Below the pieces are notes generated by a model, which saw only the letters and a list, made by a program, of their open reading frames with translations, had not been told where the DNA came from and searched no databases. Below are positions 1 to 64,000 of a stretch of 64,000 nucleotides of DNA, one piece after another. Each line of letters opens with the position of its first letter. The first letter of the stretch is position 1. The position numbers and the translations under genes are program-made. The stretch covers positions 92,627 through 156,626 of the forward strand of contig JAVDPC010000016.1 of NCBI GenBank assembly GCA_031296915.1. The letters are read 5' to 3'. The DNA is from Cerasicoccus frondis (GTDB lineage: Bacteria; Verrucomicrobiota; Verrucomicrobiia; Opitutales; Cerasicoccaceae).

Positions 1-283
1 CCCCTAAACCGCCAGCCATTGTTTTCTACTTTATCTCGTTGCTTGTTACCCCATCTCCCGTAGGAGAAAGTTGATTATGCTGCTAACTCTAGCTTCGATT
101 GTGCCAATGTCAACGGCTTTTTCTAAAAAAATTCAATAAGTCTAAATTTAAGGTTAAATCAGTTACGTTTATAAGACTTATCCCCGAATAAAAGGTTCCC
201 GGGAAAATAAAAAAAGGCCAAAATTTTTAAGTTCCTGCTTAGATTCATTGAAATATCCAGGGAATGCTGACATATATTGTACC

Positions 284-781
284 GTGAGCGGGAAAAAGAA
301 ATGCTTAAAATGTGGCGCCCCGGCCAGCGTGTTCATCAATCTGGTTAAAACCGGCCATGCGGCAAGCAGCGCCTATTGCGCCGAGCATGCCGATGAATTG
401 GGCGTATTTGCGCCCGGAGCTTATGCGTTTCTGGATTCCGCCGAGGCTGGCCATGAAGCAGAAAGCCACACCCACGGCGCACAATGCCACGGCTGCGGCT
501 TTACTTTGCGCGATTGGAAACGCACCGGGCGCTTCGGGTGCCCGGAGTGCTATCAGGCTTTTGAGGATAAAATCGCCCCAGCGCTCAAGCGGCTACATGC
601 AGACACCGTGCACCGGGGGAAAATTCCCCGCAGCGCCTATAGCCCAGGACTCATCGCCAACCGCATTCAGGAGCTGCAACGCCAACTCGAATCCGCCGTG
701 GAAGAAGAGCGATTTGAGGACGCCGCCCACACACGCGACCTGATGAGCGAACTGAAGTCCTGGAAGCCGGCCAATTCCTGA
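284..781 (+). CDS. McsA-like zinc-binding protein with UVR motif
   Basis: The product resembles McsA, the zinc-finger activator of the McsB protein-arginine kinase in Firmicutes, and related UvrB/UvrC-motif proteins. The N-terminus carries a CLKCG pair followed by a Cys...His pair; CHGCG and CPEC near the middle give a second zinc site. The C-terminus (IQELQRQLESAVEEERFEDAA) is a classic UVR helix-hairpin motif that binds partner proteins. The frame is open back to a TTG at 248, but the GTG at 284 puts the first CxxC right at the N-terminus as in relatives, so I prefer it; neither start has a strong ribosome site. No mcsB kinase or clpC gene follows: the next gene is over 200 bases away and unrelated. 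The upstream 250 bases are AT-rich and probably hold the promoter. The role in protein quality control is inferred from the family. Confidence 0.8.
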   Translation: MSGKKKCLKCGAPASVFINLVKTGHAASSAYCAEHADELGVFAPGAYAFLDSAEAGHEAESHTHGAQCHGCGFTLRDWKRTGRFGCPECYQAFEDKIAPALKRLHADTVHRGKIPRSAYSPGLIANRIQELQRQLESAVEEERFEDAAHTRDLMSELKSWKPANS

Positions 782-994
782 AGCCCACGCAAGCATTGCA
801 GTCAGCTTTTCGCAGGTTGCACAACTACAGCCTGAATTCTTTTTTACTGAATACTATCGCTGCTTGGATTGATCGATGAGCCTTATATCAAGCGTATAGA
901 TAATGCTAAAACGGTGCAGCGGAACACTTTTTGTTGTATTTACAGACCAAAACCATTTTATTAAGCAGCTGTTTAACTTCAAATCTGCAATGTC

Positions 995-1252
995 ATGATC
1001 GAAGGTGTCTTTTGGCTAACTTTTTCTGTCCTCGCAATCGGCTCAGCCGCATTGGGCTGTTACTTGGTGTTTGCGCCTCGTGATGCGCTGGCAGTGCGCT
1101 ACCAGAACTACATGCTGGCCAAAACCATGCGCCCGCTCAAAGACGAAGACTTCGGCCACCTGCCCAAGATCGTTTGGGGGCTCAAAGGCGCCGGCCTCCT
1201 CTGCCTCACGCTCAGCGCCGCAATGATGGTTGGCGTATCCTTGTTCCGCTAA
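995..1252 (+). CDS. small two-helix membrane protein, unknown function
   Basis: An 85-residue protein with a hydrophobic N-terminal helix (about residues 5-26), a charged central loop rich in Lys/Asp/Glu, and a second hydrophobic helix at the C-terminus (about 62-84). I do not recognise the family. It stands alone on the plus strand, converging on the peroxiredoxin gene, and shares with it the bidirectional hairpin at 1278-1304. The codons look native. Confidence 0.6.
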   Translation: MIEGVFWLTFSVLAIGSAALGCYLVFAPRDALAVRYQNYMLAKTMRPLKDEDFGHLPKIVWGLKGAGLLCLTLSAAMMVGVSLFR

Positions 1253-1277
1253 TTTGCGTTCAACAAAGAAGTTTTCC

Positions 1278-1304
1278 AAAGGCGATGTGCGTTACATCGC
1301 CTTT
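1278..1304. terminator. bidirectional intrinsic terminator
   Basis: aaaggcgatgt and acatcgccttt form an 11-bp perfect stem around a 5-base loop, with T-rich sequence on both sides. It sits between two convergent genes and overlaps the stop codon of the peroxiredoxin gene, so it can end both transcripts. Confidence 0.8.
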
Positions 1305-1828
1305 TCTTTGCTCTGGATCTCCGCAATCGCCGCCTTGACGTCATCCGCCTGCTTCTCGGTGGACGCTTTTTTGTCGAGCCAAACCAGTTTCCCCTCCTCA
1401 AACAAATAAGCCTGCCGGGCGGTCCGTTGCCCATTGCCAACCATCGGGACGCCAAATGCTTCGGCCACAGCGTGATTTTCATCCGCCACCAAGGCGAACG
1501 GAAAGCGAAATTTATTCCGGAAAGCCAATTGCTCGGCGGCGGAGTCCGTGCTCACGCCAATCACCGTCACCCCCATGTCCGTGAGTTCGGCATAGGCGTC
1601 TCGCAGGCTACAGCCTTGCTTGGTGCAGCCGCCGGTGTCCGCCTTTGGGTAGAAGTAGACCAGCACAAACGGCTTGGTGGCGTAATCCGCCAAATTAATT
1701 TCAGCCCCATCCTGATCGATGGTCGACACTGCGGGCAACTCAGCCCCCAGTTGGAGCTCTTCCGCAGTGCAATTGACCGCAGAGAAAAAAAACAAAGTGC
1801 AAGCGAGCGTCAGGAAAGTGCGAATCAT
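1292..1828 (-). CDS. exported BCP-type peroxiredoxin
   Basis: A 178-residue thiol peroxidase of the AhpC/TSA superfamily, BCP/PrxQ subgroup, which reduces peroxides with thioredoxin-like donors. The signature around residues 58-77 (VYFYPKADTGGCTKQGC) has the peroxidatic Cys at about 68 and a second Cys five residues later, the resolving-Cys spacing typical of PrxQ. Residues 1-22 form a hydrophobic export signal, so it probably acts in the periplasm; a Cys at 20 makes a lipoprotein conceivable but the lipobox is poor. The usual Pro before Gly in the DTPGCT motif is Gly here. The ATG is directly preceded by a hairpin (1829-1846) that buries the ribosome site. Confidence 0.9.
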   Translation of the reverse strand: MIRTFLTLACTLFFFSAVNCTAEELQLGAELPAVSTIDQDGAEINLADYATKPFVLVYFYPKADTGGCTKQGCSLRDAYAELTDMGVTVIGVSTDSAAEQLAFRNKFRFPFALVADENHAVAEAFGVPMVGNGQRTARQAYLFEEGKLVWLDKKASTEKQADDVKAAIAEIQSKEKAM

Positions 1829-1852
1829 GCCTCTTTAATTAGAGGCTTTTTT
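1829..1852 (+). terminator. terminator-like hairpin abutting the peroxiredoxin start
   Basis: gcctct / agaggc with a 6-base loop followed by T6 is a perfect intrinsic terminator on the plus strand, although no plus-strand gene precedes it. On the minus strand the 3' arm contains the AGAGG ribosome-binding sequence immediately before the ATG of the peroxiredoxin gene, so in that mRNA the hairpin would hide the ribosome site. Confidence 0.6.
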
Positions 1853-1880
1853 GCCATCCGCAAGCGCACGTGCGATATTT

Positions 1881-2069
1881 CTAGGCGGACTTGCGGCCCA
1901 AAACGCGACGGAAAAATCCCACACGCTCAGCGACTTCATGCGTGTTGGTGCGCACCCCGCTCAGCTTCATCAAACCAGTCGCCTCAACATGCTTTGCCGT
2001 ATAGGCAGGAACGCTATGTTGGAGGGGGGCATGGTTGAGTGCTGAAAGGTCTGGCTTCTTGTATTTCAT
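1881..2069 (-). CDS. small hypothetical protein
   Basis: A 62-residue frame starting at the ATG at 2069 (the frame is open further upstream to 2147, but that part looks non-coding and AT-rich). The product is basic, with a Pro-Asp-Leu-Ser start and an Arg-rich C-terminus (FFRRVLGRKSA). Codon choice is mixed but consistent with coding. There is no strong ribosome site and no recognised domain. It lies upstream of and in the same direction as the peroxiredoxin gene. Confidence 0.4.
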   Translation of the reverse strand: MKYKKPDLSALNHAPLQHSVPAYTAKHVEATGLMKLSGVRTNTHEVAERVGFFRRVLGRKSA

Positions 2070-2364
2070 GATTACTAGCTTGTCAGATAAGCCCGAAAAT
2101 AACAAAAAAGAAATCAATCGGGAATTCCCTATGTCCTTGAAAATCAAACATCTAGCCGTATGTTTAATTCAGGTAAAAGCGGACTTCACACTGGGCCCCC
2201 GCCCCCGCGAAGTCGCCTCAGGGGTTGCCAGTATATCCGGCCTCATAATGCCCTCGGGCGCCTTATTTTGCCCACCGGCAACCTGCATCAACGCTAGCTT
2301 TTTACTGGCTTTTACATTTGAAATGATCCAACTTCACATTTAATTAATTATTAAGGAAATCATC

Positions 2365-2961
2365 ATGAAACACATCGCTACGCTTCTTATTTTTTCTTTC
2401 ACCATTTCCGCCGCCCAGGCGAATTTTTTCAACCAGCTCAAGGAGAGCGCCAACCAACAAGCCGAAGAGGCCCAGACCAGCGCCATGAGCGCCGCCGCCG
2501 GAGCCGTTGGCGTAGACGCTGACACCGTCAAGCAGGCCGCTTCCATGCAGTCCATGCTCGCCAGCGCACTGGACACCTCCAAGCAGTTGCAGTCCATGCT
2601 CGGCAGCAATCCCGAGCTCCAGTCACTGCTGACCAATTCCATGACGGCGCTCGCCCAGAAGCAGGACCTCATTGCCCTGACCGATCTCAGCAAGCTCACC
2701 GACGCCAAGCTCACCACCGAGCAAATGAACCTCGCCAAGTCCCTCCGCAACGACGTTGAGGTGCTGGCGCTGAAGCGCCAGTTGCCGGAATCCGGCCCCG
2801 TGACTTCCGCGACGCAGGCCCTCCAAAGCGGGGACTACCAGAGCGCCATCAGCCAACTCAACAGCGTCATGCAGAGTGGTTCGCTGACCGATGCGCAAAA
2901 GCAGCTCGTGTCGTCCATCATCAGCGAGCATACGCCCGCAGCGACGGAGGCCGCGAAATAA
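2365..2961 (+). CDS. secreted helical protein, unknown function
   Basis: A 198-residue protein with a cleavable signal peptide (residues 1-19, ending AAQA-NFF). The mature part is almost entirely predicted helix, rich in Ala, Gln, Ser and Leu, with the sequence DADTVKQAASMQSMLASALD and a later NSVMQSGSLTDAQKQLVSS helix. AAGGA at 2352-2356 precedes the ATG, supporting the start. No family is recognised; similar small helical exported proteins occur in Opitutia. It is followed at 20 bases by a lipoprotein gene and then mobA, possibly one transcript. Confidence 0.65.
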   Translation: MKHIATLLIFSFTISAAQANFFNQLKESANQQAEEAQTSAMSAAAGAVGVDADTVKQAASMQSMLASALDTSKQLQSMLGSNPELQSLLTNSMTALAQKQDLIALTDLSKLTDAKLTTEQMNLAKSLRNDVEVLALKRQLPESGPVTSATQALQSGDYQSAISQLNSVMQSGSLTDAQKQLVSSIISEHTPAATEAAK

Positions 2962-3002
2962 CAGCCCTTTTCATCCGTCCAATGTGCGCAATTGGCCCCC
3001 TC

Positions 3003-3209
3003 ATGATAATTTTAGGGGCCCTAATGCTGGTAACGGGTTGCCAAAGCGTGGAGAACACTCATGCTGTGCCTGTCGCAACCGACCAGACCTTGCCCGATTT
3101 TTCTCCCGATCGCGCAGCAAGCGAGGCCGCAACATTCGAATCGTATAAGTCCAAACCAGATTTCACCAAAATCGACGTCGTGGCGATTGTCCCGACCACC
3201 GATGAATAG
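3003..3209 (+). CDS. small lipoprotein
   Basis: A frame open from 2982; the ATG at 3003 gives MIILGALMLVTGC, a compact lipoprotein signal with lipobox LVTGC. The mature chain, about 57 residues, is polar and low in structure. It has no recognised domain. It lies between the helical secreted protein and mobA with short gaps. Confidence 0.6.
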   Translation: MIILGALMLVTGCQSVENTHAVPVATDQTLPDFSPDRAASEAATFESYKSKPDFTKIDVVAIVPTTDE

Positions 3210-3218
3210 CACATTGCC

Positions 3219-3815
3219 ATGTCATTTGTTCAGGAAAATCTCTACGGCCTGGTGTTGGCCGGGGGCCGCAGCCGACGCCTAGGCCGCGATAAAGCCACCC
3301 TGGTCTTTAAAGGCCAACTCCAGCTCGATCGCAGCATTGGCATCCTCAAGCGCTACTGTGAAAAGGTCTTCATCTCCGTCCGCGACGACCAGGACTACAC
3401 GGTCGGCGCCGATCCCATCATCGACCGCATGGGCGAGATCGGGCCCCTTGGCGGCATCCTCTCCGCCTTCTTCTACCATCGCGACAAAGACTGGCTCGTG
3501 CTGGGCGTTGACATGCCATTCGTCAACATTTTCACCGTCAAGGAGATCATCACTGCGCGCGACAAGGACAAGTTCGCCACCTGCTTTACCGCCGCTGACG
3601 GCGGCCCTGAGCCGCTCTGCACCATTTACGAAAACAAGTTTAAGGAAAAGCTCCTGACTGCGGCGAAATCCGGCGAACGCTCGCCGAAAAAAATCCTCAG
3701 TGAGCAAGGCTCCGGCATCCACATGGTCGCGCCTAAAGACCCATCACACCTCGACTGCATCATCACGCCGGAAGATTACCTGGCCGCCCAAACGCGTCTA
3801 GTTGGCGGCCGCTAG
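3219..3815 (+). CDS. mobA: MobA-like molybdenum cofactor guanylyltransferase
   Basis: A 198-residue nucleotidyltransferase of the MobA family, which links GMP to molybdopterin to make the dinucleotide cofactor. The nucleotide-binding loop LVLAGGRSRRLGRDKA lies at residues 11-26, followed by GPLGGILSA (about 75-83), the metal-binding DMPF (about 95-98) and PLCTIYE in the substrate region, in the family order and at the usual length. It lies 9 bases after the lipoprotein gene and 9 before the NfeD-like gene. No other molybdopterin gene is in the window. A related MocA/IspD-type transferase is possible, but the motifs favour MobA. Confidence 0.8.
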   Translation: MSFVQENLYGLVLAGGRSRRLGRDKATLVFKGQLQLDRSIGILKRYCEKVFISVRDDQDYTVGADPIIDRMGEIGPLGGILSAFFYHRDKDWLVLGVDMPFVNIFTVKEIITARDKDKFATCFTAADGGPEPLCTIYENKFKEKLLTAAKSGERSPKKILSEQGSGIHMVAPKDPSHLDCIITPEDYLAAQTRLVGGR

Positions 3816-3824
3816 GCCAGCCGT

Positions 3825-4208
3825 ATGGATGAATCGGTAATATACATAGCGGCGGTTGTCGCGGTCATTGCTCTCCTGATCGCTTTCCCCAAGGCGATTC
3901 TACCTGTGCTCATCATTGGAGGCGTGCTTAGAATAATGTATGATTTCGGGCTTTTGGCTGTGATATCATTGCTGCCAAACAAAGATCAAAAACCGTATTC
4001 CTCACTTTCCAGAGCGCCACAGGCAACAAAGCCCAAAACTCCCAGCATCGGACAAACTGGCGTAGTCATACACGCGCTACGCCCATTGGGCAAAATCGAG
4101 ATCGACGGAGAATCGCATCTTTGCCGCGCCGACATCGGCTACATCGAGAAAGGCCGCAAAATCGAGATCATCAGCGACTCGCCACTAACTGCGCGCTCAA
4201 TCGACTAA
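3825..4208 (+). CDS. NfeD-like membrane protein
   Basis: A 127-residue protein with two N-terminal hydrophobic segments (about 5-30 and 38-50) and a C-terminal small beta-barrel: GQTGVVIHALRPLGKIEIDG followed by YIEKGRKIEII. That pattern is the NfeD C-terminal OB-fold, found in partners of stomatin/SPFH proteins. It is shorter than full NfeD and lacks the serine-protease part. No SPFH gene is adjacent. Confidence 0.7.
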   Translation: MDESVIYIAAVVAVIALLIAFPKAILPVLIIGGVLRIMYDFGLLAVISLLPNKDQKPYSSLSRAPQATKPKTPSIGQTGVVIHALRPLGKIEIDGESHLCRADIGYIEKGRKIEIISDSPLTARSID

Positions 4209-4224
4209 AGCAGCGATGTTTCAC

Positions 4225-4252
4225 CTAGAGCACTTTTCATCTAGATTGGCCG
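4225..4252. repeat. solo copy of the tagagcacttttcatctaga repeat
   Basis: This copy runs through tagagcacttttcatctaga into ttggccg, the same 28 bases that end the 272-bp element at 58300-58571. It lies between the converging ends of the NfeD-like and esterase genes. The inner ctaga/tctag arms could form a small hairpin. Confidence 0.75.
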
Positions 4253-4271
4253 CTCCACAGAGCGAGCAGCC

Positions 4272-5051
4272 CTACTCCTCTTTCAACTTGAGCCGCTCTT
4301 GGCGGGAGTGGGAGAGCATCCAGTCGTAAAGGGCTTCGTTTTCGTAAGTCGGATCCCAGGAATTGTGCCCCACGCCTTCATAGACGGTGAACTCAGGCAT
4401 CCCGCCAGCTTCGGACACCGCATCGATCACGCGGCGCCCCTTCTCCAGCGCCACGGCCTGGTCCTGATCGCCATGGAAGGCCCAGATCGGCATATTGGCC
4501 AAGGCCTTGTAGTTGACGTCTGGCCCCCAACCACATACCGGCGCTAACGCCGCAAACTTCTCCGGGCTGTTCACGGCCCAATTCCAGGCGCCATTGCCGC
4601 CCATGCTGAGGCCGGTCAAATAGACGCGATCATCGTCCACGCGGTATTTTTCCATGATGTCATCGTAGAACGCATTGAGCATTTCCACGCTCCACCAGCC
4701 GCCATGCGGGCATTGGGGAGACACGATGATCATGGGAAACTCCTTGCCCTGCTCCACGAGTTTGGGCGGCCCGTGCTTGGCGACTTTCTTTAAGTCGTCC
4801 CCCCGCTCGCCAGAACCGTGCAAAAAGATCATCAGTGGCCATTTCTTCGTGGCGTCCTCGTCGTAGCCTTCCGGTAAATAAAGCAGGTAGTTCGCGCTAA
4901 CGGTTTTGACGATCTCCCGCTCAAAATGCTCACTGCTCTGGCGAGCCGTTTCGGTCTCCGCAAAGGAAAGCGAGCCTGAGAACAGCGCGAGCACGCTGAG
5001 CCCTGCAACAAGTATTCGTGACCGCGGGATAAGAGAATCACAGACTTTCAT
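4272..5051 (-). CDS. secreted alpha/beta-hydrolase (predicted peptidase/esterase)
   Basis: A 259-residue alpha/beta-hydrolase of the LpqC / dienelactone-hydrolase-like group often called predicted peptidase or feruloyl-esterase-like. The chosen ATG gives a signal peptide (residues 1-30); the frame extends upstream only with Arg-rich non-coding-like sequence. The oxyanion-hole motif FLHGSGERG is at about 77-84, the nucleophile elbow GLSMGG puts Ser at 149, HGDQD supplies Asp at 195 or 197, and GVGHNSW supplies His at 229. It probably hydrolyses esters in the periplasm or outside. The substrate cannot be read from the sequence. Confidence 0.85.
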   Translation of the reverse strand: MKVCDSLIPRSRILVAGLSVLALFSGSLSFAETETARQSSEHFEREIVKTVSANYLLYLPEGYDEDATKKWPLMIFLHGSGERGDDLKKVAKHGPPKLVEQGKEFPMIIVSPQCPHGGWWSVEMLNAFYDDIMEKYRVDDDRVYLTGLSMGGNGAWNWAVNSPEKFAALAPVCGWGPDVNYKALANMPIWAFHGDQDQAVALEKGRRVIDAVSEAGGMPEFTVYEGVGHNSWDPTYENEALYDWMLSHSRQERLKLKEE

Positions 5052-5130
5052 GGTAAAATACAATGTCGGTCCTCCCTGCACCCCGCAAGTGAGAAAATGG
5101 GCGCCAGATAACGGCCTTACGCTTGCCGTG

Positions 5131-5772
5131 TTAAGCCTCTTCGCGGATGTCGGCCGCCTTGGAAAGCGCCTCCGCAATGCCTTGCCCAATGAAATCCATC
5201 TTCGCAAACTGGTGGATCTTCTTCCGGCAGTGGCTCAGCTCGTCGTTGATAAAGACCACGCGGTAGAGCTTCGTCGCTTCCATCAGCGCGATAATCGCCA
5301 CGTCGCGCGGGTCCGGGATGACGCCTTCGGCGAGGATCGTCATGCGGATGCGCGTGCGTACTTCCGTCTCTTCCTTGCCGTCGATCATCGGGTAAGTCCG
5401 CTCACCCTTGATCCATAAAAACTTCTTTTCGCGCTCCTCCAGAATGCCCTTGTGCACGAGGCCCGCGAAAATGCGCGGCTCGAAGTGCTCCGCCTTGGCG
5501 GCCAAGGCCTCAAGCGTGGCCACAATGCTCGGCTGCGCGCCCAAACCACTGATGATCGACAACGCCTCGTCGAGCAGCGGATCGCTGGTGGGCTTGGTGT
5601 CGATCAAGATCAGGTTTTCCGTATCCGTGTCGATCTGGTTGATGAACGCCAACTCCATCATCAAGGCGCCAGCAATCGAAAAGTCGAAGGCGCGACGGGT
5701 GACGTTACGGTGCATGACGCCGGTTTCGTCGTTGAGGGCAAGCAGGGTTATTTCTTCGGCAAATCGGAGCAT
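5131..5772 (-). CDS. GOLPH3/GPP34-domain protein
   Basis: A 213-residue protein of the GPP34 (Golgi phosphoprotein 3 / Vps74) family. The ATG at 5772 gives MLRFAEEITLLALNDETG, matching the family's N-terminal LxxPEELLLLALDDxxG motif; SIAGALMMELAF follows, also characteristic, and ARDVAIIALMEA-like sequence occurs near the C-terminus (PRDVAIIALMEATKLYRVVF). In eukaryotes the domain binds PI4P and retains glycosyltransferases in the Golgi; the bacterial role is unknown. It is divergent from a PAP2 membrane phosphatase gene, so a membrane-lipid role is conceivable. Confidence 0.85.
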   Translation of the reverse strand: MLRFAEEITLLALNDETGVMHRNVTRRAFDFSIAGALMMELAFINQIDTDTENLILIDTKPTSDPLLDEALSIISGLGAQPSIVATLEALAAKAEHFEPRIFAGLVHKGILEEREKKFLWIKGERTYPMIDGKEETEVRTRIRMTILAEGVIPDPRDVAIIALMEATKLYRVVFINDELSHCRKKIHQFAKMDFIGQGIAEALSKAADIREEA

Positions 5773-5879
5773 GGCAGGTTTTATTACGACCAGATCGATG
5801 CGCGGCAAGCGCAAACCGGCAGCTCAGTCGGCTGTTTACGGATTGTCACCCCGCTCAAAATCGTCCGTGCTAGGCACGC

Positions 5880-6527
5880 ATGTCGATGAGCTGGAAAGAA
5901 CGCCTGCCCACCCACCAATGGCTTAAGCTGGTTGGGCACACCGTCGCGATCAGCTCATTCATGTTCGTCTACCTCTACGTCATGCAGCACCCGATCTTCC
6001 CGGTGAAGATTATGCCAGCCATGCCGCCGGATGACTGGACCCCCCTCCTGCCCTGGACGACCTGGGTCTACTTCTCCCTTTGGATCTATATTTGCATGCC
6101 CTCCGTGCTCATGGCCTCGCGCGCAGCGCTCTGGAATTACTTTCTCGGCGCATTGCTCATGGCGGTTATCGGGCTGGGCATCTTTGTAGGCTACCCCACC
6201 GCCTCGCCCACCTGGGACGTCGACTGGAGCCAATACCCAGCCTGGATTGCCTTCCTGAAAGGGGAGAGCATGTCGGGCAACGCCTGCCCCTCGATGCACG
6301 TCAGCTACACGGTGCTGGCCATGCTGTGGTCCTGCGCCATGTTGCGCACCGTCAAAGCGCAAGCCTGGCTGCACGCGGTTAATTTCCTCTGGGGCCTGGC
6401 CATCATCCTCTCCACGATGACCACCAAACAGCACGTGTTCATCGACGTTGTGATCGGCGCATTGCTTGGGGTAATGATATTCGCGGTAAATATGTATTGT
6501 GTGCGCCGAACCGGGGTGACACTCTAG
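5880..6527 (+). CDS. PAP2-superfamily membrane phosphatase
   Basis: A 215-residue integral membrane protein with about six helices. The conserved phosphatase motifs are CPSMHVSYT (His about 140) and TTKQHVFIDVV (His about 185, Asp about 189), matching C2 and C3 of type-2 phosphatidic-acid phosphatases and inositolphosphotransferase-like proteins. The usual C1 KxxxxxxRP motif is not obvious, as in the PAP2_3 subgroup. The gene ends 9 bases before the deacetylase gene and likely shares its transcript. It may act on phospholipid or polyprenyl-phosphate headgroups. Confidence 0.8.
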   Translation: MSMSWKERLPTHQWLKLVGHTVAISSFMFVYLYVMQHPIFPVKIMPAMPPDDWTPLLPWTTWVYFSLWIYICMPSVLMASRAALWNYFLGALLMAVIGLGIFVGYPTASPTWDVDWSQYPAWIAFLKGESMSGNACPSMHVSYTVLAMLWSCAMLRTVKAQAWLHAVNFLWGLAIILSTMTTKQHVFIDVVIGALLGVMIFAVNMYCVRRTGVTL

Positions 6528-6536
6528 CCACGCGCT

Positions 6537-7364
6537 ATGAAGGGGCGGCTGTTGGCAGCATGCATTGGACTCAAGCTAGCCGGACTCATCATGGTCTTCG
6601 GCGCCGATATGGCGTTGCTCGGCTGGACCATTTTTCTCAGCGGCGGAGGCCTCGTCGTCCTCCACATGCTCATCCCCAGTTGGCAAGGGCTCTGCGATGT
6701 CGCCACCGCGTTTGAACCGGAAAACAAAGCCGTCTGGCTGACCATTGATGACGGGCCCGACCCGCAAGACACCCCGCGCCTGCTCGATCTGCTGGCTGAG
6801 CACAACGCCCGCGCCACCTTTTTCCTCATCGGCGAACGCGCGGCCCGCCACCCGGAGCTTGTCCAGGCCATCCGCGACGCCGGGCACGAAATCGGCTGCC
6901 ACACCAACACGCATCCGCGGTTCACGTTTTGGACGTTTGGCCGCCGCCACACCGCCGCCGAGGTCGACCGCGCGCTCGACGCCATCGAGCAAACCCGTGG
7001 CGACGCCGTCTTTTTCCGCCCGCCTGTCGGCATTAAAAACCTCTGGCTGCGCCGCATCCTGCGCGAACGCAATTTGCGCTGCGTGGCGTGGTCGATCCGC
7101 AGCGGCGACGGCGTGGGCAAGGACCCGCAGGCGATCATTGACCACGTCCAAAGGCAGGCCCGCCCGGGCGACATCGTCCTCATGCACGAGGGGCCCGCCG
7201 TGGCGCCCCAAGTCCGTCTGGCCGCCATTACCGGCGTGCTGGAGGCGCTCAGCCGCGAAGGCTTTGCCTTTATTTTGCCGACGGCGGATCAACTGCGCAC
7301 CACGCCGGTCAGTTTCTCTACAGCACCACCACCAACCTCAACGAAGGAACTACTATGCAATTAG
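6537..7364 (+). CDS. polysaccharide deacetylase (NodB family)
   Basis: A 275-residue carbohydrate-esterase-4 protein. Two N-terminal hydrophobic helices (about 5-45) anchor it in the membrane. The NodB motifs follow in order: TIDDGPDP (Asp 71-72), HTNTH (metal ligands His 122 and 126), FFRPPVG (about 165) and DIVLMHEG near the C-terminus. It would deacetylate N-acetylated glycans, metal-dependently, in the periplasm. Its 3' end overlaps the start of the following gene by 10 bases, so the two are translationally linked despite their unrelated functions. Confidence 0.85.
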
Positions 7365-8359
7365 GAATGGTCGGCCTCGGCCGGATGGGCGCCAACATCG
7401 TGCGCCGCCTCATGAAAAACGGACACACTTGCGTCGTCTTTGACACCAACGAAGACGCCATCGCCGAACTCGAAAAGGAAGGCGCTACCGGCGCCCGCAC
7501 GCTTCAGGAATTCGTCGACAAGCTCGAAAAACCCCGCGCGGCCTGGGTCATGATCCCCGCCGCCATCACCGAAAAAGTCGTTTACGAACTCGCCGACCTC
7601 ATGGACGAGGGAGACATCATCATCGACGGCGGCAACTCCTACTTCCGCGACGACCGCGCACGCGCCGCCAAGCTCGAGCCACGCGGCATTCATTACATCG
7701 ACTGCGGCACCAGCGGCGGAGTCTGGGGCCTCGAACGCGGCTACTGCCTCATGATTGGCGGGCAAAAAGCCGCCGTCGAGCACCTCGACCCAATCTTTTC
7801 CACCATCGCCCCCGGTGAGGGCGACGCCGAGAAAACGCCCGGGCGCCCCGAAGGCGGCACCGCTCACAAAGGCTACCTGCACTGCGGTCCCGCCGGCGCG
7901 GGACACTTCGTCAAAATGGTCCACAACGGCATCGAATACGGCATCATGGCCGCCTACGCCGAAGGCCTCGACATCCTCTCCGCCGCCAACTGCGACAAAC
8001 AAGCCAAAGAAGTCGACGCCGAAACCGCGCCCTCCATGCACGGCGACCTGGACTACGACCTCGACCTCGGCGAAATCTCCGAAGTCTGGCGCCGCGGCTC
8101 TGTCATCGCCTCCTGGCTCCTCGACCTCACCGCGATCTCCTTCGTCGGCGACCCGAAGCTGGATAAATTCTCCGGCAAAGTCTCCGACAGTGGCGAAGGC
8201 CGTTGGACAATCGAAGCCGCCATCGAGTCCGCGACTCCGGCGCCCGTCCTCACCAGCGCGTTGTATCAGCGCTTCCGCTCACGCGAAGAATCCGCCTTCG
8301 CCGACAAAGTCTGCTCCGCCATGCGCTACCAATTCGGCGGCCACCTGGAGAAGAAGTAA
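7355..8359 (+). CDS. 6-phosphogluconate dehydrogenase, short form
   Basis: A 334-residue decarboxylating 6-phosphogluconate dehydrogenase of the short YqeC/GntZ type, giving ribulose-5-phosphate. The nucleotide fold GLGRMG is at 7-12, and the second strand ends in Asp (VVFDTNED, residue 30), which suggests NAD+ rather than NADP+. DGGNSYF and [16 protein letters not shown] are the substrate and catalytic motifs (Lys and His). AAGGAAC lies 7 bases upstream of the ATG. A full-length paralogue with an NADP-type NRT motif lies at 17797, so the organism has both cofactor classes. Confidence 0.92.
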
Positions 8360-8378
8360 AGGCGCGCATTTCGTACAA

Positions 8379-8406
8379 GTGACGGGGGACAACCAGTCCC
8401 CTGTCA
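8379..8406. repeat. GC-rich hairpin after the gnd gene
   Basis: gtgacgggggac and gtcccctgtcac form a 12-bp stem with one wobble pair. There is no T-run, so it is a 3'-end stabiliser, a Rho-type end or a small dispersed palindrome rather than a canonical terminator. Confidence 0.5.
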
Positions 8407-8457
8407 CCAACCACCGCCTGCGACAAAGATCGTACATCACTCTAAGTTCTCCCAACA

Positions 8458-8868
8458 ATGTTTATTGATAACCCGCGATTCTTCCCAGTCGACCATAAGT
8501 TCATTCTGTTCGCAGGTGAATTGAATGAGGATCAACTTCAGGAATATCTAGACGAACCTGGTGGCCGTTTAGATCACGAACCTCATTCTGATTTTTCAAA
8601 GGATTTAGGTCGTTTCTACGATCATGATTATCTTTATGCTGAAGGATCTCAGGAAAAGAAAACAATCAGAGAGTTAGCAATATTGAATGGCATTGAGGAG
8701 GAGGCTCTCATCGAAAAGCTGGAGCGTAGTTGCGGCAAAGAAAAGGAATTCAATTGCTTTATTATCCTTTGGAACGCTGAGCTCATTGAAGGCGAACTCC
8801 ATGATCTTGCTAATGGAAAGTTGAAAATCAAAGGCTGCTGGGAGCACGAGTCTCCACTGACTGATTAA
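8458..8868 (+). CDS. Imm22 (DUF4284)-like immunity protein
   Basis: A 136-residue acidic protein. The opening FAGELNEDQLQEYLDE, followed by DFSKDLGRFYDHDYL and a late CFIILWNAEL strand, resembles the Imm22/DUF4284 family (tag/edge strand, then F-kD-g-WYDeDf). Members are immunity proteins of polymorphic toxin systems or orphan relatives. The gene is much more AT-rich than its neighbours, which suggests acquisition. No toxin gene is nearby. It is followed at 75 bases by a SUKH-domain gene. The assignment rests on motif memory and is moderate. Confidence 0.55.
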   Translation: MFIDNPRFFPVDHKFILFAGELNEDQLQEYLDEPGGRLDHEPHSDFSKDLGRFYDHDYLYAEGSQEKKTIRELAILNGIEEEALIEKLERSCGKEKEFNCFIILWNAELIEGELHDLANGKLKIKGCWEHESPLTD

Positions 8869-8943
8869 ATTAGAACCAACCGAGATAAGCCGACCTCTAC
8901 TCCGCGCCAAACGGCGCTCCATGATGGCCAACTAATCTTAGAA

Positions 8944-9720
8944 ATGAACCGGAAATCATACTTCAGACGGATCCCATCCGAAGGAGAAACCTACTTGAGG
9001 AGTTTACGATTGTTCCTGACCGAATGGGCGAGTCTTAATGATGATGGCGGCGGCGTGTCGGAAAAGAGAATTTGCGAAACAGAAAGTAGACTTGGAGCGA
9101 AACTGCCTGAAAGGCTTCGCGGTTTTTATCTCCATTTTGGAGGAAACCTCGACTCTTTCGTAGATGATGAGAATAGGTTTTTGCCTTTAGAAAAGTTTCG
9201 GATTAGCCCAGATTATTTGCCCGAGGAATGGAAGAACACTGACTGCGCAGAATCGGAAGAGATAGAGAAGCTGATCTTCGCTGACAACTGCTGGGGTGGC
9301 TATTGGGGAGTCGCCACACGAGATCTCGCAACAAACGATCCACCTATGTCTTGCGTCGATAGCTGTGGCAGCGAAATGCAAGGAACTTTTGGCTTATCAG
9401 CCTTTATCATTGGAGTCGTTTTTAGAGCTGCTGTTCGTAAAGCACCAATAGTCGTAAAGCTTGATCAGAATTCAGACAATAAGCTCATTGAAGAAATTTC
9501 TCAGCATTTTGATAGAACTTGTACCACTTGGGAAAGGGACGATATCGAACAAGAATTCGGTTTCATGGCTCACTACGAAAGTGAGAAACTCATCAGTTAT
9601 GTTACCCATGATACCATGTTGATAGGAATGAAGACATTTGATGTTATTGCTGATTATCCAAGAGGCATTCATGAGTCCTTAATCTCACGAAGCAACCGGC
9701 CAGCCGATCCAGGCAGCTAA
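8944..9720 (+). CDS. SMI1/KNR4 (SUKH) domain protein
   Basis: A 258-residue protein with a SUKH fold in residues about 35-160: VSEKRICETESRLGAKLPERLRGFY is the diagnostic helix-turn, followed by a Gly-rich strand and CWGGYWGVAT. SUKH proteins are widespread immunity proteins against contact-dependent and polymorphic toxins. The C-terminal 100 residues are not recognised. Base composition is AT-rich like the preceding Imm22-like gene; together they look like an orphan immunity pair acquired horizontally. Confidence 0.7.
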   Translation: MNRKSYFRRIPSEGETYLRSLRLFLTEWASLNDDGGGVSEKRICETESRLGAKLPERLRGFYLHFGGNLDSFVDDENRFLPLEKFRISPDYLPEEWKNTDCAESEEIEKLIFADNCWGGYWGVATRDLATNDPPMSCVDSCGSEMQGTFGLSAFIIGVVFRAAVRKAPIVVKLDQNSDNKLIEEISQHFDRTCTTWERDDIEQEFGFMAHYESEKLISYVTHDTMLIGMKTFDVIADYPRGIHESLISRSNRPADPGS

Positions 9721-9818
9721 CTCTTCATCCACGCATTAGAGTATGTTGAGTAGCTGGAGAAGGAGTAGTAGCTAGAGAAGGGGTCAAACGTAGATAATAG
9801 CATAAGACTGTAGCCCCG

Positions 9819-9962
9819 AAGGTGGCGCGGAGCGTCCCCGCTCCGCAAGCTGGAGCAAATAGCTAAATCAGTTCGCGTGCGCGGTTTGGCGCAACAAGCC
9901 CCGTCCGAACCTTCCCTATGGCCTTGCGATCCTTGCGGAGCGGGGACGCTCCGCGCCACCTT
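9819..9962. repeat. REPIN-like pair of inverted 31-bp repeats
   Basis: The arms 9819-9849 and 9932-9962 are exact reverse complements over 31 bases with an 82-base spacer. Each arm contains its own palindrome, gcggagcg-tccc-cgctccgc, so each folds as a hairpin. Two REP-like hairpins in opposite orientation are the structure of a REPIN/BIME, normally mobilised by a RAYT (TnpA-REP) transposase; none is encoded here. Confidence 0.8.
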
Positions 9963-10065
9963 TGCCAGCAAACCGATTCAGGGGCGGCGTGATGCTCGGA
10001 GTAAAGATCCCGCAAAGTGGCGTTATTTACGAAGGTCACCGAGGGAAGGCAGCACCTTCAAGATT

Positions 10066-10104
10066 GCGCAAAGGGGAGCAAAGTTTGCACCTTGCTCTTT
10101 GCGC
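10066..10104. repeat. long hairpin upstream of membrane protein gene
   Basis: gcgcaaa + gagcaa pair with ttgctc + tttgcgc, a 13-bp stem with a 3-base bulge and a 10-base loop. It lies 30 bases before the ATG at 10135 and may be a 5'-leader structure or a degenerate REP. Confidence 0.5.
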
Positions 10105-10134
10105 CAGGCCTGCCTTTAACATTTCTGAGAGAGC

Positions 10135-10620
10135 ATGAAAACGATTATACCGCCGATCACAGCCACATTGCTTTTCCTGCTTATTATTGCCATGTCTCAC
10201 TTTGCGCGCCCTATCGCTGATTCCATAGAGCACGGCTATCTTGTCAACTGGCCTCTCCGATTCTTCCACCTCGATCAGCTCGTCTCCCCCCTCGTAAAAA
10301 ACAGCAGCATGATCGTGGCAATGGGATATCACTACTGTGCTGGGATTGCGACGGCCTCGTTTCTGCCGATGCTCGTTTCCGCATCATTAGCCCGGTCAGC
10401 GAACAAGAACTTCCTGGTGACGGTCGCCTTCCTCCTGCCACTAGTATTCCTGATGTCTGGACAGAACGTTGCCGCCTCACTGCTGATTATCTACATCATC
10501 TGTACTTTGCCCCTACTCGCAATCGTCTACTATGGGGCATATGGCGTGCGACTGTGCATTATGAAAATGATGACAGGAGGTATCCGCCAAAAGGCGCAAG
10601 CTCCCGATGCGACTCAGTGA
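10135..10620 (+). CDS. polytopic membrane protein, unknown
   Basis: A 161-residue hydrophobic protein with about four helices: residues 7-23, a loop ending near 55, then 60-80, 90-112 and 115-140, and a short basic C-terminal tail. No conserved motif or family is recognised. The gene is isolated, flanked by repeat-bearing intergenic DNA on both sides, and may be part of the accessory patch that begins at 8458. Confidence 0.55.
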   Translation: MKTIIPPITATLLFLLIIAMSHFARPIADSIEHGYLVNWPLRFFHLDQLVSPLVKNSSMIVAMGYHYCAGIATASFLPMLVSASLARSANKNFLVTVAFLLPLVFLMSGQNVAASLLIIYIICTLPLLAIVYYGAYGVRLCIMKMMTGGIRQKAQAPDATQ

Positions 10621-10657
10621 AAGCCCGTCCGCTACCCCAAATAATGCCGTCGCTCAA

Positions 10658-10732
10658 GGTTGGAGTCCCGCCTTCAGGCGGCCATGCCAGTAAGGTGAGG
10701 CAACATGGCCGCCTGAAGGCGGAACTCCAACC
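10658..10732. repeat. second REP-type inverted repeat
   Basis: Arms 10658-10686 and 10704-10732 are reverse complements over 29 bases with one mismatch, with a 17-base spacer. The inner palindrome ccgccttcaggcgg occurs in each arm. The sequence is unrelated to the repeat at 9819, so two REP classes lie within 1 kb. Confidence 0.8.
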
Positions 10733-10950
10733 CGGCCCAACCGTTCAAAAAGCCTTTGCAGGGCCTCTTGATAGCGGCGTAAAAGGCAGCCAATAAAAAT
10801 GATCGGGCGTTCACTTTTTGCTGGCGTTGTTCACTGCAACGTTTAGTGTTTATTTGATTACTTTTCCAATCCAATCAACATCGCCATGAATTACTCTCCC
10901 TCCATCATTGCCCATCCGCCTTAGCAGGCAGTTAGTCCAGTCCCGATGTG

Positions 10951-11197
10951 TGCGCGCATTCGAGCGTGCGCAGGTCTTGAACCGTACGATGGGGCTTATT
11001 CGTCGACCAGTGGGTGACAGCAACTGGCCCGGCGACGCCCCGAGGTTTTAATCCAACTTCCGTTGGCAAGATTTGTGCGCGCCTATGCCAGTCTGCGAGG
11101 CAGCGTCAGGACGTTCAGTCGCCCGACACAACGGGGCGTTCGCGCGGCCGCTTACCCGGTCGCCACTCAGTCTGCGCTGCATCAGCGGCGTCCGGGT
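10951..11197 (+). ncRNA. candidate structured RNA, six consecutive hairpins
   Basis: In order: 10951-10972 (tgcgcgc stem), 10991-11041 (a compound stem: ggggc, gtcg and ccagt pair with actgg, cgac and gcccc), 11053-11066 (ccaac-ttcc-gttgg, perfect), 11081-11101 (gcct/aggc), 11120-11138 (cgccc/gggcg) and 11154-11197 (acccgg/ccgggt enclosing cgct/agcg). I find no SRP, tmRNA, 6S or RNase P signature in either strand. The strand is arbitrary because stems fold in both. The region may be a ncRNA, a retroelement remnant or a recombination site. Confidence 0.35.
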
Positions 11198-11237
11198 GAG
11201 CTTCTTGTTCTCTGACAGTCAATGATTTACGCAATTA

Positions 11238-11250
11238 CCCCCCCCCCCCC
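11238..11250 (+). repeat. C13 homopolymer tract
   Basis: Thirteen consecutive C residues lie about 90 bases before the membrane-protein start at 11337. Such tracts slip readily and can make promoters or leaders phase-variable; they are also common sequencing-error sites. Confidence 0.7.
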
Positions 11251-11336
11251 TCCCTGGCTCTCTCTTATGGTTAGCCTCCGACGCGTTCTCGTTAAAGAGT
11301 TTGCAGAAAAACAGGCATCCGCTTTGATGCTTGGCC

Positions 11337-12842
11337 ATGTCGACGTATATGGAGCAATTGCGGAGCCGGCTCGATCCAATCGCTGGTCGAGTCTGTGGCT
11401 TTCTGCCCATTATCCTCCTGCTCAGCGCCGCCTTCACGGTGATGTGGATGGGCGCCGACGGCTTTTCTCCAAGCGCCGACGCCCTGCGCCACGTTGGCAA
11501 GGTGTTCAGCGGCAAAGATTGGAGCGAAATCTTCCTGGTGCGCGATGGGGTCTACGAGGGCAACGACTCCCACCCGGGCTGGCACTGGCTACTGGGCGTC
11601 CTCCAGCAGCTAACCCATTGCTCGCCCGACACCCTCCTGGTCTTCTCCATGATCATTGCCTACACCTGCTACGCAGGCGGGCCTCTCTTGCTCATGCGCC
11701 GCCCGGAAGCGTATTTTCTGGCGGTTTTCGTCGCTTACCTGCTAGACCAAAGCGGTTTTGACCGCGTCTTCATGGCGCGCCCGTTTGTGATTACCCAAGC
11801 GGCGCTCGCCGTTTACCTCATCGTGTGGGATAAGCTCGCGTTTCGCCGATCCAATTGGAATTGGTGGGCTGGCGTCATCACGCTGTCGGCCCTGCAGACC
11901 TGGATTCACCCAAACTGGTATCTCATGGCGTTCCCGTGCGGCGTCATCGTGCTGAGCGGATTCCTCAGTGACCGACTGCAAAACGCGTTGGCGTTCTGTG
12001 TGGCCATCGGGGTAGGGATCGTTTGCGGCGCAGTCCTCACCGGACACCCCGCCCAAATTTTAATCTACTACCTCAAGCATGTTTTCTGGGCCATGTCGGA
12101 GGTGCCGCTCCAAACACAAAAAGTGCCAGAGCTACGCAGCTACATTGCGCCGCCCGTCGTGCTGCTGTTCACCCTGGGGATGATCACGCTGCGCTTCCTC
12201 ACGCCGAAGTGGCCGGGCGTCCGCCTCAGCCACCCTGCTTTAATTTTGGCGGGCGCCGGCGCGGTGCTCGGCCTCTACGTTGGGCGATTTTGGATGGACT
12301 GGGGTCTCGTCGGACTGACGGTTTGGCTCGCGCTGGAAATCCAGGCGTTCCTCGAAGCCGAAATGGACGCGAAACACCCGGCGCGCCTTGTCCTGGCCGC
12401 CTGCATCGTCTTCATCAGCGCGCCCTTTATCGTGACGATGCACCATGCGGGCGAGGCGCAATCGGTCAAAGAAAACATCTGGGTCCAGCAACACGCCGAG
12501 CAAAATCCTGACTGGCTGCCAGGCCCCGGTGGGGTCGTCTACACGCCGGACATGAACGTCTTCTTTGTCTACTTTTACCAGTTCCCTCAGGCGGATTGGC
12601 GCTACATCCTCGGCTATGAAGCCGCCCTGATGCCCGAAGAAGATCTCGAAGTTTACCTCGACGTGAAGGCCGATAAAGTCCTCAACCACCTGCAACCATG
12701 GGTCGATAAAATGCGCCCGGAAGACCGCTTGATCATCCAGACCGACCGCCGCCTGAAGGGCGTTTTTCCCGGGTTGGATTGGAGCTCCGTGGGCAATGAA
12801 TTCCAAGTCGGCCGCATTCCGCCCAAAGACAAACAGCAATGA
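11337..12842 (+). CDS. large polytopic membrane protein, possibly GT-C-like
   Basis: A protein of about 500 residues with roughly 10-11 membrane helices and a soluble C-terminal part of about 110 residues. The first helix is followed by a periplasmic-type loop containing acidic and aromatic residues (VYEGNDSHPGWHW), reminiscent of the first loop of GT-C glycosyltransferases, but no accepted catalytic motif is certain. A TTG at 11331 and ATGs at 11337 and 11349 are possible starts; none has a clear ribosome site. The stop overlaps the next ATG by four bases, so the two genes are coupled. Function is not assigned. Confidence 0.7.
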   Translation: MSTYMEQLRSRLDPIAGRVCGFLPIILLLSAAFTVMWMGADGFSPSADALRHVGKVFSGKDWSEIFLVRDGVYEGNDSHPGWHWLLGVLQQLTHCSPDTLLVFSMIIAYTCYAGGPLLLMRRPEAYFLAVFVAYLLDQSGFDRVFMARPFVITQAALAVYLIVWDKLAFRRSNWNWWAGVITLSALQTWIHPNWYLMAFPCGVIVLSGFLSDRLQNALAFCVAIGVGIVCGAVLTGHPAQILIYYLKHVFWAMSEVPLQTQKVPELRSYIAPPVVLLFTLGMITLRFLTPKWPGVRLSHPALILAGAGAVLGLYVGRFWMDWGLVGLTVWLALEIQAFLEAEMDAKHPARLVLAACIVFISAPFIVTMHHAGEAQSVKENIWVQQHAEQNPDWLPGPGGVVYTPDMNVFFVYFYQFPQADWRYILGYEAALMPEEDLEVYLDVKADKVLNHLQPWVDKMRPEDRLIIQTDRRLKGVFPGLDWSSVGNEFQVGRIPPKDKQQ

Positions 12843-13372
12843 GCGAACCCAATCCCAAAAATTTCGACCTCGAAAACGGCGCGACAGTGGCGCAGTTGCC
12901 CGATGGGCAGTTTACCGAGCTGCAGATCGATTTTGATGAGCATTGCCTGTTTGCCGTGGGCGAAGTGGCGGGGATCGGCGAAATGCGCGTGTCGTTTGCG
13001 ATCCCGGGCTTTTCGTCGGACCTGTCCTTTGGCGAACCCGACGAGGAAGGCAACGCGCCGCTCAATGCCGAGCACCGCGTGTCGATTCAGGATTTGCACG
13101 ACGGCATTGCCCAGATCGACGAGCTCAACCAACGCTGGGAATTCGTTTGGCCGACCGTGCTTGAGGCGATCCTCGAAGCCCGCGCCGAGTGTGAGTGCGC
13201 CACCGCGCCCACGCCACGCAATTGCCGCATCCAAATTTCGGCCCCCGGCCTCAATGAAGGCGACGACAGCGGCGACTGGATCTGCGACCTCACCCTCCGC
13301 CCCAGCGACGGCAATTTCTACGTCTACTTCTCACTCGATGGCGAGGTGCTGGACGCAGGGGCCGAGTTCTGA
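12839..13372 (+). CDS. acidic hypothetical protein coupled to the membrane protein
   Basis: A 177-residue strongly acidic, soluble protein starting in an ATGA overlap with the preceding gene. It reads as alternating beta strands (LQIDFDEHCLFAVGEV, MRVSFAIPGF, CRIQISAPGL, WICDLTLRPS, FYVYFSLDGE) with a helix in the middle. No family is recognised. Translational coupling implies a partner role with the membrane protein. Confidence 0.65.
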   Translation: MSEPNPKNFDLENGATVAQLPDGQFTELQIDFDEHCLFAVGEVAGIGEMRVSFAIPGFSSDLSFGEPDEEGNAPLNAEHRVSIQDLHDGIAQIDELNQRWEFVWPTVLEAILEARAECECATAPTPRNCRIQISAPGLNEGDDSGDWICDLTLRPSDGNFYVYFSLDGEVLDAGAEF

Positions 13373-13414
13373 AGGCCGCGAATTGCCACTAAACTTAATT
13401 TAAAATGAATAAAA

Positions 13415-13444
13415 CATGAATGTATTCTTAATGATTCATTCATG
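13415..13444. promoter_or_regulatory. 8-bp inverted repeat in AT-rich leader
   Basis: catgaatg and cattcatg are separated by 14 bases inside an AT-rich stretch 130 bases before the PEP-CTERM gene. The spacing suits a dimeric regulator; no regulator is identified. Confidence 0.3.
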
Positions 13445-13575
13445 AATTTATTAGAATATGGCAGTTAATTTAATTGCCTGTTCTGCTCTCATCAATTAGT
13501 AATAGTCGCATTGATCGCCGCCAATTATATTGGACGCTCACTCTCCATTTGCACTTCTCTCCATCGCTTCCGACT

Positions 13576-14253
13576 ATGAAAACAATTTTCGCCTTGGCTG
13601 CCTCTGCACTCATCACCCCTTTGCCTGCATTGGCTGATTTTCTCTACTTCTCCGGCCAGATTACTGACTACCTTCAGGACAACGAATCGATCACGCCACC
13701 CACAGGATTCACCGACATCTATGGCGAGGCTGGCTCCGGCAACACCTTCCAAATAGCGGTTGAAGTTAATCCTGATGACACCAAGTCTGCGATTCTCACT
13801 GAATATACCTCCGCCATCATCAGCTATACATTTACCGTTGGCGACTATTCGTTTAATTACGGTAGCTACGGCAGTATTTTTTATACGGAATTAGAATCAT
13901 CCTGGTTCTTAAACCCAACCGAAGGCGCCCTCAGCGGAGACACCACAATCGGGGATTACACCATAGACACCGATGGCCTGAACAGCATCATTTTCTATGA
14001 CCTCGACGGCTCGATACCACTCGATTCGGAAACAATTCCGAGCGTGGAGACTTTCGCGAATGGCTTCAACGCCGCCACGGGCAATGTCTACATCAGCTAC
14101 GAATTTGAAGGCGCCGTCATCGAAGTCAAAGGGGACATTACCAATGTCACCGCCGTGCCCGAGCCCGGCAGCTACGCACTCCTAGCCGGGCTCCTGACGC
14201 TGATTGGCCTAGGCGTGCGCGGCAGGCAGCGCCAACCGAGAACCCCTGCCTAA
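13576..14253 (+). CDS. PEP-CTERM sorted secreted protein
   Basis: A 225-residue exported protein. The ATG at 13576 gives a signal peptide (residues 1-18, LPALA-DF); the open frame upstream is not convincing. The mature domain is a beta-rich, Thr/Ser/Asp-rich chain typical of PEP-CTERM cargo. The C-terminus has VPEPGSYALLAGLLTLIGLG followed by an Arg-rich tail, the tripartite PEP-CTERM signal recognised by exosortase (EpsH/XrtA family). Such proteins are abundant in Verrucomicrobiota and go to the cell surface or exopolysaccharide. No exosortase is in the window. Confidence 0.85.
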   Translation: MKTIFALAASALITPLPALADFLYFSGQITDYLQDNESITPPTGFTDIYGEAGSGNTFQIAVEVNPDDTKSAILTEYTSAIISYTFTVGDYSFNYGSYGSIFYTELESSWFLNPTEGALSGDTTIGDYTIDTDGLNSIIFYDLDGSIPLDSETIPSVETFANGFNAATGNVYISYEFEGAVIEVKGDITNVTAVPEPGSYALLAGLLTLIGLGVRGRQRQPRTPA

Positions 14254-14269
14254 AGATCAAGCAGCCAGG

Positions 14270-14300
14270 GCCCGGCGCATTGCAGTTGCCAGGCCCTGAT
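14270..14300. terminator. GC-rich hairpin after PEP-CTERM gene
   Basis: cagggcc(c)ggc and gcc(a)ggccctg pair imperfectly 17 bases after the stop. There is no T-run. It is probably a 3'-end structure. Confidence 0.4.
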
Positions 14301-14324
14301 TGAAGAAACGACGCTCCAACGCGA

Positions 14325-14345
14325 CTAGAGCACTTTTCATCTAGA
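14325..14345. repeat. solo copy of the tagagcacttttcatctaga repeat
   Basis: Exact core match to the copies at 4225, 58300 and 58543. Its last bases form the stop codon of the methyltransferase gene (14341-14343 on the minus strand), so insertion or retention of the repeat has fixed the protein's C-terminus. Confidence 0.75.
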
Positions 14346-15423
14346 CCTGCATCAGGTAATAGGCGTTCTGGATATCGTGTTCGAAGCGGTGGATGTTCAC
14401 ATCGTCGAAGCCTGCCTCGGCCAGCATTTCCTGGGCTTTTTGCACGCCCCAAACTGCGCCGAGGCCCATGCCGCCCTGCGCCAGCGAAACCGTCATGCAG
14501 TGCATGCAGGAGATCGTGTAGAGCAGCGGTCCCAGCGGGTGCCCGATGTTGTCATTGGGCTCAGAGGAGGCGTCGATGTCTTGCATTAAAAAGCGACCGC
14601 CGGGCTTAAGCGCCTGCCGAATGTTCGCCAGCACGAGGTCGGGGCGCCCCTGGTCATGGATGGCGTCGAGCGCCGTGATCAAATCGAACGTCTCCGGCTC
14701 GCTCCAATGCGTGAGGTCCTTCACCTCGAAGCGCACATTGCCCAGGCGCTTTTCCGCCGCGTGACTACGGGCAAAGTCGAGCGCCTCCAGGCTCAAGTCG
14801 TAACCGTAAAAGCGGCTCCTCGGGAACGCCTCCGCCAAGCGCGTCAAAGCCATTCCGCGGCCGCAGCCAACGTCCAGCACCTTGATCCCAGCCTCCAATT
14901 GCGCTCGCAAACCCGGGAAGAGGTCCACCACCTGCTCGGTGATGATCGGCACAATCGATTGCCCGCTGTCCTCGGCCATCACTGCTTGGAAGCGGGGGTA
15001 CTTCGAGTAGGGCACGCCGCCGCCGTTCCTGAAGCACGCGATCACGTCATCCTCCACGCTGGCGAGCACCGGCAAGAACTGCGCGAAGATCGCCAGGTTT
15101 TCCGTCGCGGAGTGACGACTGAGCCAGTGCGCATGCTCGGGCGGCAGGCGATGTGAGCCCACCGAAGCATCGCGCTCTACGATCTCGGCTGCGGTCAGGC
15201 AGCCCAACCATTCACGCACGTAGCGTTCGTTGAGCCCGGCGTCGTCCGCCAGCTCGGCGCTCGTGCGCCACTCGCCATCGGCCAGGACGTCAAACAGCCC
15301 CGTCCGGTGACCAATGGAGATCATCAGCAGGGTCATGCCGCCGTTGAGCATGCCGAGGTATTTTTCCGCGAAGGCCTCTTGCTTGGGGAGGTCGCGGCTC
15401 ATGGTGTTGCATATCTTGCACAT
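14341..15423 (-). CDS. SAM-dependent methyltransferase with N-terminal winged helix
   Basis: A 360-residue class I methyltransferase. Residues about 30-100 form a winged-helix domain (HRTGLFDVLADG, TSAELADDAGLNERYVREWL) as in O-methyltransferases and Rv2258c-like proteins. The Rossmann core follows with the SAM motif VLDVGCGRG at about 190 and LKPGGRFLMQDID as motif III. The substrate is unknown, probably a small molecule. It lies directly downstream of a tetR-family gene in the same direction, with the palindrome agacagatctgtct 28 bases before its start, so it is the likely target of that repressor. An internal ATG at residue 8 is an alternative start. Confidence 0.85.
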   Translation of the reverse strand: MCKICNTMSRDLPKQEAFAEKYLGMLNGGMTLLMISIGHRTGLFDVLADGEWRTSAELADDAGLNERYVREWLGCLTAAEIVERDASVGSHRLPPEHAHWLSRHSATENLAIFAQFLPVLASVEDDVIACFRNGGGVPYSKYPRFQAVMAEDSGQSIVPIITEQVVDLFPGLRAQLEAGIKVLDVGCGRGMALTRLAEAFPRSRFYGYDLSLEALDFARSHAAEKRLGNVRFEVKDLTHWSEPETFDLITALDAIHDQGRPDLVLANIRQALKPGGRFLMQDIDASSEPNDNIGHPLGPLLYTISCMHCMTVSLAQGGMGLGAVWGVQKAQEMLAEAGFDDVNIHRFEHDIQNAYYLMQV

Positions 15424-15450
15424 AGTATTGTCTTCGTTACTGGTAGAGAC

Positions 15451-15464
15451 AGACAGATCTGTCT
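15451..15464. promoter_or_regulatory. TetR-type operator, methyltransferase promoter
   Basis: agacagatctgtct is a perfect 14-bp palindrome between the regulator and methyltransferase genes. An identical copy lies in front of the regulator gene itself (16119-16132). Confidence 0.8.
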
Positions 15465-15510
15465 AGTTGAGTGGAAAGAATTTCCCTGAAGGAAAGTTTA
15501 ATCGGGCGAC

Positions 15511-16110
15511 TTACCAGGCGACAGGCTCGACTTGGCGCTTGATCGTCTGTATGGCTTGAATAATCGGCCAATGGTCGCGGTAAGCGACGGCGGCCGCAAT
15601 GGCGCCATCCATCAGCACAATGTACAGCCGCGCCAGCTGATCCAGGTCCACACGCTGCAGCGAAGAATTCTCCGCGTAGTAGGCCTGAGCAAGTTCTTTG
15701 ACCAGATCGATCAACACCTCGTGGTGATGCCGGGAAATGGCGTGCAACCGCTCGTCGCCGTTAGGTGACTCCGCAAGGATCAGCTGAAACGGGCAGCCAC
15801 GGTAGTCATACATTTCGAGCCACTGCGGCAGGAGCGTCAGCAGGCCATAAAAGCGGTCCCGCGCCGACGTCAGCGTGCCCAACCCAAGGTGCATTTCTTC
15901 CATCTCCTTGTCGGAAATCGCCTGGGCGTAAGCGACGAATAAATCGTCCTTAGAGGGAAAGTGCGCGTAAAAGGACGCACGCGCCACCCCGGCCTCAGCA
16001 ATGATCTGATTAATCCCGGTGGCCTGATAGCCCTGCCGGTAAAACAGATCAACCGCCTTGCTTAAGATCCGCTCACGCGGGCTGGACTGGGTGGCTGTTG
16101 TCATAAGCAA
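15511..16110 (-). CDS. TetR-family transcriptional regulator
   Basis: A 199-residue repressor. The N-terminal helix-turn-helix (residues about 12-60: ERILSKAVDLFYRQGYQATG, IIAEAGVARASFYAHFPSKDDL) is a clear TetR signature; the C-terminal ligand domain is of the YcdC/AcrR-like kind with GCPFQLILAESPNGDERL. An identical perfect palindrome precedes this gene and the downstream methyltransferase, so autoregulation plus control of the methyltransferase is the simplest reading. The inducer is unknown. Confidence 0.92.
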   Translation of the reverse strand: MLMTTATQSSPRERILSKAVDLFYRQGYQATGINQIIAEAGVARASFYAHFPSKDDLFVAYAQAISDKEMEEMHLGLGTLTSARDRFYGLLTLLPQWLEMYDYRGCPFQLILAESPNGDERLHAISRHHHEVLIDLVKELAQAYYAENSSLQRVDLDQLARLYIVLMDGAIAAAVAYRDHWPIIQAIQTIKRQVEPVAW

Positions 16111-16118
16111 TCCACGAT

Positions 16119-16132
16119 AGACAGATCTGTCT
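16119..16132. promoter_or_regulatory. TetR-type operator, regulator promoter
   Basis: Second exact copy of agacagatctgtct, 8 bases upstream of the tetR-family start codon, placed so that binding would block its own transcription or translation start. Confidence 0.8.
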
Positions 16133-16356
16133 GTTCGGCAAGTGAAAACTTAGTAAATGAATTGTAAGAAGGCAGATTGTGATTTACATAATGCCCATGC
16201 CCAACGCTCCACATGATTGGCGACTCACGATTACAGGCATGAGAGGCCAACACCCAAGTTTACCAGTTAGGACTGTCATTGGCATAACATTTTCAATAAT
16301 AAGGCGCCGATCATGAGCTCCGAAATCAGCATTTACCAAGAGCCCAAGAACCTAAC

Positions 16357-16776
16357 ATGGTGTTATCTAAAAAAATGAACGATATCTACGAACCGCTCGA
16401 CACATACTTTGAAAAGTTCCCCTACTCTTCGAAAATAGAAGGGCAGGAAGAAAGGATAGCCAGAGAAGCGTATAGGCTTTTAGAAGAATTCGGCACACAT
16501 TCTTGGGATTTTGACGTTGCCGAAGGCTTTTTCGGAGAGCGGGGCTTAAGCATCTTAATTCAGAATCTTGAACTTCCCTGGAAGAAAATGATCGAGTGGA
16601 CTAAAGAAATGCAAAAAGAGCTAATTGAAGGTGCTGCATTGAATTTTGAAGTCTACGATAGTATCAGGGACGGGATGATGCATGCTGGCGATCAAGTCTA
16701 CCATCACATAGTTTTTCACGATCGAGTTCTGGTAGAAGACTCAGAAGTAGAAAAAGGAGAGAACCAGCCGGAGTAG
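16357..16776 (+). CDS. hypothetical protein, AT-rich
   Basis: A 139-residue soluble acidic protein, mostly helical (EERIAREAYRLLEEFG, LPWKKMIEWTKEMQKELIEG). No recognised domain. An ATG at residue 7 (16375) is an alternative start. Base composition is more AT-rich than flanking genes, like the immunity-like genes at 8.5-9.7 kb, so it may be an acquired accessory gene. It is followed by a short GC-rich palindromic spacer and then a membrane protein gene. Confidence 0.55.
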   Translation: MVLSKKMNDIYEPLDTYFEKFPYSSKIEGQEERIAREAYRLLEEFGTHSWDFDVAEGFFGERGLSILIQNLELPWKKMIEWTKEMQKELIEGAALNFEVYDSIRDGMMHAGDQVYHHIVFHDRVLVEDSEVEKGENQPE

Positions 16777-16850
16777 GCAACGTCGCGCCGCGCCGCGCCT
16801 ATCCTCGACGTTATATCCGGGAGTTAGCGGTTGTTCTTTCCATCTGTTTC

Positions 16851-17663
16851 GTGACTATTTATTTCTCATTAGTCCTTCTCGGCTCTCAACTGAATTTCTG
16901 GCGGTTCTTCCTGCTTTTGCCGGTGCTCCTGATCATGATCTCCATCCTGTGTGGCATTGTCGACTTTATGCGGCTAAAGGTAATCTTGGACTCACAAGGG
17001 ATCACAGAGCGGAAGCGCTTTCAAAAAGATGTGCACCTCAGTTGGTCGGACATGCAAGAGGCTGACTTCGTCATGGGCTTCCTGAACTTGAAAGGCAATC
17101 AGACGGTTATCGGTATCAGCGAAAAGCTGAAAGGCTTCCCCGAACTCATGCAGCAAGTGATTGCTAAACGCCCCGATATATTCACTACTAAAAGCCATGC
17201 CTCCCCCTACTTCTCCTTCATCTACGCTATATTCATGCTACTTGCCCTCATTTTGGGGATATTAGCCTGGGTCGAAAATGGCGTGTTTCAGTGGCTACTC
17301 ATTTTGGGCGCACTCTATTTTTTAACGAGCGCACTACTCCAACCCTACAGTCTGAAAATTGAAGATAGGCGTTTGGAGCTGAAATCCATCCTGCGGAAAC
17401 GAGTGATCCTGCGCGATGATGTCTTGGATGTTCAATGGACACACCGGCCCACCCGCAAGCGCGCCCATGCCATGCACGCGAAAATCATTCTAACCCAGGG
17501 AGAACCACTGAGACTCAGCCACTTCACCCCGGGTGATTACCATCTTTACCAGACGCTTCAGCAGTGGTGGAAAAACAAGCCCTCGCCCGATTCAGCACCC
17601 TCATCATCGGAGTGTGGAGACCTCCACAGATTGCCCCCCATACCTCATCGTCCGCATGAATAG
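16851..17663 (+). CDS. membrane protein with PH-like repeats
   Basis: A 270-residue protein starting at GTG. It shows a hydrophobic segment at about 10-40, then a beta-rich module with VILDSQGITERKRF and LSWSDMQEADF, two more membrane helices (about 120-165), and a second beta module beginning SLKIEDRRLELKS with VILRDDVLDVQW. The layout, hydrophobic hairpin followed by a strand pattern 'D-G-I-x-R...I.W.D', resembles bacterial PH-domain membrane proteins, so two such units may be present. No exact family is claimed. Confidence 0.6.
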   Translation: MTIYFSLVLLGSQLNFWRFFLLLPVLLIMISILCGIVDFMRLKVILDSQGITERKRFQKDVHLSWSDMQEADFVMGFLNLKGNQTVIGISEKLKGFPELMQQVIAKRPDIFTTKSHASPYFSFIYAIFMLLALILGILAWVENGVFQWLLILGALYFLTSALLQPYSLKIEDRRLELKSILRKRVILRDDVLDVQWTHRPTRKRAHAMHAKIILTQGEPLRLSHFTPGDYHLYQTLQQWWKNKPSPDSAPSSSECGDLHRLPPIPHRPHE

Positions 17664-17796
17664 ATTTCATCCTGCTAGTTGGGCCAGAGACGCTTTTTTA
17701 TTGCAGAATCGGGAGGGCCAGTGACAATGGCCCGCTGTCAGTCTTAACGCGGTTTCCCGCGCATTCCAACCACCACCCAACACGTGTAAGTTAATT

Positions 17797-19299
17797 ATGC
17801 CTGAAGCAAGCTCCGACATCGGACTCATCGGCCTCGCGGTCATGGGTCAGAACCTCGCGCTCAACATCGCCGACCACGGCTTCCAAATCTCGGTCTACAA
17901 CCGTACGACCTCGAAGATGGAAGAATTCGTCGCCAAGCACCCCAACACGCCTGGCGGCCTCGTTGGCAGCCCTACCCTCGAAGAGTTCGTGGCGAGCCTC
18001 AAGCGCCCGCGCAAGATCATCATCCTCGTGCAAGCTGGCCGCGCGACTGACGCCGTGATCGACGGCCTCATCCCGCTGCTCGAAGCTGACGACATCATCA
18101 TCGACGGTGGCAACGCTTACTGGATGGACACCATCCGCCGCGAAAAGGATCTCACCGAAAAGGGCCTGCGCTTCATCGGCAGCGGCGTTTCCGGTGGGGA
18201 AGAAGGCGCGCGCTTTGGCCCGTCCCTCATGCCCGGCGGTAAAGAATCTGCCTACAAGGAACTTCAGCCGATCTGGGAAGCTGTCGCCGCCAAGGTCGAC
18301 GCCGAAACCGGCAAGCCCCTCGAAGGCGCTGCCCCCGGCAAACCCGTCGAAGGTGGCGTGCCCTGCACCGCCTACATTGGCGAGAACGGTGCCGGCCACT
18401 ATGTGAAGATGGTTCACAACGGCATCGAATACGGCGATATGCAGATGATCTGCGAAGCCTACGACCTCATGAAGAACCTCCTCGGCCTCTCCGCTCCGGA
18501 AATGGCTGAAATCTTCAAGAAGTGGGACGACGGCCTCCTCGACTCTTTCCTCGTCGAAATCACCGCTGAAGTTCTTGCCCAGAAGGACCCGGCTACCGGC
18601 GCTGACTTCGTGGACATCGTCCTCGACACCGCAGGCCAAAAGGGCACCGGCAAGTGGACCTCCATCAGCGCACTCGACATGGGCACGCCCGCGCCGACCA
18701 TCGCTGAGGCCGTGTTCGCCCGCTGCGTATCCGCCATCAAGGAAGAGCGCGTGGCCGCCAGCGAAATCCTCGCCGGCCCGAACAAGACCTTCGAAGGAGA
18801 CAAACAAGCGCTGATCGACGCGATTCACGATGCGCTTTACTGCTCGAAGATTTGCTCCTACGCCCAGGGCTTCCAGCTCATGCGCGCCGCCCAAGAAGAA
18901 TACGACTGGAAGCTCAACTTCGGCGAAATCGCGCAGATCTGGCGCGGCGGTTGCATCATCCGCGCTGGCTTCCTCCAGAAGATCACCGACGCATTCGACG
19001 GCAATCCCGAACTGGCCAACCTCCTACTCGACCCATACTTCAAGGAAACGGTTGCCAAGTTCGAAGCCAGCTGGCGCAAGGTGGTCGCCACCGCTTGCGA
19101 ATACGGCATCCCGGTCCCCTGCTTCGGCAGCGCGCTGTTCTACTTCGACAGCTACCGCAGCGCCCGCCTCCCGCAGAACCTGCTCCAATCGCAGCGCGAC
19201 TTCTTCGGCGCCCACACCTACGAGCGCACCGACACGCCGCGCGGCAAGTTCTTCCACATCGACTGGCCGGACCCCGCACGCCCCCAGCTCGACGCCTAG
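17797..19299 (+). CDS. gnd: 6-phosphogluconate dehydrogenase, long form
   Basis: A 500-residue decarboxylating 6-phosphogluconate dehydrogenase of the oxidative pentose-phosphate pathway. [12 protein letters not shown] (12-23) is the dinucleotide fold, and YNRT at 34-37 supplies the Asn-Arg-Thr set that binds the 2'-phosphate of NADP+. [14 protein letters not shown], and [17 protein letters not shown] carry the substrate and catalytic Lys/His residues; the C-terminal all-helical dimer domain is complete ([12 protein letters not shown]). Codon usage is strongly biased, suggesting high expression. A two-hairpin element and a strong terminator follow. Confidence 0.96.
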
Positions 19300-19300
19300 G

Positions 19301-19341
19301 CAGCGTGCCGCTGCACCCATAGATTTCGCCAATGGCGAAAT
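19301..19341 (+). repeat. two-hairpin 3'-end element, copy A
   Basis: It starts 2 bases after the gnd stop codon. Hairpin 1 is cagcg-tgc-cgctg, then linker acccataga, then hairpin 2 atttcgcc-aat-ggcgaaat. It shares linker and architecture with copies at 19447, 38970 and 46870, with different but still complementary stems. Confidence 0.7.
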
Positions 19342-19367
19342 ACGGAGGGGCAACAGATTATTTACCA

Positions 19368-19398
19368 ACCGCCGGGTTCGCGCCCGGCGGTTTTTTTT
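19368..19398 (+). terminator. strong intrinsic terminator of gnd
   Basis: accgccggg pairs with cccggcggt around a 5-6 base loop and is followed by eight T residues. It lies about 70 bases after the gnd stop, behind the two-hairpin element. Confidence 0.9.
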
Positions 19399-19446
19399 CC
19401 CTCGTTATACGAATACGATTCTATCAGAGCCACCTTGCCTCACCAC

Positions 19447-19489
19447 ATTTGCGCAATGCGCAAATCGATCGATGCAACCGGAGGTTGCC
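19447..19489 (-). repeat. two-hairpin 3'-end element, copy B
   Basis: Read on the minus strand it begins one base after the stop of the 19491 gene: hairpin 1 gcaac-ctccg-gttgc, linker atcgatcg, hairpin 2 atttgcgc-att-gcgcaaat. Same orientation relative to its gene as the other copies. Confidence 0.7.
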
Positions 19490-19490
19490 T

Positions 19491-20183
19491 TCAGTTGAGG
19501 CCGTCCTGGCCCATGAAGGTCAGGGTTTCGGCGACGTAGTTGAGCGCGCGGCGGGCTTCGGTGAAGCGGTTGCCCAGGGCCTGATAGCAATCCGTCAGGC
19601 AATACTCATGCGCGAGGTGGTGATCCCCTGCTGCTCGGTAATGCGCCTGTCCGATGTTTTCATAATAGTTGAGCGCAGGCGCGCCACGATATGTTGCCCG
19701 GTAATCGACGTGCGGGCGGAACAGCCCGGTGACCACGAGGGACCGCTCCGCCAAACACACGGTTAAATAAAAGCGCTCGCAAAAGCCTGCCTGCTGGATC
19801 TGCGACATCACGTCGACAGCATAGAACGCGGCCTGGCGTTTGCCGTTTTGATTGCCATTAAAGACACGCGAAGTGGACATGGAATCCGCCATGAGCGACG
19901 CCACGTAGTCGGCGAGATCGCGGTCCTCCAAGCCACACTCAGTGAAGCGGTGACGCACGAGCACGTAAAAATAGAGGCGCGGCGAAATGTTGATTGGCAA
20001 AGGCTGTTCGAGCACGGCCTGAAAGACGGCCGGTTCATCCAGCAACTGGTCCCGCATAGGCGGGTCAGCAAGTAATGCGATTAAGGCCTCGGCGGCAGAG
20101 CCGTCAGGCGCCAGGACCGACTGCAAAAACGCGAGGTCAGCGTTCGTCAGCCCGTCGCGACATATTGGTTGCACGAGCTTCAT
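19491..20183 (-). CDS. hypothetical helical protein
   Basis: A 230-residue soluble protein starting at ATG 20183 (the frame is open to 20297 but that segment contains no coding signal). It is predominantly helical, with FLQSVLAPDGSAAEALIALLADPP, PRLYFYVLVRHRF and a C-terminal GQAHYRAAGDHHLAHEYCL helix that resembles a TPR-like hairpin. I do not recognise the family. It ends directly at copy B of the two-hairpin element. Confidence 0.65.
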   Translation of the reverse strand: MKLVQPICRDGLTNADLAFLQSVLAPDGSAAEALIALLADPPMRDQLLDEPAVFQAVLEQPLPINISPRLYFYVLVRHRFTECGLEDRDLADYVASLMADSMSTSRVFNGNQNGKRQAAFYAVDVMSQIQQAGFCERFYLTVCLAERSLVVTGLFRPHVDYRATYRGAPALNYYENIGQAHYRAAGDHHLAHEYCLTDCYQALGNRFTEARRALNYVAETLTFMGQDGLN

Positions 20184-20283
20184 GGCGTTCACATCTAAGC
20201 ATAGCTTATGCCAGTAAACACCCTTTGGCAAGTACCCATTACTGAAGCAGTTAGCGAACCTTACGCTTGCGCTTATAAGACAA

Positions 20284-20312
20284 AGCCCGGCGGACAAACG
20301 TCACGCCGGGCT
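20284..20312 (-). terminator. intrinsic terminator for the coiled-coil/HTH gene
   Basis: agcccggcg / cgccgggct is a 9-bp perfect stem with an 11-base loop, followed on the minus strand by TTTGTCTT. It lies 24 bases after the stop of the 20336 gene. Confidence 0.8.
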
Positions 20313-20335
20313 CATCAGGGGAGGGATGATGAAAA

Positions 20336-20731
20336 TTAGATGTTGTCGTATTCGCCCTTGCAGATCTTGGACACGACGGAGTAGCTGATTTCACGAGCCT
20401 TGGCGACCTGATTCATCGAGTATCCGCTTTCGACTTCGCCCTTGATCTCGTCGCGTAGCTCAGCGGTCACCTTGGTGCGCTTGCGGCGGGGAGCGCCTTC
20501 TGCCTTCTTCTTGGTGCTGCCTTTTTTGCGACCACGGAAGGTCACGCCAAAGTGTTCGATGAGGGCTTCAACGAGCGCCTTGGGGGTTTCATATTCGCTG
20601 GACTTGAAGAGCTGCTCCAGCTTTTGCGAAGCGGCCTTCTGTTCTTTAGCCAATTCCTTGAGTTCTTTTTCACGCGCTGCGAGAGCTTTTTTCTCAGCTT
20701 CGAGCGCTTTTAATTGATCAGCGATTTCCAT
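20336..20731 (-). CDS. coiled-coil protein with basic linker and C-terminal HTH
   Basis: A 131-residue protein. Residues 1-45 form a charged coiled coil (LKALEAEKKALAAREKELKE), then a short globular region, a Lys/Arg/Gly-rich linker (RGRKKGSTKKK, APRRKRTK), and a C-terminal helix-turn-helix (LRDEIKGEVESGYSMNQVAK, ISYSVVSKIC). The plan, oligomerising coil plus basic linker plus DNA-binding end, resembles H-NS or Lsr2-type nucleoid proteins without sequence identity to them. It is monocistronic, with its own terminator and a 110-base AT-rich promoter region. The nucleoid role is an inference. Confidence 0.65.
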   Translation of the reverse strand: MEIADQLKALEAEKKALAAREKELKELAKEQKAASQKLEQLFKSSEYETPKALVEALIEHFGVTFRGRKKGSTKKKAEGAPRRKRTKVTAELRDEIKGEVESGYSMNQVAKAREISYSVVSKICKGEYDNI

Positions 20732-20844
20732 GAATTTGATATCGGGTTTTCGTGGTAAAGGCTAGAACCAAAACGCATGATCACACGTGCGCAAGCACTA
20801 ATTTTAAACAACGTGAATTTATTAATTTACCGGTAAGTCGAACT

Positions 20845-22677
20845 TTAATTACTTACACTAAGTGGTATGCGTATATGAACCATGCCCTCAGAGAGACCTC
20901 CCACTCGCTTGCCCTGATGCTTCTCAAACAAGCGCAACATGGGCGTATTATCCGGGGCAACAAGCGCCCACAATGAGTCAAGGCCACGGCGATGCGCAAT
21001 CGCCATCATGCGTTGCAGCAACAGGCTTCCCAGCCCATGGCGCCGCATTTCTTCATGAACAACGAAGGCGACTTCCGCCGTTTGCCCATCGTCTTCCAGG
21101 AAATAGCGACCCACTGCGCGTAAGCGTTGACGTGGCCCACGGCGCTCAAAAACACCTAACGCAAGGTCTTTTTCCTGATCGACTCCAACCAGTTCACTCG
21201 CGCGTTCACGCGACATGCGTTGAACGCTATAACCATAGCGCTTTTGAATTGTTTCCGCTGTGTGTGAATAAAAGAACTCTTGTAAATTACGTTCATCAGA
21301 CGGGTGTAACGGCCTCAACACATAGTCTTTTTCCCTTATACGAATGCGCTGAAATTCTACACCGCCAATTTCTTTTACCGGCCGAGGCACCAGTTTTTCG
21401 TAAGAAGCAATGAGGTTCCTTTCCCGCGCCGAGCGCAGTAATGCTTCTCGGAATTTTGGATCGGCGATTTGAATTAATTCCAACGCTCGCTCGCGAACAT
21501 TGCGCCCGCGCAAAGTGGCGATCCCGTGCTCGGTCACAATAAAATGAATATCCGCGCGACTGCCCACGAGCCCAGCGCCCTCGGACAAAAAGGGCACGAT
21601 GCGCGAGGCCTGGCCGCCCTTGGCTGTAGATGGCAAAGCAATGATTGGCAGCCCATCCGGGCTCAACACCGCGCCGCGCGTGAAGTCCATCAGCCCGCCT
21701 ATCCCACTGTAAAAACGCCCCTTCACCGACGCCGCAACTTGCCCCGTCAAATCGACTTCCATGGCGCTGTTGATCGCCACGACTTTCCGGTTCTTAGCAA
21801 TCTGCGCAATGTTGTTCGTGTATTCCGTGGGTCGAAATGAAATGTGCGCATTTTCGTGGATAAAGTCATACAGCGCCCGCGACCCCACGCAGAACGACGC
21901 CACCGTGTGACCGCGGTTGAGTTGCTTTTCCGAGTTGTCCACGGCGCCGCACTCGATGAGCTCGCGCACGCCATCACTGAACATTTCAGTGTGTACGCCC
22001 AGATGTCGGTGATCCTTCAGCGCCCGGATCGCGCGGTCGGGAATGTCCCCGATGCCCACTTGCAAAGTCGAGCCGTCTTCCACGAGTTGCGCCAGGTATT
22101 CACCAATTTTACTGGCGACGGCCGCGTCCTCCTCATCCGGCGTCCACTCTGGCAGTTCAGCCTCAGCCTCCAGATAATAATCGATCTCGCTGGTGTGCAA
22201 AAATGTTTCGCCAAAGGTCCGAGGGAGCCGGGGGTTAATTTGTGCAACCACAACCTGCGCCGCACGGCAGGCAGCATGCACGACATCCACGCTCACGCCG
22301 AGCGAGCAGTAGCCTTGGTTGTCAGGCGGGGACACCATGATCAGCGCAGCGCGCAGAGGCACAACGCCTTCCAGGAAGAGCGAGGGCAACTCACTTAAAA
22401 AGCACGGCGTATAATCCGCCACCCCGGCATTGACCGCCTCGCGAATCCCAGGCCCCATGAAAAACGCATTCGCCTTAAAAGTATGACGTCGCTTTTCGTC
22501 AATCCAGGGCGTGGGCCCATAGGTGCGGATGTGCGCAAGCTCGATGTCCGCCAATGTATTTTGAGCCGCGAGCATGTGCTCCATCAGCATCTGAGGGCAA
22601 GCAGCGCCGCTGCCAATAAAAACACGGCTCCCGGGCAAGGCGATCCGGGGCCAATCTGCGGAGGTTAAGGGCTTCAC
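20845..22677 (-). CDS. acetyl-CoA hydrolase/transferase - GNAT fusion
   Basis: A 610-residue two-domain protein. Residues 1 to about 430 are a class I CoA-transferase of the acetyl-CoA hydrolase / 4-hydroxybutyrate CoA-transferase type: SPPDNQGYCSLGVSVD, VQVGIGDIPD-like sequence, HTEMFSDGVREL and the region RPTEYTNNIAQIA. Residues about 445-605 are a GNAT acetyltransferase (DYVLRPLHPSDERNL, then AEVAFVVHEEMRRHGLGSLL with the acetyl-CoA loop). The catalytic Glu probably lies in PTEYTNN. The fusion suggests that CoA-ester handling and protein or small-molecule acetylation are coupled. It is a single intact frame on its own transcript. Confidence 0.9.
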   Translation of the reverse strand: MKPLTSADWPRIALPGSRVFIGSGAACPQMLMEHMLAAQNTLADIELAHIRTYGPTPWIDEKRRHTFKANAFFMGPGIREAVNAGVADYTPCFLSELPSLFLEGVVPLRAALIMVSPPDNQGYCSLGVSVDVVHAACRAAQVVVAQINPRLPRTFGETFLHTSEIDYYLEAEAELPEWTPDEEDAAVASKIGEYLAQLVEDGSTLQVGIGDIPDRAIRALKDHRHLGVHTEMFSDGVRELIECGAVDNSEKQLNRGHTVASFCVGSRALYDFIHENAHISFRPTEYTNNIAQIAKNRKVVAINSAMEVDLTGQVAASVKGRFYSGIGGLMDFTRGAVLSPDGLPIIALPSTAKGGQASRIVPFLSEGAGLVGSRADIHFIVTEHGIATLRGRNVRERALELIQIADPKFREALLRSARERNLIASYEKLVPRPVKEIGGVEFQRIRIREKDYVLRPLHPSDERNLQEFFYSHTAETIQKRYGYSVQRMSRERASELVGVDQEKDLALGVFERRGPRQRLRAVGRYFLEDDGQTAEVAFVVHEEMRRHGLGSLLLQRMMAIAHRRGLDSLWALVAPDNTPMLRLFEKHQGKRVGGLSEGMVHIRIPLSVSN

Positions 22678-22805
22678 TGTCTATAGCTTATGCACAAACC
22701 CGAAGATTATCACGCAAATACTTCACTTTTGCCGGACAAGCGCGCTGACAGGAAATTGTGCATCGCCCCGACACACGCAGCTTTGATTAATGCTGGAACG
22801 CTCAA

Positions 22806-23552
22806 CTATTTAGAAGTTCGGATAATCTTGAGCGCCCCGGATCGATCATCGAGGCGAAAAGTGCCCGCAACTTTTTTCAGGTACTCATCCGTGGCTTTAC
22901 GACAGCCTCCCCAGTCCATGTAATCATCTAAAATGATACAACCTCCGACAACCAGCTTGGGGTAAATCCGCTCCAAACAAGTCATGACGGGGTCATACCA
23001 GTCAACATCGATGTGTGCGAACGACACCGCCCCATCTACTAGGAGCGTATCCTGAACCAATCCTTTTATCAACCGCACACTACGTTCTTCCAGATCAACG
23101 CCAAATCGCTCGAAATTACCTTGGACAATGGTGATCAGGTCATTTTCGTACCCGTAGTATTTATCGCCCTCAATACCGACGGAATCACCTTTGAGGATAT
23201 TCTGATAGCGTCGGTGTACATCATCCGAGTCTTCATCCGTTGGGGGCGGGATCATGCCAAAAACATCATAAACCAGTTGAGGTCGCTGAGTTGACTTGGT
23301 CTTGGCGATCAAAATCGAAGAACCGCCCAATGCACAACCCGCTTCGATGAAAGCGCCCTCCAACTTCAAGGTCTCGATTTCGTTGATGCTGTTTACAATC
23401 GAAGCGAGCTTCCGTTCACTCAGGTAAGTTAGTTTGCGCATCTTAATCTCGGTGATTAAATGACGTTTGGCGCTGTCAAGCTGAACGAGCGCCCATTTGT
23501 TAACCAATCGGCTAGCGGTCCTTCTTGCCTTTAACTTAAGTTTCGCGATCAT
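22806..23552 (-). CDS. TylF/MycF-family O-methyltransferase
   Basis: A 248-residue SAM-dependent methyltransferase of the macrocin-O-methyltransferase (TylF) family. After a basic N-terminal helix, FIEAGCALGGSSILIA (about 72-87) is the SAM-binding loop, HIDVDWYDPVMTCLERIYPKL carries the metal-binding Asp pair, and GGCIILDDYMDWGGCRKATDEYL is the diagnostic C-terminal motif. Such enzymes methylate sugar hydroxyls in antibiotics and surface glycans. The gene is more AT-rich than its neighbours and stands alone, suggesting acquisition. Confidence 0.85.
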   Translation of the reverse strand: MIAKLKLKARRTASRLVNKWALVQLDSAKRHLITEIKMRKLTYLSERKLASIVNSINEIETLKLEGAFIEAGCALGGSSILIAKTKSTQRPQLVYDVFGMIPPPTDEDSDDVHRRYQNILKGDSVGIEGDKYYGYENDLITIVQGNFERFGVDLEERSVRLIKGLVQDTLLVDGAVSFAHIDVDWYDPVMTCLERIYPKLVVGGCIILDDYMDWGGCRKATDEYLKKVAGTFRLDDRSGALKIIRTSK

Positions 23553-23806
23553 ATTGAGTAGTCAGCAACAATCGTTACGTATTTGAGTAAAATACTAAAC
23601 AACTAAGCCCGAGCAACGTTATTCAGTAAACTAAACAGGGCGACCCTATGCTCCATACTGACCGAATACTTCACTGCTTTCTCGTTGCTGGAACACTACT
23701 GAAGTGATGCCCCAACCAACGCTTAATAGCACATAAAGTTAATAAAATTTCCTTCGGCGGTAACGCCAGTTTGCTTTTGGCGGTGGGCTGTGCTTCAGTT
23801 TTGACT

Positions 23807-24922
23807 GTGAGTTTTTCTGACATTCGTTGCCTGTTGATCCTTGTCCTGACCAGTTGGCTAGTGGGCTGCGACAGGCAGCCCAAAGATGGCCTGGGAACCG
23901 CTAACCTGCCCGACAGCTCGCGCTATGAAGGCCAATTCCAAGGCGGACTCTTTCATGGCCAGGGAAAACTCCAGTGGCGACATGGCGGTTATTACGAAGG
24001 TGAGTTCACCCATGGGCTGATCGAGGGCGAAGGCGTATTCATCCACCCCGATGGCGCGCGAGAAGAGGGGCACTTCGTCAACGGCCAACTGGACGGCAAG
24101 GGCAAACGCCGCACCCCGGATGGAGCCTTCTACGAAGGCGAGTTCGATAACGGCGAACTCCACGGCAAGGGCGTCTTCAAAAATGATCGCGAATACTACC
24201 ACGGAGACTGGGTCAATGGCCGCAAGTCCGGCCAAGGCAGCTACATCAAGCAGGGCATGGGCGAATACAAAGGACAATTTTACGACGACGAAATTGCGGG
24301 CGTTGGCGTCCTTAACTACGAAGATGGCGTACGCATCGAGGGGCAGTTTGACCGCGGTGCGCCGCAAGGCAAAGCAGTTGTCACCAGCCCTGGCGGCGGG
24401 CGACTCGAAGCAAATTTCGTCAAGGGACGCGCCTTGGGGCCTGGCACACAGACCACCGAAAACGGCGGCCAATACGTGGGGGAGTTCGTCGCTGGCAAGT
24501 GGCATGGCAAGGGACAGTTTACCGACGCCGAAGGCAACATCTACCGAGGCGAATTCAAGGAGGGCCTGCGCGACGGCTACGGGAAAATTCTCTACGCCGA
24601 CGGTCGCGAATTTCATGGCAACTTCGCCGATGACCTACCCCATGGCCAAGGCTCTATCGAATACCCGAGCAGCGCGCGGTATGCAGGCGCCTTCGAGCAA
24701 GGCCTGCCCCACGGCGAAGGCGTTTACGAATTCCCCAATCGCGATCGCTACGTCGGCGAATTCGCCGGAGGCCTGTTCGAAGGTCAAGGCACGCTGATCT
24801 TTGCACCGGAATCCGGCAAAGCGCCCGTGAGCGGGATTTGGCATCGCGGCGAATACGTGGGCCAACCCACACAAGCCCCCCAGCCTACCGCCGGTGACCC
24901 CATTCGCATCCTGGTCAAGTAG
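23807..24922 (+). CDS. MORN-repeat lipoprotein
   Basis: About 370 residues. The GTG at 23807 gives a signal ending at lipobox SWLVGC; TTG codons at 23801 and 23771 are alternatives. The mature chain is about 13 tandem MORN repeats of 22-24 residues (YEGEFxxGxxHGxGxxxxxDG), nearly filling the protein, then a short Pro-rich tail. MORN repeats form extended beta-hairpin rods that bind lipids or proteins. As a lipoprotein it would be tethered to a membrane surface. The central repeats (about 165-215) are the least regular. A hairpin follows the stop. Confidence 0.85.
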   Translation: MSFSDIRCLLILVLTSWLVGCDRQPKDGLGTANLPDSSRYEGQFQGGLFHGQGKLQWRHGGYYEGEFTHGLIEGEGVFIHPDGAREEGHFVNGQLDGKGKRRTPDGAFYEGEFDNGELHGKGVFKNDREYYHGDWVNGRKSGQGSYIKQGMGEYKGQFYDDEIAGVGVLNYEDGVRIEGQFDRGAPQGKAVVTSPGGGRLEANFVKGRALGPGTQTTENGGQYVGEFVAGKWHGKGQFTDAEGNIYRGEFKEGLRDGYGKILYADGREFHGNFADDLPHGQGSIEYPSSARYAGAFEQGLPHGEGVYEFPNRDRYVGEFAGGLFEGQGTLIFAPESGKAPVSGIWHRGEYVGQPTQAPQPTAGDPIRILVK

Positions 24923-24929
24923 GCCTGAA

Positions 24930-24948
24930 ACTGCGGAGTTTCCGCAGT
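24930..24948 (+). terminator. hairpin after the MORN gene
   Basis: actgcgga-gtt-tccgcagt, an 8-bp perfect stem 7 bases after the stop, without a T-run. It sits between convergent genes. Confidence 0.5.
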
Positions 24949-24964
24949 GCGATTACTGCGCGGC

Positions 24965-25564
24965 TCACTTTTCCAACACCACCCGCGCCCAGCGGACTTC
25001 TGGTTTGTGTTTGAATATACTGGGCTGGTCCTCGATGCGAAGAATGCACCGCAAACCGAGTTCTTTGGCCGCATTCACTGTCCGATCAACATCCGTTGGG
25101 TGAACTTTCAGGCCCAAGCCAGGCGGACCGTTGCGCAGGCTCAACGCAAGGCGTCCGCCGGAAACAAGCAGCGGTGCGAGTCGCTCGAATGCCGCCCGGC
25201 GCTCGGCCTCACTGAGGTGATGCCAAACGCCATCCACCAGCATAAAACGAAACGACGCCTCACCACCAACCAGGCTATCAAGCAGCGGGAGGCTGTCTTG
25301 CCGCCAGTCTATCGCCAAACCAGTGTACGCTGCTTGAGCGGCTTGGAGAAACTCAGGCATCGGCTCAATTGCAGTCACCTGAAATCCCAGGCGCGCCAAC
25401 GCCGCCGCATTCTGCCCCGCCCCGGCGCCCAAGTCTAAAACCCGAGCAGGCGCCTTCGGTAGAAACGGCAGAAAATCCCGATTCGTTTCCAGGAAATTTA
25501 ATTGCTGACTGGACTCAACAAACCGTTCGATTGCCCGGTCATAACCCTGAACGCCCGCCACCAT
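24965..25564 (-). CDS. class I SAM-dependent methyltransferase
   Basis: A 199-residue small-molecule-type methyltransferase. RVLDLGAGAGQNAAALARLG (about 41-60) is SAM motif I, IEP at the end of strand 2, LVDGVWHHLSEAERRAAFERL is motif post-II and LLVSGGRLALSLRNG is motif III. It starts 6 bases after the ExbB-like gene and is the last gene of the operon that begins at 30140. Its substrate and link to the envelope genes are unknown. Confidence 0.85.
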   Translation of the reverse strand: MVAGVQGYDRAIERFVESSQQLNFLETNRDFLPFLPKAPARVLDLGAGAGQNAAALARLGFQVTAIEPMPEFLQAAQAAYTGLAIDWRQDSLPLLDSLVGGEASFRFMLVDGVWHHLSEAERRAAFERLAPLLVSGGRLALSLRNGPPGLGLKVHPTDVDRTVNAAKELGLRCILRIEDQPSIFKHKPEVRWARVVLEK

Positions 25565-25570
25565 GAGCCG

Positions 25571-26323
25571 CTATTGTTCAGTGTACACCGGCTCCTCTGC
25601 GAGGTCGTCGATGAGGTTGGAAGCGGTCTGGACGGTGGCGATCATTTGGTTCGCAAGCCGGTTCTTCATGATGAAGTAAAAAACCATCGCCGGAATGCCG
25701 ATCACGAGACCCGTGGCGGTCGTAATGAGCGCTTCGCCAATATCTCCCGCGAGCAATTCAGGGCGGCCCATGCCGCCTTGGCCAATCGTTTGGAACGCAC
25801 TGATCATGCCGCTGACCGTGCCCAGCAGGCCGATCATCGGCGCCACCGCAGCCACGACGTTCAGGTAATTCACCCACTGGCCAACGGCGTTTTCCTCCGA
25901 CTCGAGATTTTCGACGAGAATGGTTTCCACCTTGGCGCGGTTGGCGTCGGGACGCTCCGGACGTGCTTTATTGAGCGCGGGTATGAGCGCGCGGGTCAGC
26001 ACCGAGTCGGCGCCTTGCAGAATGGTTTGCGCATCGGCGACCTGGCGCGCCTGCAGGTATTGAGACGCCTGCTCTGCGATGCCAACTGGCACGAATTTTT
26101 TGCGGACCGTTTCCTTCCAGCAATAAAAGATCAGGAAAAACATGAAGATCGAGCAGAGGCCCAGCGGAATCATGGCCCAGCCGCCTTCGCCGATCAGCTC
26201 AAACAGGCTCTTGCCACCGGACGCCGCAGCCTCCGTCTCATCCTGCGCGTAGAGCGCGGTGGCGGTCAACACGGCGGCGCTGCCCAGAAAGAAAGCGCGG
26301 TTAGATAGCTTGGATACGGTCAT
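25571..26323 (-). CDS. MotA/TolQ/ExbB-family proton channel
   Basis: A 250-residue ExbB-type inner-membrane protein. It has a cleavable-looking N-terminal signal (1-26), a first membrane helix about 48-70, and the conserved pair of C-terminal helices with VNYLNVVAAVAPMIGLLGTVSGMI (about 152-175) and GEALITTATGLVIGIPAMVFY. These energise TonB or TolA with an ExbD partner. It overlaps the upstream gene by four bases (ATGA). No exbD or tonB follows, which is unusual: the next gene is a methyltransferase. Confidence 0.92.
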   Translation of the reverse strand: MTVSKLSNRAFFLGSAAVLTATALYAQDETEAAASGGKSLFELIGEGGWAMIPLGLCSIFMFFLIFYCWKETVRKKFVPVGIAEQASQYLQARQVADAQTILQGADSVLTRALIPALNKARPERPDANRAKVETILVENLESEENAVGQWVNYLNVVAAVAPMIGLLGTVSGMISAFQTIGQGGMGRPELLAGDIGEALITTATGLVIGIPAMVFYFIMKNRLANQMIATVQTASNLIDDLAEEPVYTEQ

Positions 26324-27204
26324 GATTTGTCAGGTTCGTTTTTTAAAGGTGGTGGCGTTGGCGTCTGGTAATCGGCCAATACGTCGATGTCCGGCCAGTT
26401 GAGCCCGCGCTCGGTCATTTCAGCGCGCAGCTTTTGTTCTTCTTCGAAGAGCTCGAGCTCCATGCAGGAGGCGATGGCGAGCGCGTAGCAGTAGTTCAAA
26501 TAATCCATGGGGAACTGGCTGCTCAACGTCACCGGCTCCAAGGCTTGCCAAAGGGCGGCGTCGAATTGTTGCGCATCGAAATCCAGCTGTCCCAATACAT
26601 AGAAGCCCAACGCAGATGCGCCGTAGAGTTCACTCTCGGCGATCCATTTTTCAGCAAGTTCGCGCGTGTTTTTCTTGAGCGGCAGTTTATAATGGCCCAA
26701 CAGCACGAGGTCGTCGACTTTGCGTAGAAGCAGAGAGTCCTGCACCGTTTCCTGAAGCGCCAAGCCAGCCCCCAAACCGAGGTAAGGATCGCCCTTTTCG
26801 AACTCCAATTCCGCATATTGGTAGAAGAACGCCCGCTCGCCCGGAGTCAGGTATTTCAAGTAACTGCCACGCTGCTCGAACATCGCTTTCATCAGCCTGA
26901 GCGCCTCTTCGTTCTTACCTTCACGTATGGCTTGTTGTGCAGCGTAAGCCACGTCGTTCCCCGGAAATTGCAGACGCTCGATTTGGTCCAAATCATAACG
27001 GTAATCCAAAGATCCCCCCCCACGACTCGCCCGGAATATGAGCTGATTCTCAATGATACCCATCGCCTTTCCGCTCAATGGACGACTACCCCGGAGCACC
27101 AGCCCCTGCGGCTCGCTGAGCGAGGCCTGCACCTGCTCCATCGTCATCGCAGGCAGCGAAGCAATGGTCAGCATCAGCAATAAAATGATCCGCAACAGTT
27201 TCAC
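26320..27204 (-). CDS. exported hypothetical protein of the TPR-ExbB operon
   Basis: A 294-residue protein with a signal peptide (residues 1-19), an N-terminal beta part (GSRPLSGKAMGIIENQLIFR) and then helical hairpins that look like divergent TPRs (AAQQAIREGKNEEALRLMKA, LGFYVLGQLDFDAQQFDAAL). It overlaps both neighbours by four bases, upstream with the 1,000-residue TPR protein and downstream with the ExbB gene, so the three are made together and probably form one envelope machine. Confidence 0.75.
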   Translation of the reverse strand: MKLLRIILLLMLTIASLPAMTMEQVQASLSEPQGLVLRGSRPLSGKAMGIIENQLIFRASRGGGSLDYRYDLDQIERLQFPGNDVAYAAQQAIREGKNEEALRLMKAMFEQRGSYLKYLTPGERAFFYQYAELEFEKGDPYLGLGAGLALQETVQDSLLLRKVDDLVLLGHYKLPLKKNTRELAEKWIAESELYGASALGFYVLGQLDFDAQQFDAALWQALEPVTLSSQFPMDYLNYCYALAIASCMELELFEEEQKLRAEMTERGLNWPDIDVLADYQTPTPPPLKNEPDKS

Positions 27205-30140
27205 AATGCGGCCTCCTCTTCGGCTGAGGGTTGGACTTCGGCCGTTACGGCTTCCGGCTCGGGCGGCAAGATTGGCTCCAGGCGCGCCATGGCTTCAGCC
27301 GCCATCGCCTGTTCGGCTTCGAACGACTCCAAACGCGGGTCTTTCGCCAGTTCGGCCCAAGTGTTGTAAGCGGCGCGGAGATCGCCACGTTTCTCAAAAA
27401 GCGGGGCGCTGGCGACATATGCCTGAACAATCTCTTCCGGATAGGCCCGGTAGAGCGTGTAGACCCGCTGATAGTAAGCAATGGCCTTGTCGGTTTCGCC
27501 CTTGAGCTCGTGGGCCTGCGCGATGCCAAGCAACGCCTGCGCGTGCGGACGCCCGCGGGCGGACTTGAGCCGCAGCAGCTCTTGCAAGACGGCGATCGCC
27601 TGGTCCGGACGATCCAGTTTCACCAGTAGTTGACCACGCAGCAGCTTGGCGTCGTTGCCCGCCGCATGGTAGGCAGTCTCCAGTTCAAAACGATTGAGCC
27701 AGGCTTCGGCTTCGGCCCAATTGTCGTCCATCACCGCAAGGCGGGCCATGCCGTAATAAGCGGCGCCGAGCTGCATGCTCTTCGGATATTCCTCGATCAG
27801 GTATTCGAAATACTCATTGGCCGATTCGATCTCAAGGTCTGTCAGGAAGCTGCCGGCCTTGGCCAGGGCCTCAGGGTCGAGATCTTTGATGGGCGCTTTA
27901 TTGACGACTTCAAACAGCGCATTGCCGGCGCGCTCCTCGTCCCGAATTTTTTCATAAAGCATGGCGCGGTAGAGGTTGAGCCGGGCCATCCAGGTCCACT
28001 CTTCGCGCTCAACGGCCAGCTTGTGCTGGTCTTCCAGCCACTGCACAAAGTCGGGCTCAGTCAGCAGCCCCATGGCGCCGCCATTGGCGTTGGAAAGCAG
28101 GAGTTCGCCCTGATGATACAATGCGTGCTGCTTGTGTAGCGCCTGCAAAATCGCAATCGTCTCGCCGGCCTTAACCTCGTTGCCATGCAATGCCAGCGCC
28201 TCAACAAAGAGCGGGAATGCGCGCTCGGGCTCGCCCTCGCGCTCATAGGCCCAACCGATCCAGTAAAGCGCCTCGGCGATGCGCGGCTTTTCCTCGACGT
28301 CGTCCCGGCGCACGTAGTCGGTGAAGTGCTCGATCATGAGCTCATGCGCGCCCATTGCTTTCTGGATTTTTCCCCGCTGAAACACCGCATAAGTAAACAG
28401 GCCCTCGGCTTCCGGCGTGACGCGGGCAAACTGATTGGACGCCTCCAGCAAGCGCCCCTCCCCCATGAGAATGTCTCCGCGCAGCACCCGGGCTTCCGGA
28501 ACACGCATGTGCTCGGGGTAGCGTTCGATAAAATCGTCTGTCGCCACCAGCGCTTCGGGGTATTTGCGGTCAGAGTAAAGCGTCTGTGCGCGGCGATAAA
28601 CCATCTCTGGGTAGTATGGGTTGGCCTTGTCGGTCTGCTGTAGCGCCGCGTCATACTTGACGATGGCTTCGGCGTAATTCCGCTCGAAAAAGTAGCTCAT
28701 GGCGTCCCACAACCGGCATTGCGCAGCGAGCATGGCGCCGGGGTTCTTCAAGAGGCAAACCTCGAAGTCCTTGCGAGCTGGCGGGTAATCCTGCGCGAGG
28801 AGGGAATTATAACCGCGGGCAAAAAGCCAGCGCGTGGCCAGTTTATGGTCCGGGTAATTGTCCAGCAATTCGGTTAAAACTTCGACGGCTTTGCGGTAGT
28901 CCTTGAGTTCCTGATAAGCGACCGAGATCAGGTAGATCGCCGACGGCGCCTCCGGGTGGTTCGGGTAGCGCTCCAGGAACATCCGCGCGATTCGCAGCGA
29001 ATCGTCCCAGTTTTCCAGTTCATTGGCGCTGAGAATCCAGCGGTAGTGCGCAGAGCTGCGAATGCTTTCGCTGAGTGCTTCGTCTTCGGCCAGCAGCCGG
29101 TATAGGATGTAGGCCTCTCGCGCGCGATTAGCCATGAGAAACGCTTGGCCCAGGCGCATCTGATAGCCCGGTGTAAAGTCTTCCGAATTGTTTAAACTAT
29201 CAAGTTGCGACTGCACACGCTGGATGAGGTTGCGGTAGTAGTCGTTCCAAATCGCCTCAGCGTGATAGCCTTCTCCCGCTTCCTGCTGCTTCTCTTTCCA
29301 CGTTAATTCAAGGGCGTAGAGGCGGCCCTGCTGCGCGGCTACCAAGAGCTTTTGCGGCGTCACGAGCCGGTAAGCGCGGATCGCGTCAGCATAATTGCGC
29401 TCTTCCAGCAGGCGGTTGCCGACCTCAAGCGCAGAAAAGCTCAGCATCGCAAGCTCAGGCATGACTTCCACCTGCCATTCATAGCCAAAAAGAATTTTCC
29501 GCGCCTGATCGAAATCGTGCTCTTCCAGCGTTTTTTGCAGGGCGCGAAGCTGGGCTTGCGTGCCCAGAGTGGGGGGGACGTTCTCACTGGCCGCAAAACC
29601 GACCAGCCGGTCAATACCCGCCTGATCATCACCGGCATCGAAGTAAAGTTCGGCCTGGCGCATGGCGCTGAGGACTGCCTCCGGGGAGTCCGGCGCCGAC
29701 TCGATAAACTGCTGATAGGTCGCCACGGCATCGTCGAGATCGCCATTGGCTTGATAAGCCTGAGCCAGGCTAAACAGCACGAAATTGCGGCTGGATTCAG
29801 TCTGATTTTCCAGGGCGAGAAATTTCAGGTAGAGCTTAATGGCGTCATCTGGCCGCTCGCTCATTTGGCAGGCGTAACCATGAATCGGCAGCAGTGTGGG
29901 GATCAAAGGCTGATACTGATGCTCGTCGCCATATTTTTCCGCCAAGTGGTCAAAAGCCTGTGCCGCCTCGTCGTATTTACCCTCCGAAAAGGACGAAACC
30001 CCGAGCTGCAAAACTTCCTGCATGGTGGGCGGCATCTGGATAAACGCAGCGCGGGCTGTCGTCGTCAACAACAGCCCAAGCAATAGCAGTATGCGGCAAG
30101 TGATCGCCATCAGCTGCGCACATTGTCGGGATTTCAGCAT
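27201..30140 (-). CDS. large secreted TPR protein
   Basis: Nearly 980 residues from the ATG at 30140 (ATG 30110 also gives a good signal peptide; a TTG at 30221 is less likely). After the signal (ILLLLGLLLTTTARA) the chain is almost wholly TPR hairpins: repeated patterns such as GKYDEAAQAFDHLAEKYGD, GDLDDAVATYQQFIESAPDS, KDYRKAVEVLTELLDNYPDH and DRPDQAIAVLQELLRLKSA. It is a periplasmic scaffold of the kind that precedes ExbB/ExbD in Verrucomicrobiota and Bacteroidota. It is the first gene of a four-gene operon with ATGA overlaps. Confidence 0.85.
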   Translation of the reverse strand: MLKSRQCAQLMAITCRILLLLGLLLTTTARAAFIQMPPTMQEVLQLGVSSFSEGKYDEAAQAFDHLAEKYGDEHQYQPLIPTLLPIHGYACQMSERPDDAIKLYLKFLALENQTESSRNFVLFSLAQAYQANGDLDDAVATYQQFIESAPDSPEAVLSAMRQAELYFDAGDDQAGIDRLVGFAASENVPPTLGTQAQLRALQKTLEEHDFDQARKILFGYEWQVEVMPELAMLSFSALEVGNRLLEERNYADAIRAYRLVTPQKLLVAAQQGRLYALELTWKEKQQEAGEGYHAEAIWNDYYRNLIQRVQSQLDSLNNSEDFTPGYQMRLGQAFLMANRAREAYILYRLLAEDEALSESIRSSAHYRWILSANELENWDDSLRIARMFLERYPNHPEAPSAIYLISVAYQELKDYRKAVEVLTELLDNYPDHKLATRWLFARGYNSLLAQDYPPARKDFEVCLLKNPGAMLAAQCRLWDAMSYFFERNYAEAIVKYDAALQQTDKANPYYPEMVYRRAQTLYSDRKYPEALVATDDFIERYPEHMRVPEARVLRGDILMGEGRLLEASNQFARVTPEAEGLFTYAVFQRGKIQKAMGAHELMIEHFTDYVRRDDVEEKPRIAEALYWIGWAYEREGEPERAFPLFVEALALHGNEVKAGETIAILQALHKQHALYHQGELLLSNANGGAMGLLTEPDFVQWLEDQHKLAVEREEWTWMARLNLYRAMLYEKIRDEERAGNALFEVVNKAPIKDLDPEALAKAGSFLTDLEIESANEYFEYLIEEYPKSMQLGAAYYGMARLAVMDDNWAEAEAWLNRFELETAYHAAGNDAKLLRGQLLVKLDRPDQAIAVLQELLRLKSARGRPHAQALLGIAQAHELKGETDKAIAYYQRVYTLYRAYPEEIVQAYVASAPLFEKRGDLRAAYNTWAELAKDPRLESFEAEQAMAAEAMARLEPILPPEPEAVTAEVQPSAEEEAAL

Positions 30141-30240
30141 TTTCCCAATCGGAAAAGCAAGTTGCTCGCCGATTTTCACTGAGCTGTCACTTTTGCTCCG
30201 GAAATCGCCCAACGAGGCCAAAGGAGTGTTTTAAAACGAC

Positions 30241-30330
30241 GGCGACCCCCGAAGGAGTCGCCGCCTACCTGAACCTGCTATTCTTGGTGAATGCGTAGTG
30301 CATTCGAATATAAGAGCAGGTCGGCGGCGG
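30241..30330. repeat. imperfect double hairpin upstream of the TPR operon
   Basis: ggcgac/gtcgcc (30241-30262) is followed by a long imperfect stem in which ccgcc, cctgct and aatgc pair with gcatt, agcagg and ggcgg (30261-30327). It resembles a degenerate REP element and lies between the aroC end and the TPR operon start. Confidence 0.5.
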
Positions 30331-30367
30331 AGTTATTCCAAAAAAAATTGCGGAGGAAAGGTTGCGC

Positions 30368-31489
30368 TTAGGCGAAGCTAAACGTGCCGCATTGTCCCTG
30401 GTGCCGCATCCAGTGGTCGACAATCACGAGGGCGGTCATGGATTCCACAATCGGCACCGCCCGCGGGACGACACAGGGGTCGTGGCGACCACGCCCCATC
30501 AGCTCAGTTTCCTGTCCAGAGAGGTCGACCGTGGCCTGGTTCTGAATGATGGTCGCAGTGGGCTTGAAGGCTACCCGGAAATACAGCTCCTCACCGTTAC
30601 TGATGCCGCCTTGCACGCCACCGGAGCGATTCGTCTCGGTGTGGATTTCGCCATCGCGGTTGACGTAACGATCGTTGTGCTCGCGACCAGTCAGGCCCAC
30701 GGCGCCAAAGCCGCTGCCAACCTCGAAACCTTTGGTTGCCGGCAGGGAAAGCATCGCCTTGGCGAGGTCCGCCTCCAGCCGGTCAAACACCGGAGAACCC
30801 AGGCCAACGGGCAATCCGCGGACACGACAGACGATGACGCCCCCCACGCTGTCGCCTTCGCTACGGGCCTCTTTGATGCGGGCAATCATTTGCTCGGCAA
30901 CTTCGGGGTCCGGGCAACGTACGGCGCTGGCCTCGACCTGTTCGAGCGTCGGAAAGGGCAAAGTTGGGCCATCCGGGCCGTCCTGCCCGGGGATGGAAAT
31001 GTTGTGCACGCGCTCAATGTACGCGCAAATTTCAACCGGCTGATCGGGGCCAAGGCGCAGTATCTTCTTGGCAATCGCCCCTGCCGCAACGCGACCAATC
31101 GTTTCCCGCGCCGAAGAACGCCCACCGCCCTCATGATTACGAATGCCGTATTTCGTCTGGTAGGTGAAATCGGCGTGAGAAGGCCGAAATTTGGCCTTCA
31201 TTTCGGCGTAGGCCTCGGGGCGATGGTCCGCATTGGGCACCGTAACCGCTATTGGCGTGCCAAGGGTCAGGCCCTCGTAAACGCCGGACACAATGGTCGC
31301 GGTGTCGGTTTCCTTGCGCGGCGTGGTGATGTCGCTCTGGCCTGGACGCCGGCGATCAAGCTCGAATTGCACATCGGCCTCGCTGAGAGGCAGGCGCGGG
31401 GGGCAGCCGTCGATAACGACGCCAATGCCGCCGCCATGGCTTTCGCCCCAGGTCGCAATGCGGAAGAGTGAACCAAATACGTTGCCCAT
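30368..31489 (-). CDS. aroC: chorismate synthase
   Basis: A 373-residue chorismate synthase, last enzyme of the shikimate pathway, making chorismate from EPSP with reduced FMN. The family signatures are all present: [17 protein letters not shown] (about 15-31), [41 protein letters not shown] and the C-terminal [21 protein letters not shown]. The length is standard. The ATG overlaps the stop of the 47-residue lipoprotein gene (TAATG), so its translation may be coupled to that gene. The trpD gene for a chorismate-using pathway lies at 55.8 kb. Confidence 0.97.
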
Positions 31490-31632
31490 TAGTCGATAAC
31501 TTCGGCCTGATTCGCGTTGGAATCTTCCGTGAACTCCATGCCAAAACCGTCGTTAACGGTTACGGTCTTCTGTTGTTCACAGCCAACAACGCAAAACGCG
31601 CAGACAAAAAACAAAACGGCCAATGATTTCAT
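31489..31632 (-). CDS. 47-residue lipoprotein
   Basis: A small gene, below common annotation cut-offs. It encodes [18 protein letters not shown] with lipobox VVGC at Cys 18, then a short acidic tail ending EVID. The stop overlaps the aroC start as TAATG. The ATG lies inside a perfect palindrome (31618-31637) that is followed by a T-rich run on the coding strand, so the start codon is within a terminator-like hairpin. Function unknown; the signal and overlap make it credible. Confidence 0.7.
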
Positions 31633-31637
31633 TGGCC
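31618..31637 (-). terminator. terminator-like hairpin containing a start codon
   Basis: ggccaatga-tt-tcattggcc is a perfect palindrome. On the minus strand it is followed by GTTTTGTTTTTT, giving an intrinsic terminator for the upstream lipoprotein gene, 34 bases after its stop. The ATG of the next lipoprotein gene is in the stem. Confidence 0.7.
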
Positions 31638-31671
31638 GATTGGATGCAAGAAAGCTAACTAGTTCAAGCGC

Positions 31672-32166
31672 TTATTGCGTCTTGATGCTGCGATTGAGCA
31701 TGTCGTAATCGATCTGCTCATTTGCCTTTGCTGGCTCTGGGGCTGGCTTGGGCGCATGCATCGGCTTGCTGGAAGCTTTTTGGCCGGTCACTGGGCAGAC
31801 CATTTCTTCCTGAGCCTTGGCTGGCTCGGGCTTGGCGCATTCGGATACGGCCTTAGCGCATTCTGGCGCGGGGCCTTCCAACGGCACTTTGCCTTCAGCC
31901 ATGTCATAGGTGGGATACCAAACGCCACCCGGGCTCAGCCCCATGTCCTTCTGGACATAGTCATGAAAGACGATGCCGGAGGACACGAAGCCCTGATTCG
32001 CGGCATAGGCAGCCTGTTGGGCCTTGGTGGACATCTCGACGTTGTCGTTCCAGTCCTCGCGGAGGTTATCCATCGGCTGAATCGTCGTCTGGTCGTTCAT
32101 GGAACAACCTGCGCCGAGAAGCGCAATCAGGGAAAAAGGAATAAGAGTTTTCATTGTAGCCCGCAT
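31672..32166 (-). CDS. Pro/Lys-rich lipoprotein
   Basis: A 164-residue lipoprotein; ATGs at 32166 and 32154 are both possible, with lipobox LLGAGC. The mature part has a helical, Ala/Gln-rich region (MSTKAQQAAYAANQGF), a YVQKDMGLSPGGVWYPTYD patch, and a Cys-containing Pro/Lys/Ala-rich tail (CAKAVSECAKPEPAKAQ, VCPVTGQKASSKP). No family is recognised. It precedes the 47-residue lipoprotein and aroC on the same strand. Confidence 0.65.
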   Translation of the reverse strand: MRATMKTLIPFSLIALLGAGCSMNDQTTIQPMDNLREDWNDNVEMSTKAQQAAYAANQGFVSSGIVFHDYVQKDMGLSPGGVWYPTYDMAEGKVPLEGPAPECAKAVSECAKPEPAKAQEEMVCPVTGQKASSKPMHAPKPAPEPAKANEQIDYDMLNRSIKTQ

Positions 32167-32283
32167 AGTGGTGTTTAACTACAAACAAATGTAGTTGGGA
32201 GCGCAAGGCAAATTCTTAAGCGAGAATTAGCCCGTTTATCCCGAAAGAAAAACGTTGAAATACGCCCATATATAGACTGCGTT

Positions 32284-32397
32284 GGTCAGTGGCCGGGTCC
32301 TGTGCAACGTCGAACCGGTGAACTCCCCCAGGTCCGGAAGGAAGCAAGGGCAACCAGGATTCACGTGTGCCGCAGGGCGCCTGGCCACTATTTTTTT
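32284..32397 (+). ncRNA. ffs: signal recognition particle RNA (small bacterial type)
   Basis: The diagnostic SRP apical domain is present: ccaggtccggaaggaagcaa at about 32329-32348, with the GGAA tetraloop and the asymmetric Ffh-binding loop. Flanking arms agtggccggg and cctggccact close the hairpin, giving an RNA of about 105 bases of the 4.5S type. T7 at 32390-32397 terminates it. It directs ribosomes to the membrane with Ffh and FtsY. The following TPR gene must start after this RNA, at 32442. Confidence 0.95.
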
Positions 32398-32441
32398 ATC
32401 AGTTCCCACTCATCGAGCCGCCCGCTACCGGCGACCCCAGC

Positions 32442-34133
32442 ATGAACTTACAAATCGTCCTTGTCGGATCCGACACCTGGCTCAATAGCCTGCGGCGCTG
32501 CTGGAACTGCATCCGCATCCAGCCTGGACAACGCCGGCACAACAAGGCCATCTCGATCGAAGTAGAGCTCAAGCGCTGCGTCTGGTTTGGGCTGTTTATC
32601 GCGATTACGCTCTATTTTGCCGGGGGGTTCGGCGCCTATCTTCTGCGCGCCAGACAGCCATTTAACCAGATTACCTATCTGGATGTCCTGCAGGCGCCCA
32701 TCAACATGAAGAACCTCGTCCGCAAACAGGGCGAAACACAAATCCTTCAGGCGCGGGAAGATCTCAAGAACGGCCAAGTCATGAAGGCCTTCTATAAATA
32801 TCGGTCCGGCGTGCGGCGCATCCCCGATGACTACAAAGCGCGTTTGGAACTGGCCCAGTTTTACATTGCCGCCGGTCTCATCGTTGACGCCGTGGACTTG
32901 CTGATTGACGGGCTGGAGTACGGGTACCCGGACCAACCGGACTACCTCGTGACCCTCATGAAGCTTTGCCAATACACGGACAACAACCCCGCGTTGATCC
33001 GCGCCGTCCCGAAAATCATGGAGTTCCATGAAATTGAGGACAACAAGCCGCTCCAGTTGGCAATGCTCAAGCTACTCTTACGCGCCCGATTGATGGAGGC
33101 GGATTACACCGGGGTGATCGATACCGCAGATCACCTGAATGAAGCCGATCCCAATCAAAACTACGACGACACCATCATCTTTGCCTACCTGAAAATGGGC
33201 GCCTATGGCGATGCCGAGCAACACATGGCCAGCCTCGATGAAGAGCTGGCCGATAGCCCCAAAATGAGGCTCATGCGCGGCAACCTGATGCAGGCGCAGG
33301 AAAATGAAGCCGCCGCACGGCAAATTTACCACAGCCTCTTCCGCGACTACCCCAGCGCCTGGAACACCCAGATGGACGCCATTCTCCTGATGTATTCCAA
33401 CAATGACACCGCCGCGGCGGATGCCCTGCTCGACCTCTACTTGGCGCTTCACCGCGGCAACATGCCCGCGATCACTGCGCTGGCGTCACAATTTACCGAC
33501 TTGCCGGACTCCAAGAAAGTCCGACGCCTCATGCGCATTGTCGGCATGGAGAGCCCAGACATGCTCGGTATGCTCTGGTTCTACTACGTGCAGGCTCTTG
33601 TTACCGAGGGCGAGTTCGAGGAAGCCAAGCAGGAATATGACACCATCGAACCTGCCGCCCCTAAACAACCCGAAGCCGCGCCGATCCTCACCGCCTACAA
33701 GCTCATCTTAACGGCCGCCACCGAAAAGTCCGCCGGGCAATACAACGAGCTGGTGACGTTCATGGAGAGCAATCGACTCCTGCCGGAAGTTTATTGGGAA
33801 GCCGCAGAAGCCATGCGCAAGATCAGGGCCTACGAACCGGCTGAGCGAATCCTCAATGCTGGCTTGGAGCGATATCCCTTCAGTCGCATGCTCTCCAACT
33901 TGCGCAAGGAAGTGCTCAATGAGCAATCCGAAGCAGAATTCCTTTCCTCCCGCACCGTTGCCAACGTTCAGGAAAAGGGCTACACCAACCAGAAACTCAA
34001 TAGCGAACAGATCGAAAAGCGACTGGTTGGCTCCGATAGTTCGCAGACAGCCGGTCTCGACAGCCTGGTGAACGATGAGAAGCTCAAGGGCATCGAGATC
34101 ACCGAGGAAGACATGCGCAACTCCAACCGTTAG
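32442..34133 (+). CDS. TPR-type membrane-anchored protein
   Basis: About 563 residues from ATG 32442; earlier in-frame codons fall inside the SRP RNA. An N-terminal cytoplasmic stretch of about 45 residues is followed by one membrane helix (CVWFGLFIAITLYFAGGF, about 47-66) and then a long all-helical region of TPR-like hairpins (LKNGQVMKAFYKYRSGVRR, LMEADYTGVIDTADHLNEAD, GAYGDAEQHMASLDEEL). It is a bitopic envelope scaffold. The gene follows ffs by 45 bases and may be read through from it. Confidence 0.75.
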   Translation: MNLQIVLVGSDTWLNSLRRCWNCIRIQPGQRRHNKAISIEVELKRCVWFGLFIAITLYFAGGFGAYLLRARQPFNQITYLDVLQAPINMKNLVRKQGETQILQAREDLKNGQVMKAFYKYRSGVRRIPDDYKARLELAQFYIAAGLIVDAVDLLIDGLEYGYPDQPDYLVTLMKLCQYTDNNPALIRAVPKIMEFHEIEDNKPLQLAMLKLLLRARLMEADYTGVIDTADHLNEADPNQNYDDTIIFAYLKMGAYGDAEQHMASLDEELADSPKMRLMRGNLMQAQENEAAARQIYHSLFRDYPSAWNTQMDAILLMYSNNDTAAADALLDLYLALHRGNMPAITALASQFTDLPDSKKVRRLMRIVGMESPDMLGMLWFYYVQALVTEGEFEEAKQEYDTIEPAAPKQPEAAPILTAYKLILTAATEKSAGQYNELVTFMESNRLLPEVYWEAAEAMRKIRAYEPAERILNAGLERYPFSRMLSNLRKEVLNEQSEAEFLSSRTVANVQEKGYTNQKLNSEQIEKRLVGSDSSQTAGLDSLVNDEKLKGIEITEEDMRNSNR

Positions 34134-34175
34134 CATGGAGCTAGGCTTACTTCAAAATCCAACTAGGGTTCACTG

Positions 34176-34652
34176 ATGCAGAAAACCTTGAGCCAGCCCC
34201 GAAGATTCAAGCCCAGCTATATCTTCGAGCATGATGGAAAGGTATTAAAAGTAATATCGAAGAGGTTTTTCTCCACCAACAGCTTCGAAATTAAAATCAA
34301 GGAGTTGAGCTCGAACCGCATTGAAAATTCAAGTTTCGCTATAGGCTACCTTTTGGCAGGGATTCTGAGCCTATTAATCCTCGCTGCATGTATCGCTGGA
34401 ATCTTGAATGGCGGTCCCGCCGATGATGACGCAGCACCTTTATTCGTGATGACGATCTTTCCTCTGGTGATTGCCATCATGTGCTTTGTCAGTTTTTGGA
34501 AAAAAACCTACAGCTACGTGATGCTCTATCGAGAGGATAATGGCGTAGTCGCTGTTTCGTTTTACCCCGATACTCCAAGCAGAGAGATCGTCGACGAGTA
34601 TATCGATGAACTCAAGTCGATCATCGATGGCGAAAAGGGCATTGGCTTCTAA
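34176..34652 (+). CDS. two-helix membrane protein
   Basis: A 158-residue protein with a basic soluble N-terminus (RRFKPSYIFEHDGKVLKVISK), two membrane helices (about 55-80 and 90-110) and a C-terminal beta-like stretch (YSYVMLYREDNGVVAVSFYPD). The pattern resembles small PH-like membrane proteins. No family is claimed. It is more AT-rich than its neighbours. Its stop overlaps the 3' end of rsmD, which is convergent. Confidence 0.55.
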   Translation: MQKTLSQPRRFKPSYIFEHDGKVLKVISKRFFSTNSFEIKIKELSSNRIENSSFAIGYLLAGILSLLILAACIAGILNGGPADDDAAPLFVMTIFPLVIAIMCFVSFWKKTYSYVMLYREDNGVVAVSFYPDTPSREIVDEYIDELKSIIDGEKGIGF

Positions 34653-35230
34653 AAGCCCTCCTGAGAGCGGCCAATGATCAATGCGCTGGGCTGGCGCGGG
34701 CCCTTGGCCAGGCGGCGGTGGAGCGTCCACCCAGCCGGTAACGTCGGTTGCCAGGCGCCCGGCGCTTCACAAACAATGCGCGCTTCAGGAGAATCCGCCA
34801 GACGCCCAAACACGGCCTCCAAAATGTCGGCGCCCCGTGTTTCCCAGAGCTCATACGGCGGATCGGCGAAGATCAGGTCAAACGTCTCCCCCCCTCGGGC
34901 AAGGATCTTGAAAAAATCGCCACGCCTGAGATCGGTCGCTGATTCGGGGGGCAGTTGTAGCGCCTTGGCCACCGCAGCGCGGTTCTGCTCCCAGCATTTC
35001 TGGGCGCCCCGGTCCTGTTCCACAAAAACCGCCATCTGCGCGCCACGGCTAAGCGCTTCCAGGCCGTAAGCGCCGGTGCCCGCAAAGCAATCCAACACCC
35101 GCGCCCCTTCCACCCGGGCGGGGCCGAGCGAAGAAAACACGGCCTCGCGCAAATAGTCCGTCGCCGGGCGCACCCCGCGATCGGGCGCCTTGATGGGTAT
35201 GCCGCGCGCCTGTCCTCCGGTTATGCGCAT
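34649..35230 (-). CDS. rsmD: 16S rRNA m2G966 methyltransferase
   Basis: A 193-residue RsmD. The start at ATG 35230 gives MRITGGQARGIPIKAP, the usual RsmD N-terminus; the open frame upstream has no coding character. RPATDYLREAVFSSL, the SAM motif VLDCFAGTGAYGLEALSRGA, and the catalytic DPPYELW (FADPPY) are in the family order. It methylates G966 of 16S rRNA in the small subunit. It diverges from the WP-rich secreted protein gene. Confidence 0.93.
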   Translation of the reverse strand: MRITGGQARGIPIKAPDRGVRPATDYLREAVFSSLGPARVEGARVLDCFAGTGAYGLEALSRGAQMAVFVEQDRGAQKCWEQNRAAVAKALQLPPESATDLRRGDFFKILARGGETFDLIFADPPYELWETRGADILEAVFGRLADSPEARIVCEAPGAWQPTLPAGWTLHRRLAKGPRQPSALIIGRSQEGF

Positions 35231-35354
35231 GGGTGCTGCCAGATTGCTTTCATAACGGCATAATGGACAATAACTCCTGCAATGTGGCAATTGATTTTCA
35301 TCATACGCGCCATTGCTAAGTGGCAAAGCTTGTGCTTTGCTTCGCGCCATTCGG

Positions 35355-36842
35355 ATGCTTCACGCTGGACACATTTTCCGGGGAATTGCGCTGTGCTTGC
35401 TGGTTTTTTCAACCGTTGCACATGGCGTAGCCTTTGACTGGTCGCCCCTCTGGTTCGAGGAAACAGGGACGGTCGACGAGGTCCAGCCTGATGGCGAAAC
35501 CGAGACCAAGGAGGTCGTCACCCACTTTCGGGCGCTCGGGCCGGTCTTCGAAGAAAAGCGCGACGGCGTCCATGAAATGGCCACGATGCGGCCATTCTGG
35601 ATTCAGAAATACGACCGTGAAACTGACGTCTACCAATACGATTTCGTGCCGCCGTTCTTCGTCCACTACCGCGACCCCAACCTTGTGCGCTGGGAAATTT
35701 ACACCTTCATCCAGCGTCGACGCACTGGCCTGAAGCACGACAACGTCATCGAAACTTTCCTCTTCGTGCCGTTCCTGTGGTTCCACTACGAGCCCGGTCG
35801 GCCCGATAAGTCTTACTACGGCGTTTTTCCGATCTACGGCGAATTTCAGGAGTTTCTCTTTGATAAAACCACCTGGGCGCTCTGGCCGCTTTACTGGACG
35901 ATTACCACTGGCGAAACCACCCGCATGGGCACGCCATGGCCCTTTGTCCAAACCCTACACGGCGAGGGCACGGGCGGCTTGCTGCTCTGGCCGCTCATGG
36001 GCCATTGGTGGCAGGAAGGCAAGATGGACTATCAGTTCATGTTCTGGCCCCTCATTTACCGCAAGGTCGATCAAATGGATCGGCCGATTCCCCGCGTGCG
36101 CGAAGGCTTCCTGCCGTTCTGGGCGACCGAGCATGGCGAGTTTGTGGACGACGTGACGATCATGTTCCCCTTCTTCGGCTGGAAGGAAGACCGCACCAAG
36201 GGCTACACCGAAGAGCGCTATTTCTACCCGTTTTTCATGCAGGGCCGCGGGGACAACGAATACACCAACCGCTGGGCCCCGTTCTACACGCACTCGATCA
36301 AAACCGGCGTCGACAAGACTTGGATCATGTGGCCGGCCTACAAATACCGCACCAACCGCGAGAAAGACCTGATCATCGAGCGCACGCAGTTCTTTTATTT
36401 CCTGTATTTCAACGAAACCCAGCGCAGCGCCACCAACCCCAACCTAGCCGAGGCCTACGAAACCCACGTGTGGCCCTGGATCACTGAATATGACAACGGC
36501 GCCGGGCTCAAACAAGCGCAGCTACTAAGCATTTTCGAGGTCTTTTACCCGCATAGCGAAACCGTGCGCGACCTCTACACGCCGGTCTTTGCGTTCTGGC
36601 GCTGTCAATGGAACACCAACACCGGCGAGTCCCGCCAGAGCTTTATGTGGGACTTCATGGTGGAGGAAAAAACCGAAGACAGCACTCGTTTTGAGATCAA
36701 CCCATACATCTTCGTCCACGACGTCGCTGAAGACCACGCCCAGTTCCAGCTCGGTGGCGGCCTCCTCGGCTACAAGCGCGAGGGAACCCACGAAGACGGC
36801 AAGGAAACCCTGCAACTGCTGTGGTTCGACATTGAGCTATGA
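35355..36842 (+). CDS. secreted WP-rich repeat protein, unknown
   Basis: About 495 residues from ATG 35355 with a signal peptide (LCLLVFSTVAHGVAF). The mature protein is unusually aromatic and repeats a Trp-Pro module about every 20-40 residues: ALWPLYWT, LLLWPLMGHWW, MFWPLIYRK, IMFPFFGWKED, IMWPAYKYR, HVWPWITEY. The spacing looks like transmembrane or surface beta hairpins, so an outer-membrane barrel or beta-propeller is conceivable. No family name is claimed. The stop overlaps the next ATG by four bases. Confidence 0.7.
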   Translation: MLHAGHIFRGIALCLLVFSTVAHGVAFDWSPLWFEETGTVDEVQPDGETETKEVVTHFRALGPVFEEKRDGVHEMATMRPFWIQKYDRETDVYQYDFVPPFFVHYRDPNLVRWEIYTFIQRRRTGLKHDNVIETFLFVPFLWFHYEPGRPDKSYYGVFPIYGEFQEFLFDKTTWALWPLYWTITTGETTRMGTPWPFVQTLHGEGTGGLLLWPLMGHWWQEGKMDYQFMFWPLIYRKVDQMDRPIPRVREGFLPFWATEHGEFVDDVTIMFPFFGWKEDRTKGYTEERYFYPFFMQGRGDNEYTNRWAPFYTHSIKTGVDKTWIMWPAYKYRTNREKDLIIERTQFFYFLYFNETQRSATNPNLAEAYETHVWPWITEYDNGAGLKQAQLLSIFEVFYPHSETVRDLYTPVFAFWRCQWNTNTGESRQSFMWDFMVEEKTEDSTRFEINPYIFVHDVAEDHAQFQLGGGLLGYKREGTHEDGKETLQLLWFDIEL

Positions 36843-37435
36843 CCACGAACGAACAAGACATCATCGATTTTTGGGAGACCTTCATGGAAGCGAAGGACGA
36901 GCTCGAAGTTCTCGATACAGCAGAAAGTCCCGTCTACGATCGAATTCTGGATTCACTCGGCAAAATTAACGAAGAGCTGTATTTTGAGTACTGTCCAAAC
37001 CCGGGAGCCAGTGAGTTAATCATCACGGCTGATGGTAATGCCGAGCTCTTTGATTTGGTCGATGACATTGTTGCTCGGGCTCCTGCAGTGAATGGCTGGT
37101 CATTCTTTGCCCTAAAGCCTAAGCACGGGCTGCCGGAATCCACAGACTGGGACGATCTGCAGATCGATTCTGAGGAGGTTTATTATCAACTTCTTCGTCG
37201 AGAGGGCTCGAGTGAGTTGGGGCTGCAATTATTTGTGGTCGATTTACCAGAAGAAGATTTTGAAGCGGCACACAATGCGCTCTTACGCATGATCGACGCT
37301 TACTTGGGCGAGCGCCGCTTTGCCGAAAGCATCTCCCAAACCTGGATCCAATCCATCAGCAAAGATGAAACCAGCGACCATTTCCCATTGAACCAATTGG
37401 AAGATCAATTAGATAGCCTCTTACCAGCAAGCTAA
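36839..37435 (+). CDS. hypothetical acidic protein
   Basis: A 198-residue acidic soluble protein translationally coupled (ATGA) to the WP-rich gene. The segment ELYFEYCPNPGASELIITADG followed by LVDDIVARAPAVNGWSFFAL resembles a widespread family of uncharacterised proteins with an E-F-G-P...W-x-x-x-A-F-x-P pattern. It is more AT-rich than its neighbours. The next gene, mlaE, begins 4 bases after the stop. Confidence 0.6.
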   Translation: MTTNEQDIIDFWETFMEAKDELEVLDTAESPVYDRILDSLGKINEELYFEYCPNPGASELIITADGNAELFDLVDDIVARAPAVNGWSFFALKPKHGLPESTDWDDLQIDSEEVYYQLLRREGSSELGLQLFVVDLPEEDFEAAHNALLRMIDAYLGERRFAESISQTWIQSISKDETSDHFPLNQLEDQLDSLLPAS

Positions 37436-37439
37436 GTTC

Positions 37440-38192
37440 ATGAACACCGCGCGCAACATACTTGAAGCCATTGGCAGCAGCCTCGTCCTGCTACTACGCT
37501 CGATTGGCTATTTGCCGTCACTGCCGCGGCAGTTGGGGAGGGTGTTCGACTACAGCTTCCACATTGGCTACCTGACATTTCCCATTGTCGCCATCCTCAG
37601 CTTCTTCCTTGGCGCGGTGCTGGCCCTGCAAACGGGTTACAGCATGGACTTCGCTGGCGGCCAGGAGCTCATTGGCCGCATCGTCGGCCTGGCCGTCGCC
37701 CGTGAGCTGGCGCCGCTGATTACCGCATTTTTGCTCGCTGGCCGCGTGGGCTCTTCCATCACCGCCGAAATCGCCTCGATGACCGTTTACCAGGAAGTCG
37801 ACGCCCTGCGCACCATGCAGACGCCCCCCGAGCGCATCCTCGTAATGCCACGCCTCGTGGCGATTCTCTTCATGATGCCGGTGTTGACAATTGCCGCCGT
37901 GCTCATGGGCTGGTTTGGCGGCGGCGTGGTGGCCGAGCATGTGGAATTCATCGGCCTCGACCCCAATGTTTACTGGGCCAACCTGAAGAGCGTCACTGAG
38001 TTCAAGGACGTCATGAACGGCCTGATCAAGGCAGAGTTCTTCGGCTTCGTCGTGGTGCTCATCGCCTGCAACCAGGGGCTGATCACCCGCGGCGGTCCGC
38101 GCGAAATCGGGTTCTCCGTCACCCGCGCTGTGGTCTCCAGCATGTTCATGGTCCTCCTGCTGGACTACGTGTTAACCCGCATTTTGATGTAA
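37440..38192 (+). CDS. mlaE: MlaE-family ABC transporter permease
   Basis: A 250-residue permease of the MCE/Mla lipid transport family (MlaE/YrbE, DUF140). About five membrane helices; the conserved core GLAVARELAPLITAFLLAGRVGSSITAEIASM (about 86-117) and the EVDALRTM segment are diagnostic. It moves phospholipids between inner and outer membranes with MlaF, MlaD and MlaB. Four bases separate it from mlaF. The MCE-domain gene (mlaD) normally nearby is not present. Confidence 0.92.
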   Translation: MNTARNILEAIGSSLVLLLRSIGYLPSLPRQLGRVFDYSFHIGYLTFPIVAILSFFLGAVLALQTGYSMDFAGGQELIGRIVGLAVARELAPLITAFLLAGRVGSSITAEIASMTVYQEVDALRTMQTPPERILVMPRLVAILFMMPVLTIAAVLMGWFGGGVVAEHVEFIGLDPNVYWANLKSVTEFKDVMNGLIKAEFFGFVVVLIACNQGLITRGGPREIGFSVTRAVVSSMFMVLLLDYVLTRILM

Positions 38193-38195
38193 GCC

Positions 38196-38969
38196 ATGGC
38201 CGAAATTTCCACCACACCCGTCGGCGTCAAAGTCCAAAACCTGAGCAAGCGTTTTGGCGAACAGGTCGTGCTCGAAGACGTGTCCTTCGACGTGAAGCCG
38301 GGCGAAATCTTCGTGCTCATGGGACCCAGCGGCGCGGGTAAATCCGTCCTGCTCCGCCACCTCGTGAACCTGGAAAAGCCGGACTCCGGCAGTGTCTTGA
38401 TCGACGGCAAAGACGCCGCCGACCCAGCTACGCATAAAGCGATTCGCACGGCGCTCGTCTTTCAGGCTGGGGCGCTGTTCAACTCGATGAGCGTCTTCGA
38501 CAACCTCGCGTTTTACCCCCGCGAACACCGCCTCTACAACAAATCCACCTTGCGAGACAAAGTTGAGCGCGTCCTGAAAATCCTCCACATCGAAGACGCT
38601 GCCCAAAAGCTGCCCGCCGAGCTCTCCGGCGGCATGCGCAAGCGCGTGGCCATCGCCCGCGCGCTCGTCATGGAGCCGCAACTGCTGCTCTACGATGAGC
38701 CCACGTCCGAGCTCGACCCGGTCACCGCAGCCAACATTTCCGAGATCATCGGCACGCTCAAGGAAGAGTTTTCCGTGACCAGCATTGCGGTCTCCCACGA
38801 CCGCGACTTGGCGCTCGGCATCGCGGACCGCGTTGGCCTCCTCATGGACGGCAAGTTGATCGCCCTCGCCACCCCCGAGGAGCTCCAGCAAAGCAACGAC
38901 CCACGCGTCAAAGAATTCATGGCGCCTAAGATCAACATCCAGGACCCGCGTTTCCGGAAGATATCCTAA
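38196..38969 (+). CDS. mlaF: MlaF-family ABC transporter ATPase
   Basis: A 257-residue ABC ATPase paired with mlaE. Walker A GPSGAGKS is at 43-50, the signature LSGGMRKRVAIARAL at about 145-159, Walker B LLLYDEPTSELDP follows, and the H-loop is in AVSHDRDL. The C-terminal TPEELQQSNDPRVKEFM helix is typical of MlaF. It powers lipid transport. Copy C of the two-hairpin element begins directly after its stop codon. Confidence 0.92.
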   Translation: MAEISTTPVGVKVQNLSKRFGEQVVLEDVSFDVKPGEIFVLMGPSGAGKSVLLRHLVNLEKPDSGSVLIDGKDAADPATHKAIRTALVFQAGALFNSMSVFDNLAFYPREHRLYNKSTLRDKVERVLKILHIEDAAQKLPAELSGGMRKRVAIARALVMEPQLLLYDEPTSELDPVTAANISEIIGTLKEEFSVTSIAVSHDRDLALGIADRVGLLMDGKLIALATPEELQQSNDPRVKEFMAPKINIQDPRFRKIS

Positions 38970-39013
38970 GCAACGTCCCGTTGCATCGATAGATTTTCGC
39001 ATTGCGAAAATGG
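38970..39013 (+). repeat. two-hairpin 3'-end element, copy C
   Basis: Immediately after the mlaF stop: hairpin 1 gcaac-gtccc-gttgc, linker atcgatag, hairpin 2 attttcgc-att-gcgaaaat. This is the cleanest copy and gives the family consensus. Confidence 0.75.
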
Positions 39014-39047
39014 CCTATCTGACTGTATCTGGCAGAGTGGGTATTCC

Positions 39048-39077
39048 ATTCCTTAGTGAGTCATGAGCTCACGGAAT
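39048..39077. terminator. hairpin between convergent genes
   Basis: attcc and gtgag pair with ctcac and ggaat around a 7-base loop with a 3-base bulge. No T-run on either side. It could stabilise both 3' ends. Confidence 0.4.
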
Positions 39078-39096
39078 AGTAAGCAGCGACCTGGCC

Positions 39097-39441
39097 TTAA
39101 GCGACGCCCAACTTCTGCCGGGCTTCTTCTTCGGAGTCGGCGAGGATGAAAATTTCGTCGAGTTTGGCGAGGCGGAGGGTTTCGGCCACGAGGGGTTGGA
39201 CGTTAATCAGGGCCATGCCGCAGTCGTTGGCCTTGAGGCTCTTGGCCGCGCCGAGCATCATGCGGATGCCTAGCGAGACGACAAATGTCACTTCGGCCAT
39301 GTCGACGATGGTGGGCTTTTGGCGGCTCGCAGTGCTGGCCAAAAATTTCAATTCGACCGCAGACGCGCCAGCGTGGTCCATGCGACCAGTCAGGGCGATG
39401 TGGGAAACAGAGTCGTCAGCGCAGATAACTTTTAAGTCCAT
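39097..39441 (-). CDS. STAS-domain anti-sigma-factor antagonist
   Basis: A 114-residue single STAS domain of the SpoIIAA/RsbV type. HIALTGRMDHAGASAVELKF is the first strand-helix unit and EVTFVVSLGIRMML (about 50-63) carries the Ser that is normally phosphorylated by an anti-sigma kinase. The Asp before Ser in the typical DSSG is replaced by Val-Val. It is monocistronic and no cognate kinase or phosphatase is nearby. It is likely part of a partner-switching signalling path. Confidence 0.9.
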   Translation of the reverse strand: MDLKVICADDSVSHIALTGRMDHAGASAVELKFLASTASRQKPTIVDMAEVTFVVSLGIRMMLGAAKSLKANDCGMALINVQPLVAETLRLAKLDEIFILADSEEEARQKLGVA

Positions 39442-39590
39442 GGCGGCATGCTGGAGTTTGCCACGCGAATGAGCAAGCAGACGTTTTATAAAATGACAGC
39501 CATGTTAATATCTACCTTTGTAACAAAAGAGTCTGGATTTTTTCACGCCCATCGCCCACGGTGGGGAAAACCCGAATACCCTGAACTGTC

Positions 39591-40874
39591 ATGGAGCAAA
39601 ATGTTATTAGCGTCATCATGGGCGGCGGTCGCGGCACGCGGCTTTACCCGCTGACTAAAGAACGTTGTAAGCCGGCTGTCCCGCTGGCAGGCAAGTATCG
39701 CCTCGTCGATATTCCCATCAGCAACTGCCTCAACTCCGGCATCAACCGCATTCACCTGCTTTCGCAGTTTAACACCGCGTCGCTGCACAACCACATTCAG
39801 TCGACGTATCAGTTTGACCCCTTCGGCGGCGGCTATGTGGACATCATGTCCGCTGAACAGACTGACTCCGGCGAGACCTGGTACCAGGGCACTGCGGACG
39901 CCGTGCGCCAGAACCTGCACCACTTCAACGACGGCAAGAACGACCTCTTCCTCATCCTCTCCGGCGACCAGCTTTACCGCATGGACTTCCGGAAGATCAT
40001 CGACCACCACAACAAACTCGGCTCAGACTTAACGATCGCCGCCAAGGCCATGCACAAGTCTGAAGTCGCCGGCCTGGGCGTCATGCGCGTGGGCGACGAT
40101 TACTCCATCCAGGAATTTGTCGAAAAGCCGACTGATCCAGCCGTGATCGAAAGCCTCATCATCGGTGATAAGCTGCGCTCCACCCTCGATGGCAACCCGG
40201 AGGACGTGGTCTTGGCCTCGATGGGCATTTATGTCTTCTCCGCCCGAATTATGCGCGATGCGCTGAACGGCGACGAGACCGACTTCGGCAAAGAGATCAT
40301 CCCTGGCATGCTGGGCAAGATCTCGATGAACAGCTACATCTTTGACGATTACTGGGAAGACATTGGAACCGTCGCGGCATTCTTCGAAGCCAACCTGGCG
40401 CTGACCGATAATGTGCCGCCCTTCAATTTCTTTGACGACAAAGCGCCCATTTACACCCGCGCCCGCTACCTGCCGGCGACCAAGGTCAATCAGGCCGAAG
40501 TTTCCCGCACGCTCTTTGGCGGCGGCAGTATTATCTCTCAGTGCAAGGTGCACCACTGTGTGATCGGGGTCCGCTCCATGATTGGCGATGGCACTGAGCT
40601 GACTGACGTTGTCATGATGGGCGCCGACTGGTACGAAACCGACGAAGACCGCGCGGAAAACGCCGATCTGCAGCGCCCCAACATTGGCTTGGGCCGGAAC
40701 TGCAAAATCAAGAGCGCCATCATCGATAAGAACGCCCGCATTGGCCACGACGTCGAGCTTTCCCCCGAAGGCAAGCCGGACGGTTGGTCTGAGGGCGACC
40801 TCTATGTCCGCGACGGCGTCTTGATGGTCATGAAAAACGGCGTGGTGGCCAGCGGCACCAAAGTGCGCCCGTAG
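39591..40874 (+). CDS. glgC: glucose-1-phosphate adenylyltransferase
   Basis: A 427-residue ADP-glucose pyrophosphorylase, first committed enzyme of glycogen synthesis. The catalytic N-terminus has MGGGRGTRLYPLTKERCKPAVP, then LSGDQLYRMD, and EFVEKP (sugar-phosphate contact). The C-terminal left-handed beta-helix (IGLGRNCKIKSAIIDKNARIG) is complete. Length and motifs are standard. The next gene, a PhzF homologue, starts 12 bases later; no other glg gene is adjacent. Confidence 0.96.
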   Translation: MEQNVISVIMGGGRGTRLYPLTKERCKPAVPLAGKYRLVDIPISNCLNSGINRIHLLSQFNTASLHNHIQSTYQFDPFGGGYVDIMSAEQTDSGETWYQGTADAVRQNLHHFNDGKNDLFLILSGDQLYRMDFRKIIDHHNKLGSDLTIAAKAMHKSEVAGLGVMRVGDDYSIQEFVEKPTDPAVIESLIIGDKLRSTLDGNPEDVVLASMGIYVFSARIMRDALNGDETDFGKEIIPGMLGKISMNSYIFDDYWEDIGTVAAFFEANLALTDNVPPFNFFDDKAPIYTRARYLPATKVNQAEVSRTLFGGGSIISQCKVHHCVIGVRSMIGDGTELTDVVMMGADWYETDEDRAENADLQRPNIGLGRNCKIKSAIIDKNARIGHDVELSPEGKPDGWSEGDLYVRDGVLMVMKNGVVASGTKVRP

Positions 40875-40886
40875 CAACGTTCTTCA

Positions 40887-41666
40887 GTGAGCATTCCCCT
40901 GTATCAGGTTGACGCGTTTGCCGACGCGCCTTTTCAGGGGAATCCCGCTGCCGTATGCCCGCTGGAATCCTGGCCGGACAACGCAGTCCTCCAGGCTATC
41001 GCGGCGGAGAATAATCTGTCCGAAACCGCATTCTATGCGCCAGAAGGCGACGGCTTTCGCTTACGCTGGTTCACGCCTGTGGACGAAGTGGACTTGTGCG
41101 GTCACGCGACATTGGCGACGGCGTTTGTGCTCTTTCGCCAGCGACCAGAGCTCATATCCGGCGTGACGTTTTACTCAAACAGCGGGCCGCTCCACGTCAC
41201 GGCTCAAGGTGAGGAGATCACACTCGATTTCCCCGCCACGCCAACCAAAGCTTGGTATCCCCCGCACGAACTGGTCGACTCGATTGGGGTGACGCCAATC
41301 GAGTGTCGCCAAGGCATGGACTACCTCGCGGTTCTGCCCGATGAAGCCACCGTTCGTGGGGTCGAGCCAGTATTCGACCTGCTTCGCCAATTGGACCTGC
41401 GAGGCGTCATCATCACGGCGCCTGGCGACGAGGTAGATTTCGTTTCCCGCTTTTTCGCCCCCAAATACGGCATCAACGAAGACCCCGTAACCGGCTCCGC
41501 GCATTGCGCCCTGACGCCCTACTGGGCTGAGAAATTGGGCAAAACCGAGCTGCTCGCGAAGCAATTATCCACTCGCAGCGGCAGGCTTTCCTGTTCCCTG
41601 CGCGGGGAACGGGTATTCATTTCCGGCCGCGGACGACTCTACTTAGAGGGCAAAATCCATCTGTGA
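40887..41666 (+). CDS. PhzF-family isomerase-like protein
   Basis: A 259-residue protein of the PhzF / diaminopimelate-epimerase fold. The GTG start gives IPLYQVDAFADAPFQGNPAAVC, the family N-terminus; the general acid/base Glu is in NNLSETAFY (about residue 46); CGHATLAT and GSAHCALTPYWAE are the other conserved turns. Most members are isomerases of unknown substrate, and only a few make phenazines. It follows glgC by 12 bases; no phenazine gene is present. Confidence 0.9.
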   Translation: MSIPLYQVDAFADAPFQGNPAAVCPLESWPDNAVLQAIAAENNLSETAFYAPEGDGFRLRWFTPVDEVDLCGHATLATAFVLFRQRPELISGVTFYSNSGPLHVTAQGEEITLDFPATPTKAWYPPHELVDSIGVTPIECRQGMDYLAVLPDEATVRGVEPVFDLLRQLDLRGVIITAPGDEVDFVSRFFAPKYGINEDPVTGSAHCALTPYWAEKLGKTELLAKQLSTRSGRLSCSLRGERVFISGRGRLYLEGKIHL

Positions 41667-41720
41667 GTGCGCAGCGCTTTTTCCTTTAATCTTTTTCCTT
41701 TAATCTTTTAGATAAGTTTC

Positions 41721-41864
41721 ATGTATCCACCATTTGAATTCAACAACTTGCTCGGCCCGCTCCTCGTGCTTGGCGCGTTGGCTACTGCGGCAAAGCTAGT
41801 CGTCTTACTCGCTGTCTATAAAGAGTACCTGAAGCGTCAGGAAGACGCCTGGGCCAAGAGCTAA
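41721..41864 (+). CDS. 47-residue single-helix membrane protein
   Basis: A short gene starting at ATG 41721 and ending TAA 41864. It encodes MYPPFEFNNLLGPLLVLG, a hydrophobic helix (about 9-31) and a charged tail (YKEYLKRQEDAWAKS). The codon use and membrane-protein pattern look real. No family is recognised. Just upstream, the 14-base unit ctttttcctttaat is repeated in tandem. Confidence 0.6.
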   Translation: MYPPFEFNNLLGPLLVLGALATAAKLVVLLAVYKEYLKRQEDAWAKS

Positions 41865-41882
41865 GCGGCGCAAGCCCCTCCC

Positions 41883-42392
41883 ATGACTTCACGTTTCATT
41901 TTCGGCGGTCTAGCGCTGATAAGCGGCTTTGTCGGCTTAGTGTGCGGCGTGGCGGAGTGGGTATTGCAGATCATGATTCTGCCCGAGGTCGATTGGGCGG
42001 AGCCATTTGCAACGCTCACCAACATGTGTTGGTTCGGGCATATTTTCTTTTACGGAGTAGGTCTTTGCTTTGCCGGGCTTGGTCTGATGTCAGCCATTAA
42101 GCCAGCGCCCGCGCAAACTTCGACGACTCAGCCTCCAGCATCCACTACCGAGCAACAGACCCCGGCCCCTCCCCCCTTGCCTCCCAAAGCCACATCCAAC
42201 AGCAAGGACCAGGTTGACCTCTGGCAGGCAGAATCGGCGCCCTTTCCCAAACCCGATAAGATCGAGCATCCCGAAGACGAGGAATCACTCTGGCAGGCCG
42301 AATCCATGCCCTTTCCCAAAGTGGAGATTCCGCCAGAGGAAGAAGAGGAAGCGGACTCACCCAACGACGAAACACCACGTCGCGATCAGTAG
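41883..42392 (+). CDS. membrane protein with tandem acidic C-terminal motif
   Basis: A 169-residue protein. Two membrane helices (about 5-28 and 45-70) are followed by a Pro/Thr/Gln-rich disordered tail in which DLWQAESAPFPK and SLWQAESMPFPK repeat about 24 residues apart, then an acidic end (PPEEEEEADSP). Short linear motif repeats on a disordered tail suggest a docking site for another protein. No family is recognised. It follows the small membrane protein by 18 bases. Confidence 0.6.
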   Translation: MTSRFIFGGLALISGFVGLVCGVAEWVLQIMILPEVDWAEPFATLTNMCWFGHIFFYGVGLCFAGLGLMSAIKPAPAQTSTTQPPASTTEQQTPAPPPLPPKATSNSKDQVDLWQAESAPFPKPDKIEHPEDEESLWQAESMPFPKVEIPPEEEEEADSPNDETPRRDQ

Positions 42393-42584
42393 AGAGCTCG
42401 CGGCTGCAAGCCGGATGTTTCATTCGCAGGGAACGTAGCCCGCGCAATGTGGTCAAAATTAATCCATATCGTAGACCCGGTATGCGTTGTGCTAAGTTAC
42501 ATTCAGCGGGCAAATCGCATTTGAATGTTGATTTTCCCGCATAATTCTTCAGATTAACCACTAACCCGAGAGGGCCAACCCATC

Positions 42585-43271
42585 ATGAGTGCGCACGATT
42601 TTGATAATTCATCCGACGGAGATTGGGAAAACAGCGAAGAACTGAGTTGGAACGAATTTGATTGGCAGCGTTATCTGAAGCAAAACGAAAAAGAAATCGC
42701 TGACTTTCTAGGGCACTACCACCGGCTCAAGCACAAGCCCGGACACCTCGACGAAATTGCCCAGCTGATGCGTTGGGAAGTCGAAGACTGGGGCGGAGCA
42801 GATTTCGAAGAAACTGACGAAGACTTCGAACAGGAGGAAAAAGATGCCCTCGATACCAATGACATGGAGCCTTACTCAGTGCACAAGCACCCGGTCTACA
42901 TCGTCAGCCACGGCCTCTATCAACACCTCTTCCACTGCTGGGAGCATTTCCTGACGCAGTCCAAGGGCGCCGTAGACGCTGTCATGGGCGCGAGATTTGC
43001 CTCCAGCCTTCACGTCGGCGAATTCAACGCCGTCATGGGCATCAATGCGCTCGACATGGGCGACTTCAACCTCGCCGTGTGCCACCTGAAAAACGGCCTT
43101 GCCGCCGTCAACCACACCATGGCCGTCCTTCAGGAGGTCAAGTGTGAGAACGTGCGCCTGCTTCAGGCCTTCCAGGGCGAAGTTCTCCAGGTCCTTTTTG
43201 ACCTGCGTGACCTCTGGCTCCGCGTCATGGCTGACTGCCGTGAGGAAGAACGCCGCGGCAAGGAACGTTAG
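42585..43271 (+). CDS. acidic hypothetical protein
   Basis: A 228-residue cytoplasmic-looking protein, very acidic for the first 90 residues (WENSEELSWNEFDW, DFEETDEDFEQEEKD), then helical with HPVYIVSHGLYQHLFHCWEHFL and MGINALDMGDFNLAVCHLKNG, which looks like a TPR-like hairpin pair. I know of no function. The start follows an AT-rich spacer of about 190 bases with GAGAGGG before the ATG. It is likely monocistronic. Confidence 0.6.
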   Translation: MSAHDFDNSSDGDWENSEELSWNEFDWQRYLKQNEKEIADFLGHYHRLKHKPGHLDEIAQLMRWEVEDWGGADFEETDEDFEQEEKDALDTNDMEPYSVHKHPVYIVSHGLYQHLFHCWEHFLTQSKGAVDAVMGARFASSLHVGEFNAVMGINALDMGDFNLAVCHLKNGLAAVNHTMAVLQEVKCENVRLLQAFQGEVLQVLFDLRDLWLRVMADCREEERRGKER

Positions 43272-43418
43272 TCAGCCTTCTGCTGACTGGCTTGAAGGTT
43301 CATCGGTTTGTAAACTGCGGTGTCCCTGTACACACCAAACTTTTCGAACCATACAAGTCGAGCAGCCTTACACACTTGACCCAGCGCGATTGGTCACCGT
43401 AACTGTGATCAATTGATT

Positions 43419-44750
43419 ATGTCGCTTAATCCCCGATGCTTCTTTGCCCTCTTCGCCGCGTTGGCGCTCAACCTTTCCGCGCAGGCTCCTCAAATCGCCG
43501 CTGGCCCAATGGTAGGCGCGCCCGAAATGCGCTCCATGCCGCTGTGGGTGCAAACTGATGGCCCAGCGGAAGTCGCCTTCGCCTACTGGCCCGAGGACCA
43601 AGACACTCAGCGCAAGGTGACCTCGGCCCAGACGACTACGCCGGAAAATGGCTTCGTGGCCAAAGCAACCGCAGGCCCTTTGGAGCCCGGAACGGTCTAC
43701 CGTTACGAGGTGCTGCTGGATGGAAAGAAAGCCGCCGGGGATGCGGAAATGAAATTCAAAACTACGCCGTATTACACCGACCGCGCGCCGCCGCCAGATT
43801 TCACTGTCGCGCTGGGCGGCGGGCACATTGTCAACGACCCGGCATACGATCCGCTCAATCGGACTCCGGGAGGCGGATATGAAATTTTCCTGGCGATCCT
43901 CGCCAAACAGCCCGACTTAATGATTTGGGCCGGCAATAACGTCCACTTGCGCGAGCCCGATTGGGGATCCCGTGCAGGCATGATCGCACGCTATTCCAAA
44001 AGCCGCGCCCAGCCCGAGCTCCAGCCGCTCCTCGCCGCGGTGCCCCAGGCCGCTACGGTTAGCCAAGGCGAAATCGGCCCGGCGAACACCGGCAAGCACT
44101 TCCGCAACTTGGCTGACGCGCAATCTGTATTTGAACTGTTCTGGGCTAACCCGCCGAGCGCACGCAGCGCCGATGGTCTGGCGACCAGCATTCGCTACGG
44201 CGACGCCGAATTTTTCCTGCTCGACGACCGCTCCAACCGCAGCCTGGATTTTGACGTGGAAAAGAACCGTGAAATCATGGGCGAGGCGCAATTGGCGTGG
44301 CTTCGGCAAGCGCTCAGAGAGAGCACCGCAGATTTTAAAATCATCGTCACCGGCTCATCCGCGCTCAGTCCTTCTGATTCCCAACTGAATCACAAAATTG
44401 CCCAGCATGAGCGCGACGGTATGCTTGATGACCTGAAAAGCGATAGAATCAGCGGCCTCATGTTCGTCAATGGCGGCAAGGATTTCGGCGAGTTCACCAA
44501 GATGGTGCGCGCCAACGCCCCAGACCTCTACGAGCTGAGCCTTGGCCCGCTAACGCAACGTCCGGCGGACGCCACCCGCGAGCTCAATTTCTTTCGAGTG
44601 CCCAGCAGCTCCACCTTCCAGCGGCAATTCGCGATGCTTAAATTTCATGGCGCAGAGAGCGATCGACAACTCACGGTTACGGTTTACAACGGTCTAGGCG
44701 ATCAACTGTGGACGCAGACTCTGGCGCTCAGCGACATGCAATACAACTAA
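43419..44750 (+). CDS. PhoD-like protein lacking metal ligands (probable pseudoenzyme)
   Basis: A 443-residue exported protein (signal 1-22) homologous to PhoD-type phosphodiesterases/alkaline phosphatases: an N-terminal fibronectin-like domain (AEVAFAYW) and a metallophosphatase core. The alignable framework is intact (NDPAYDPLNRTPGGGYEIF, LREPDWGSRAGMIARYSKSR, LFWANPP) but the catalytic positions are changed. The usual GSC becomes GGG; GDN becomes GNN (WAGNNVHLRE); the DDHDYGPN block becomes QGEIGPAN; the C-terminal SGDRH becomes NGGKD. These are the Fe/Ca ligands, so catalysis is unlikely while the fold is kept. ATG 43419 is preferred to TTG 43413. It is followed at 9 bases by hdeD. Confidence 0.8.
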   Translation: MSLNPRCFFALFAALALNLSAQAPQIAAGPMVGAPEMRSMPLWVQTDGPAEVAFAYWPEDQDTQRKVTSAQTTTPENGFVAKATAGPLEPGTVYRYEVLLDGKKAAGDAEMKFKTTPYYTDRAPPPDFTVALGGGHIVNDPAYDPLNRTPGGGYEIFLAILAKQPDLMIWAGNNVHLREPDWGSRAGMIARYSKSRAQPELQPLLAAVPQAATVSQGEIGPANTGKHFRNLADAQSVFELFWANPPSARSADGLATSIRYGDAEFFLLDDRSNRSLDFDVEKNREIMGEAQLAWLRQALRESTADFKIIVTGSSALSPSDSQLNHKIAQHERDGMLDDLKSDRISGLMFVNGGKDFGEFTKMVRANAPDLYELSLGPLTQRPADATRELNFFRVPSSSTFQRQFAMLKFHGAESDRQLTVTVYNGLGDQLWTQTLALSDMQYN

Positions 44751-44759
44751 CCACCAACC

Positions 44760-45323
44760 ATGGCTACTCCCATCAATCCGTTTGCCGGCATCACTCCGGA
44801 ACAGCTCAAGCAAAGCGCCGCCAAGGCCAAAACCGCGGGCATCATCCTGATTGTGCTGGGCGTGTTGGCTGTCATGTTGCCAGGTCTGTTCTCGGTCGGG
44901 CTCGAGTTGTTCCTTGGTTGGCTCATTCTGCTGGGTGGCCTGACACAAATCTTTTCCGCCCTATCGCATAAGGGCGTACATGGACAGGGCTGGGCGCTGA
45001 TCAACGGCGTGCTTGCGGCAATTGCCGGTGGCCTCCTTATTGCGAATCCCGTAATCGGCGTTATCGCGCTCACTGGCATGTTGGGCATTTTTTACGCGGT
45101 CGATGGCATTTTTAAAATCATCGCTTCCGTTCAGGCCAACGGTCAACCCGGGCGCGGCATTGTATTCATCAACGGCGTATTCGGCCTGATCATCGCGGGC
45201 ATCGCCTTCAGTGAATGGCCATCGGCCGCCCATTGGTTCATCGGCATCATCGTTGGCGTAAACTTCCTGATGGCTGGCATGACCCTGCTCAGCTTGGCCA
45301 GCGCCGCCAAGAAGAGCGCTTAA
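44760..45323 (+). CDS. HdeD-family membrane protein (DUF308)
   Basis: A 187-residue polytopic protein with six hydrophobic helices in two repeats of three, the HdeD / DUF308 pattern: GIILIVLGVLAVMLPGLFSVGLELFLGW, then GWALINGVLAAIAGGLLIANP and GIVFINGVFGLIIAGIAF. HdeD is associated with acid resistance in E. coli; the function elsewhere is unknown. The gene follows the PhoD-like gene by 9 bases, probably in one transcript. Confidence 0.9.
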   Translation: MATPINPFAGITPEQLKQSAAKAKTAGIILIVLGVLAVMLPGLFSVGLELFLGWLILLGGLTQIFSALSHKGVHGQGWALINGVLAAIAGGLLIANPVIGVIALTGMLGIFYAVDGIFKIIASVQANGQPGRGIVFINGVFGLIIAGIAFSEWPSAAHWFIGIIVGVNFLMAGMTLLSLASAAKKSA

Positions 45324-45330
45324 CTCGCGC

Positions 45331-45759
45331 CTAATTTTTGGAAGGATCGTCTTCCTGAGCCGTTTGTAAACGGCGGGATTTCGGTTCGAAAGGAAGCAGG
45401 AAGGCCTCGCGGAAATCATAACCATTGGTGAAATCCTCGGGCTGGTCATTCTCGGTCTTCCCGAGGACGCCCCACTCCACGAGATTGAAAACGATGTCGC
45501 CAAAGTCCTCGCAGCGCTTGATGCCCCAGTGCGTGAGCAACGTGTAAGCTAAAGGACCATACTGCTCCAACGCATAATCGCGGATGCCGGACAACAACTC
45601 CTGGCCCGATACATGACGCGTTTCGCGTTCTGGCTCGTCCTTGAGGGATTTGATGGTGTGGTCCAACCCCAGGCGCACAAAATGATAGGCGCCCGCATCG
45701 TAGCGGGTGTCTTCCTTGCGAATCAAGGCGACAACTTCATCGAAATCTTTCGCAGCCAT
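45331..45759 (-). CDS. Minf_1886-family protein
   Basis: A 142-residue protein of the uncharacterised Minf_1886 family, common in Verrucomicrobiota, Planctomycetota and Chlamydiota. DFDEVVALIRKEDTRYDAGAY, HVSGQELLSGIRDYALEQYG and KRCEDFGDIVFNLVEWGVLGKT are its conserved segments. It has no known catalytic residues. It converges on hdeD with an 8-base gap and supports the phylum assignment. Confidence 0.9.
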   Translation of the reverse strand: MAAKDFDEVVALIRKEDTRYDAGAYHFVRLGLDHTIKSLKDEPERETRHVSGQELLSGIRDYALEQYGPLAYTLLTHWGIKRCEDFGDIVFNLVEWGVLGKTENDQPEDFTNGYDFREAFLLPFEPKSRRLQTAQEDDPSKN

Positions 45760-45815
45760 GAAACGAAAGAGTGAAATTCCTCAATGCCGTCAGGTCAAGC
45801 AGCAGTTCCCCGCAC

Positions 45816-46205
45816 TCAGAAGAACTTCGAGATAAAATAGCGGTTGTTCGCCACCCGACGGTAACCCCACTCACTCAGCGCCGCAAAGATTCGGCTGCGA
45901 CGATAAAGCCGCTCCAACCACGTGCAGCCGCGCGCATGCGTCAATACACGGTAAATCGCCTCCGCCGAATGGGTGACCACGCCATCGGGTTCAACCAACC
46001 TCACGGCCTGTTCGAGCTCCGACTCCGGGATCTCTGGAAAGCACGCCAACATCTTTTGGTAAGGCTCGTAACGAACGGCGTCTCCAGTGCGTCGCTGTAG
46101 CCGGTGCGCCGATCGCATGCAAAACCCGCAATCGCCATCCCAAAGAAGAGTTGGCTTTGCCGGTGGCGATTCGACCCGCAGCTTCATCCCAACCATGCTG
46201 AACAA
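45816..46205 (-). CDS. DCC1-like thiol-disulfide oxidoreductase (DUF393)
   Basis: A 129-residue member of the DCC (DUF393) family. The hallmark DGDCGFCMRSAHRLQRR has the CxxC thiol pair near residues 26-29, as in thioredoxin-like redox proteins, followed by a conserved tail with RYEPYQK and a C-terminal YRRVANNRYFIS. Starts at M7 or M4 are possible. It is on the minus strand near Minf_1886 but about 60 bases away. The partner is unknown. Confidence 0.85.
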   Translation of the reverse strand: MFSMVGMKLRVESPPAKPTLLWDGDCGFCMRSAHRLQRRTGDAVRYEPYQKMLACFPEIPESELEQAVRLVEPDGVVTHSAEAIYRVLTHARGCTWLERLYRRSRIFAALSEWGYRRVANNRYFISKFF

Positions 46206-46243
46206 TTCTCATCGATTGTCCACTCACCATGCGCGACTAATAA

Positions 46244-46762
46244 CTAAGCATTGTCGGTCTTAGGCGCAGTCTTTTTTGCGGCTTTTCGAGTCGTCTTTTT
46301 GGTGGCTTTCTTGGCTGTTTTCTTGGTCGCAGCTTTCTTGACGGCTTTTTTAGCAGAGGTCTTTTTCGCGGCGGCTTTCTTAGTCGTCTTCTTAACAGCC
46401 TTTTTCGCTGCTTTTTTGGCGCCCTTCTTAGCCGCCTTTTTGGTGGCTTTCTTAGCAGGCTTGTCGGCGACTTTTTTCGCTACCTTCTTTTTCTTTTTGG
46501 CTTTTTTGCCAGCACCAGAGGTTTTGGCGTCGGCTTCCGCAGCGGCTTCTTCCGAGTAGATCGTTTCGTGGATTTTGCTCAAGTTGTCTTCGATCTTCTC
46601 GACGACAGGCGAAGTTAGCTCGTAAGTGGTGTTAAAGATTTTGGTGAGTGTGTCACAAGTCTTGTCGAGCAAGTCCTCGTGATAGTCGCGCGACTTAACT
46701 TTTTGCGTGCGGAGATACTTCTTCAGCTTCTTAGCAAGCTGGCCCTTTTTCAGTTTTTTCAT
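46244..46762 (-). CDS. histone-H1-like lysine-rich nucleoid protein
   Basis: A 172-residue protein starting at ATG 46762 (an upstream TTG at 46789 is less likely). The N-terminal half has a folded helical region (LLDKTCDTLTKIFNTTYELTSP, KIEDNLSKIHETIY), and the C-terminal half is almost pure Lys/Ala/Thr repeats such as KKATKKAAKKGAKKAAKK, the H1/HC-like tail that condenses DNA. It is comparable to histone-like proteins of Chlamydiae and Verrucomicrobia. The repeat DNA is a likely slippage site. Confidence 0.85.
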   Translation of the reverse strand: MKKLKKGQLAKKLKKYLRTQKVKSRDYHEDLLDKTCDTLTKIFNTTYELTSPVVEKIEDNLSKIHETIYSEEAAAEADAKTSGAGKKAKKKKKVAKKVADKPAKKATKKAAKKGAKKAAKKAVKKTTKKAAAKKTSAKKAVKKAATKKTAKKATKKTTRKAAKKTAPKTDNA

Positions 46763-46869
46763 AGCCTTGCCTTTCAGAGATTTAGGCAATGTTAGGCGTC
46801 GTATCAGCGTTTGGCAAGAAAACGTTACCCAGCATGAGTAAACGTAACGCCCTATCTTCTGTAGTCACC

Positions 46870-46913
46870 TATTTAGCGCACTGCGCAAAGCTATCGATGC
46901 AACGGGACGGCGC
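46870..46913 (-). repeat. two-hairpin 3'-end element, copy D
   Basis: On the minus strand it starts right at the stop of the 46914 gene: an imperfect hairpin 1 (gtcccgttgc arm retained), linker atcgatag, and hairpin 2 ctttgcgcagtgcgctaaat, which is the most degenerate. Orientation matches the other three. Confidence 0.6.
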
Positions 46914-47813
46914 CTAGTAGCCGACCGTGCAGCCGAGGTAATTGATCATCCAGTGCTCTTTCCAGAGGCGATAACGCCCTTCGAATGACAGACGACCGTG
47001 CTCTTCCTGGAACTCACGCGGGAGCAGGTAGCCAGACTGCAGGTTGGCAATTTCCAAGCTGGTTTGCTGGCGGTTGATGTCGTCCAAAGGATCGTCATCG
47101 TCCCAGGTTTCAACGTTAACGCCTTCGCGAAGCAGACGGCGGCGGTGGTAACGCAAAAGCTTGTCCAGCTTCCGCATCAGCGGCTTGCGAACAATGAACC
47201 ACTTCTCCGGATAAAAGCCGCCGAAGGGCATCATCAGGTTTGAGGTGATGACGCGCTCGCCTTCCTTGGTCTTGGTGATGAGCACGTAGCAAACCTGGTG
47301 CGAGCTCATTCCGTTGGGAAAAAACATGACCTGCAGGCGCACGAGTCCTTGCTCGTCCTGATAAATGCTGGAGCGAATCACGTAGTCGCGAATCAGCTCT
47401 GCCTTCAGGGAGTCCAGCTTCTTGAAACCGGTGCTGCGCAGCCAGTCGCGCAAGAGAATGAAACGCTTGTCAGCCGGCCATTCGTCGCCCTCAGAATTTT
47501 TGCGAAATCGCGGAAACAACGGAATCGGCCCCTTGCTGACCGCGCAAACTTCGATCCAGTTGTAGAGCGTTTCCAGAAGAAACCAGCCCATAAACGATAC
47601 CCCTGCAAGGACCCAGAACGGGCGTTCAGACCAGCCAAATTCCCGGGAAGCTGCCGCCACCGTGCAGGCAAACAACAGCCAGCGCAACCAGCGGTTGAAA
47701 ATCGACAGGAGCGGGCTTTGCCAATGACTGTTCGCAAACCCGATTCCCATGGAGAGAATCAGCAGGCCGAGAACAATTTGAGTTGCAATGGACATTAATG
47801 CTGTAGACGGCAA
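46914..47813 (-). CDS. membrane protein with long cytoplasmic domain
   Basis: A 299-residue protein with about three N-terminal hydrophobic helices (9-25, 42-57, 67-88) and a soluble C-terminal domain of about 200 residues rich in Arg and aromatic residues (FILLRDWLRSTGFKKLD, RKLDKLLRYHRRRLLREG). An ATG at residue 7 (47795) is an alternative start. No family is recognised. It is next to and in the same direction as dnaN, 48 bases downstream of it. Confidence 0.6.
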   Translation of the reverse strand: MPSTALMSIATQIVLGLLILSMGIGFANSHWQSPLLSIFNRWLRWLLFACTVAAASREFGWSERPFWVLAGVSFMGWFLLETLYNWIEVCAVSKGPIPLFPRFRKNSEGDEWPADKRFILLRDWLRSTGFKKLDSLKAELIRDYVIRSSIYQDEQGLVRLQVMFFPNGMSSHQVCYVLITKTKEGERVITSNLMMPFGGFYPEKWFIVRKPLMRKLDKLLRYHRRRLLREGVNVETWDDDDPLDDINRQQTSLEIANLQSGYLLPREFQEEHGRLSFEGRYRLWKEHWMINYLGCTVGY

Positions 47814-47861
47814 AAATGGAGCGTTGGTTCCATTATTTGCACTAGGGAGTCTGCCCGGGGA

Positions 47862-48989
47862 TTAATTCAAGCGCAATGGCATAATGACGCACAGGAAGCT
47901 ATCCAACGTCTTAAACACACCAGGGCTTAATTCATCCTTAAACTCGAAGTAAACTTCGTCTTGGGCGAGCGCTTTCAGCGGATCCAGCAGGAACTGCGGG
48001 TTGAACGCCACCGTGACTTCCGTGCCTTCGTAGCTGATCGCCATCGATTCGTGGGATTCACCGTATTCGGGCGATGAACCAGTGATTTCGAGCAGGTTGT
48101 CGGACAGCTTCAGCTTGACGGAGTTGTTCTTGTCGCTGGTCACGAGGGCCGCACGCTGCACGCACTCCGCCAAGAGCTCGCGCTCGATCTTGATGCGGTT
48201 TTCAGTCTCCTTCGGAATGACCTGCTTGTAGTCAGGGTACTTGCCTTCGACGATCTTGGAAACGAGGTAGATCGAATCCACCAAGCCACTGTCGTCATCG
48301 GTTGCGATCTGGATTTCGAATGCAACCTGACGGTCACTGAAAGTAATTTTAACGGCTTCGCCCTGCCCTAGGAGGCGCTGGAGCTCGTCGACGGTTTTGG
48401 CCGGCAAAATGAGGTCGCCCGCATTGTCTTCGACGACTTCCACTTCCTTGCTGCAAAGAGCGAGGCGGCGGCCATCGGTGGCGACGAGCGTCATCGAGTT
48501 GTCGCGGAACTGGAAGAACACGCCGTTGAGGATGTAGCGGTTCTCGTCCTTGCTCTGGGCGTAGGAGACGTTCTTGAGCATGCCGACAACGTCGTCCTGC
48601 TGCAGATTGAAAATGTGCTGGTCGGCAAACGAGGGGAGCGGCGGGAACTCGTCCTCGCTGATGCCCATGATGCGGAAGAGGGATCCGCCAGAAGTGATCT
48701 TGGCTTGATTGCCGGACGAAGCGTCCACTTCCACTTCGCTGTTGGGGAGGGCGCGGACGATCGTCGCCAGCTTGCGAACCGGAAGCGTGATGCCCCCTGG
48801 CTGCTCAACTTCGGCCTTGATGCGGCAGCGGATGCCAAGGTCGAGATTCGTGGTAGTGAGGGAGAGTTGATTTCCTTCGGCTTGAATCAGCACGTTGCTG
48901 AGGATGGGCATTGTGGCGCGGGAGCCCACCACGTTGAGCACCTGCTGCAGACCGGTGGCGAAATGATCACGGTGAATCTTGAACTTCAT
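47862..48989 (-). CDS. dnaN: DNA polymerase III beta subunit (sliding clamp)
   Basis: A 375-residue beta clamp, the processivity ring for DNA polymerase III. The three-domain pattern is complete: N-terminal [22 protein letters not shown], the middle [13 protein letters not shown], then [12 protein letters not shown], and the C-terminal [12 protein letters not shown], which ends in the hydrophobic MPLRL needed for partner binding. The gene is not beside dnaA or recF. A promoter (TATAAT) and a palindrome-rich region lie upstream. Confidence 0.97.
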
Positions 48990-49304
48990 TGGGTAGCAAA
49001 AGTGGGAGTTTTCGGACTTACTGGCAACGTTAGATTATTAGGAAAATATTTTATAAAAGTTTCTATTCCCTATTATAGGCGGCGCAATAGTGTAACAAGC
49101 TTGTAACTGCCTGTTTTCAAACAGCTTGCGCTGGAGATTGAAGGGGAATAACTCTGAGCGCAAGCCCGAACAACTAATAACATGTCGGTAACTCGCTGGT
49201 TATTCCCAACTATCCGCAGAGTTACCCGCAGTTTGTTCCGAACGAGTTTCGGGTGGGTGGCGGAGCTGTTTCATGTGTTCTTTTGCCGCGAAAGCATTAG
49301 CTAC
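48990..49304. other. AT-rich, palindrome-rich region upstream of dnaN, possible origin
   Basis: A 315-base gap. It holds an AT-rich run (about 49030-49080), perfect palindromes acaagcttgt (49094-49103, within taacaagcttgtaac) and ctgttttcaaacag (49111-49124), the 8-bp dyad cttgcgct/agcgcaag (49125-49164), and three consecutive DnaA-box-like nonamers, ttattccca, ctatccgca and ttacccgca (49200-49230), each two mismatches from ttatccaca. The nonamers are spaced 10-12 bases apart in the same direction. Confidence 0.45.
49072..49099 (-). promoter_or_regulatory. dnaN promoter
   Basis: On the minus strand a perfect -10 TATAAT lies at 49072-49077, 83 bases before the dnaN ATG, with a weak -35 (CTTGTT or TTGTTA, 15-16 bases upstream). 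The -35 overlaps the palindrome acaagcttgt, which could be an operator. Confidence 0.5.
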
Positions 49305-49703
49305 TCAGTGGCGGTCTGTCTCGGCTAGTTTGCGTTCAAGGCGCGCAATCTCAGATTGCAGTTCCCGCATCATCTTGGCGAGTTTCAGCTCCCGGATCTT
49401 GGCAATGCCTACTGCGGCATTCGTCACGCCAATGACCACTATTATGATTACGCCGGCGGGTGCATGGCTCAGTTCTTCAAAGTCAGACCACGTGTGGTAG
49501 GTAATCGCGAGTAAGGCCGCGGCGAGGATCAGCTGAGTGTAGGCCCAGCCTCGTTTGTTCTCGATCTGCTGAATTTCGTGCGCAATTTCGGTGCGTCTGT
49601 CGCAATCGAGCTTCGGGCAATTGCTGGGAGCAGGCCGTCTAGATTGGTAGTCAGGATCCGAGATCGTTCCGGGCTGCGGGACTGTCCAGCGAAATGTCTT
49701 CAT
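49305..49703 (-). CDS. small membrane protein, paralogue 1
   Basis: A 132-residue protein beginning MKTFRWTVPQPG, then a charged region with Cys residues, two membrane helices (about 55-70 and 82-100) and a C-terminal coiled coil (LAKMMRELQSEIARLERKLA). Its first twelve residues resemble those of the next gene upstream (MKTFRFTIPELG). No family is recognised. The ATGA overlap with that gene means they are cotranslated. Confidence 0.6.
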   Translation of the reverse strand: MKTFRWTVPQPGTISDPDYQSRRPAPSNCPKLDCDRRTEIAHEIQQIENKRGWAYTQLILAAALLAITYHTWSDFEELSHAPAGVIIIVVIGVTNAAVGIAKIRELKLAKMMRELQSEIARLERKLAETDRH

Positions 49704-49987
49704 GTTTCAGCTTTCATTTGGCTACTAATGCGTCTGGCCCGTGAAAAAGCGCCAAATCGTTCCAGTGCAAACAAGAGGAAAAACACAGTGCTGGGCCGTA
49801 AATCCTGTTCGGCAATGTCGTTCATCAGGCCGGCTGTGCCGAGCAGTAGAAAGATCGCCGCCATGCTGAGAAACAAGCTAGGCCGTGGCGGCTGAGCACG
49901 ATTATGCTCAGCCAAGTAAAGCTCACGGTTGAGTTTTTCAGCGGCGCTGGGCCCTAGTTCAGGGATGGTGAAACGGAAAGTCTTCAT
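49700..49987 (-). CDS. small membrane protein, paralogue 2
   Basis: A 95-residue protein with the shared N-terminal motif MKTFRFTIPELG, two hydrophobic segments (about 38-55 and 65-78) and an Arg-rich C-terminus. It overlaps the downstream paralogue by four bases. The family is not recognised. The common N-terminus on otherwise different proteins looks like a shared recognition tag. Confidence 0.55.
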   Translation of the reverse strand: MKTFRFTIPELGPSAAEKLNRELYLAEHNRAQPPRPSLFLSMAAIFLLLGTAGLMNDIAEQDLRPSTVFFLLFALERFGAFSRARRISSQMKAET

Positions 49988-50147
49988 CGCTTGATTTCAT
50001 CAACTTAATGGCCAGGCCAGGCGTTGCAATGAGAAACCGTGATGTGTCGTAGTGAACTCGACGAAGTTGGAACAAAACATTCGCCAGCCCGCGGGCGCAT
50101 GTCATGATGCGTTGAACCAAACGAATCTTGCTACTTCCCTTGATTGA

Positions 50148-50678
50148 ATGAGCGCGCTTTCAGAATTTCGACTTTACCTGTGCAATTTCTGGGTAAACCG
50201 GATTCCGTCGCATACGTTGCGCAACGCGTATTACCAGTATGTGATGGGCTTTGAGCTGCCCGCGAAACCGAGTTTGTTGATGGGATTGCGATTCAACGCA
50301 GCGAAGGGATTTCGGATAGAAGCTGGCAGTGTGGTCAATCAGTTTTGCTCATTGGATACGCGCGGAGGCATTACCATTGGCGCCTCGGTGTCGATTTCGC
50401 CCGAGGTTTCGATTATTACGGCGGATCACGATTTGCAGGATGCGGGCTTTGCCGGGCGCGTACGGGGCGTGACCATCGAAGACTATGTTTTCGTTGGCGC
50501 GCGCGCGACGATCCTGCCAGGCGTCACTTTGGGGGAAGGCAGTGTCGTAGCGGCGGGCGCTGTCGTAACCAAGTCCACGGATCCTTACACCATTGTGGGC
50601 GGAGTTCCGGCGCGGGTGATTGGTCAGCGTTCGCGGTCCTTGCATTATCAATTGAACTACCAACGCTTGTTCCATTAA
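50148..50678 (+). CDS. hexapeptide-repeat acyltransferase
   Basis: A 176-residue left-handed beta-helix transferase of the maltose/galactoside O-acetyltransferase type. The rungs GFRIEAGSVVNQFC, GGITIGASVSISPEVSIIT and VTIEDYVFVGARATILPGVTLGEGSVVAAGAVVTK are clear; ADHD includes the catalytic His. The C-terminus has the usual VGGVPARVIG. It acetylates a sugar or antibiotic-like substrate, not identified. It stands alone, with a 90-base gap before the next gene. Confidence 0.9.
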   Translation: MSALSEFRLYLCNFWVNRIPSHTLRNAYYQYVMGFELPAKPSLLMGLRFNAAKGFRIEAGSVVNQFCSLDTRGGITIGASVSISPEVSIITADHDLQDAGFAGRVRGVTIEDYVFVGARATILPGVTLGEGSVVAAGAVVTKSTDPYTIVGGVPARVIGQRSRSLHYQLNYQRLFH

Positions 50679-50769
50679 AGGGCAATGGGACGTATCTGAT
50701 TGCCCTGTGGTTGACAACAAACCAGCGGCATTGATGATGATGACGCAGAGGCTGCTGCCTCGCCTATTC

Positions 50770-51420
50770 ATGAAGCATGTTTTACCAACCGTCATCCTGA
50801 GCCTGATCGCCGTGTGCGTGAGTGCGCAATTTGACCTTCCTCCTCCCCCCGGCTACGAAGCGTCGGATGGGCAGAAAGCCCGTAGTAGGGCTGCGCAGAG
50901 GCATGCAGACTCGATGCACCGCGGCAGGTTTACTTTTAGCGACCCCGAGGGCGATGTCATGGGGGCAAAGCCTTTTCACTATCTGGATATCGTCCGGTTG
51001 ACGCTCATTCCGATGACGGAGACAGACACGCTGGTGAGCATCGATTTTGCCGACCCCATGCCGGCTCCAGCTGACGCGAAAGTGGAATCGATCATCTTTT
51101 TCAGTCTCGATTTGGATCAGGACGTCACGACCGGTAAGGCGTTTGCGGAACTTGGCGTGGACACATCGATCAAATTTAAGGGGCGGGATAACAGCCAGCC
51201 ATGGATTGCCGAGGTTAAAGAGCACAGCAAGCCAGCGATGGACTGTCAGTTATCGGTGCACAATCTTTTCCGGAAGGGTAACACATTGGGCTTTTTGCTG
51301 CGGACCGAAGGGCCCAAGAATCTGGATCAGTTCAATCTTTATATTGGCGCGCTGGCTGACTATCAGACAGTGGACGCGATGCCCGCGCTCAGAATTGATC
51401 TTGCCTCAGTGCGCTTGTAA
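50770..51420 (+). CDS. exported hypothetical protein
   Basis: About 216 residues from ATG 50770 with signal peptide (VILSLIAVCVSA-QF). Mature domain: a Pro-rich start (DLPPPPGYEASDG), then a beta-rich part with FSDPEGDVMGAKPFHYLDIVR and IIFFSLDLDQDVTTGKAFAELGVD, which looks like a small Asp-rich, possibly Ca-binding beta-sandwich (DLDQDVTTG). Length and pattern fit a secreted binding protein. No family is claimed. Confidence 0.65.
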   Translation: MKHVLPTVILSLIAVCVSAQFDLPPPPGYEASDGQKARSRAAQRHADSMHRGRFTFSDPEGDVMGAKPFHYLDIVRLTLIPMTETDTLVSIDFADPMPAPADAKVESIIFFSLDLDQDVTTGKAFAELGVDTSIKFKGRDNSQPWIAEVKEHSKPAMDCQLSVHNLFRKGNTLGFLLRTEGPKNLDQFNLYIGALADYQTVDAMPALRIDLASVRL

Positions 51421-51437
51421 GCAAGCCCGATCTGCAT

Positions 51438-51468
51438 AAAAAAGGAGGCCTGGTATGGACCTCCCTTT
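51438..51468 (-). terminator. intrinsic terminator between convergent genes
   Basis: ggagg(c)c / gg(a)cctcc forms a stem around a 6-base loop with a T-run on the minus strand (TTTTTT) and ccctttggg on the plus strand. It mainly serves the 51490 gene. Confidence 0.65.
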
Positions 51469-51489
51469 GGGGAATATACGATTTGAAAG

Positions 51490-51828
51490 TTAGCTTGGAA
51501 GTCTGGCAGGCGATACAGGCTCTTCCGATGAATGCAGGTATTGGCGAAGGTTCCAGAAGCCTAACGCCAGACCAATTAAACCAGAGGTCAGCATAAGCGT
51601 CTGGTCAATCGACCAGTAAATGTAAGCAAACGCTGTTAAGGCAAAGCCCAGCGTAAGAAAGATAATCGCCAAGCGAAACGCAGTGGCGTCATTTGCTTCA
51701 ACGGCTTCGCTGTTGAGCGCGGTAATATTTTCCCCCAATCCCTTCATCATGCCCTTAAGCCTACTTTGGCGTTGATTTAGCCACAAGCGTTCAGCTGTGC
51801 TTTTATGCTTCATGTGCAGCTCAATCAA
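51490..51828 (-). CDS. small membrane protein
   Basis: A 112-residue protein with a charged N-terminal helix (ERLWLNQRQSRLKGMMKGLG), two membrane helices (about 52-70 and 76-92) and a Pro-rich C-terminus. It is similar in plan to the 49305/49700 proteins but lacks their N-terminal motif. No family is recognised. Confidence 0.5.
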   Translation of the reverse strand: MIELHMKHKSTAERLWLNQRQSRLKGMMKGLGENITALNSEAVEANDATAFRLAIIFLTLGFALTAFAYIYWSIDQTLMLTSGLIGLALGFWNLRQYLHSSEEPVSPARLPS

Positions 51829-52031
51829 AATTGTATCCTTCGGGCATAGAACACCTTAGAGATTTTGAATTCCCTTGGATTTTAGGCCCGCCAGCTAATC
51901 CAATCCAATGGTGAAACTAATGGATACACCCGAGTTTGACTGGGGCGCTACCTAGGCTTGCATATTGTAAAGCCGGGTGACAGTTTGATTTTGCTAACCG
52001 AGTATTGTTAAACTCTAATCAGGACCTACTT

Positions 52032-52298
52032 ATGGAAATTGTTGCAGGCATTCTCTACATCATCGCCTTGGTGATCGCGCTCATCTATGGCATCCAGCTG
52101 CTGATCATTGCATTTAAAGAGCACATCCTTTGGGGGCTGGGCTATATCTTTGTGCCGTTCTGTGGCTTGGTGTTCATCATCATGTATTGGGATCGTTGCA
52201 AATCACCGTTTTTGAAATCGCTGATTTCCATTCCGATTTTCATCATTGCGGCTGTCATTTTGGGGATGTCCGCCAGTGGGCAGGCTGCTGCTTATTGA
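52032..52298 (+). CDS. three-helix membrane protein
   Basis: An 88-residue hydrophobic protein starting at ATG 52032, with AGGACC 8 bases upstream. Helices: 2-24, 33-52 and 62-84. The GYIFVPFCGLVFIIMYW turn with aromatic residues is the only distinctive feature. No family is recognised. It is followed, convergently, by the universal stress gene at 22 bases. Confidence 0.6.
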   Translation: MEIVAGILYIIALVIALIYGIQLLIIAFKEHILWGLGYIFVPFCGLVFIIMYWDRCKSPFLKSLISIPIFIIAAVILGMSASGQAAAY

Positions 52299-52319
52299 GC
52301 AGCCTATCCCGGACACTCC

Positions 52320-53177
52320 CTAGCGGAAGAGCATTAGGGGTATCTTACAGCGACGGATGAGGTCGGTGGTTGTGCTGCCAATCAGCAGTTCACGAATACG
52401 GCTGTGACCATAGGCGCCCATTAGCAGGAGGTCTATGTCGTTGCCTTCGACGAACTCCACAATCTCGTCCTCAACGTCGCCGGTAAGCAGTTGGCACGTT
52501 GCATGAATTTCAGTGTCTTCCAAACGGCTCTCCACCACGCGGAGCGCCCGGGCCAGGTGGTCATCGCCATGGCCATTGCTGACGGTGACAACGTCTAACT
52601 GGATGTCGTGCAAGGCCGGTTCGGCAATCAACCAGTCAATGGCTTTTTGGGCGCTGGCGCTGCCGTCATAGGCCAGCAATGCACGTTTGATGGTGCGAAA
52701 TTCCCGATTGCAGATGAAGCAGGGTTGCCGTGCGGCGCGGACCACGCGCTCCAGGTTTCCGCCCAAGTGTTCCTTGGCTTGGGACATGCCCTCACCCCGT
52801 TTGCCCAGCACAATGATGCTGGCCGCGTCTTCTCCCGTTTCGAAATGATCCAGCGCATCGACCAGCAGCCCGGTTTCATGATTGAAGGCAAAGTCGGCAG
52901 CGTCCAGACCTGCGTCGATCAGCTCTCGAACCGCGGCTTGTTCCACCAGTTGGGCCTTATGCGTTTCCATTTCCTCGAGTGCGCCAGTCATTCCCTGATA
53001 GGGGGAGGCGCCGACGCTTCCGCCGAGATCCATGAGGAAGGGGAGCTCGAACTCCCAAAGGCTGGACACGTAAAGCGCATCCACACGGGCTTCGGTCAGC
53101 TGAGCCAACCAGCCCGAATAACGGCATACGACGCGGGCGTAGTCCGAGCCGTCAGTACAAGCGAGAATCTTTTTCAT
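52320..53177 (-). CDS. tandem UspA universal stress protein
   Basis: A 285-residue protein with two UspA domains. ATG 53177 is preceded by AAAGGA. Domain 1 starts KKILACTDGSDYARVVCRY and domain 2 starts KRALLAYDGSASAQKAIDWL; the ATP-binding loop GxxGxxxxxxxGS appears in domain 2 (GAYGHSRIRELLIGST), whereas domain 1 has a weaker form (GKRGEGMSQAKEHLGGN). Usp proteins help survive stress and may bind ATP. A palindrome, tgcatacactgtatgca, lies 17 bases upstream. Confidence 0.92.
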   Translation of the reverse strand: MKKILACTDGSDYARVVCRYSGWLAQLTEARVDALYVSSLWEFELPFLMDLGGSVGASPYQGMTGALEEMETHKAQLVEQAAVRELIDAGLDAADFAFNHETGLLVDALDHFETGEDAASIIVLGKRGEGMSQAKEHLGGNLERVVRAARQPCFICNREFRTIKRALLAYDGSASAQKAIDWLIAEPALHDIQLDVVTVSNGHGDDHLARALRVVESRLEDTEIHATCQLLTGDVEDEIVEFVEGNDIDLLLMGAYGHSRIRELLIGSTTTDLIRRCKIPLMLFR

Positions 53178-53193
53178 GGGGTTATCCTTTCGA

Positions 53194-53210
53194 TGCATAC
53201 ACTGTATGCA
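53194..53210. promoter_or_regulatory. perfect palindrome in front of the uspA-like gene
   Basis: tgcatac-act-gtatgca, 7-bp arms, lies 17 bases upstream of the start codon and just outside the ribosome site, a suitable position for an operator. Confidence 0.6.
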
Positions 53211-53272
53211 GAAAAGCGAGGGATCACAAGCTGAACTCGCCGTAAATCAGTGAATTGCGCAATTTGCGCTAA

Positions 53273-54793
53273 CTAGGGCTTGGCCGAGCCACTATCTGCG
53301 ATTTCTTTCATTGCCGATGTTTCGCGGGGCAGTACGCGAGTTAATAATCGCAGGGAGTGCGGGCGCCCAATCGTGCGCAAGCAAAGGACTACGTGGGGGG
53401 CCCCGCCATCAGCGCCAGGGATAAGAAACTGATCAACATCGAGCGGTGTATTTCCCTGAAACACGATCGCATTGTCGTCCCACTCAACAATGGTGCGTTT
53501 ACGGCTGGTTTCGATTTTTACAGGCTCTGATGCACTGAGATGCCAATAGAACGAGGTGCGGTCACGCTCCCCAAAGTCGTAGCGCACGGTGTCAATGATG
53601 CGGAACTCACCGCCCACCGTCCAAAATAGATCGCGATGCCAAAGGCTGAGTTCGAGGAAGTCATCTGATGCATCAATGCGTAAATTACCTCCTATCGCGT
53701 TGAGCTCGCGCACGATGAGCGTCGCGCGTCCTGGCTGGGGGGTGGCGTCGCCTACGCGCAACACATTGCCAGGTGGAATTTTTTGTGGAGTGCGCGTTTC
53801 GCTCTCGTCGGGTTGAGCATTGAGCGCAAAGGCTTTCGTTTCGCTGGCGTTCCGAATCAGCACTTGGTTGCCGTGCGCAGTCCAACTGACATGGCCTGCG
53901 TTTTCGCTGCTTTCGGGGGCATTGGTTATCGATCCTCGGGCAACGAGTCCGTCGGCTCCGGAGGCCCAACTGGAGCGCCAGAACATCACTGCAGCCTGAG
54001 GGTAGAGGCCAAATGTTGGAGGGGGGGAGTAAGCTTCGGCTAGCTCGACTGTTGCCAGAAGAGGCGTGGCTATCGGTTCAGGAGGAACATTATCCAGCCA
54101 CCATTTAATATCTGGCGACGGGTAAAGCGCACTCTGGAGCATCAGCGAACCGGTGATCGCATCCAGAGCCGGATTATCAGGATCTATCTGCTGCCAAGGC
54201 TGCAGCTGGTGCATGTTCCATAATGGCAGAAATGCGAAAAATCGTTGGTCTCTCAGTCGCGAGTCACCGAGCAGCGCGGTTTGGTAAGCGGCCTGAATGA
54301 GCGGTCGGTTAATGCTTTGCCAACGCGTCATGGAGCCTGGTCGCTCGGCAAAACGGCCAGCAGTATTGATGGTTTCCAGGCACCAGGAAATCGCCTGCTC
54401 ATAGTCTGGATCGCCGGGCTTCTGCCCTTCCTTCAGCGCCGCGCCCAGATACTGTCCACATAGCTCGCTGATTGCCACATTGTTTGCCCAGGCATCCTCC
54501 TCCGCCAGCAAAGTGGTGATTTTCTCTTTGAGGGCCGCAGTGGAAAGAGTTTCACCCTTTTCGCCCAAGAGCGTCATGGCTTGAGTCTCGTCTGATGGCT
54601 TGGGCTCGTAAGCAACGCGTGCTTCCATTGAAGCTTCCACAGCTGCTTCACGATCAATGTATTGTGCACGGATGGTTTTTCGCTGGCTTTCGGAGTCGGG
54701 GTACAGCGAAGCTCCGTCTCTGGGCTCGGAGCAGCCAGAAAGCCAAATCCCGGAGGTCAGGGCTAACAACGAAAACAGCCGTGTAGTGTGCAC
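53273..54793 (-). CDS. lipoprotein with heparinase-like C-terminal region (tentative)
   Basis: About 506 residues from GTG 54793; the frame opens at TTG 54847 but GTG gives a clean lipoprotein signal with IWLSGC. The first half is helical (TAALKEKITTLLAEEDAWANN) and the second half is beta-rich, with GHVSWTAHGNQVLIRN, SLWHRDLFWTVGGEFRIIDTV and RDRTSFYWHLSASEP. The latter resembles the beta-sheet domain of heparinase II/III and alginate lyases, but catalytic residues cannot be confirmed. If right, it would process an envelope or extracellular polysaccharide. Confidence 0.45.
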   Translation of the reverse strand: MHTTRLFSLLALTSGIWLSGCSEPRDGASLYPDSESQRKTIRAQYIDREAAVEASMEARVAYEPKPSDETQAMTLLGEKGETLSTAALKEKITTLLAEEDAWANNVAISELCGQYLGAALKEGQKPGDPDYEQAISWCLETINTAGRFAERPGSMTRWQSINRPLIQAAYQTALLGDSRLRDQRFFAFLPLWNMHQLQPWQQIDPDNPALDAITGSLMLQSALYPSPDIKWWLDNVPPEPIATPLLATVELAEAYSPPPTFGLYPQAAVMFWRSSWASGADGLVARGSITNAPESSENAGHVSWTAHGNQVLIRNASETKAFALNAQPDESETRTPQKIPPGNVLRVGDATPQPGRATLIVRELNAIGGNLRIDASDDFLELSLWHRDLFWTVGGEFRIIDTVRYDFGERDRTSFYWHLSASEPVKIETSRKRTIVEWDDNAIVFQGNTPLDVDQFLIPGADGGAPHVVLCLRTIGRPHSLRLLTRVLPRETSAMKEIADSGSAKP

Positions 54794-54922
54794 AGCTTCT
54801 ATCCAAGCAAAATTTTTTGAAATGGCAATGCGTGAGGCGCGCCCCAAGTTTGATTTGGGACTTTTGCCTTAATTATTTCTCCCTTGTCCCTTCGGGACCT
54901 AGGTTGGTAGGGGCAAATCGTT

Positions 54923-55687
54923 CTACTTTCGCTGGTGAAATAAGTAATCCTGTGTTATTTTCCACACGAAAATAGGGTTATATACAAGGTAGCGACGGGC
55001 AAGGCGCCTAGGCTCAGTGATCAGCCGAAACAGCCACTCCAAGCCGGACCGTTGCATCCACCGGGGCGCTTGAGGCTTGCGACCGCTATGGAAATCAAAT
55101 GCCGCGCCGACACCGAGCATCAGGTTGACATTGAGGCGGCTTAGCCAGACGTGCATGAACTTATCCTGTTTAGGCGTGCCCAGACCCACCCAGAAGAAAT
55201 GCGGTTGCGCGGCGTCAACCTCACTTATCAGCTGCTGTTCTTCTTCCGGGGTGAGATCGCGAAATGGCGGCGTGTAAGTTCCGGCGACTTCCAGATCGGG
55301 AAACTGTGCCTTCAATCGGGCAGCCAAAGCTTCGGCTACCCCCTCTCCACCCCCGTAAAAATAATGCCGGAGCCCGGTATTGGCGGTTTGTTCACAAAGC
55401 GCCATGAGGACATCGGGGCCATAGACCCGACCAACGCTTTTTTCCGAGCGATGCTTCCCCAGCCAGACTAACGGCATGCCGTCTGGGCTGTTGATAAACG
55501 CCCCGTTGTAAATGTCCTGCAACGTCGCATCCCGCTGTGACTCCATTACCCCATGCACGCCACAGAAGCAGACATAGCCTTTGCCGCCGCTCTCCGCTCG
55601 CTGGCGAATTAGTCGGCAGGCTGTGGTGAGGTCGCAGGCGCTTACCTGGACGCCCAGCACGTCGTATCGCGTGAGCGGTTTTTCCAT
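54923..55687 (-). CDS. WecG/TagA/CpsF-family glycosyltransferase
   Basis: A 254-residue glycosyltransferase of family 26 (start ATG 55687; another ATG at 55693). The family motifs are RYDVLGVQVSACDLTTA, FINSPDGMPLVWLGK, YGPDVLMALCEQ, FYGGGEGVAE and HFFWVGLGTPKQDKFM with GVGAAFDFHSG. It transfers N-acetylmannosamine-type sugars to lipid-linked glycans. An Arg-rich, hydrophobic C-terminus ties it to the membrane. It stands alone here. Confidence 0.92.
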   Translation of the reverse strand: MEKPLTRYDVLGVQVSACDLTTACRLIRQRAESGGKGYVCFCGVHGVMESQRDATLQDIYNGAFINSPDGMPLVWLGKHRSEKSVGRVYGPDVLMALCEQTANTGLRHYFYGGGEGVAEALAARLKAQFPDLEVAGTYTPPFRDLTPEEEQQLISEVDAAQPHFFWVGLGTPKQDKFMHVWLSRLNVNLMLGVGAAFDFHSGRKPQAPRWMQRSGLEWLFRLITEPRRLARRYLVYNPIFVWKITQDYLFHQRK

Positions 55688-55828
55688 ACACACTCAGTCA
55701 TGTTGCATACCCCTTGGACTGCAAGTCGTCATATCCGATTGACCTGAGGGACAAGCCTTTCGGCTTCTGGGGGATTTTTAGCTTGAGACTGTTTTATCAC
55801 GGCTAATAACTGGTACCTCGCCCTGCTT

Positions 55829-56905
55829 ATGTCTGAAGCCACCATAGTCGACCTGACAACTTTGGCCTCCGCTCCCGACGGTTTGTCGGCGGATGCCGCG
55901 CGAGGCGCCGCCCTTAGCCTGGTTTCCGCAGAGATTCCAGCTGACCAAAAGGCCGCCCTCCTCACGACAATGAACGAACGTGGGGAAACCCCGGTCGAGC
56001 TCGCCGCCTTTGCGACAGCCTTTCGAGAAATGGCCCGCGATCCCGGACTGAAAGAGATTGCGGAGCGCGCGATCGACATTGTGGGCACTGGCGGGGACAA
56101 GTCCGGCAGTTTTAATATTTCCACGACATCGGCGTTCGTAGTCGCCGCCGCAGGGGTGCCCGTATTGAAGCACGGCAACCGATCCATTACCTCCAATTGT
56201 GGCGCTGCGGACTTGCTTGCGGCCTTGGGCGTGGACTTGGAGGCTTCGTTGCCCACCATCCGCCATTCGGTGGAGGAGCTTAATTTCGCGTTCTTTTTTG
56301 CCCCTGCTTTTCACCCCGCGTTTAAAGAGATCATGCCCGTGCGCAAGGCGCTGGCCGAGCAAGGTCGCCGCACGATCTTTAACCTGCTTGGGCCGCTGAT
56401 TAACCCCGCGAAGCCTGCCTATCAATTGCTCGGCGTTTTCCCGGCACGCTGGGTGCAGCCTGTCGCCTATGCACTGGAAAGCGTGGGCCTGAAGAGCGGT
56501 CTCGTGGCTCATTGTGATCTGGGCGAAGGGCTTGGCATGGATGAGTTTTCCACTGCCGGGCTCAACTTGGGCGCGGGGGTGGGCCAACTCGGCGCTCAGG
56601 GCGAAAACGTGCTCTGGAATGCCAATCAACCACTCAACTTGGCGGAACTCGGACTGGAGCCTGGTTGTCTCAATGATCTGAAAGGCGGAGATCTCAATGA
56701 AAACCTACACATCCTCGACAAGCTGATGGCGGGCAAGGCGCCGAAAGGCCTGGAAGACACCGTGAGCCTCAATGCAGGCGCGGCGCTTTGGGTCGTCGGC
56801 CGTTGTGGCTCGCTCAAGGAAGGCGTTGGCGTAGCGAGGGAAATTTTAACGGGGGGCGCCCTGCGCCGCTGGCTCACTCAACTGAAGGAGTTTTACGCGG
56901 GATGA
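55829..56905 (+). CDS. trpD: anthranilate phosphoribosyltransferase
   Basis: A 358-residue TrpD, which joins anthranilate to PRPP in tryptophan synthesis. GTGGDKSGSFNISTTSAFV (about 87-105) binds PRPP, HGNRSITSNCGAADLL follows, and MPVRKALAEQGRRTIFNLLGPLINP with AYQLLGVF completes the core. It overlaps glmM by four bases (ATGA), an odd pairing of tryptophan and cell-wall precursors. No other trp gene is adjacent. aroC lies 25 kb away. Confidence 0.96.
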   Translation: MSEATIVDLTTLASAPDGLSADAARGAALSLVSAEIPADQKAALLTTMNERGETPVELAAFATAFREMARDPGLKEIAERAIDIVGTGGDKSGSFNISTTSAFVVAAAGVPVLKHGNRSITSNCGAADLLAALGVDLEASLPTIRHSVEELNFAFFFAPAFHPAFKEIMPVRKALAEQGRRTIFNLLGPLINPAKPAYQLLGVFPARWVQPVAYALESVGLKSGLVAHCDLGEGLGMDEFSTAGLNLGAGVGQLGAQGENVLWNANQPLNLAELGLEPGCLNDLKGGDLNENLHILDKLMAGKAPKGLEDTVSLNAGAALWVVGRCGSLKEGVGVAREILTGGALRRWLTQLKEFYAG

Positions 56906-58254
56906 AACTCAAGTATTTTGGCACAGACGGTATTCGTGGACGCGTTGGCGGCGACTTGCTCAACCAAGAGTTCGTTCGCCGCGCGGGTTATGGCGTGGCC
57001 GCATTTTTGCGCAAGCACAACCAGGCCAAGCCGATTACTGTGGTCATCGGGCGCGACACCCGCGCGTCGGGGGAAGAGCTCGAAGCGCTGCTTTCGGAAG
57101 GTTTTTGCGCTGACCAGATTCATGTGATTCGACTCGGGGTCGTGCCCACGCCAGGCGTCGCGATGAGCCTGCGCGATTTGCATGCAGACATGGGCGTGGC
57201 GATCACCGCCTCCCATAATCCGGCTCAGGACAACGGGCTGAAGTTTTTTGATAACCGTGGGTTGAAATTCTCAACCAGCGCGGAAGCCGAGATCGAGCGT
57301 TTCATCGACAATGCGGAGATCAAACCGCCAGAGAAATGCTCGGTTTGCGGGCATGACTACGATGGCAGCGCATTTTACGTGAATGTATTGCGCTCGCTGA
57401 TGCATCAGGGCTGCCTCAAAGGGTGGAAGGTCGTGATTGACACCGCCAATGGGGCGACAGCCGAAACCACCCCCAAGGTGTTTCGCCATTTCGGCGCCGA
57501 GGTCATTCAGATTGGCGCCGAGCCCAATGGCGAGAACATCAACGCCGAAGTGGGCAGCGAACATCCGGACCAGCTTGCAGCGGCAGTGCTCAAGCATGGC
57601 GCAAATTTCGGCATCGCGCATGATGGCGATGGCGACCGGCTGGTCGTGTGCGATGAGCTCGGGCGCATTGTCCATGGCGATCAATTACTGGGCGTGCTTG
57701 GCCTTTACGGACTCCAGACCGGGCGGCTTCGCAAGAAAACCGTCGTGGCCACCATCCAAAGCAACATGGGCCTTGACCGCGCCATCATCCAGGCAGGCGG
57801 CAAGGTGGAACGCGTCGACGTGGGCGATCGCAATGTCCTCCACCGGATGCTGGAACATGACTACAATTTTGGCGGTGAGTCCTCGGGGCACATTATTTTC
57901 CGCGACTACTCCGTGGCTGGCGATGGGCTGTTGGCGGCAATTCAGCTCGTCGCGCTGTTGCTCGAAACCAAGCGCCCGCTGTCCGAGCACGTCAATGCGG
58001 TGGAGCTGTTTCCGCAGGTGACGCAAAACCTTAAAGTTTCCGAAAAAATCCCGCTCGAAGATTGCCCGACGCTAAGCGCCTTGATCGCTGAGCTGGAAAA
58101 TGAGCTGACGGGCAAAGGTCGCATTTTGGTGCGTTATTCTGGAACCGAGCCCAAGCTGCGCCTTTTGGCCGAGGCTGAAACGCAGAACCTGGCGACGGCC
58201 ACTATTGGCCGACTCGTTACCGCCGCCCGGGCAGATCTGGATGTGGTGGTTTGA
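56902..58254 (+). CDS. glmM: phosphoglucosamine mutase
   Basis: A 450-residue GlmM that converts glucosamine-6-phosphate to glucosamine-1-phosphate for UDP-GlcNAc. The start overlaps trpD. KYFGTDGIRGRVG at the N-terminus, the active-site GVAITASHNP with catalytic Ser at about 104, the metal loop AHDGDGDRL and the sugar-binding GGESSGHI are all in order, and the C-terminus has RYSGTEPKLR for phosphate binding. Length and motifs are standard. Confidence 0.96.
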   Translation: MKLKYFGTDGIRGRVGGDLLNQEFVRRAGYGVAAFLRKHNQAKPITVVIGRDTRASGEELEALLSEGFCADQIHVIRLGVVPTPGVAMSLRDLHADMGVAITASHNPAQDNGLKFFDNRGLKFSTSAEAEIERFIDNAEIKPPEKCSVCGHDYDGSAFYVNVLRSLMHQGCLKGWKVVIDTANGATAETTPKVFRHFGAEVIQIGAEPNGENINAEVGSEHPDQLAAAVLKHGANFGIAHDGDGDRLVVCDELGRIVHGDQLLGVLGLYGLQTGRLRKKTVVATIQSNMGLDRAIIQAGGKVERVDVGDRNVLHRMLEHDYNFGGESSGHIIFRDYSVAGDGLLAAIQLVALLLETKRPLSEHVNAVELFPQVTQNLKVSEKIPLEDCPTLSALIAELENELTGKGRILVRYSGTEPKLRLLAEAETQNLATATIGRLVTAARADLDVVV

Positions 58255-58299
58255 GGAAAAAGATTAAAGGAGAAAGCTAGCGAAGCGTGGGGCATCGGT

Positions 58300-58571
58300 T
58301 AGAGCACTTTTCATCTAGATAGGCCGATTCAGGTGGGGTAGAGATTGGATGCAGCGCAAGGCGGCTTTGATTGAGCGGGCTGGAAGCCCGTGATTGAAAT
58401 GCCAACGCCGCGAACTTCCAATCTGGCCCCAAGCCTTAAACCGAGTGCTTTTCCGCGCCAGCGTTGTTGGCTTTTCGCTCACAGGCTTCCAGCCTGCGAC
58501 GCTCAAGCCGCCTTGCTGAACACGAAAAATCACTGCGGCCTGATCGGCCAATCTAGATGAAAAGTGCTCTA
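58300..58571. mobile_element. 272-bp MITE-like element with 29-bp terminal inverted repeats
   Basis: Both ends match tagagcacttttcatctaga followed by ggccgat, in opposite orientation and with one mismatch (58300-58328 and 58543-58571). A second, inner pair, gcaaggcggctt / aagccgccttgc with agc-rich neighbours, makes the whole element nearly palindromic, so it can fold into a long cruciform. It encodes nothing. Solo ends occur at 4225 and 14325. It sits between glmM and nhaC. Confidence 0.75.
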
Positions 58572-58660
58572 GTGTGTTCGCGCCATCCTCAGCCTTGCCT
58601 CTCATTGACTCACTGTGCAAATATGCCAACCCAACGCGATGTTCGTGGAGGATGTGAGTC

Positions 58661-60316
58661 ATGACTGATGCTAGGCAGGCTAAACCGCTTTCGCGCGCCC
58701 GGTGGGGCGCTGCGCTGGCCCTGTGGGCGATCAGTTGGCCGATGGGCTGGTTCTGGGGCGGTCAGTCGGGGCAATTGATCCCGGCGCTGTGGCCGAGCAT
58801 CGTCGCGCTGGGCGTTGTTTACTTGACGCGCAATGCGCTGCTCGGGCTGGTTGCCGGCGCCGCTGGCGGGGCAATCATCCTCTGCGCAGGGCGACCTTGG
58901 GTCGCGTTTCTGTCGCTGATGGGCGACCATTTTGCGCCGCATTTTACCAGCGAATGGAAAATGAGCGCCGTCGCCTTTACGCTCTTACTCGGTGGCTTTG
59001 CCGCAGTGCTCGAGCGAAGTGGCGGACTGGAGTATTTTTTGCGGCGCTACCTTCTGCGGGGCGGCGAAAGCCCAACTCGCTTGCAGGCGGGCGCAGCAGG
59101 ATTGGGGCTCGTGTGTTTTTTTGATGGGCTGGCCAATAGTGTGCTCGTGGGGCGCTTGGTCAGTCCAATGGCCGAGCGGCATGGAGTGTCCCGGGTGAAG
59201 CTGGCTTACCTTGCTGACTCGACAAGCTCGGCGGTTGCCTGCGTGGCGTTTCTATCGACCTGGATTGCCTACCAGCTGTCGATGATCCGCGACGGCTTTG
59301 CGCTGATCGGCGAGGAAACCAATCCCTACGCATGGTTTCTGCGCTCGCTGCCGTACAACTACTACTGCTGGTTTACGCTGCTGATGGTGGCGCTGGTTAT
59401 CTGGCGCAATTTCAACCCCGGGCCTATGGGCGATTTCGAACGTGAGGCGCGCCAAAAGCTTGGCTTGGGCAAAGCGCAGTCGATCGAATCAACTGCAACC
59501 TCAGGCGGTTTGGCCCTCTGCGTAATTGCCTTGCTGACGCTGCTCCTGACCTTACTGATCGGTCTGTATGCCTTTGGCGTGCCGAGCGCATTGGGCGAGG
59601 ATGCGGCTTACTTTCCGTTGACCGCCGATAAGCTGACCGCTGCTTTTGGGAGCAATGCGGGGGCGTTCGTTCTCGTATTTGGCGGCGTTGTGGCGTCGGT
59701 CGTTGCGTTGATTTTATTCCCGCTCAGTGGGCGGCGCTATGCCGAAGGCGGGCAGGCTTATGGCGCGGGTGTGAAGCACCTGATGGCGCCGGTATTGATC
59801 CTGGTGGGCGCCTGGATGCTTAGCTCGACGTTGGCCGCTTTGGATACCGGCAAGCAACTGGGCGACCTCGTTGGGGCTTGGGCGCCGCTGTCGCTGTTGC
59901 CCGTCATCATCTTTATTTTCGGGGCGGTGATTTCATTTTCCACCGGCACCTCCTGGGGCACGATGGGCATCCTGATGCCGCTCGCGATACCGCTCATCGC
60001 GAACCATCCGGAAGCGAGTTCCGCCGTGCTAGCGCCGTTCTACGCGGCGGCGGTGGGTGCGGTGTTCAGCGGTGCGGTGTTTGGGGACCACTGTTCGCCG
60101 ATCAGCGACACGACTCTGGTCAGCGCGATTACCTGTGACGTGACCCCGCACGACCATGTGCGCACGCAGTTGCCATTTGCGCTGATGTCGGCCGTGGCGG
60201 CGGCGTTGTTGGGCTTTGTGCCAGTGGGGCTGGGCGCTTCGCCGTGGATCGGTCTGCTGTTGGGGGGAGGCGCCTTGATTGCGGCGACGTTGCTCTTAGG
60301 CCCAAAGGCCAACTGA
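58661..60316 (+). CDS. NhaC-type Na+/H+ antiporter
   Basis: A 551-residue membrane protein with about 12 helices, NhaC family (IPR NhaC-like). The core motifs are FFDGLANSVLVGRLV, LADSTSSAVACVAFLSTWIAY, FSTGTSWGTMGILMPLAIPL and the signature GAVFGDHCSPISDTTLVSA, which carries the ion-binding Asp and Ser. It exchanges Na+ for H+ at the inner membrane. The gene follows the MITE-like element and starts 90 bases after it. Confidence 0.92.
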   Translation: MTDARQAKPLSRARWGAALALWAISWPMGWFWGGQSGQLIPALWPSIVALGVVYLTRNALLGLVAGAAGGAIILCAGRPWVAFLSLMGDHFAPHFTSEWKMSAVAFTLLLGGFAAVLERSGGLEYFLRRYLLRGGESPTRLQAGAAGLGLVCFFDGLANSVLVGRLVSPMAERHGVSRVKLAYLADSTSSAVACVAFLSTWIAYQLSMIRDGFALIGEETNPYAWFLRSLPYNYYCWFTLLMVALVIWRNFNPGPMGDFEREARQKLGLGKAQSIESTATSGGLALCVIALLTLLLTLLIGLYAFGVPSALGEDAAYFPLTADKLTAAFGSNAGAFVLVFGGVVASVVALILFPLSGRRYAEGGQAYGAGVKHLMAPVLILVGAWMLSSTLAALDTGKQLGDLVGAWAPLSLLPVIIFIFGAVISFSTGTSWGTMGILMPLAIPLIANHPEASSAVLAPFYAAAVGAVFSGAVFGDHCSPISDTTLVSAITCDVTPHDHVRTQLPFALMSAVAAALLGFVPVGLGASPWIGLLLGGGALIAATLLLGPKAN

Positions 60317-60384
60317 ACGCTGGTCGCGCCTGCGAATTCCTTTAAGCTTTTCCCGTAAGCAGAAAGCCTTATAAGAATTGCACC

Positions 60385-62970
60385 ATGGCAGCTAACTCCA
60401 CCGGCAGCAGACTGAAGCTACTCCTCTGCCTGCTCCCCATTCCGATATTCTGGATAATCTTTTCGGAAGCGCCTTTTGCTCAGGATTTTTCCAAGCCGCT
60501 GCTTAACTTGGCAATGGACTGGCGTTTTCGCGTTCGAGGGCCATTGGAAGTGCCAGAGGTGAAAATTGTTTATGCGGACGTCGACGCGCGTGCGATCACT
60601 GAGCTCAAAGAGCGTCCATGGCCCCGGGAACAAATGGCGCAAATTGCGCAGATCCTGTTCGAATTTGGCAGCGCGAAAGCCGTGGGTTATGATTTCGTTT
60701 TTTCCATGAATACTCCTTCAGAGTTAGTGGATAAGACTAAGTTTCAAGAGAACGATTACTATTTCGGAAAATTCTTCAATGAGTATCCAGGTGTGGTGTT
60801 GGCTTGTAATTACACCGGTGTGAAGCTGCCTAAAACATTTAAGGAACTGGATATTAATGAGGCGCGTGAATATGTTAGGCAGCCCTATAGTATAATTCCT
60901 TTGGAGTATTTATATGATGACGATAAGATCAATTACGATCACACTCCTGAAAATACATTTCCAGAAATGCCGAGCTTCCCGATTTGGCGATTTAACCGTG
61001 GATCAGATGGGATAGGGCTTATTGCCGTTGAGCAAAGCTTGAGCGCAGGACCAGTGCCGCGATACGTGCCTATTTACACAAAATCCAATGGCCCATATTA
61101 TACGCTAAACTTGCTGAAAGGCTTCGAAGTGCTGATGGATCTCAAGATGAATGAAGAGATCCAGCTCATGCCCAAAGAAGATTTCATGATGTATAAAGAA
61201 TTTGTCCAGTTGCCTGCGATCAAGGAACTGCCAGACGAAGATACAGTAATGATTTACAGTAAGGAAGGTTCTCCTATTGGTGCATACTCTTACCTTACGG
61301 AGCAGACCTTTTACCACTTCTCAGTCGAGTTGGCTTTGAAATATTTGGATCTAACCCAAGATAATCTGGAGATCACGGACGACGCTCTAAACATTTATAA
61401 CCAAGACGGCAGCTTGTTTCGAAAGATACCCATGATTCTCGGGCAAGTTACGGAAATCAATTGGTTTTCTGCTTGGAAAGACCATGAACTCAATCCACGC
61501 GCGAGCGTCGACGAGATTTTCGTGCATGCCAATAATTTGCTTTACGATCCCGATGCGCCCAATGCCAGCAAAGTTGATGTAACAGCGGAAGAGCTGGAAC
61601 AGCTCAAGGCAGACGCCCGAAAATTTTTCCAGAAATTTAAAGACGCCATCGTGTTGATTGGGCCTGTCGATCCAATTTTACAAGACTTGGCGCCGACGCC
61701 CTTCGATTCAACGCCTGAGCCAAAAGTTGCCGTGCATGGCAATATGTTGAAAACTATCTTTTCCGGGAAATTTATCCTACGCCTTGATTGGTGGATGCAC
61801 GCCATCCTCACGCTGATCCTGACTTACATTGTCGCGGCGCTGGGGACCTATACTGGAAAGAACAGCGCTTGGGTGAAGCTGAGCGCGGGAGCGGTTTTGA
61901 TTGGCTATGTTGCGTTAGTTTTCGGTTCCTTCAGTGCGTTTCATTTGGTCATTCCGTTTATTGCGCCGGTTGCTTCGGCGATCACCACGACATTGGCTGG
62001 CGCGGTTTATCAGCTCGTGGTCGAGGAGAAACAACGCGGCCGCATCAAGGGGATGTTTGGCGCATACCTGTCACGTGATTTGGTGGATAATATGGTGGAG
62101 TCCGGCGAGGAGCCACAACTTGGTGGTGAGGAAGTTGAGATCACCGCGTTCTTCTCGGACATTCAGGGCTTCTCCACGTTTTCGGAGCTGTTGCCTGCAG
62201 ATCGCCTGGTGACGCTGATGAATGAATACCTGACGGCGATGACCGACATTTTGCAGGAGGAACGTGGCACACTCGATAAGTACATTGGCGACGCCATGGT
62301 TGCGATGTTCAATGCGCCCATCCATGTGGAGAATCATGCTTTGCGCGGTTGCATGGCGGCGGCGCGCATCCAAAAGCGTCAACTGGATCTTCGCGAAAAG
62401 TGGGCGAGTGAAGGCGATGACTGGCCTGAAATTGTTTCCAAGATGCAGACGCGCATCGGCCTCAATACGGGCCTCGCAGTCGTGGGCAACATGGGTTCGG
62501 AGTCACGCTTTAACTACACCATGATGGGCGACACTGTGAACCTTGCCGCGCGCAGTGAGTCCGGTGCGAAATCTTATGGCGTCTACATCATGGTCACGGG
62601 TGAAACGCGGCAGGCTTGCATGGCGGTCAGTGAGGCTTGTGTCTTCCGTTATCTGGATAAGATCCTCGTCAAAGGTCGGAGCAAACCTGCTGAAATGTAT
62701 GAGCTTGTCTGCCTTCTCGAGGACCTCGACTACGAGACCGAACGTTGTCTGGAAATTTACCAAAAGGGCATTGACCGCTACCTTGAACAGGACTTCAACG
62801 GCGCTATCGAATTCTTCGAACAATCCGTGGAGCTCGAGCCCAACCGCTCAGATAAAAACCCCGAAGCGCCCACCACCCCAAGCGATGTGCTCCTGGCCCG
62901 CTGCCTCTACTACCTCGAAGAACCTCCCGGCGAAAAATGGGATGGCGTTTTCGTGATGAAGACGAAGTAG
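60385..62970 (+). CDS. CHASE2-domain adenylate cyclase
   Basis: An 861-residue receptor-type cyclase. A signal-anchor helix (about 10-30) precedes a large CHASE2 extracytoplasmic domain (about 35-430; VPEVKIVYADVDARAITELKERPWPREQMAQI), then three membrane helices (about 470-555) and a class III cyclase domain (about 580-760). Metal-binding Asp are in ITAFFSDIQGF and LDKYIGDAMVAMFNAP; the transition-state Asn/Arg set is in NYTMMGDTVNLAARSE. A C-terminal TPR-like tail follows. It makes cAMP in response to an external signal. The CHASE2 half is AT-rich relative to the rest. Confidence 0.92.
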   Translation: MAANSTGSRLKLLLCLLPIPIFWIIFSEAPFAQDFSKPLLNLAMDWRFRVRGPLEVPEVKIVYADVDARAITELKERPWPREQMAQIAQILFEFGSAKAVGYDFVFSMNTPSELVDKTKFQENDYYFGKFFNEYPGVVLACNYTGVKLPKTFKELDINEAREYVRQPYSIIPLEYLYDDDKINYDHTPENTFPEMPSFPIWRFNRGSDGIGLIAVEQSLSAGPVPRYVPIYTKSNGPYYTLNLLKGFEVLMDLKMNEEIQLMPKEDFMMYKEFVQLPAIKELPDEDTVMIYSKEGSPIGAYSYLTEQTFYHFSVELALKYLDLTQDNLEITDDALNIYNQDGSLFRKIPMILGQVTEINWFSAWKDHELNPRASVDEIFVHANNLLYDPDAPNASKVDVTAEELEQLKADARKFFQKFKDAIVLIGPVDPILQDLAPTPFDSTPEPKVAVHGNMLKTIFSGKFILRLDWWMHAILTLILTYIVAALGTYTGKNSAWVKLSAGAVLIGYVALVFGSFSAFHLVIPFIAPVASAITTTLAGAVYQLVVEEKQRGRIKGMFGAYLSRDLVDNMVESGEEPQLGGEEVEITAFFSDIQGFSTFSELLPADRLVTLMNEYLTAMTDILQEERGTLDKYIGDAMVAMFNAPIHVENHALRGCMAAARIQKRQLDLREKWASEGDDWPEIVSKMQTRIGLNTGLAVVGNMGSESRFNYTMMGDTVNLAARSESGAKSYGVYIMVTGETRQACMAVSEACVFRYLDKILVKGRSKPAEMYELVCLLEDLDYETERCLEIYQKGIDRYLEQDFNGAIEFFEQSVELEPNRSDKNPEAPTTPSDVLLARCLYYLEEPPGEKWDGVFVMKTK

Positions 62971-63041
62971 GGGTGTGTCTGTTAAAGTGAGCAAATTAAA
63001 AATTAAAGTGTAGGTTGGCTCGCGAAGAACGCTGAATCGCG

Positions 63042-63928
63042 CTAGGTAGTGTTTTCAAATTAAGCTAGCATCCATACTTTGATCGCGGCGAGCCTTGTAA
63101 AAGCGAGGTAGGTTTTTGCAGATTTATCATATCTGGTGGCGAGTCTTCTGGAGTTTTTGAGTTTTGCCATGAGGTTCTCGATGCGGTGTCTTTCTTTGTA
63201 AATGTGCTTGTCGAAGGGGGGCTTTTGTGAGCGATTAGGGTTGGGTTTAATGACGGCGATGGCTCCGCGTTGCTTCACACTCAAACGGATGTCATCGCTG
63301 TCATATCCCGCATCGGCCAGCAGGTATTCAAAGGGTTTGCGACATTGGTTGATTAGTCCGTCTGCCTGAGTCGCTTCGCCTCGTTGTCCGGCTGTAGCAA
63401 TAACGGCCAGTGGATAGCCGAGCGAGTCGCACAGCCAGTGTAACTTGGTGCTCAAGCCTCCTCTGGAGCGGCCTAGCGCCTGCGCATCTTGCTCGTGGCG
63501 GGCGCAGTTGGCATGTTGATGCGCACGCACGATTGTGCCATCGACCATCACAAACTCGGTGTCTGCTTGATCGTGAAAACTGGCCAGAATGCGCTTCCAC
63601 AAACCTTGCTGATTCCAACGGCGAAAGCGCGAATAGACGCTCTGCCAAGGTGGAAAACAATCGGGTAAATCACGCCAAGGCGAACCCGTGCGCAAAATCC
63701 AAAATATTGCCTCCACAAACAGGCGATCCCGCCGTCGCTTACGGCCTGCATTGCGCTGCTTGGTACTGCTGCCAATCAGCCGATGTTCATTAATTTTTTT
63801 AGGGCTGCCCAAGCCTCATCGGTTAACGTCGGACGATAGCGTTGCTTCACCCCTCAATAATCTAAATATATCATTATCAGTCAACAGTTTACGGCGATAA
63901 AATCGATTCTTTTGAAAACACTACCTAG
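63042..63928. mobile_element. IS5-family insertion sequence
   Basis: An 887-bp element whose 18-bp ends are perfect inverted repeats: ctaggtagtgttttcaaa (63042-63059) and tttgaaaacactacctag (63911-63928). The outermost CTAG is found on both sides and may be the duplicated target, as in IS427-like members. It contains one transposase gene on the minus strand. It is intact at both ends and so recently active or capable. Confidence 0.9.
63060..63850 (-). CDS. IS5-family DDE transposase (likely -1 frameshift)
   Basis: The main frame (63060-63812) encodes a 250-residue transposase: DRLFVEAIFWILRTGSPWRDLP, MVDGTIVRAHQH (first Asp), GYDSDDIR with LLADAGYD (second Asp), and RIENLMAKLKNSRRLATRYD (Glu). 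The upstream 0-frame from GTG 63850 encodes KQRYRPTLTDEAWAALKK, the missing N-terminus, and runs out of frame at A7 (63794-63800). A -1 slip there joins LKK to INEHRLIGSS and rebuilds a complete N-terminus, as in other frameshifting IS5 elements. Either the frameshift is programmed or the element carries a 1-bp lesion. Confidence 0.85.
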
Positions 63929-64000
63929 TGTGGTGTCAGCGAAGTTTATCTCAAAATAAGCTGTACTTTTTCGGAGAGCCCATTCATGCTCTTTTGCATG

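Follow-up and report, generated by a model that had tools for sequence, protein, structure and literature searches.

A likely REP-like palindromic repeat family at stop codons in Cerasicoccus frondis

Two-hairpin copies in the window

Why do four unrelated genes within 64,000 nt of the Cerasicoccus frondis genome (the stretch analysed here, referred to as the window) end at the same two-hairpin element? The sequence-only reading placed this element at the stop codons and suggested, among other roles, RNA structure or a mobile REP-like unit. A covariance model, R1, was built from genome-wide copies chosen without regard to stop position; the first alignment (A3) comprised 14 of the 17 initial copies, the three with a different hairpin-2 length being excluded. 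The model recovered all four window copies, confirming their presence, at 19298-19341 (+), 19447-19490 (-), 38968-39011 (+) and 46872-46915 (-), with model position 1 lying 2 nt ahead of hairpin 1. Hairpin 1 starts 0, 2, 0 and 0 nt past the stop codons (TAG, TGA, TAA and TAG for copies 1-4), in agreement with the offsets first reported. The motif GTTGCATCGATAGATTT, with up to three mismatches, occurs four times in the 64-kb window compared to 0.11 expected occurrences. The two-hairpin layout stood, but the stem sizes were corrected to 6 bp with a 3-nt loop for hairpin 1 and 8 bp with a 3-nt loop for hairpin 2. The RNA of copies 1-3 folds precisely into these two hairpins (z relative to shuffles of -3.05, -2.13 and -2.74); copy 4 is decayed, and its RNA fold shows no gain over shuffles (z of +1.56). 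In the typical form of the unit, the two hairpins stand head to tail: [stop]-SCARCS-TSC-SGYTGS-AYCS-ATAG-ATTTGCGC-N3-GCGCAAAT.

Table 1. Features of the four window copies and the neighbouring terminator-like site
Feature	Position	Strand	Basis
Copy 1 hairpin 1, after gnd stop TAG 19297-19299	19300..19314	+	model match, RNA fold
Copy 1 linker ACCCATAG	19315..19322	+	sequence
Copy 1 hairpin 2	19323..19341	+	RNA fold
Terminator-like hairpin and T run, distinct from copy 1 and downstream of it	19367..19392	+	consensus match
Copy 2 hairpin 1, 2 nt past stop TGA (19491-19493) of converging gene	19474..19488	-	model match, RNA fold
Copy 2 linker ATCGATCG	19466..19473	-	sequence
Copy 2 hairpin 2	19447..19465	-	RNA fold
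Copy 3 hairpin 1, after stop TAA 38967-38969 of ABC ATPase gene (mlaF in the sequence-only reading)	38970..38984	+	model match, RNA fold
Copy 3 linker ATCGATAG	38985..38992	+	sequence
Copy 3 hairpin 2	38993..39011	+	RNA fold
Copy 4 hairpin 1, damaged, after stop TAG 46914-46916 of the 46914 gene	46899..46913	-	model match
Copy 4 linker ATCGATAG (as copy 3)	46891..46898	-	sequence
Copy 4 hairpin 2, damaged	46872..46890	-	sequence

Distribution of the family and its stop-codon address

At least 76 copies reached 26.7 bits in this genome among the best 150 candidates scored. With the best 117 candidates scored per genome, the covariance model found R1 in 4/4 genomes of the genus searched (at least 117 matches in G003, 19 in G002) and in 0/50 other relatives; an additional search beyond the genus, in which the best 33 candidates were scored, likewise gave no copies. 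At the Rfam gathering score the family was unmatched, and the sole window match was the bacterial small SRP RNA.

Forty of the 76 copies begin between -5 and +3 of a same-strand stop codon, where about 2% would be expected, and six more lie at -25, with the reading frame running through hairpin 1 and ending at the linker TAG. In total 46/76 copies are at a stop, and the remaining 30/76 occupy neither position. Among the 22 top-scoring loci of the sister genomes, 16 lie at -5 to +3 and two at -25. Stops were taken from our own codon-score gene calls, not from annotation, and the genome-wide copies at same-strand stops share the single orientation relative to the gene that had been noticed in the window. 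The left end of the unit abuts the stops of unrelated genes, mainly TAG or TAA and frequently with C ahead. For some genes the sequence shows the junction slightly upstream of the would-be native stop, and hairpin 1 is read as a C-terminal tail (for example SVPLDR) with the linker TAG terminating the protein. Rickettsia palindromic elements (RPE) are in-frame repeats that become parts of proteins. R1 resembles these elements, which PMC3733652 mentions, in being read in frame and incorporated into proteins; it differs in that the tails seen here are C-terminal and close with the TAG of the repeat itself.

A C precedes TAG or TAA at 43/67 filled ends, compared to 75/262 genes and 25/69 unfilled orthologs (rows not independent). 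TnpA-REP cleaves at CT, according to the account of cleavage in PMC8266576, and the C ahead of TAG or TAA in R1 would match this cleavage, as a statistic of non-independent rows. Stops are only 75 of the 952 CTAR sites that are noncoding or a stop, so a CT-A-R target alone is insufficient for the address, and this 4-nt target was rejected as its entire cause. A genome-wide habit of hairpins just past stops was also rejected, as 6-bp perfect stems showed no sharp peak after the stops of 341 gene ends sampled in this genome; among the 12 listed ends with a stem of at least 5 bp at -3 to +5 are the window's three intact copies along with two family relatives. Within 700 nt, ten inverted pairs of copies have their stop sides outward and none inward, and two of the ten overlap each other. 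Six convergent gene pairs have both stops decorated compared to about 0.07 expected. Chance origin is excluded by the motif count in the window, the covariation, the orthologous ends and these paired decorated stops.

Covariation, orthologous ends and rival explanations

Both stems covary strongly across the genome-wide copies, which bears out the paired substitutions described from the window. The A4 alignment comprised 66 of 95 distinct sequences and the 29 excluded were mostly irregular, so the covariation levels it gives for the stems and extra couplings are optimistic. Enrichment at stops and covariation, whose absence the sequence-only reading had named as the sign of an ordinary dispersed repeat, were both found genome-wide. 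These results and the retention at orthologous ends set R1 apart from ordinary dispersed repeats and from terminators alike.

Fifty sites filled in G000 (stop within -30 to +25, protein of at least 110 aa) were followed into three sister species, giving 138 of 150 possible orthologous ends. Hairpin 1 stands beside the stop at 57 of the 138 and is absent from 81. These sites hold 108 paired two-sided changes compared to 14 one-sided paired changes, with 44 broken cells, and the hairpin 1 changes cluster in blocks; the hairpin 2 comparison covered the 42 of 75 pairs with the same geometry. These counts and the clustering fit module replacement or template copying no less well than they fit a gradual, compensatory evolution of the RNA. 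The earlier argument that pairing favours RNA over a DNA site is unsupported as put, since a REP or an IS200/IS605-type ssDNA hairpin equally needs pairing.

Mutual information across all 97 copies collected with a fuzzy motif (at least 4/6 and at least 6/8 pairs) revealed couplings beyond the stems. Linker base 19 follows stem pair 6:14, being T with A-T and C with G-C; loop base 10 and linker base 21 vary jointly. Haplotype linkage is an unlikely cause, because the nearer columns 8-10, 10-12, 10-14 and 12-14 are uncoupled and the 10-21 and 14-19 coupling persists when own and other genomes are taken apart; 3/17 too correlates with 10/21 (mutual information 0.33-0.42), and reassortment is not fully free. 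As 6:19 and 10:21 cross, no nested secondary structure accommodates both. The couplings suggest a compact tertiary fold, in which the linker would run back up the stem and base 19 would lie like a third strand parallel to the purine strand. We tentatively raise the possibility that hairpin 1 is no plain hairpin but folds together with the linker into a single compact tertiary module, with 19 reading 6:14 and 21 pairing with 10, which is recognised as ssDNA or RNA and is placed and replaced specifically at stops.

A cis-acting structured RNA of mRNA 3' ends, of ordinary duplication origin and held at the stop by selection, could also explain these patterns, though we consider it unlikely. Selection on the RNA fold would then account for the covarying stems, and the stop location would be selected because a ribosome finishing there opens hairpin 1 and alters the exposure of hairpin 2, affecting termination, recycling, or RNase or protein access. 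The near base-exact register, single orientation, retention at the same stops across sister species and covarying stems are consistent with this, the 10:21 and 6-14/19 couplings resemble tertiary RNA contacts, and absence from other genera would also suit a young cis element. However, the presence and absence among sister species, the excess of two-sided over one-sided changes with block-wise change, and the outward inverted pairs like those of REP families argue against it, and the decorated genes listed appear from their protein ends to have no evident pathway in common. Still less probable is that the covariation arose as a side effect of copying DNA within the hairpin (quasipalindrome correction by template switching), leaving inert remnants of unselected structure. 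The predominance of two-sided paired changes and the decay of window copy 4 would fit, but arm-to-arm copying leaves unexplained that 21 follows 10 and 19 follows 6:14, and the stop-codon address is likewise unexplained. An intrinsic terminator or integron attC-like site, suggested by hairpins past a stop codon, can be practically dismissed: 0/97 copies have at least five T in the 8 nt past hairpin 2, so the hairpin-plus-T-run pattern is lacking, as first proposed; gnd has its own separate terminator-like site downstream of its copy (chance alone would give 0.7 such sites in the 1001 nt scanned there); and decorated genes such as gnd have decorated or undecorated orthologs in sister species and hence show no cassette-like behaviour, on which ground attC was rejected.

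Likeness to REPs and possible mode of spread

We favour the reading that R1 is a new REP-like family of TAG-tagged palindromes, confined to this genus, whose units are copied and exchanged at stop codons and form a 3'-end structure once transcribed; taken whole, with spread, swapping and 3'-end role, this is likely, if well short of certain. The dispersed family, the stop address, presence and absence at orthologous ends, outward pairs and block-wise hairpin 1 change all count for mobility. Against it stand the 30/76 copies outside both stop positions and the Y1 and GTAG results given below, and the R1 copies defined neither a sharp edge of insertion nor a product at the target site. The dispersed copies and stop address support the mobile REP-like unit proposed in the sequence-only reading, which as a whole is partly supported.

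The GTAG superfamily of REPs includes Opitutus terrae families, and the parts of PMC3733652 that describe these REPs report outward dimers, positions close to the 3' ends of genes, and repeats whose ends supply a TAG stop. Measured against that description, R1 similarly has short 6-8 bp stems (within the 5-13 bp of GTAG REPs) with small loops, tag-like TAG beside the hairpins, complementary stem changes between subfamilies, numerous dispersed copies, dimers mainly with tags outward, location after genes and TAG-stop ends. In contrast, a terminal GTAG, present beside the hairpin in >90% of members of most GTAG-REP families, is rare in R1. Ahead of hairpin 1 (n=97) we found CTAG 12, CTAA 11, ATAG 4 and GTAG 3 times, and ahead of hairpin 2 (n=97) ATAG 37, GTAG 10, AGAG 10 and TTAG 4 times, a looser TAG being common. 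R1 further differs in its head-to-tail double-hairpin unit, nearly base-exact stop register, loop-linker coupling and copies without an adjoining transposase gene. Copies flanking a Y1 (RAYT) transposase gene, as in RAYT/TnpA-REP systems, were sought by proximity and not found, either at the 3 Y1 loci of this genome or at 18 such loci of relatives (flanks 1.5 to 5 kb). No Y1 gene was detected in G002 at E<=0.001, and the 308-aa Y1 protein of L018 scored 53.2 bits against REP_Tyr_transpos, below the cut-off of 80. R1 is REP-like, without established membership in the GTAG/RAYT REPs.

An HUH (Y1/RAYT-type) enzyme acting in trans may spread the modules single-stranded, may swap them still, and would join them next to CT. 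Copies at stop codons would persist because neither gene nor promoter is broken. The transcribed hairpins may serve as mRNA 3'-end structure, by analogy with E. coli REPs within 15 nt of a stop; 260/496 REPs were proposed to act on translation (Liang et al. 2015, as cited in PMC12306157). As described there, those REPs are likewise hairpin repeats directly past the stop; R1 differs in having hairpin 1 at 0-3 nt past the stop, and in some genes translated in frame. A REP serving as a translation regulator would stall ribosomes at the stop and lower output.

R1 offers a clean natural data set for the old question of why REPs occupy gene 3' ends. Its near base-exact register, filled and unfilled orthologous stops in four species and in-place stem swaps make targeting, selection and RNA function separable by simple tests. 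The loop-linker coupling makes a concrete structural prediction that could be proved false, and does so for a repeat normally drawn as a plain hairpin. If the tertiary-module reading is true, a translation stop would be the address of a mobile element.

The double-hairpin family and its distribution

All four copies of the element that the sequence-only reading had described in the window are present where it placed them. Allowing up to 2 mismatches, a word taken from the best copy occurs at 15 places in the 5.8-Mb C. frondis genome (G000; 69 contigs). A covariance model of the family, R1, was derived from 14 of 17 copies, picked regardless of stop-codon position. It consists of hairpin 1 (6 bp, 3-nt loop), an 8-nt linker and hairpin 2 (8 bp, 3-nt loop), with model position 1 lying 2 nt before hairpin 1. 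Among the 14 source copies, pairing was observed in 97.4% of cells and two-sided change at 7 of the 14 stem pairs. Scoring the best 150 candidates in the C. frondis genome gave at least 134 matches at E<=10 and at least 76 of 26.7 bits or more; many weaker matches were hairpin 2 read from the opposite strand.

R1 matched 4 of 54 genomes searched at E<=0.01, namely C. frondis and three sister species, which share its genus (72, 68, 19 and at least 117 matches per genome, 117 being the count of candidates scored), and none of the other 50. Within a 188-genome class sample, which overlaps the 54-genome set and in which the genus is otherwise unrepresented, C. frondis alone (1/188) had a match at E<=0.001. 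No published description of the family was found by title or abstract start, in a search that covered few subscription papers.

In a longer form, hairpins 1 and 2 are separated by a third, GGATGCGTTGCATCC-like hairpin (Table). Six copies (L046, L048, L074, L081, L083 and L084) share longer flanks, GGATACCTC...GGCGAAATTGATGGGAGTGTGG-like, lie mostly 340-820 nt from the called genes on either side and gave no Rfam match; these copies may be parts of a larger repeat with the double hairpin inside it. At ortholog ends in sister species G001 and G003, other short repeats interrupt the element or come after it: a CGGGCTGAGCCTGTCGAAGCC-like repeat lies within hairpin 1 in several G001 copies, and GGTAGGGCGCAGTCTCCAGACAAGCCGC is found downstream of several copies.

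Table. Positions of variant copies, transposase loci and an RNA gene.
Feature	Sequence	Position
Third-hairpin form	G000, contig C5	259221
Third-hairpin form	G000, contig C9	206063
Third-hairpin form	G000, contig C2	87397
Third-hairpin form	G000, contig C23	10413
Third-hairpin form	G000, contig C51	1038
Region round Y1 gene of L016	G000, locus L105	4400-7300
Y1 gene of L017 and inverted repeats	Locus L106	4723-5425
REP-like Y1 transposase gene	G003, locus L114	1091-1719
Bacterial small SRP RNA gene	Window	32291-32389

Placement at stop codons

Among the decorated window genes, Pfam confirmed gnd as 6-phosphogluconate dehydrogenase and the gene named mlaF as an ABC ATPase, and gave no match for the other two. 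Judging by the look of their proteins, we take other decorated genes to resemble dnaA, recN, mutM and guaB.

Using gene ends from codon-score gene calls, a same-strand stop codon was found to end at -5 to +3 of the R1 start in 40 of 76 C. frondis copies, a share expected to be about 2% under random intergenic placement. In 21 of these 40 the stop lies at exactly -2, so that hairpin 1 directly follows it. Six more of the 76 form a class at -25, in which the linker TAG is the stop codon. Overall, 54/76 copies have a same-strand stop within 30 nt, and at 2/76 a converging stop lies no more than 30 nt from the far end. The 22 top-scoring loci in the sister genomes comprised 16 at -5 to +3, 2 at -25 and 4 elsewhere or without a gene call. 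The 40 stops comprised 21 TAG, 16 TAA and 3 TGA, compared with 105, 157 and 79 in 341 sampled genes (Fisher p 0.008), and TAG was the stop at 40/57 ortholog ends with hairpin 1 versus 32/81 without.

In the -25 class hairpin 1 is translated in frame, giving the C-terminal ends SVPLDR, NVPLHR, ILLHR or SLRLDR. Element-free sister orthologs terminate at or near the same position (for example, WRRKASVPLDR-stop with the element versus WRRKS-stop and WRRKG-stop without), indicating that the junction lies only a few bases from the native stop, also in genes that have lost that stop.

The 50 gene ends that carry a copy in C. frondis yielded 138 ortholog ends in the three sister species. Filled ortholog ends, with hairpin 1 at -26 to +30 of the stop, numbered 35/47 in G003, 15/47 in G001 and 7/44 in G002, against 9/2760 in a shuffle control. 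Three sites scored as filled across all four species, gnd included, one of them resting on a weak G002 match. Copies thus persist at the same stops across species, with gains or losses.

Coupled changes within the element

In 75 orthologous pairs, the 450 hairpin 1 cells comprised 339 unchanged, 68 two-sided paired, 9 one-sided paired and 34 broken, the last having lost pairing in one or both orthologs. For hairpin 2 (42 pairs, 336 cells) the counts were 281, 40, 5 and 10. At gnd the element is kept in all four species: three have a GCAGCG-type hairpin 1, G002 has CCAACC/GGTTGG instead, and three different inner stems occur in hairpin 2. In the gene facing gnd, hairpin 2 reads GCGC/GCGC in C. 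frondis versus CGCC/GGCG in two sisters.

Extra couplings emerged among the 97 distinct copies. Column 10 in the loop and column 21 in the linker were C-G in 52 and G-C in 33, and columns 14 and 19 were C,C in 56 and T,T in 36. Their mutual information (0.73 and 0.77) is comparable to that of the three variable hairpin 1 stem pairs (0.77-0.90), and both couplings hold separately in 44 C. frondis copies and 53 others. Lower values exceeding shuffles (0.16-0.42) were obtained for 17-21, 17-19, 14-17, 3-10 and 10-17, and none above shuffles for 8-10, 10-12, 10-14 or 12-14. In a 66-row alignment, 10:21 and 6:19 each pair in 97.0% of rows, with 24 and 28 two-sided changes. At orthologous sites 10:21 changed on both sides 22 times and singly 11 times, and stem pair 3:17 did so 25 and 9 times. 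Both couplings would be explained if the linker ran up along the stem, with base 19 reading pair 6:14 and base 21 pairing with the loop.

Changes were clustered in blocks: orthologous pairs with 0, 1, 2, 3 and 4 changed coupled sets numbered 19, 15, 10, 22 and 9, against 6.5, 22.0, 27.7, 15.5 and 3.2 expected for independent sets. In the remaining columns of hairpin 1 and the linker, 44/750 cells changed. We read the pattern as whole-module replacement mixed with ordinary change; from slow compensatory evolution by itself, a larger number of one-sided states would be expected. Orthologous pairs with a species in common are not independent of one another.

Possible mobility and a possible role in the transcript

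A C precedes the TAG or TAA stop at 43/67 filled ends versus 75/262 sampled genes and 25/69 unfilled orthologs. This sequence statistic, whose rows are not independent, would fit the CT cleavage that PMC8266576 describes for TnpA-REP acting on REPs. Ten pairs of copies within 700 nt of each other, two of them overlapping copies, have their stop-sides outward and none inward, and both stops are decorated in 6 convergent gene pairs versus about 0.07 expected. According to PMC3733652, REPs adjoin gene 3' ends, often supply a TAG stop at their ends and form dimers mostly with tags outward, and GTAG repeats are abundant in Opitutus terrae. Counting against mobility, no R1 copy lies beside a Y1 (IS200/RAYT-type transposase) gene, within flanks of 1.5 to 5 kb, at the 3 Y1 genes of C. 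frondis or 18 Y1 loci of its relatives, and in G002 no Y1 gene reached E<=0.001.

The IS200-like Y1 gene at L105 sits amid several other palindromic-repeat families, among them TAGACGGGGGTTTCAACCCCCG, another TAG-tagged family adjoining a Y1 gene in C. frondis. The gene at L106 lies between 74-nt inverted repeats (92% complementary), and that at L114 spans two overlapping frames and is probably broken.

The element itself as a terminator was ruled out, since the gnd copy lies upstream of a separate terminator-like hairpin with a T run and 0/97 copies are themselves followed by a T run. For E. coli REPs near stops, ribosome stalling has been proposed, as reported in PMC12306157. For the present element, a ribosome that has reached the stop of the transcript would be expected to mask hairpin 1, with hairpin 2 left exposed, and the element may plausibly have a 3'-end or translation role.
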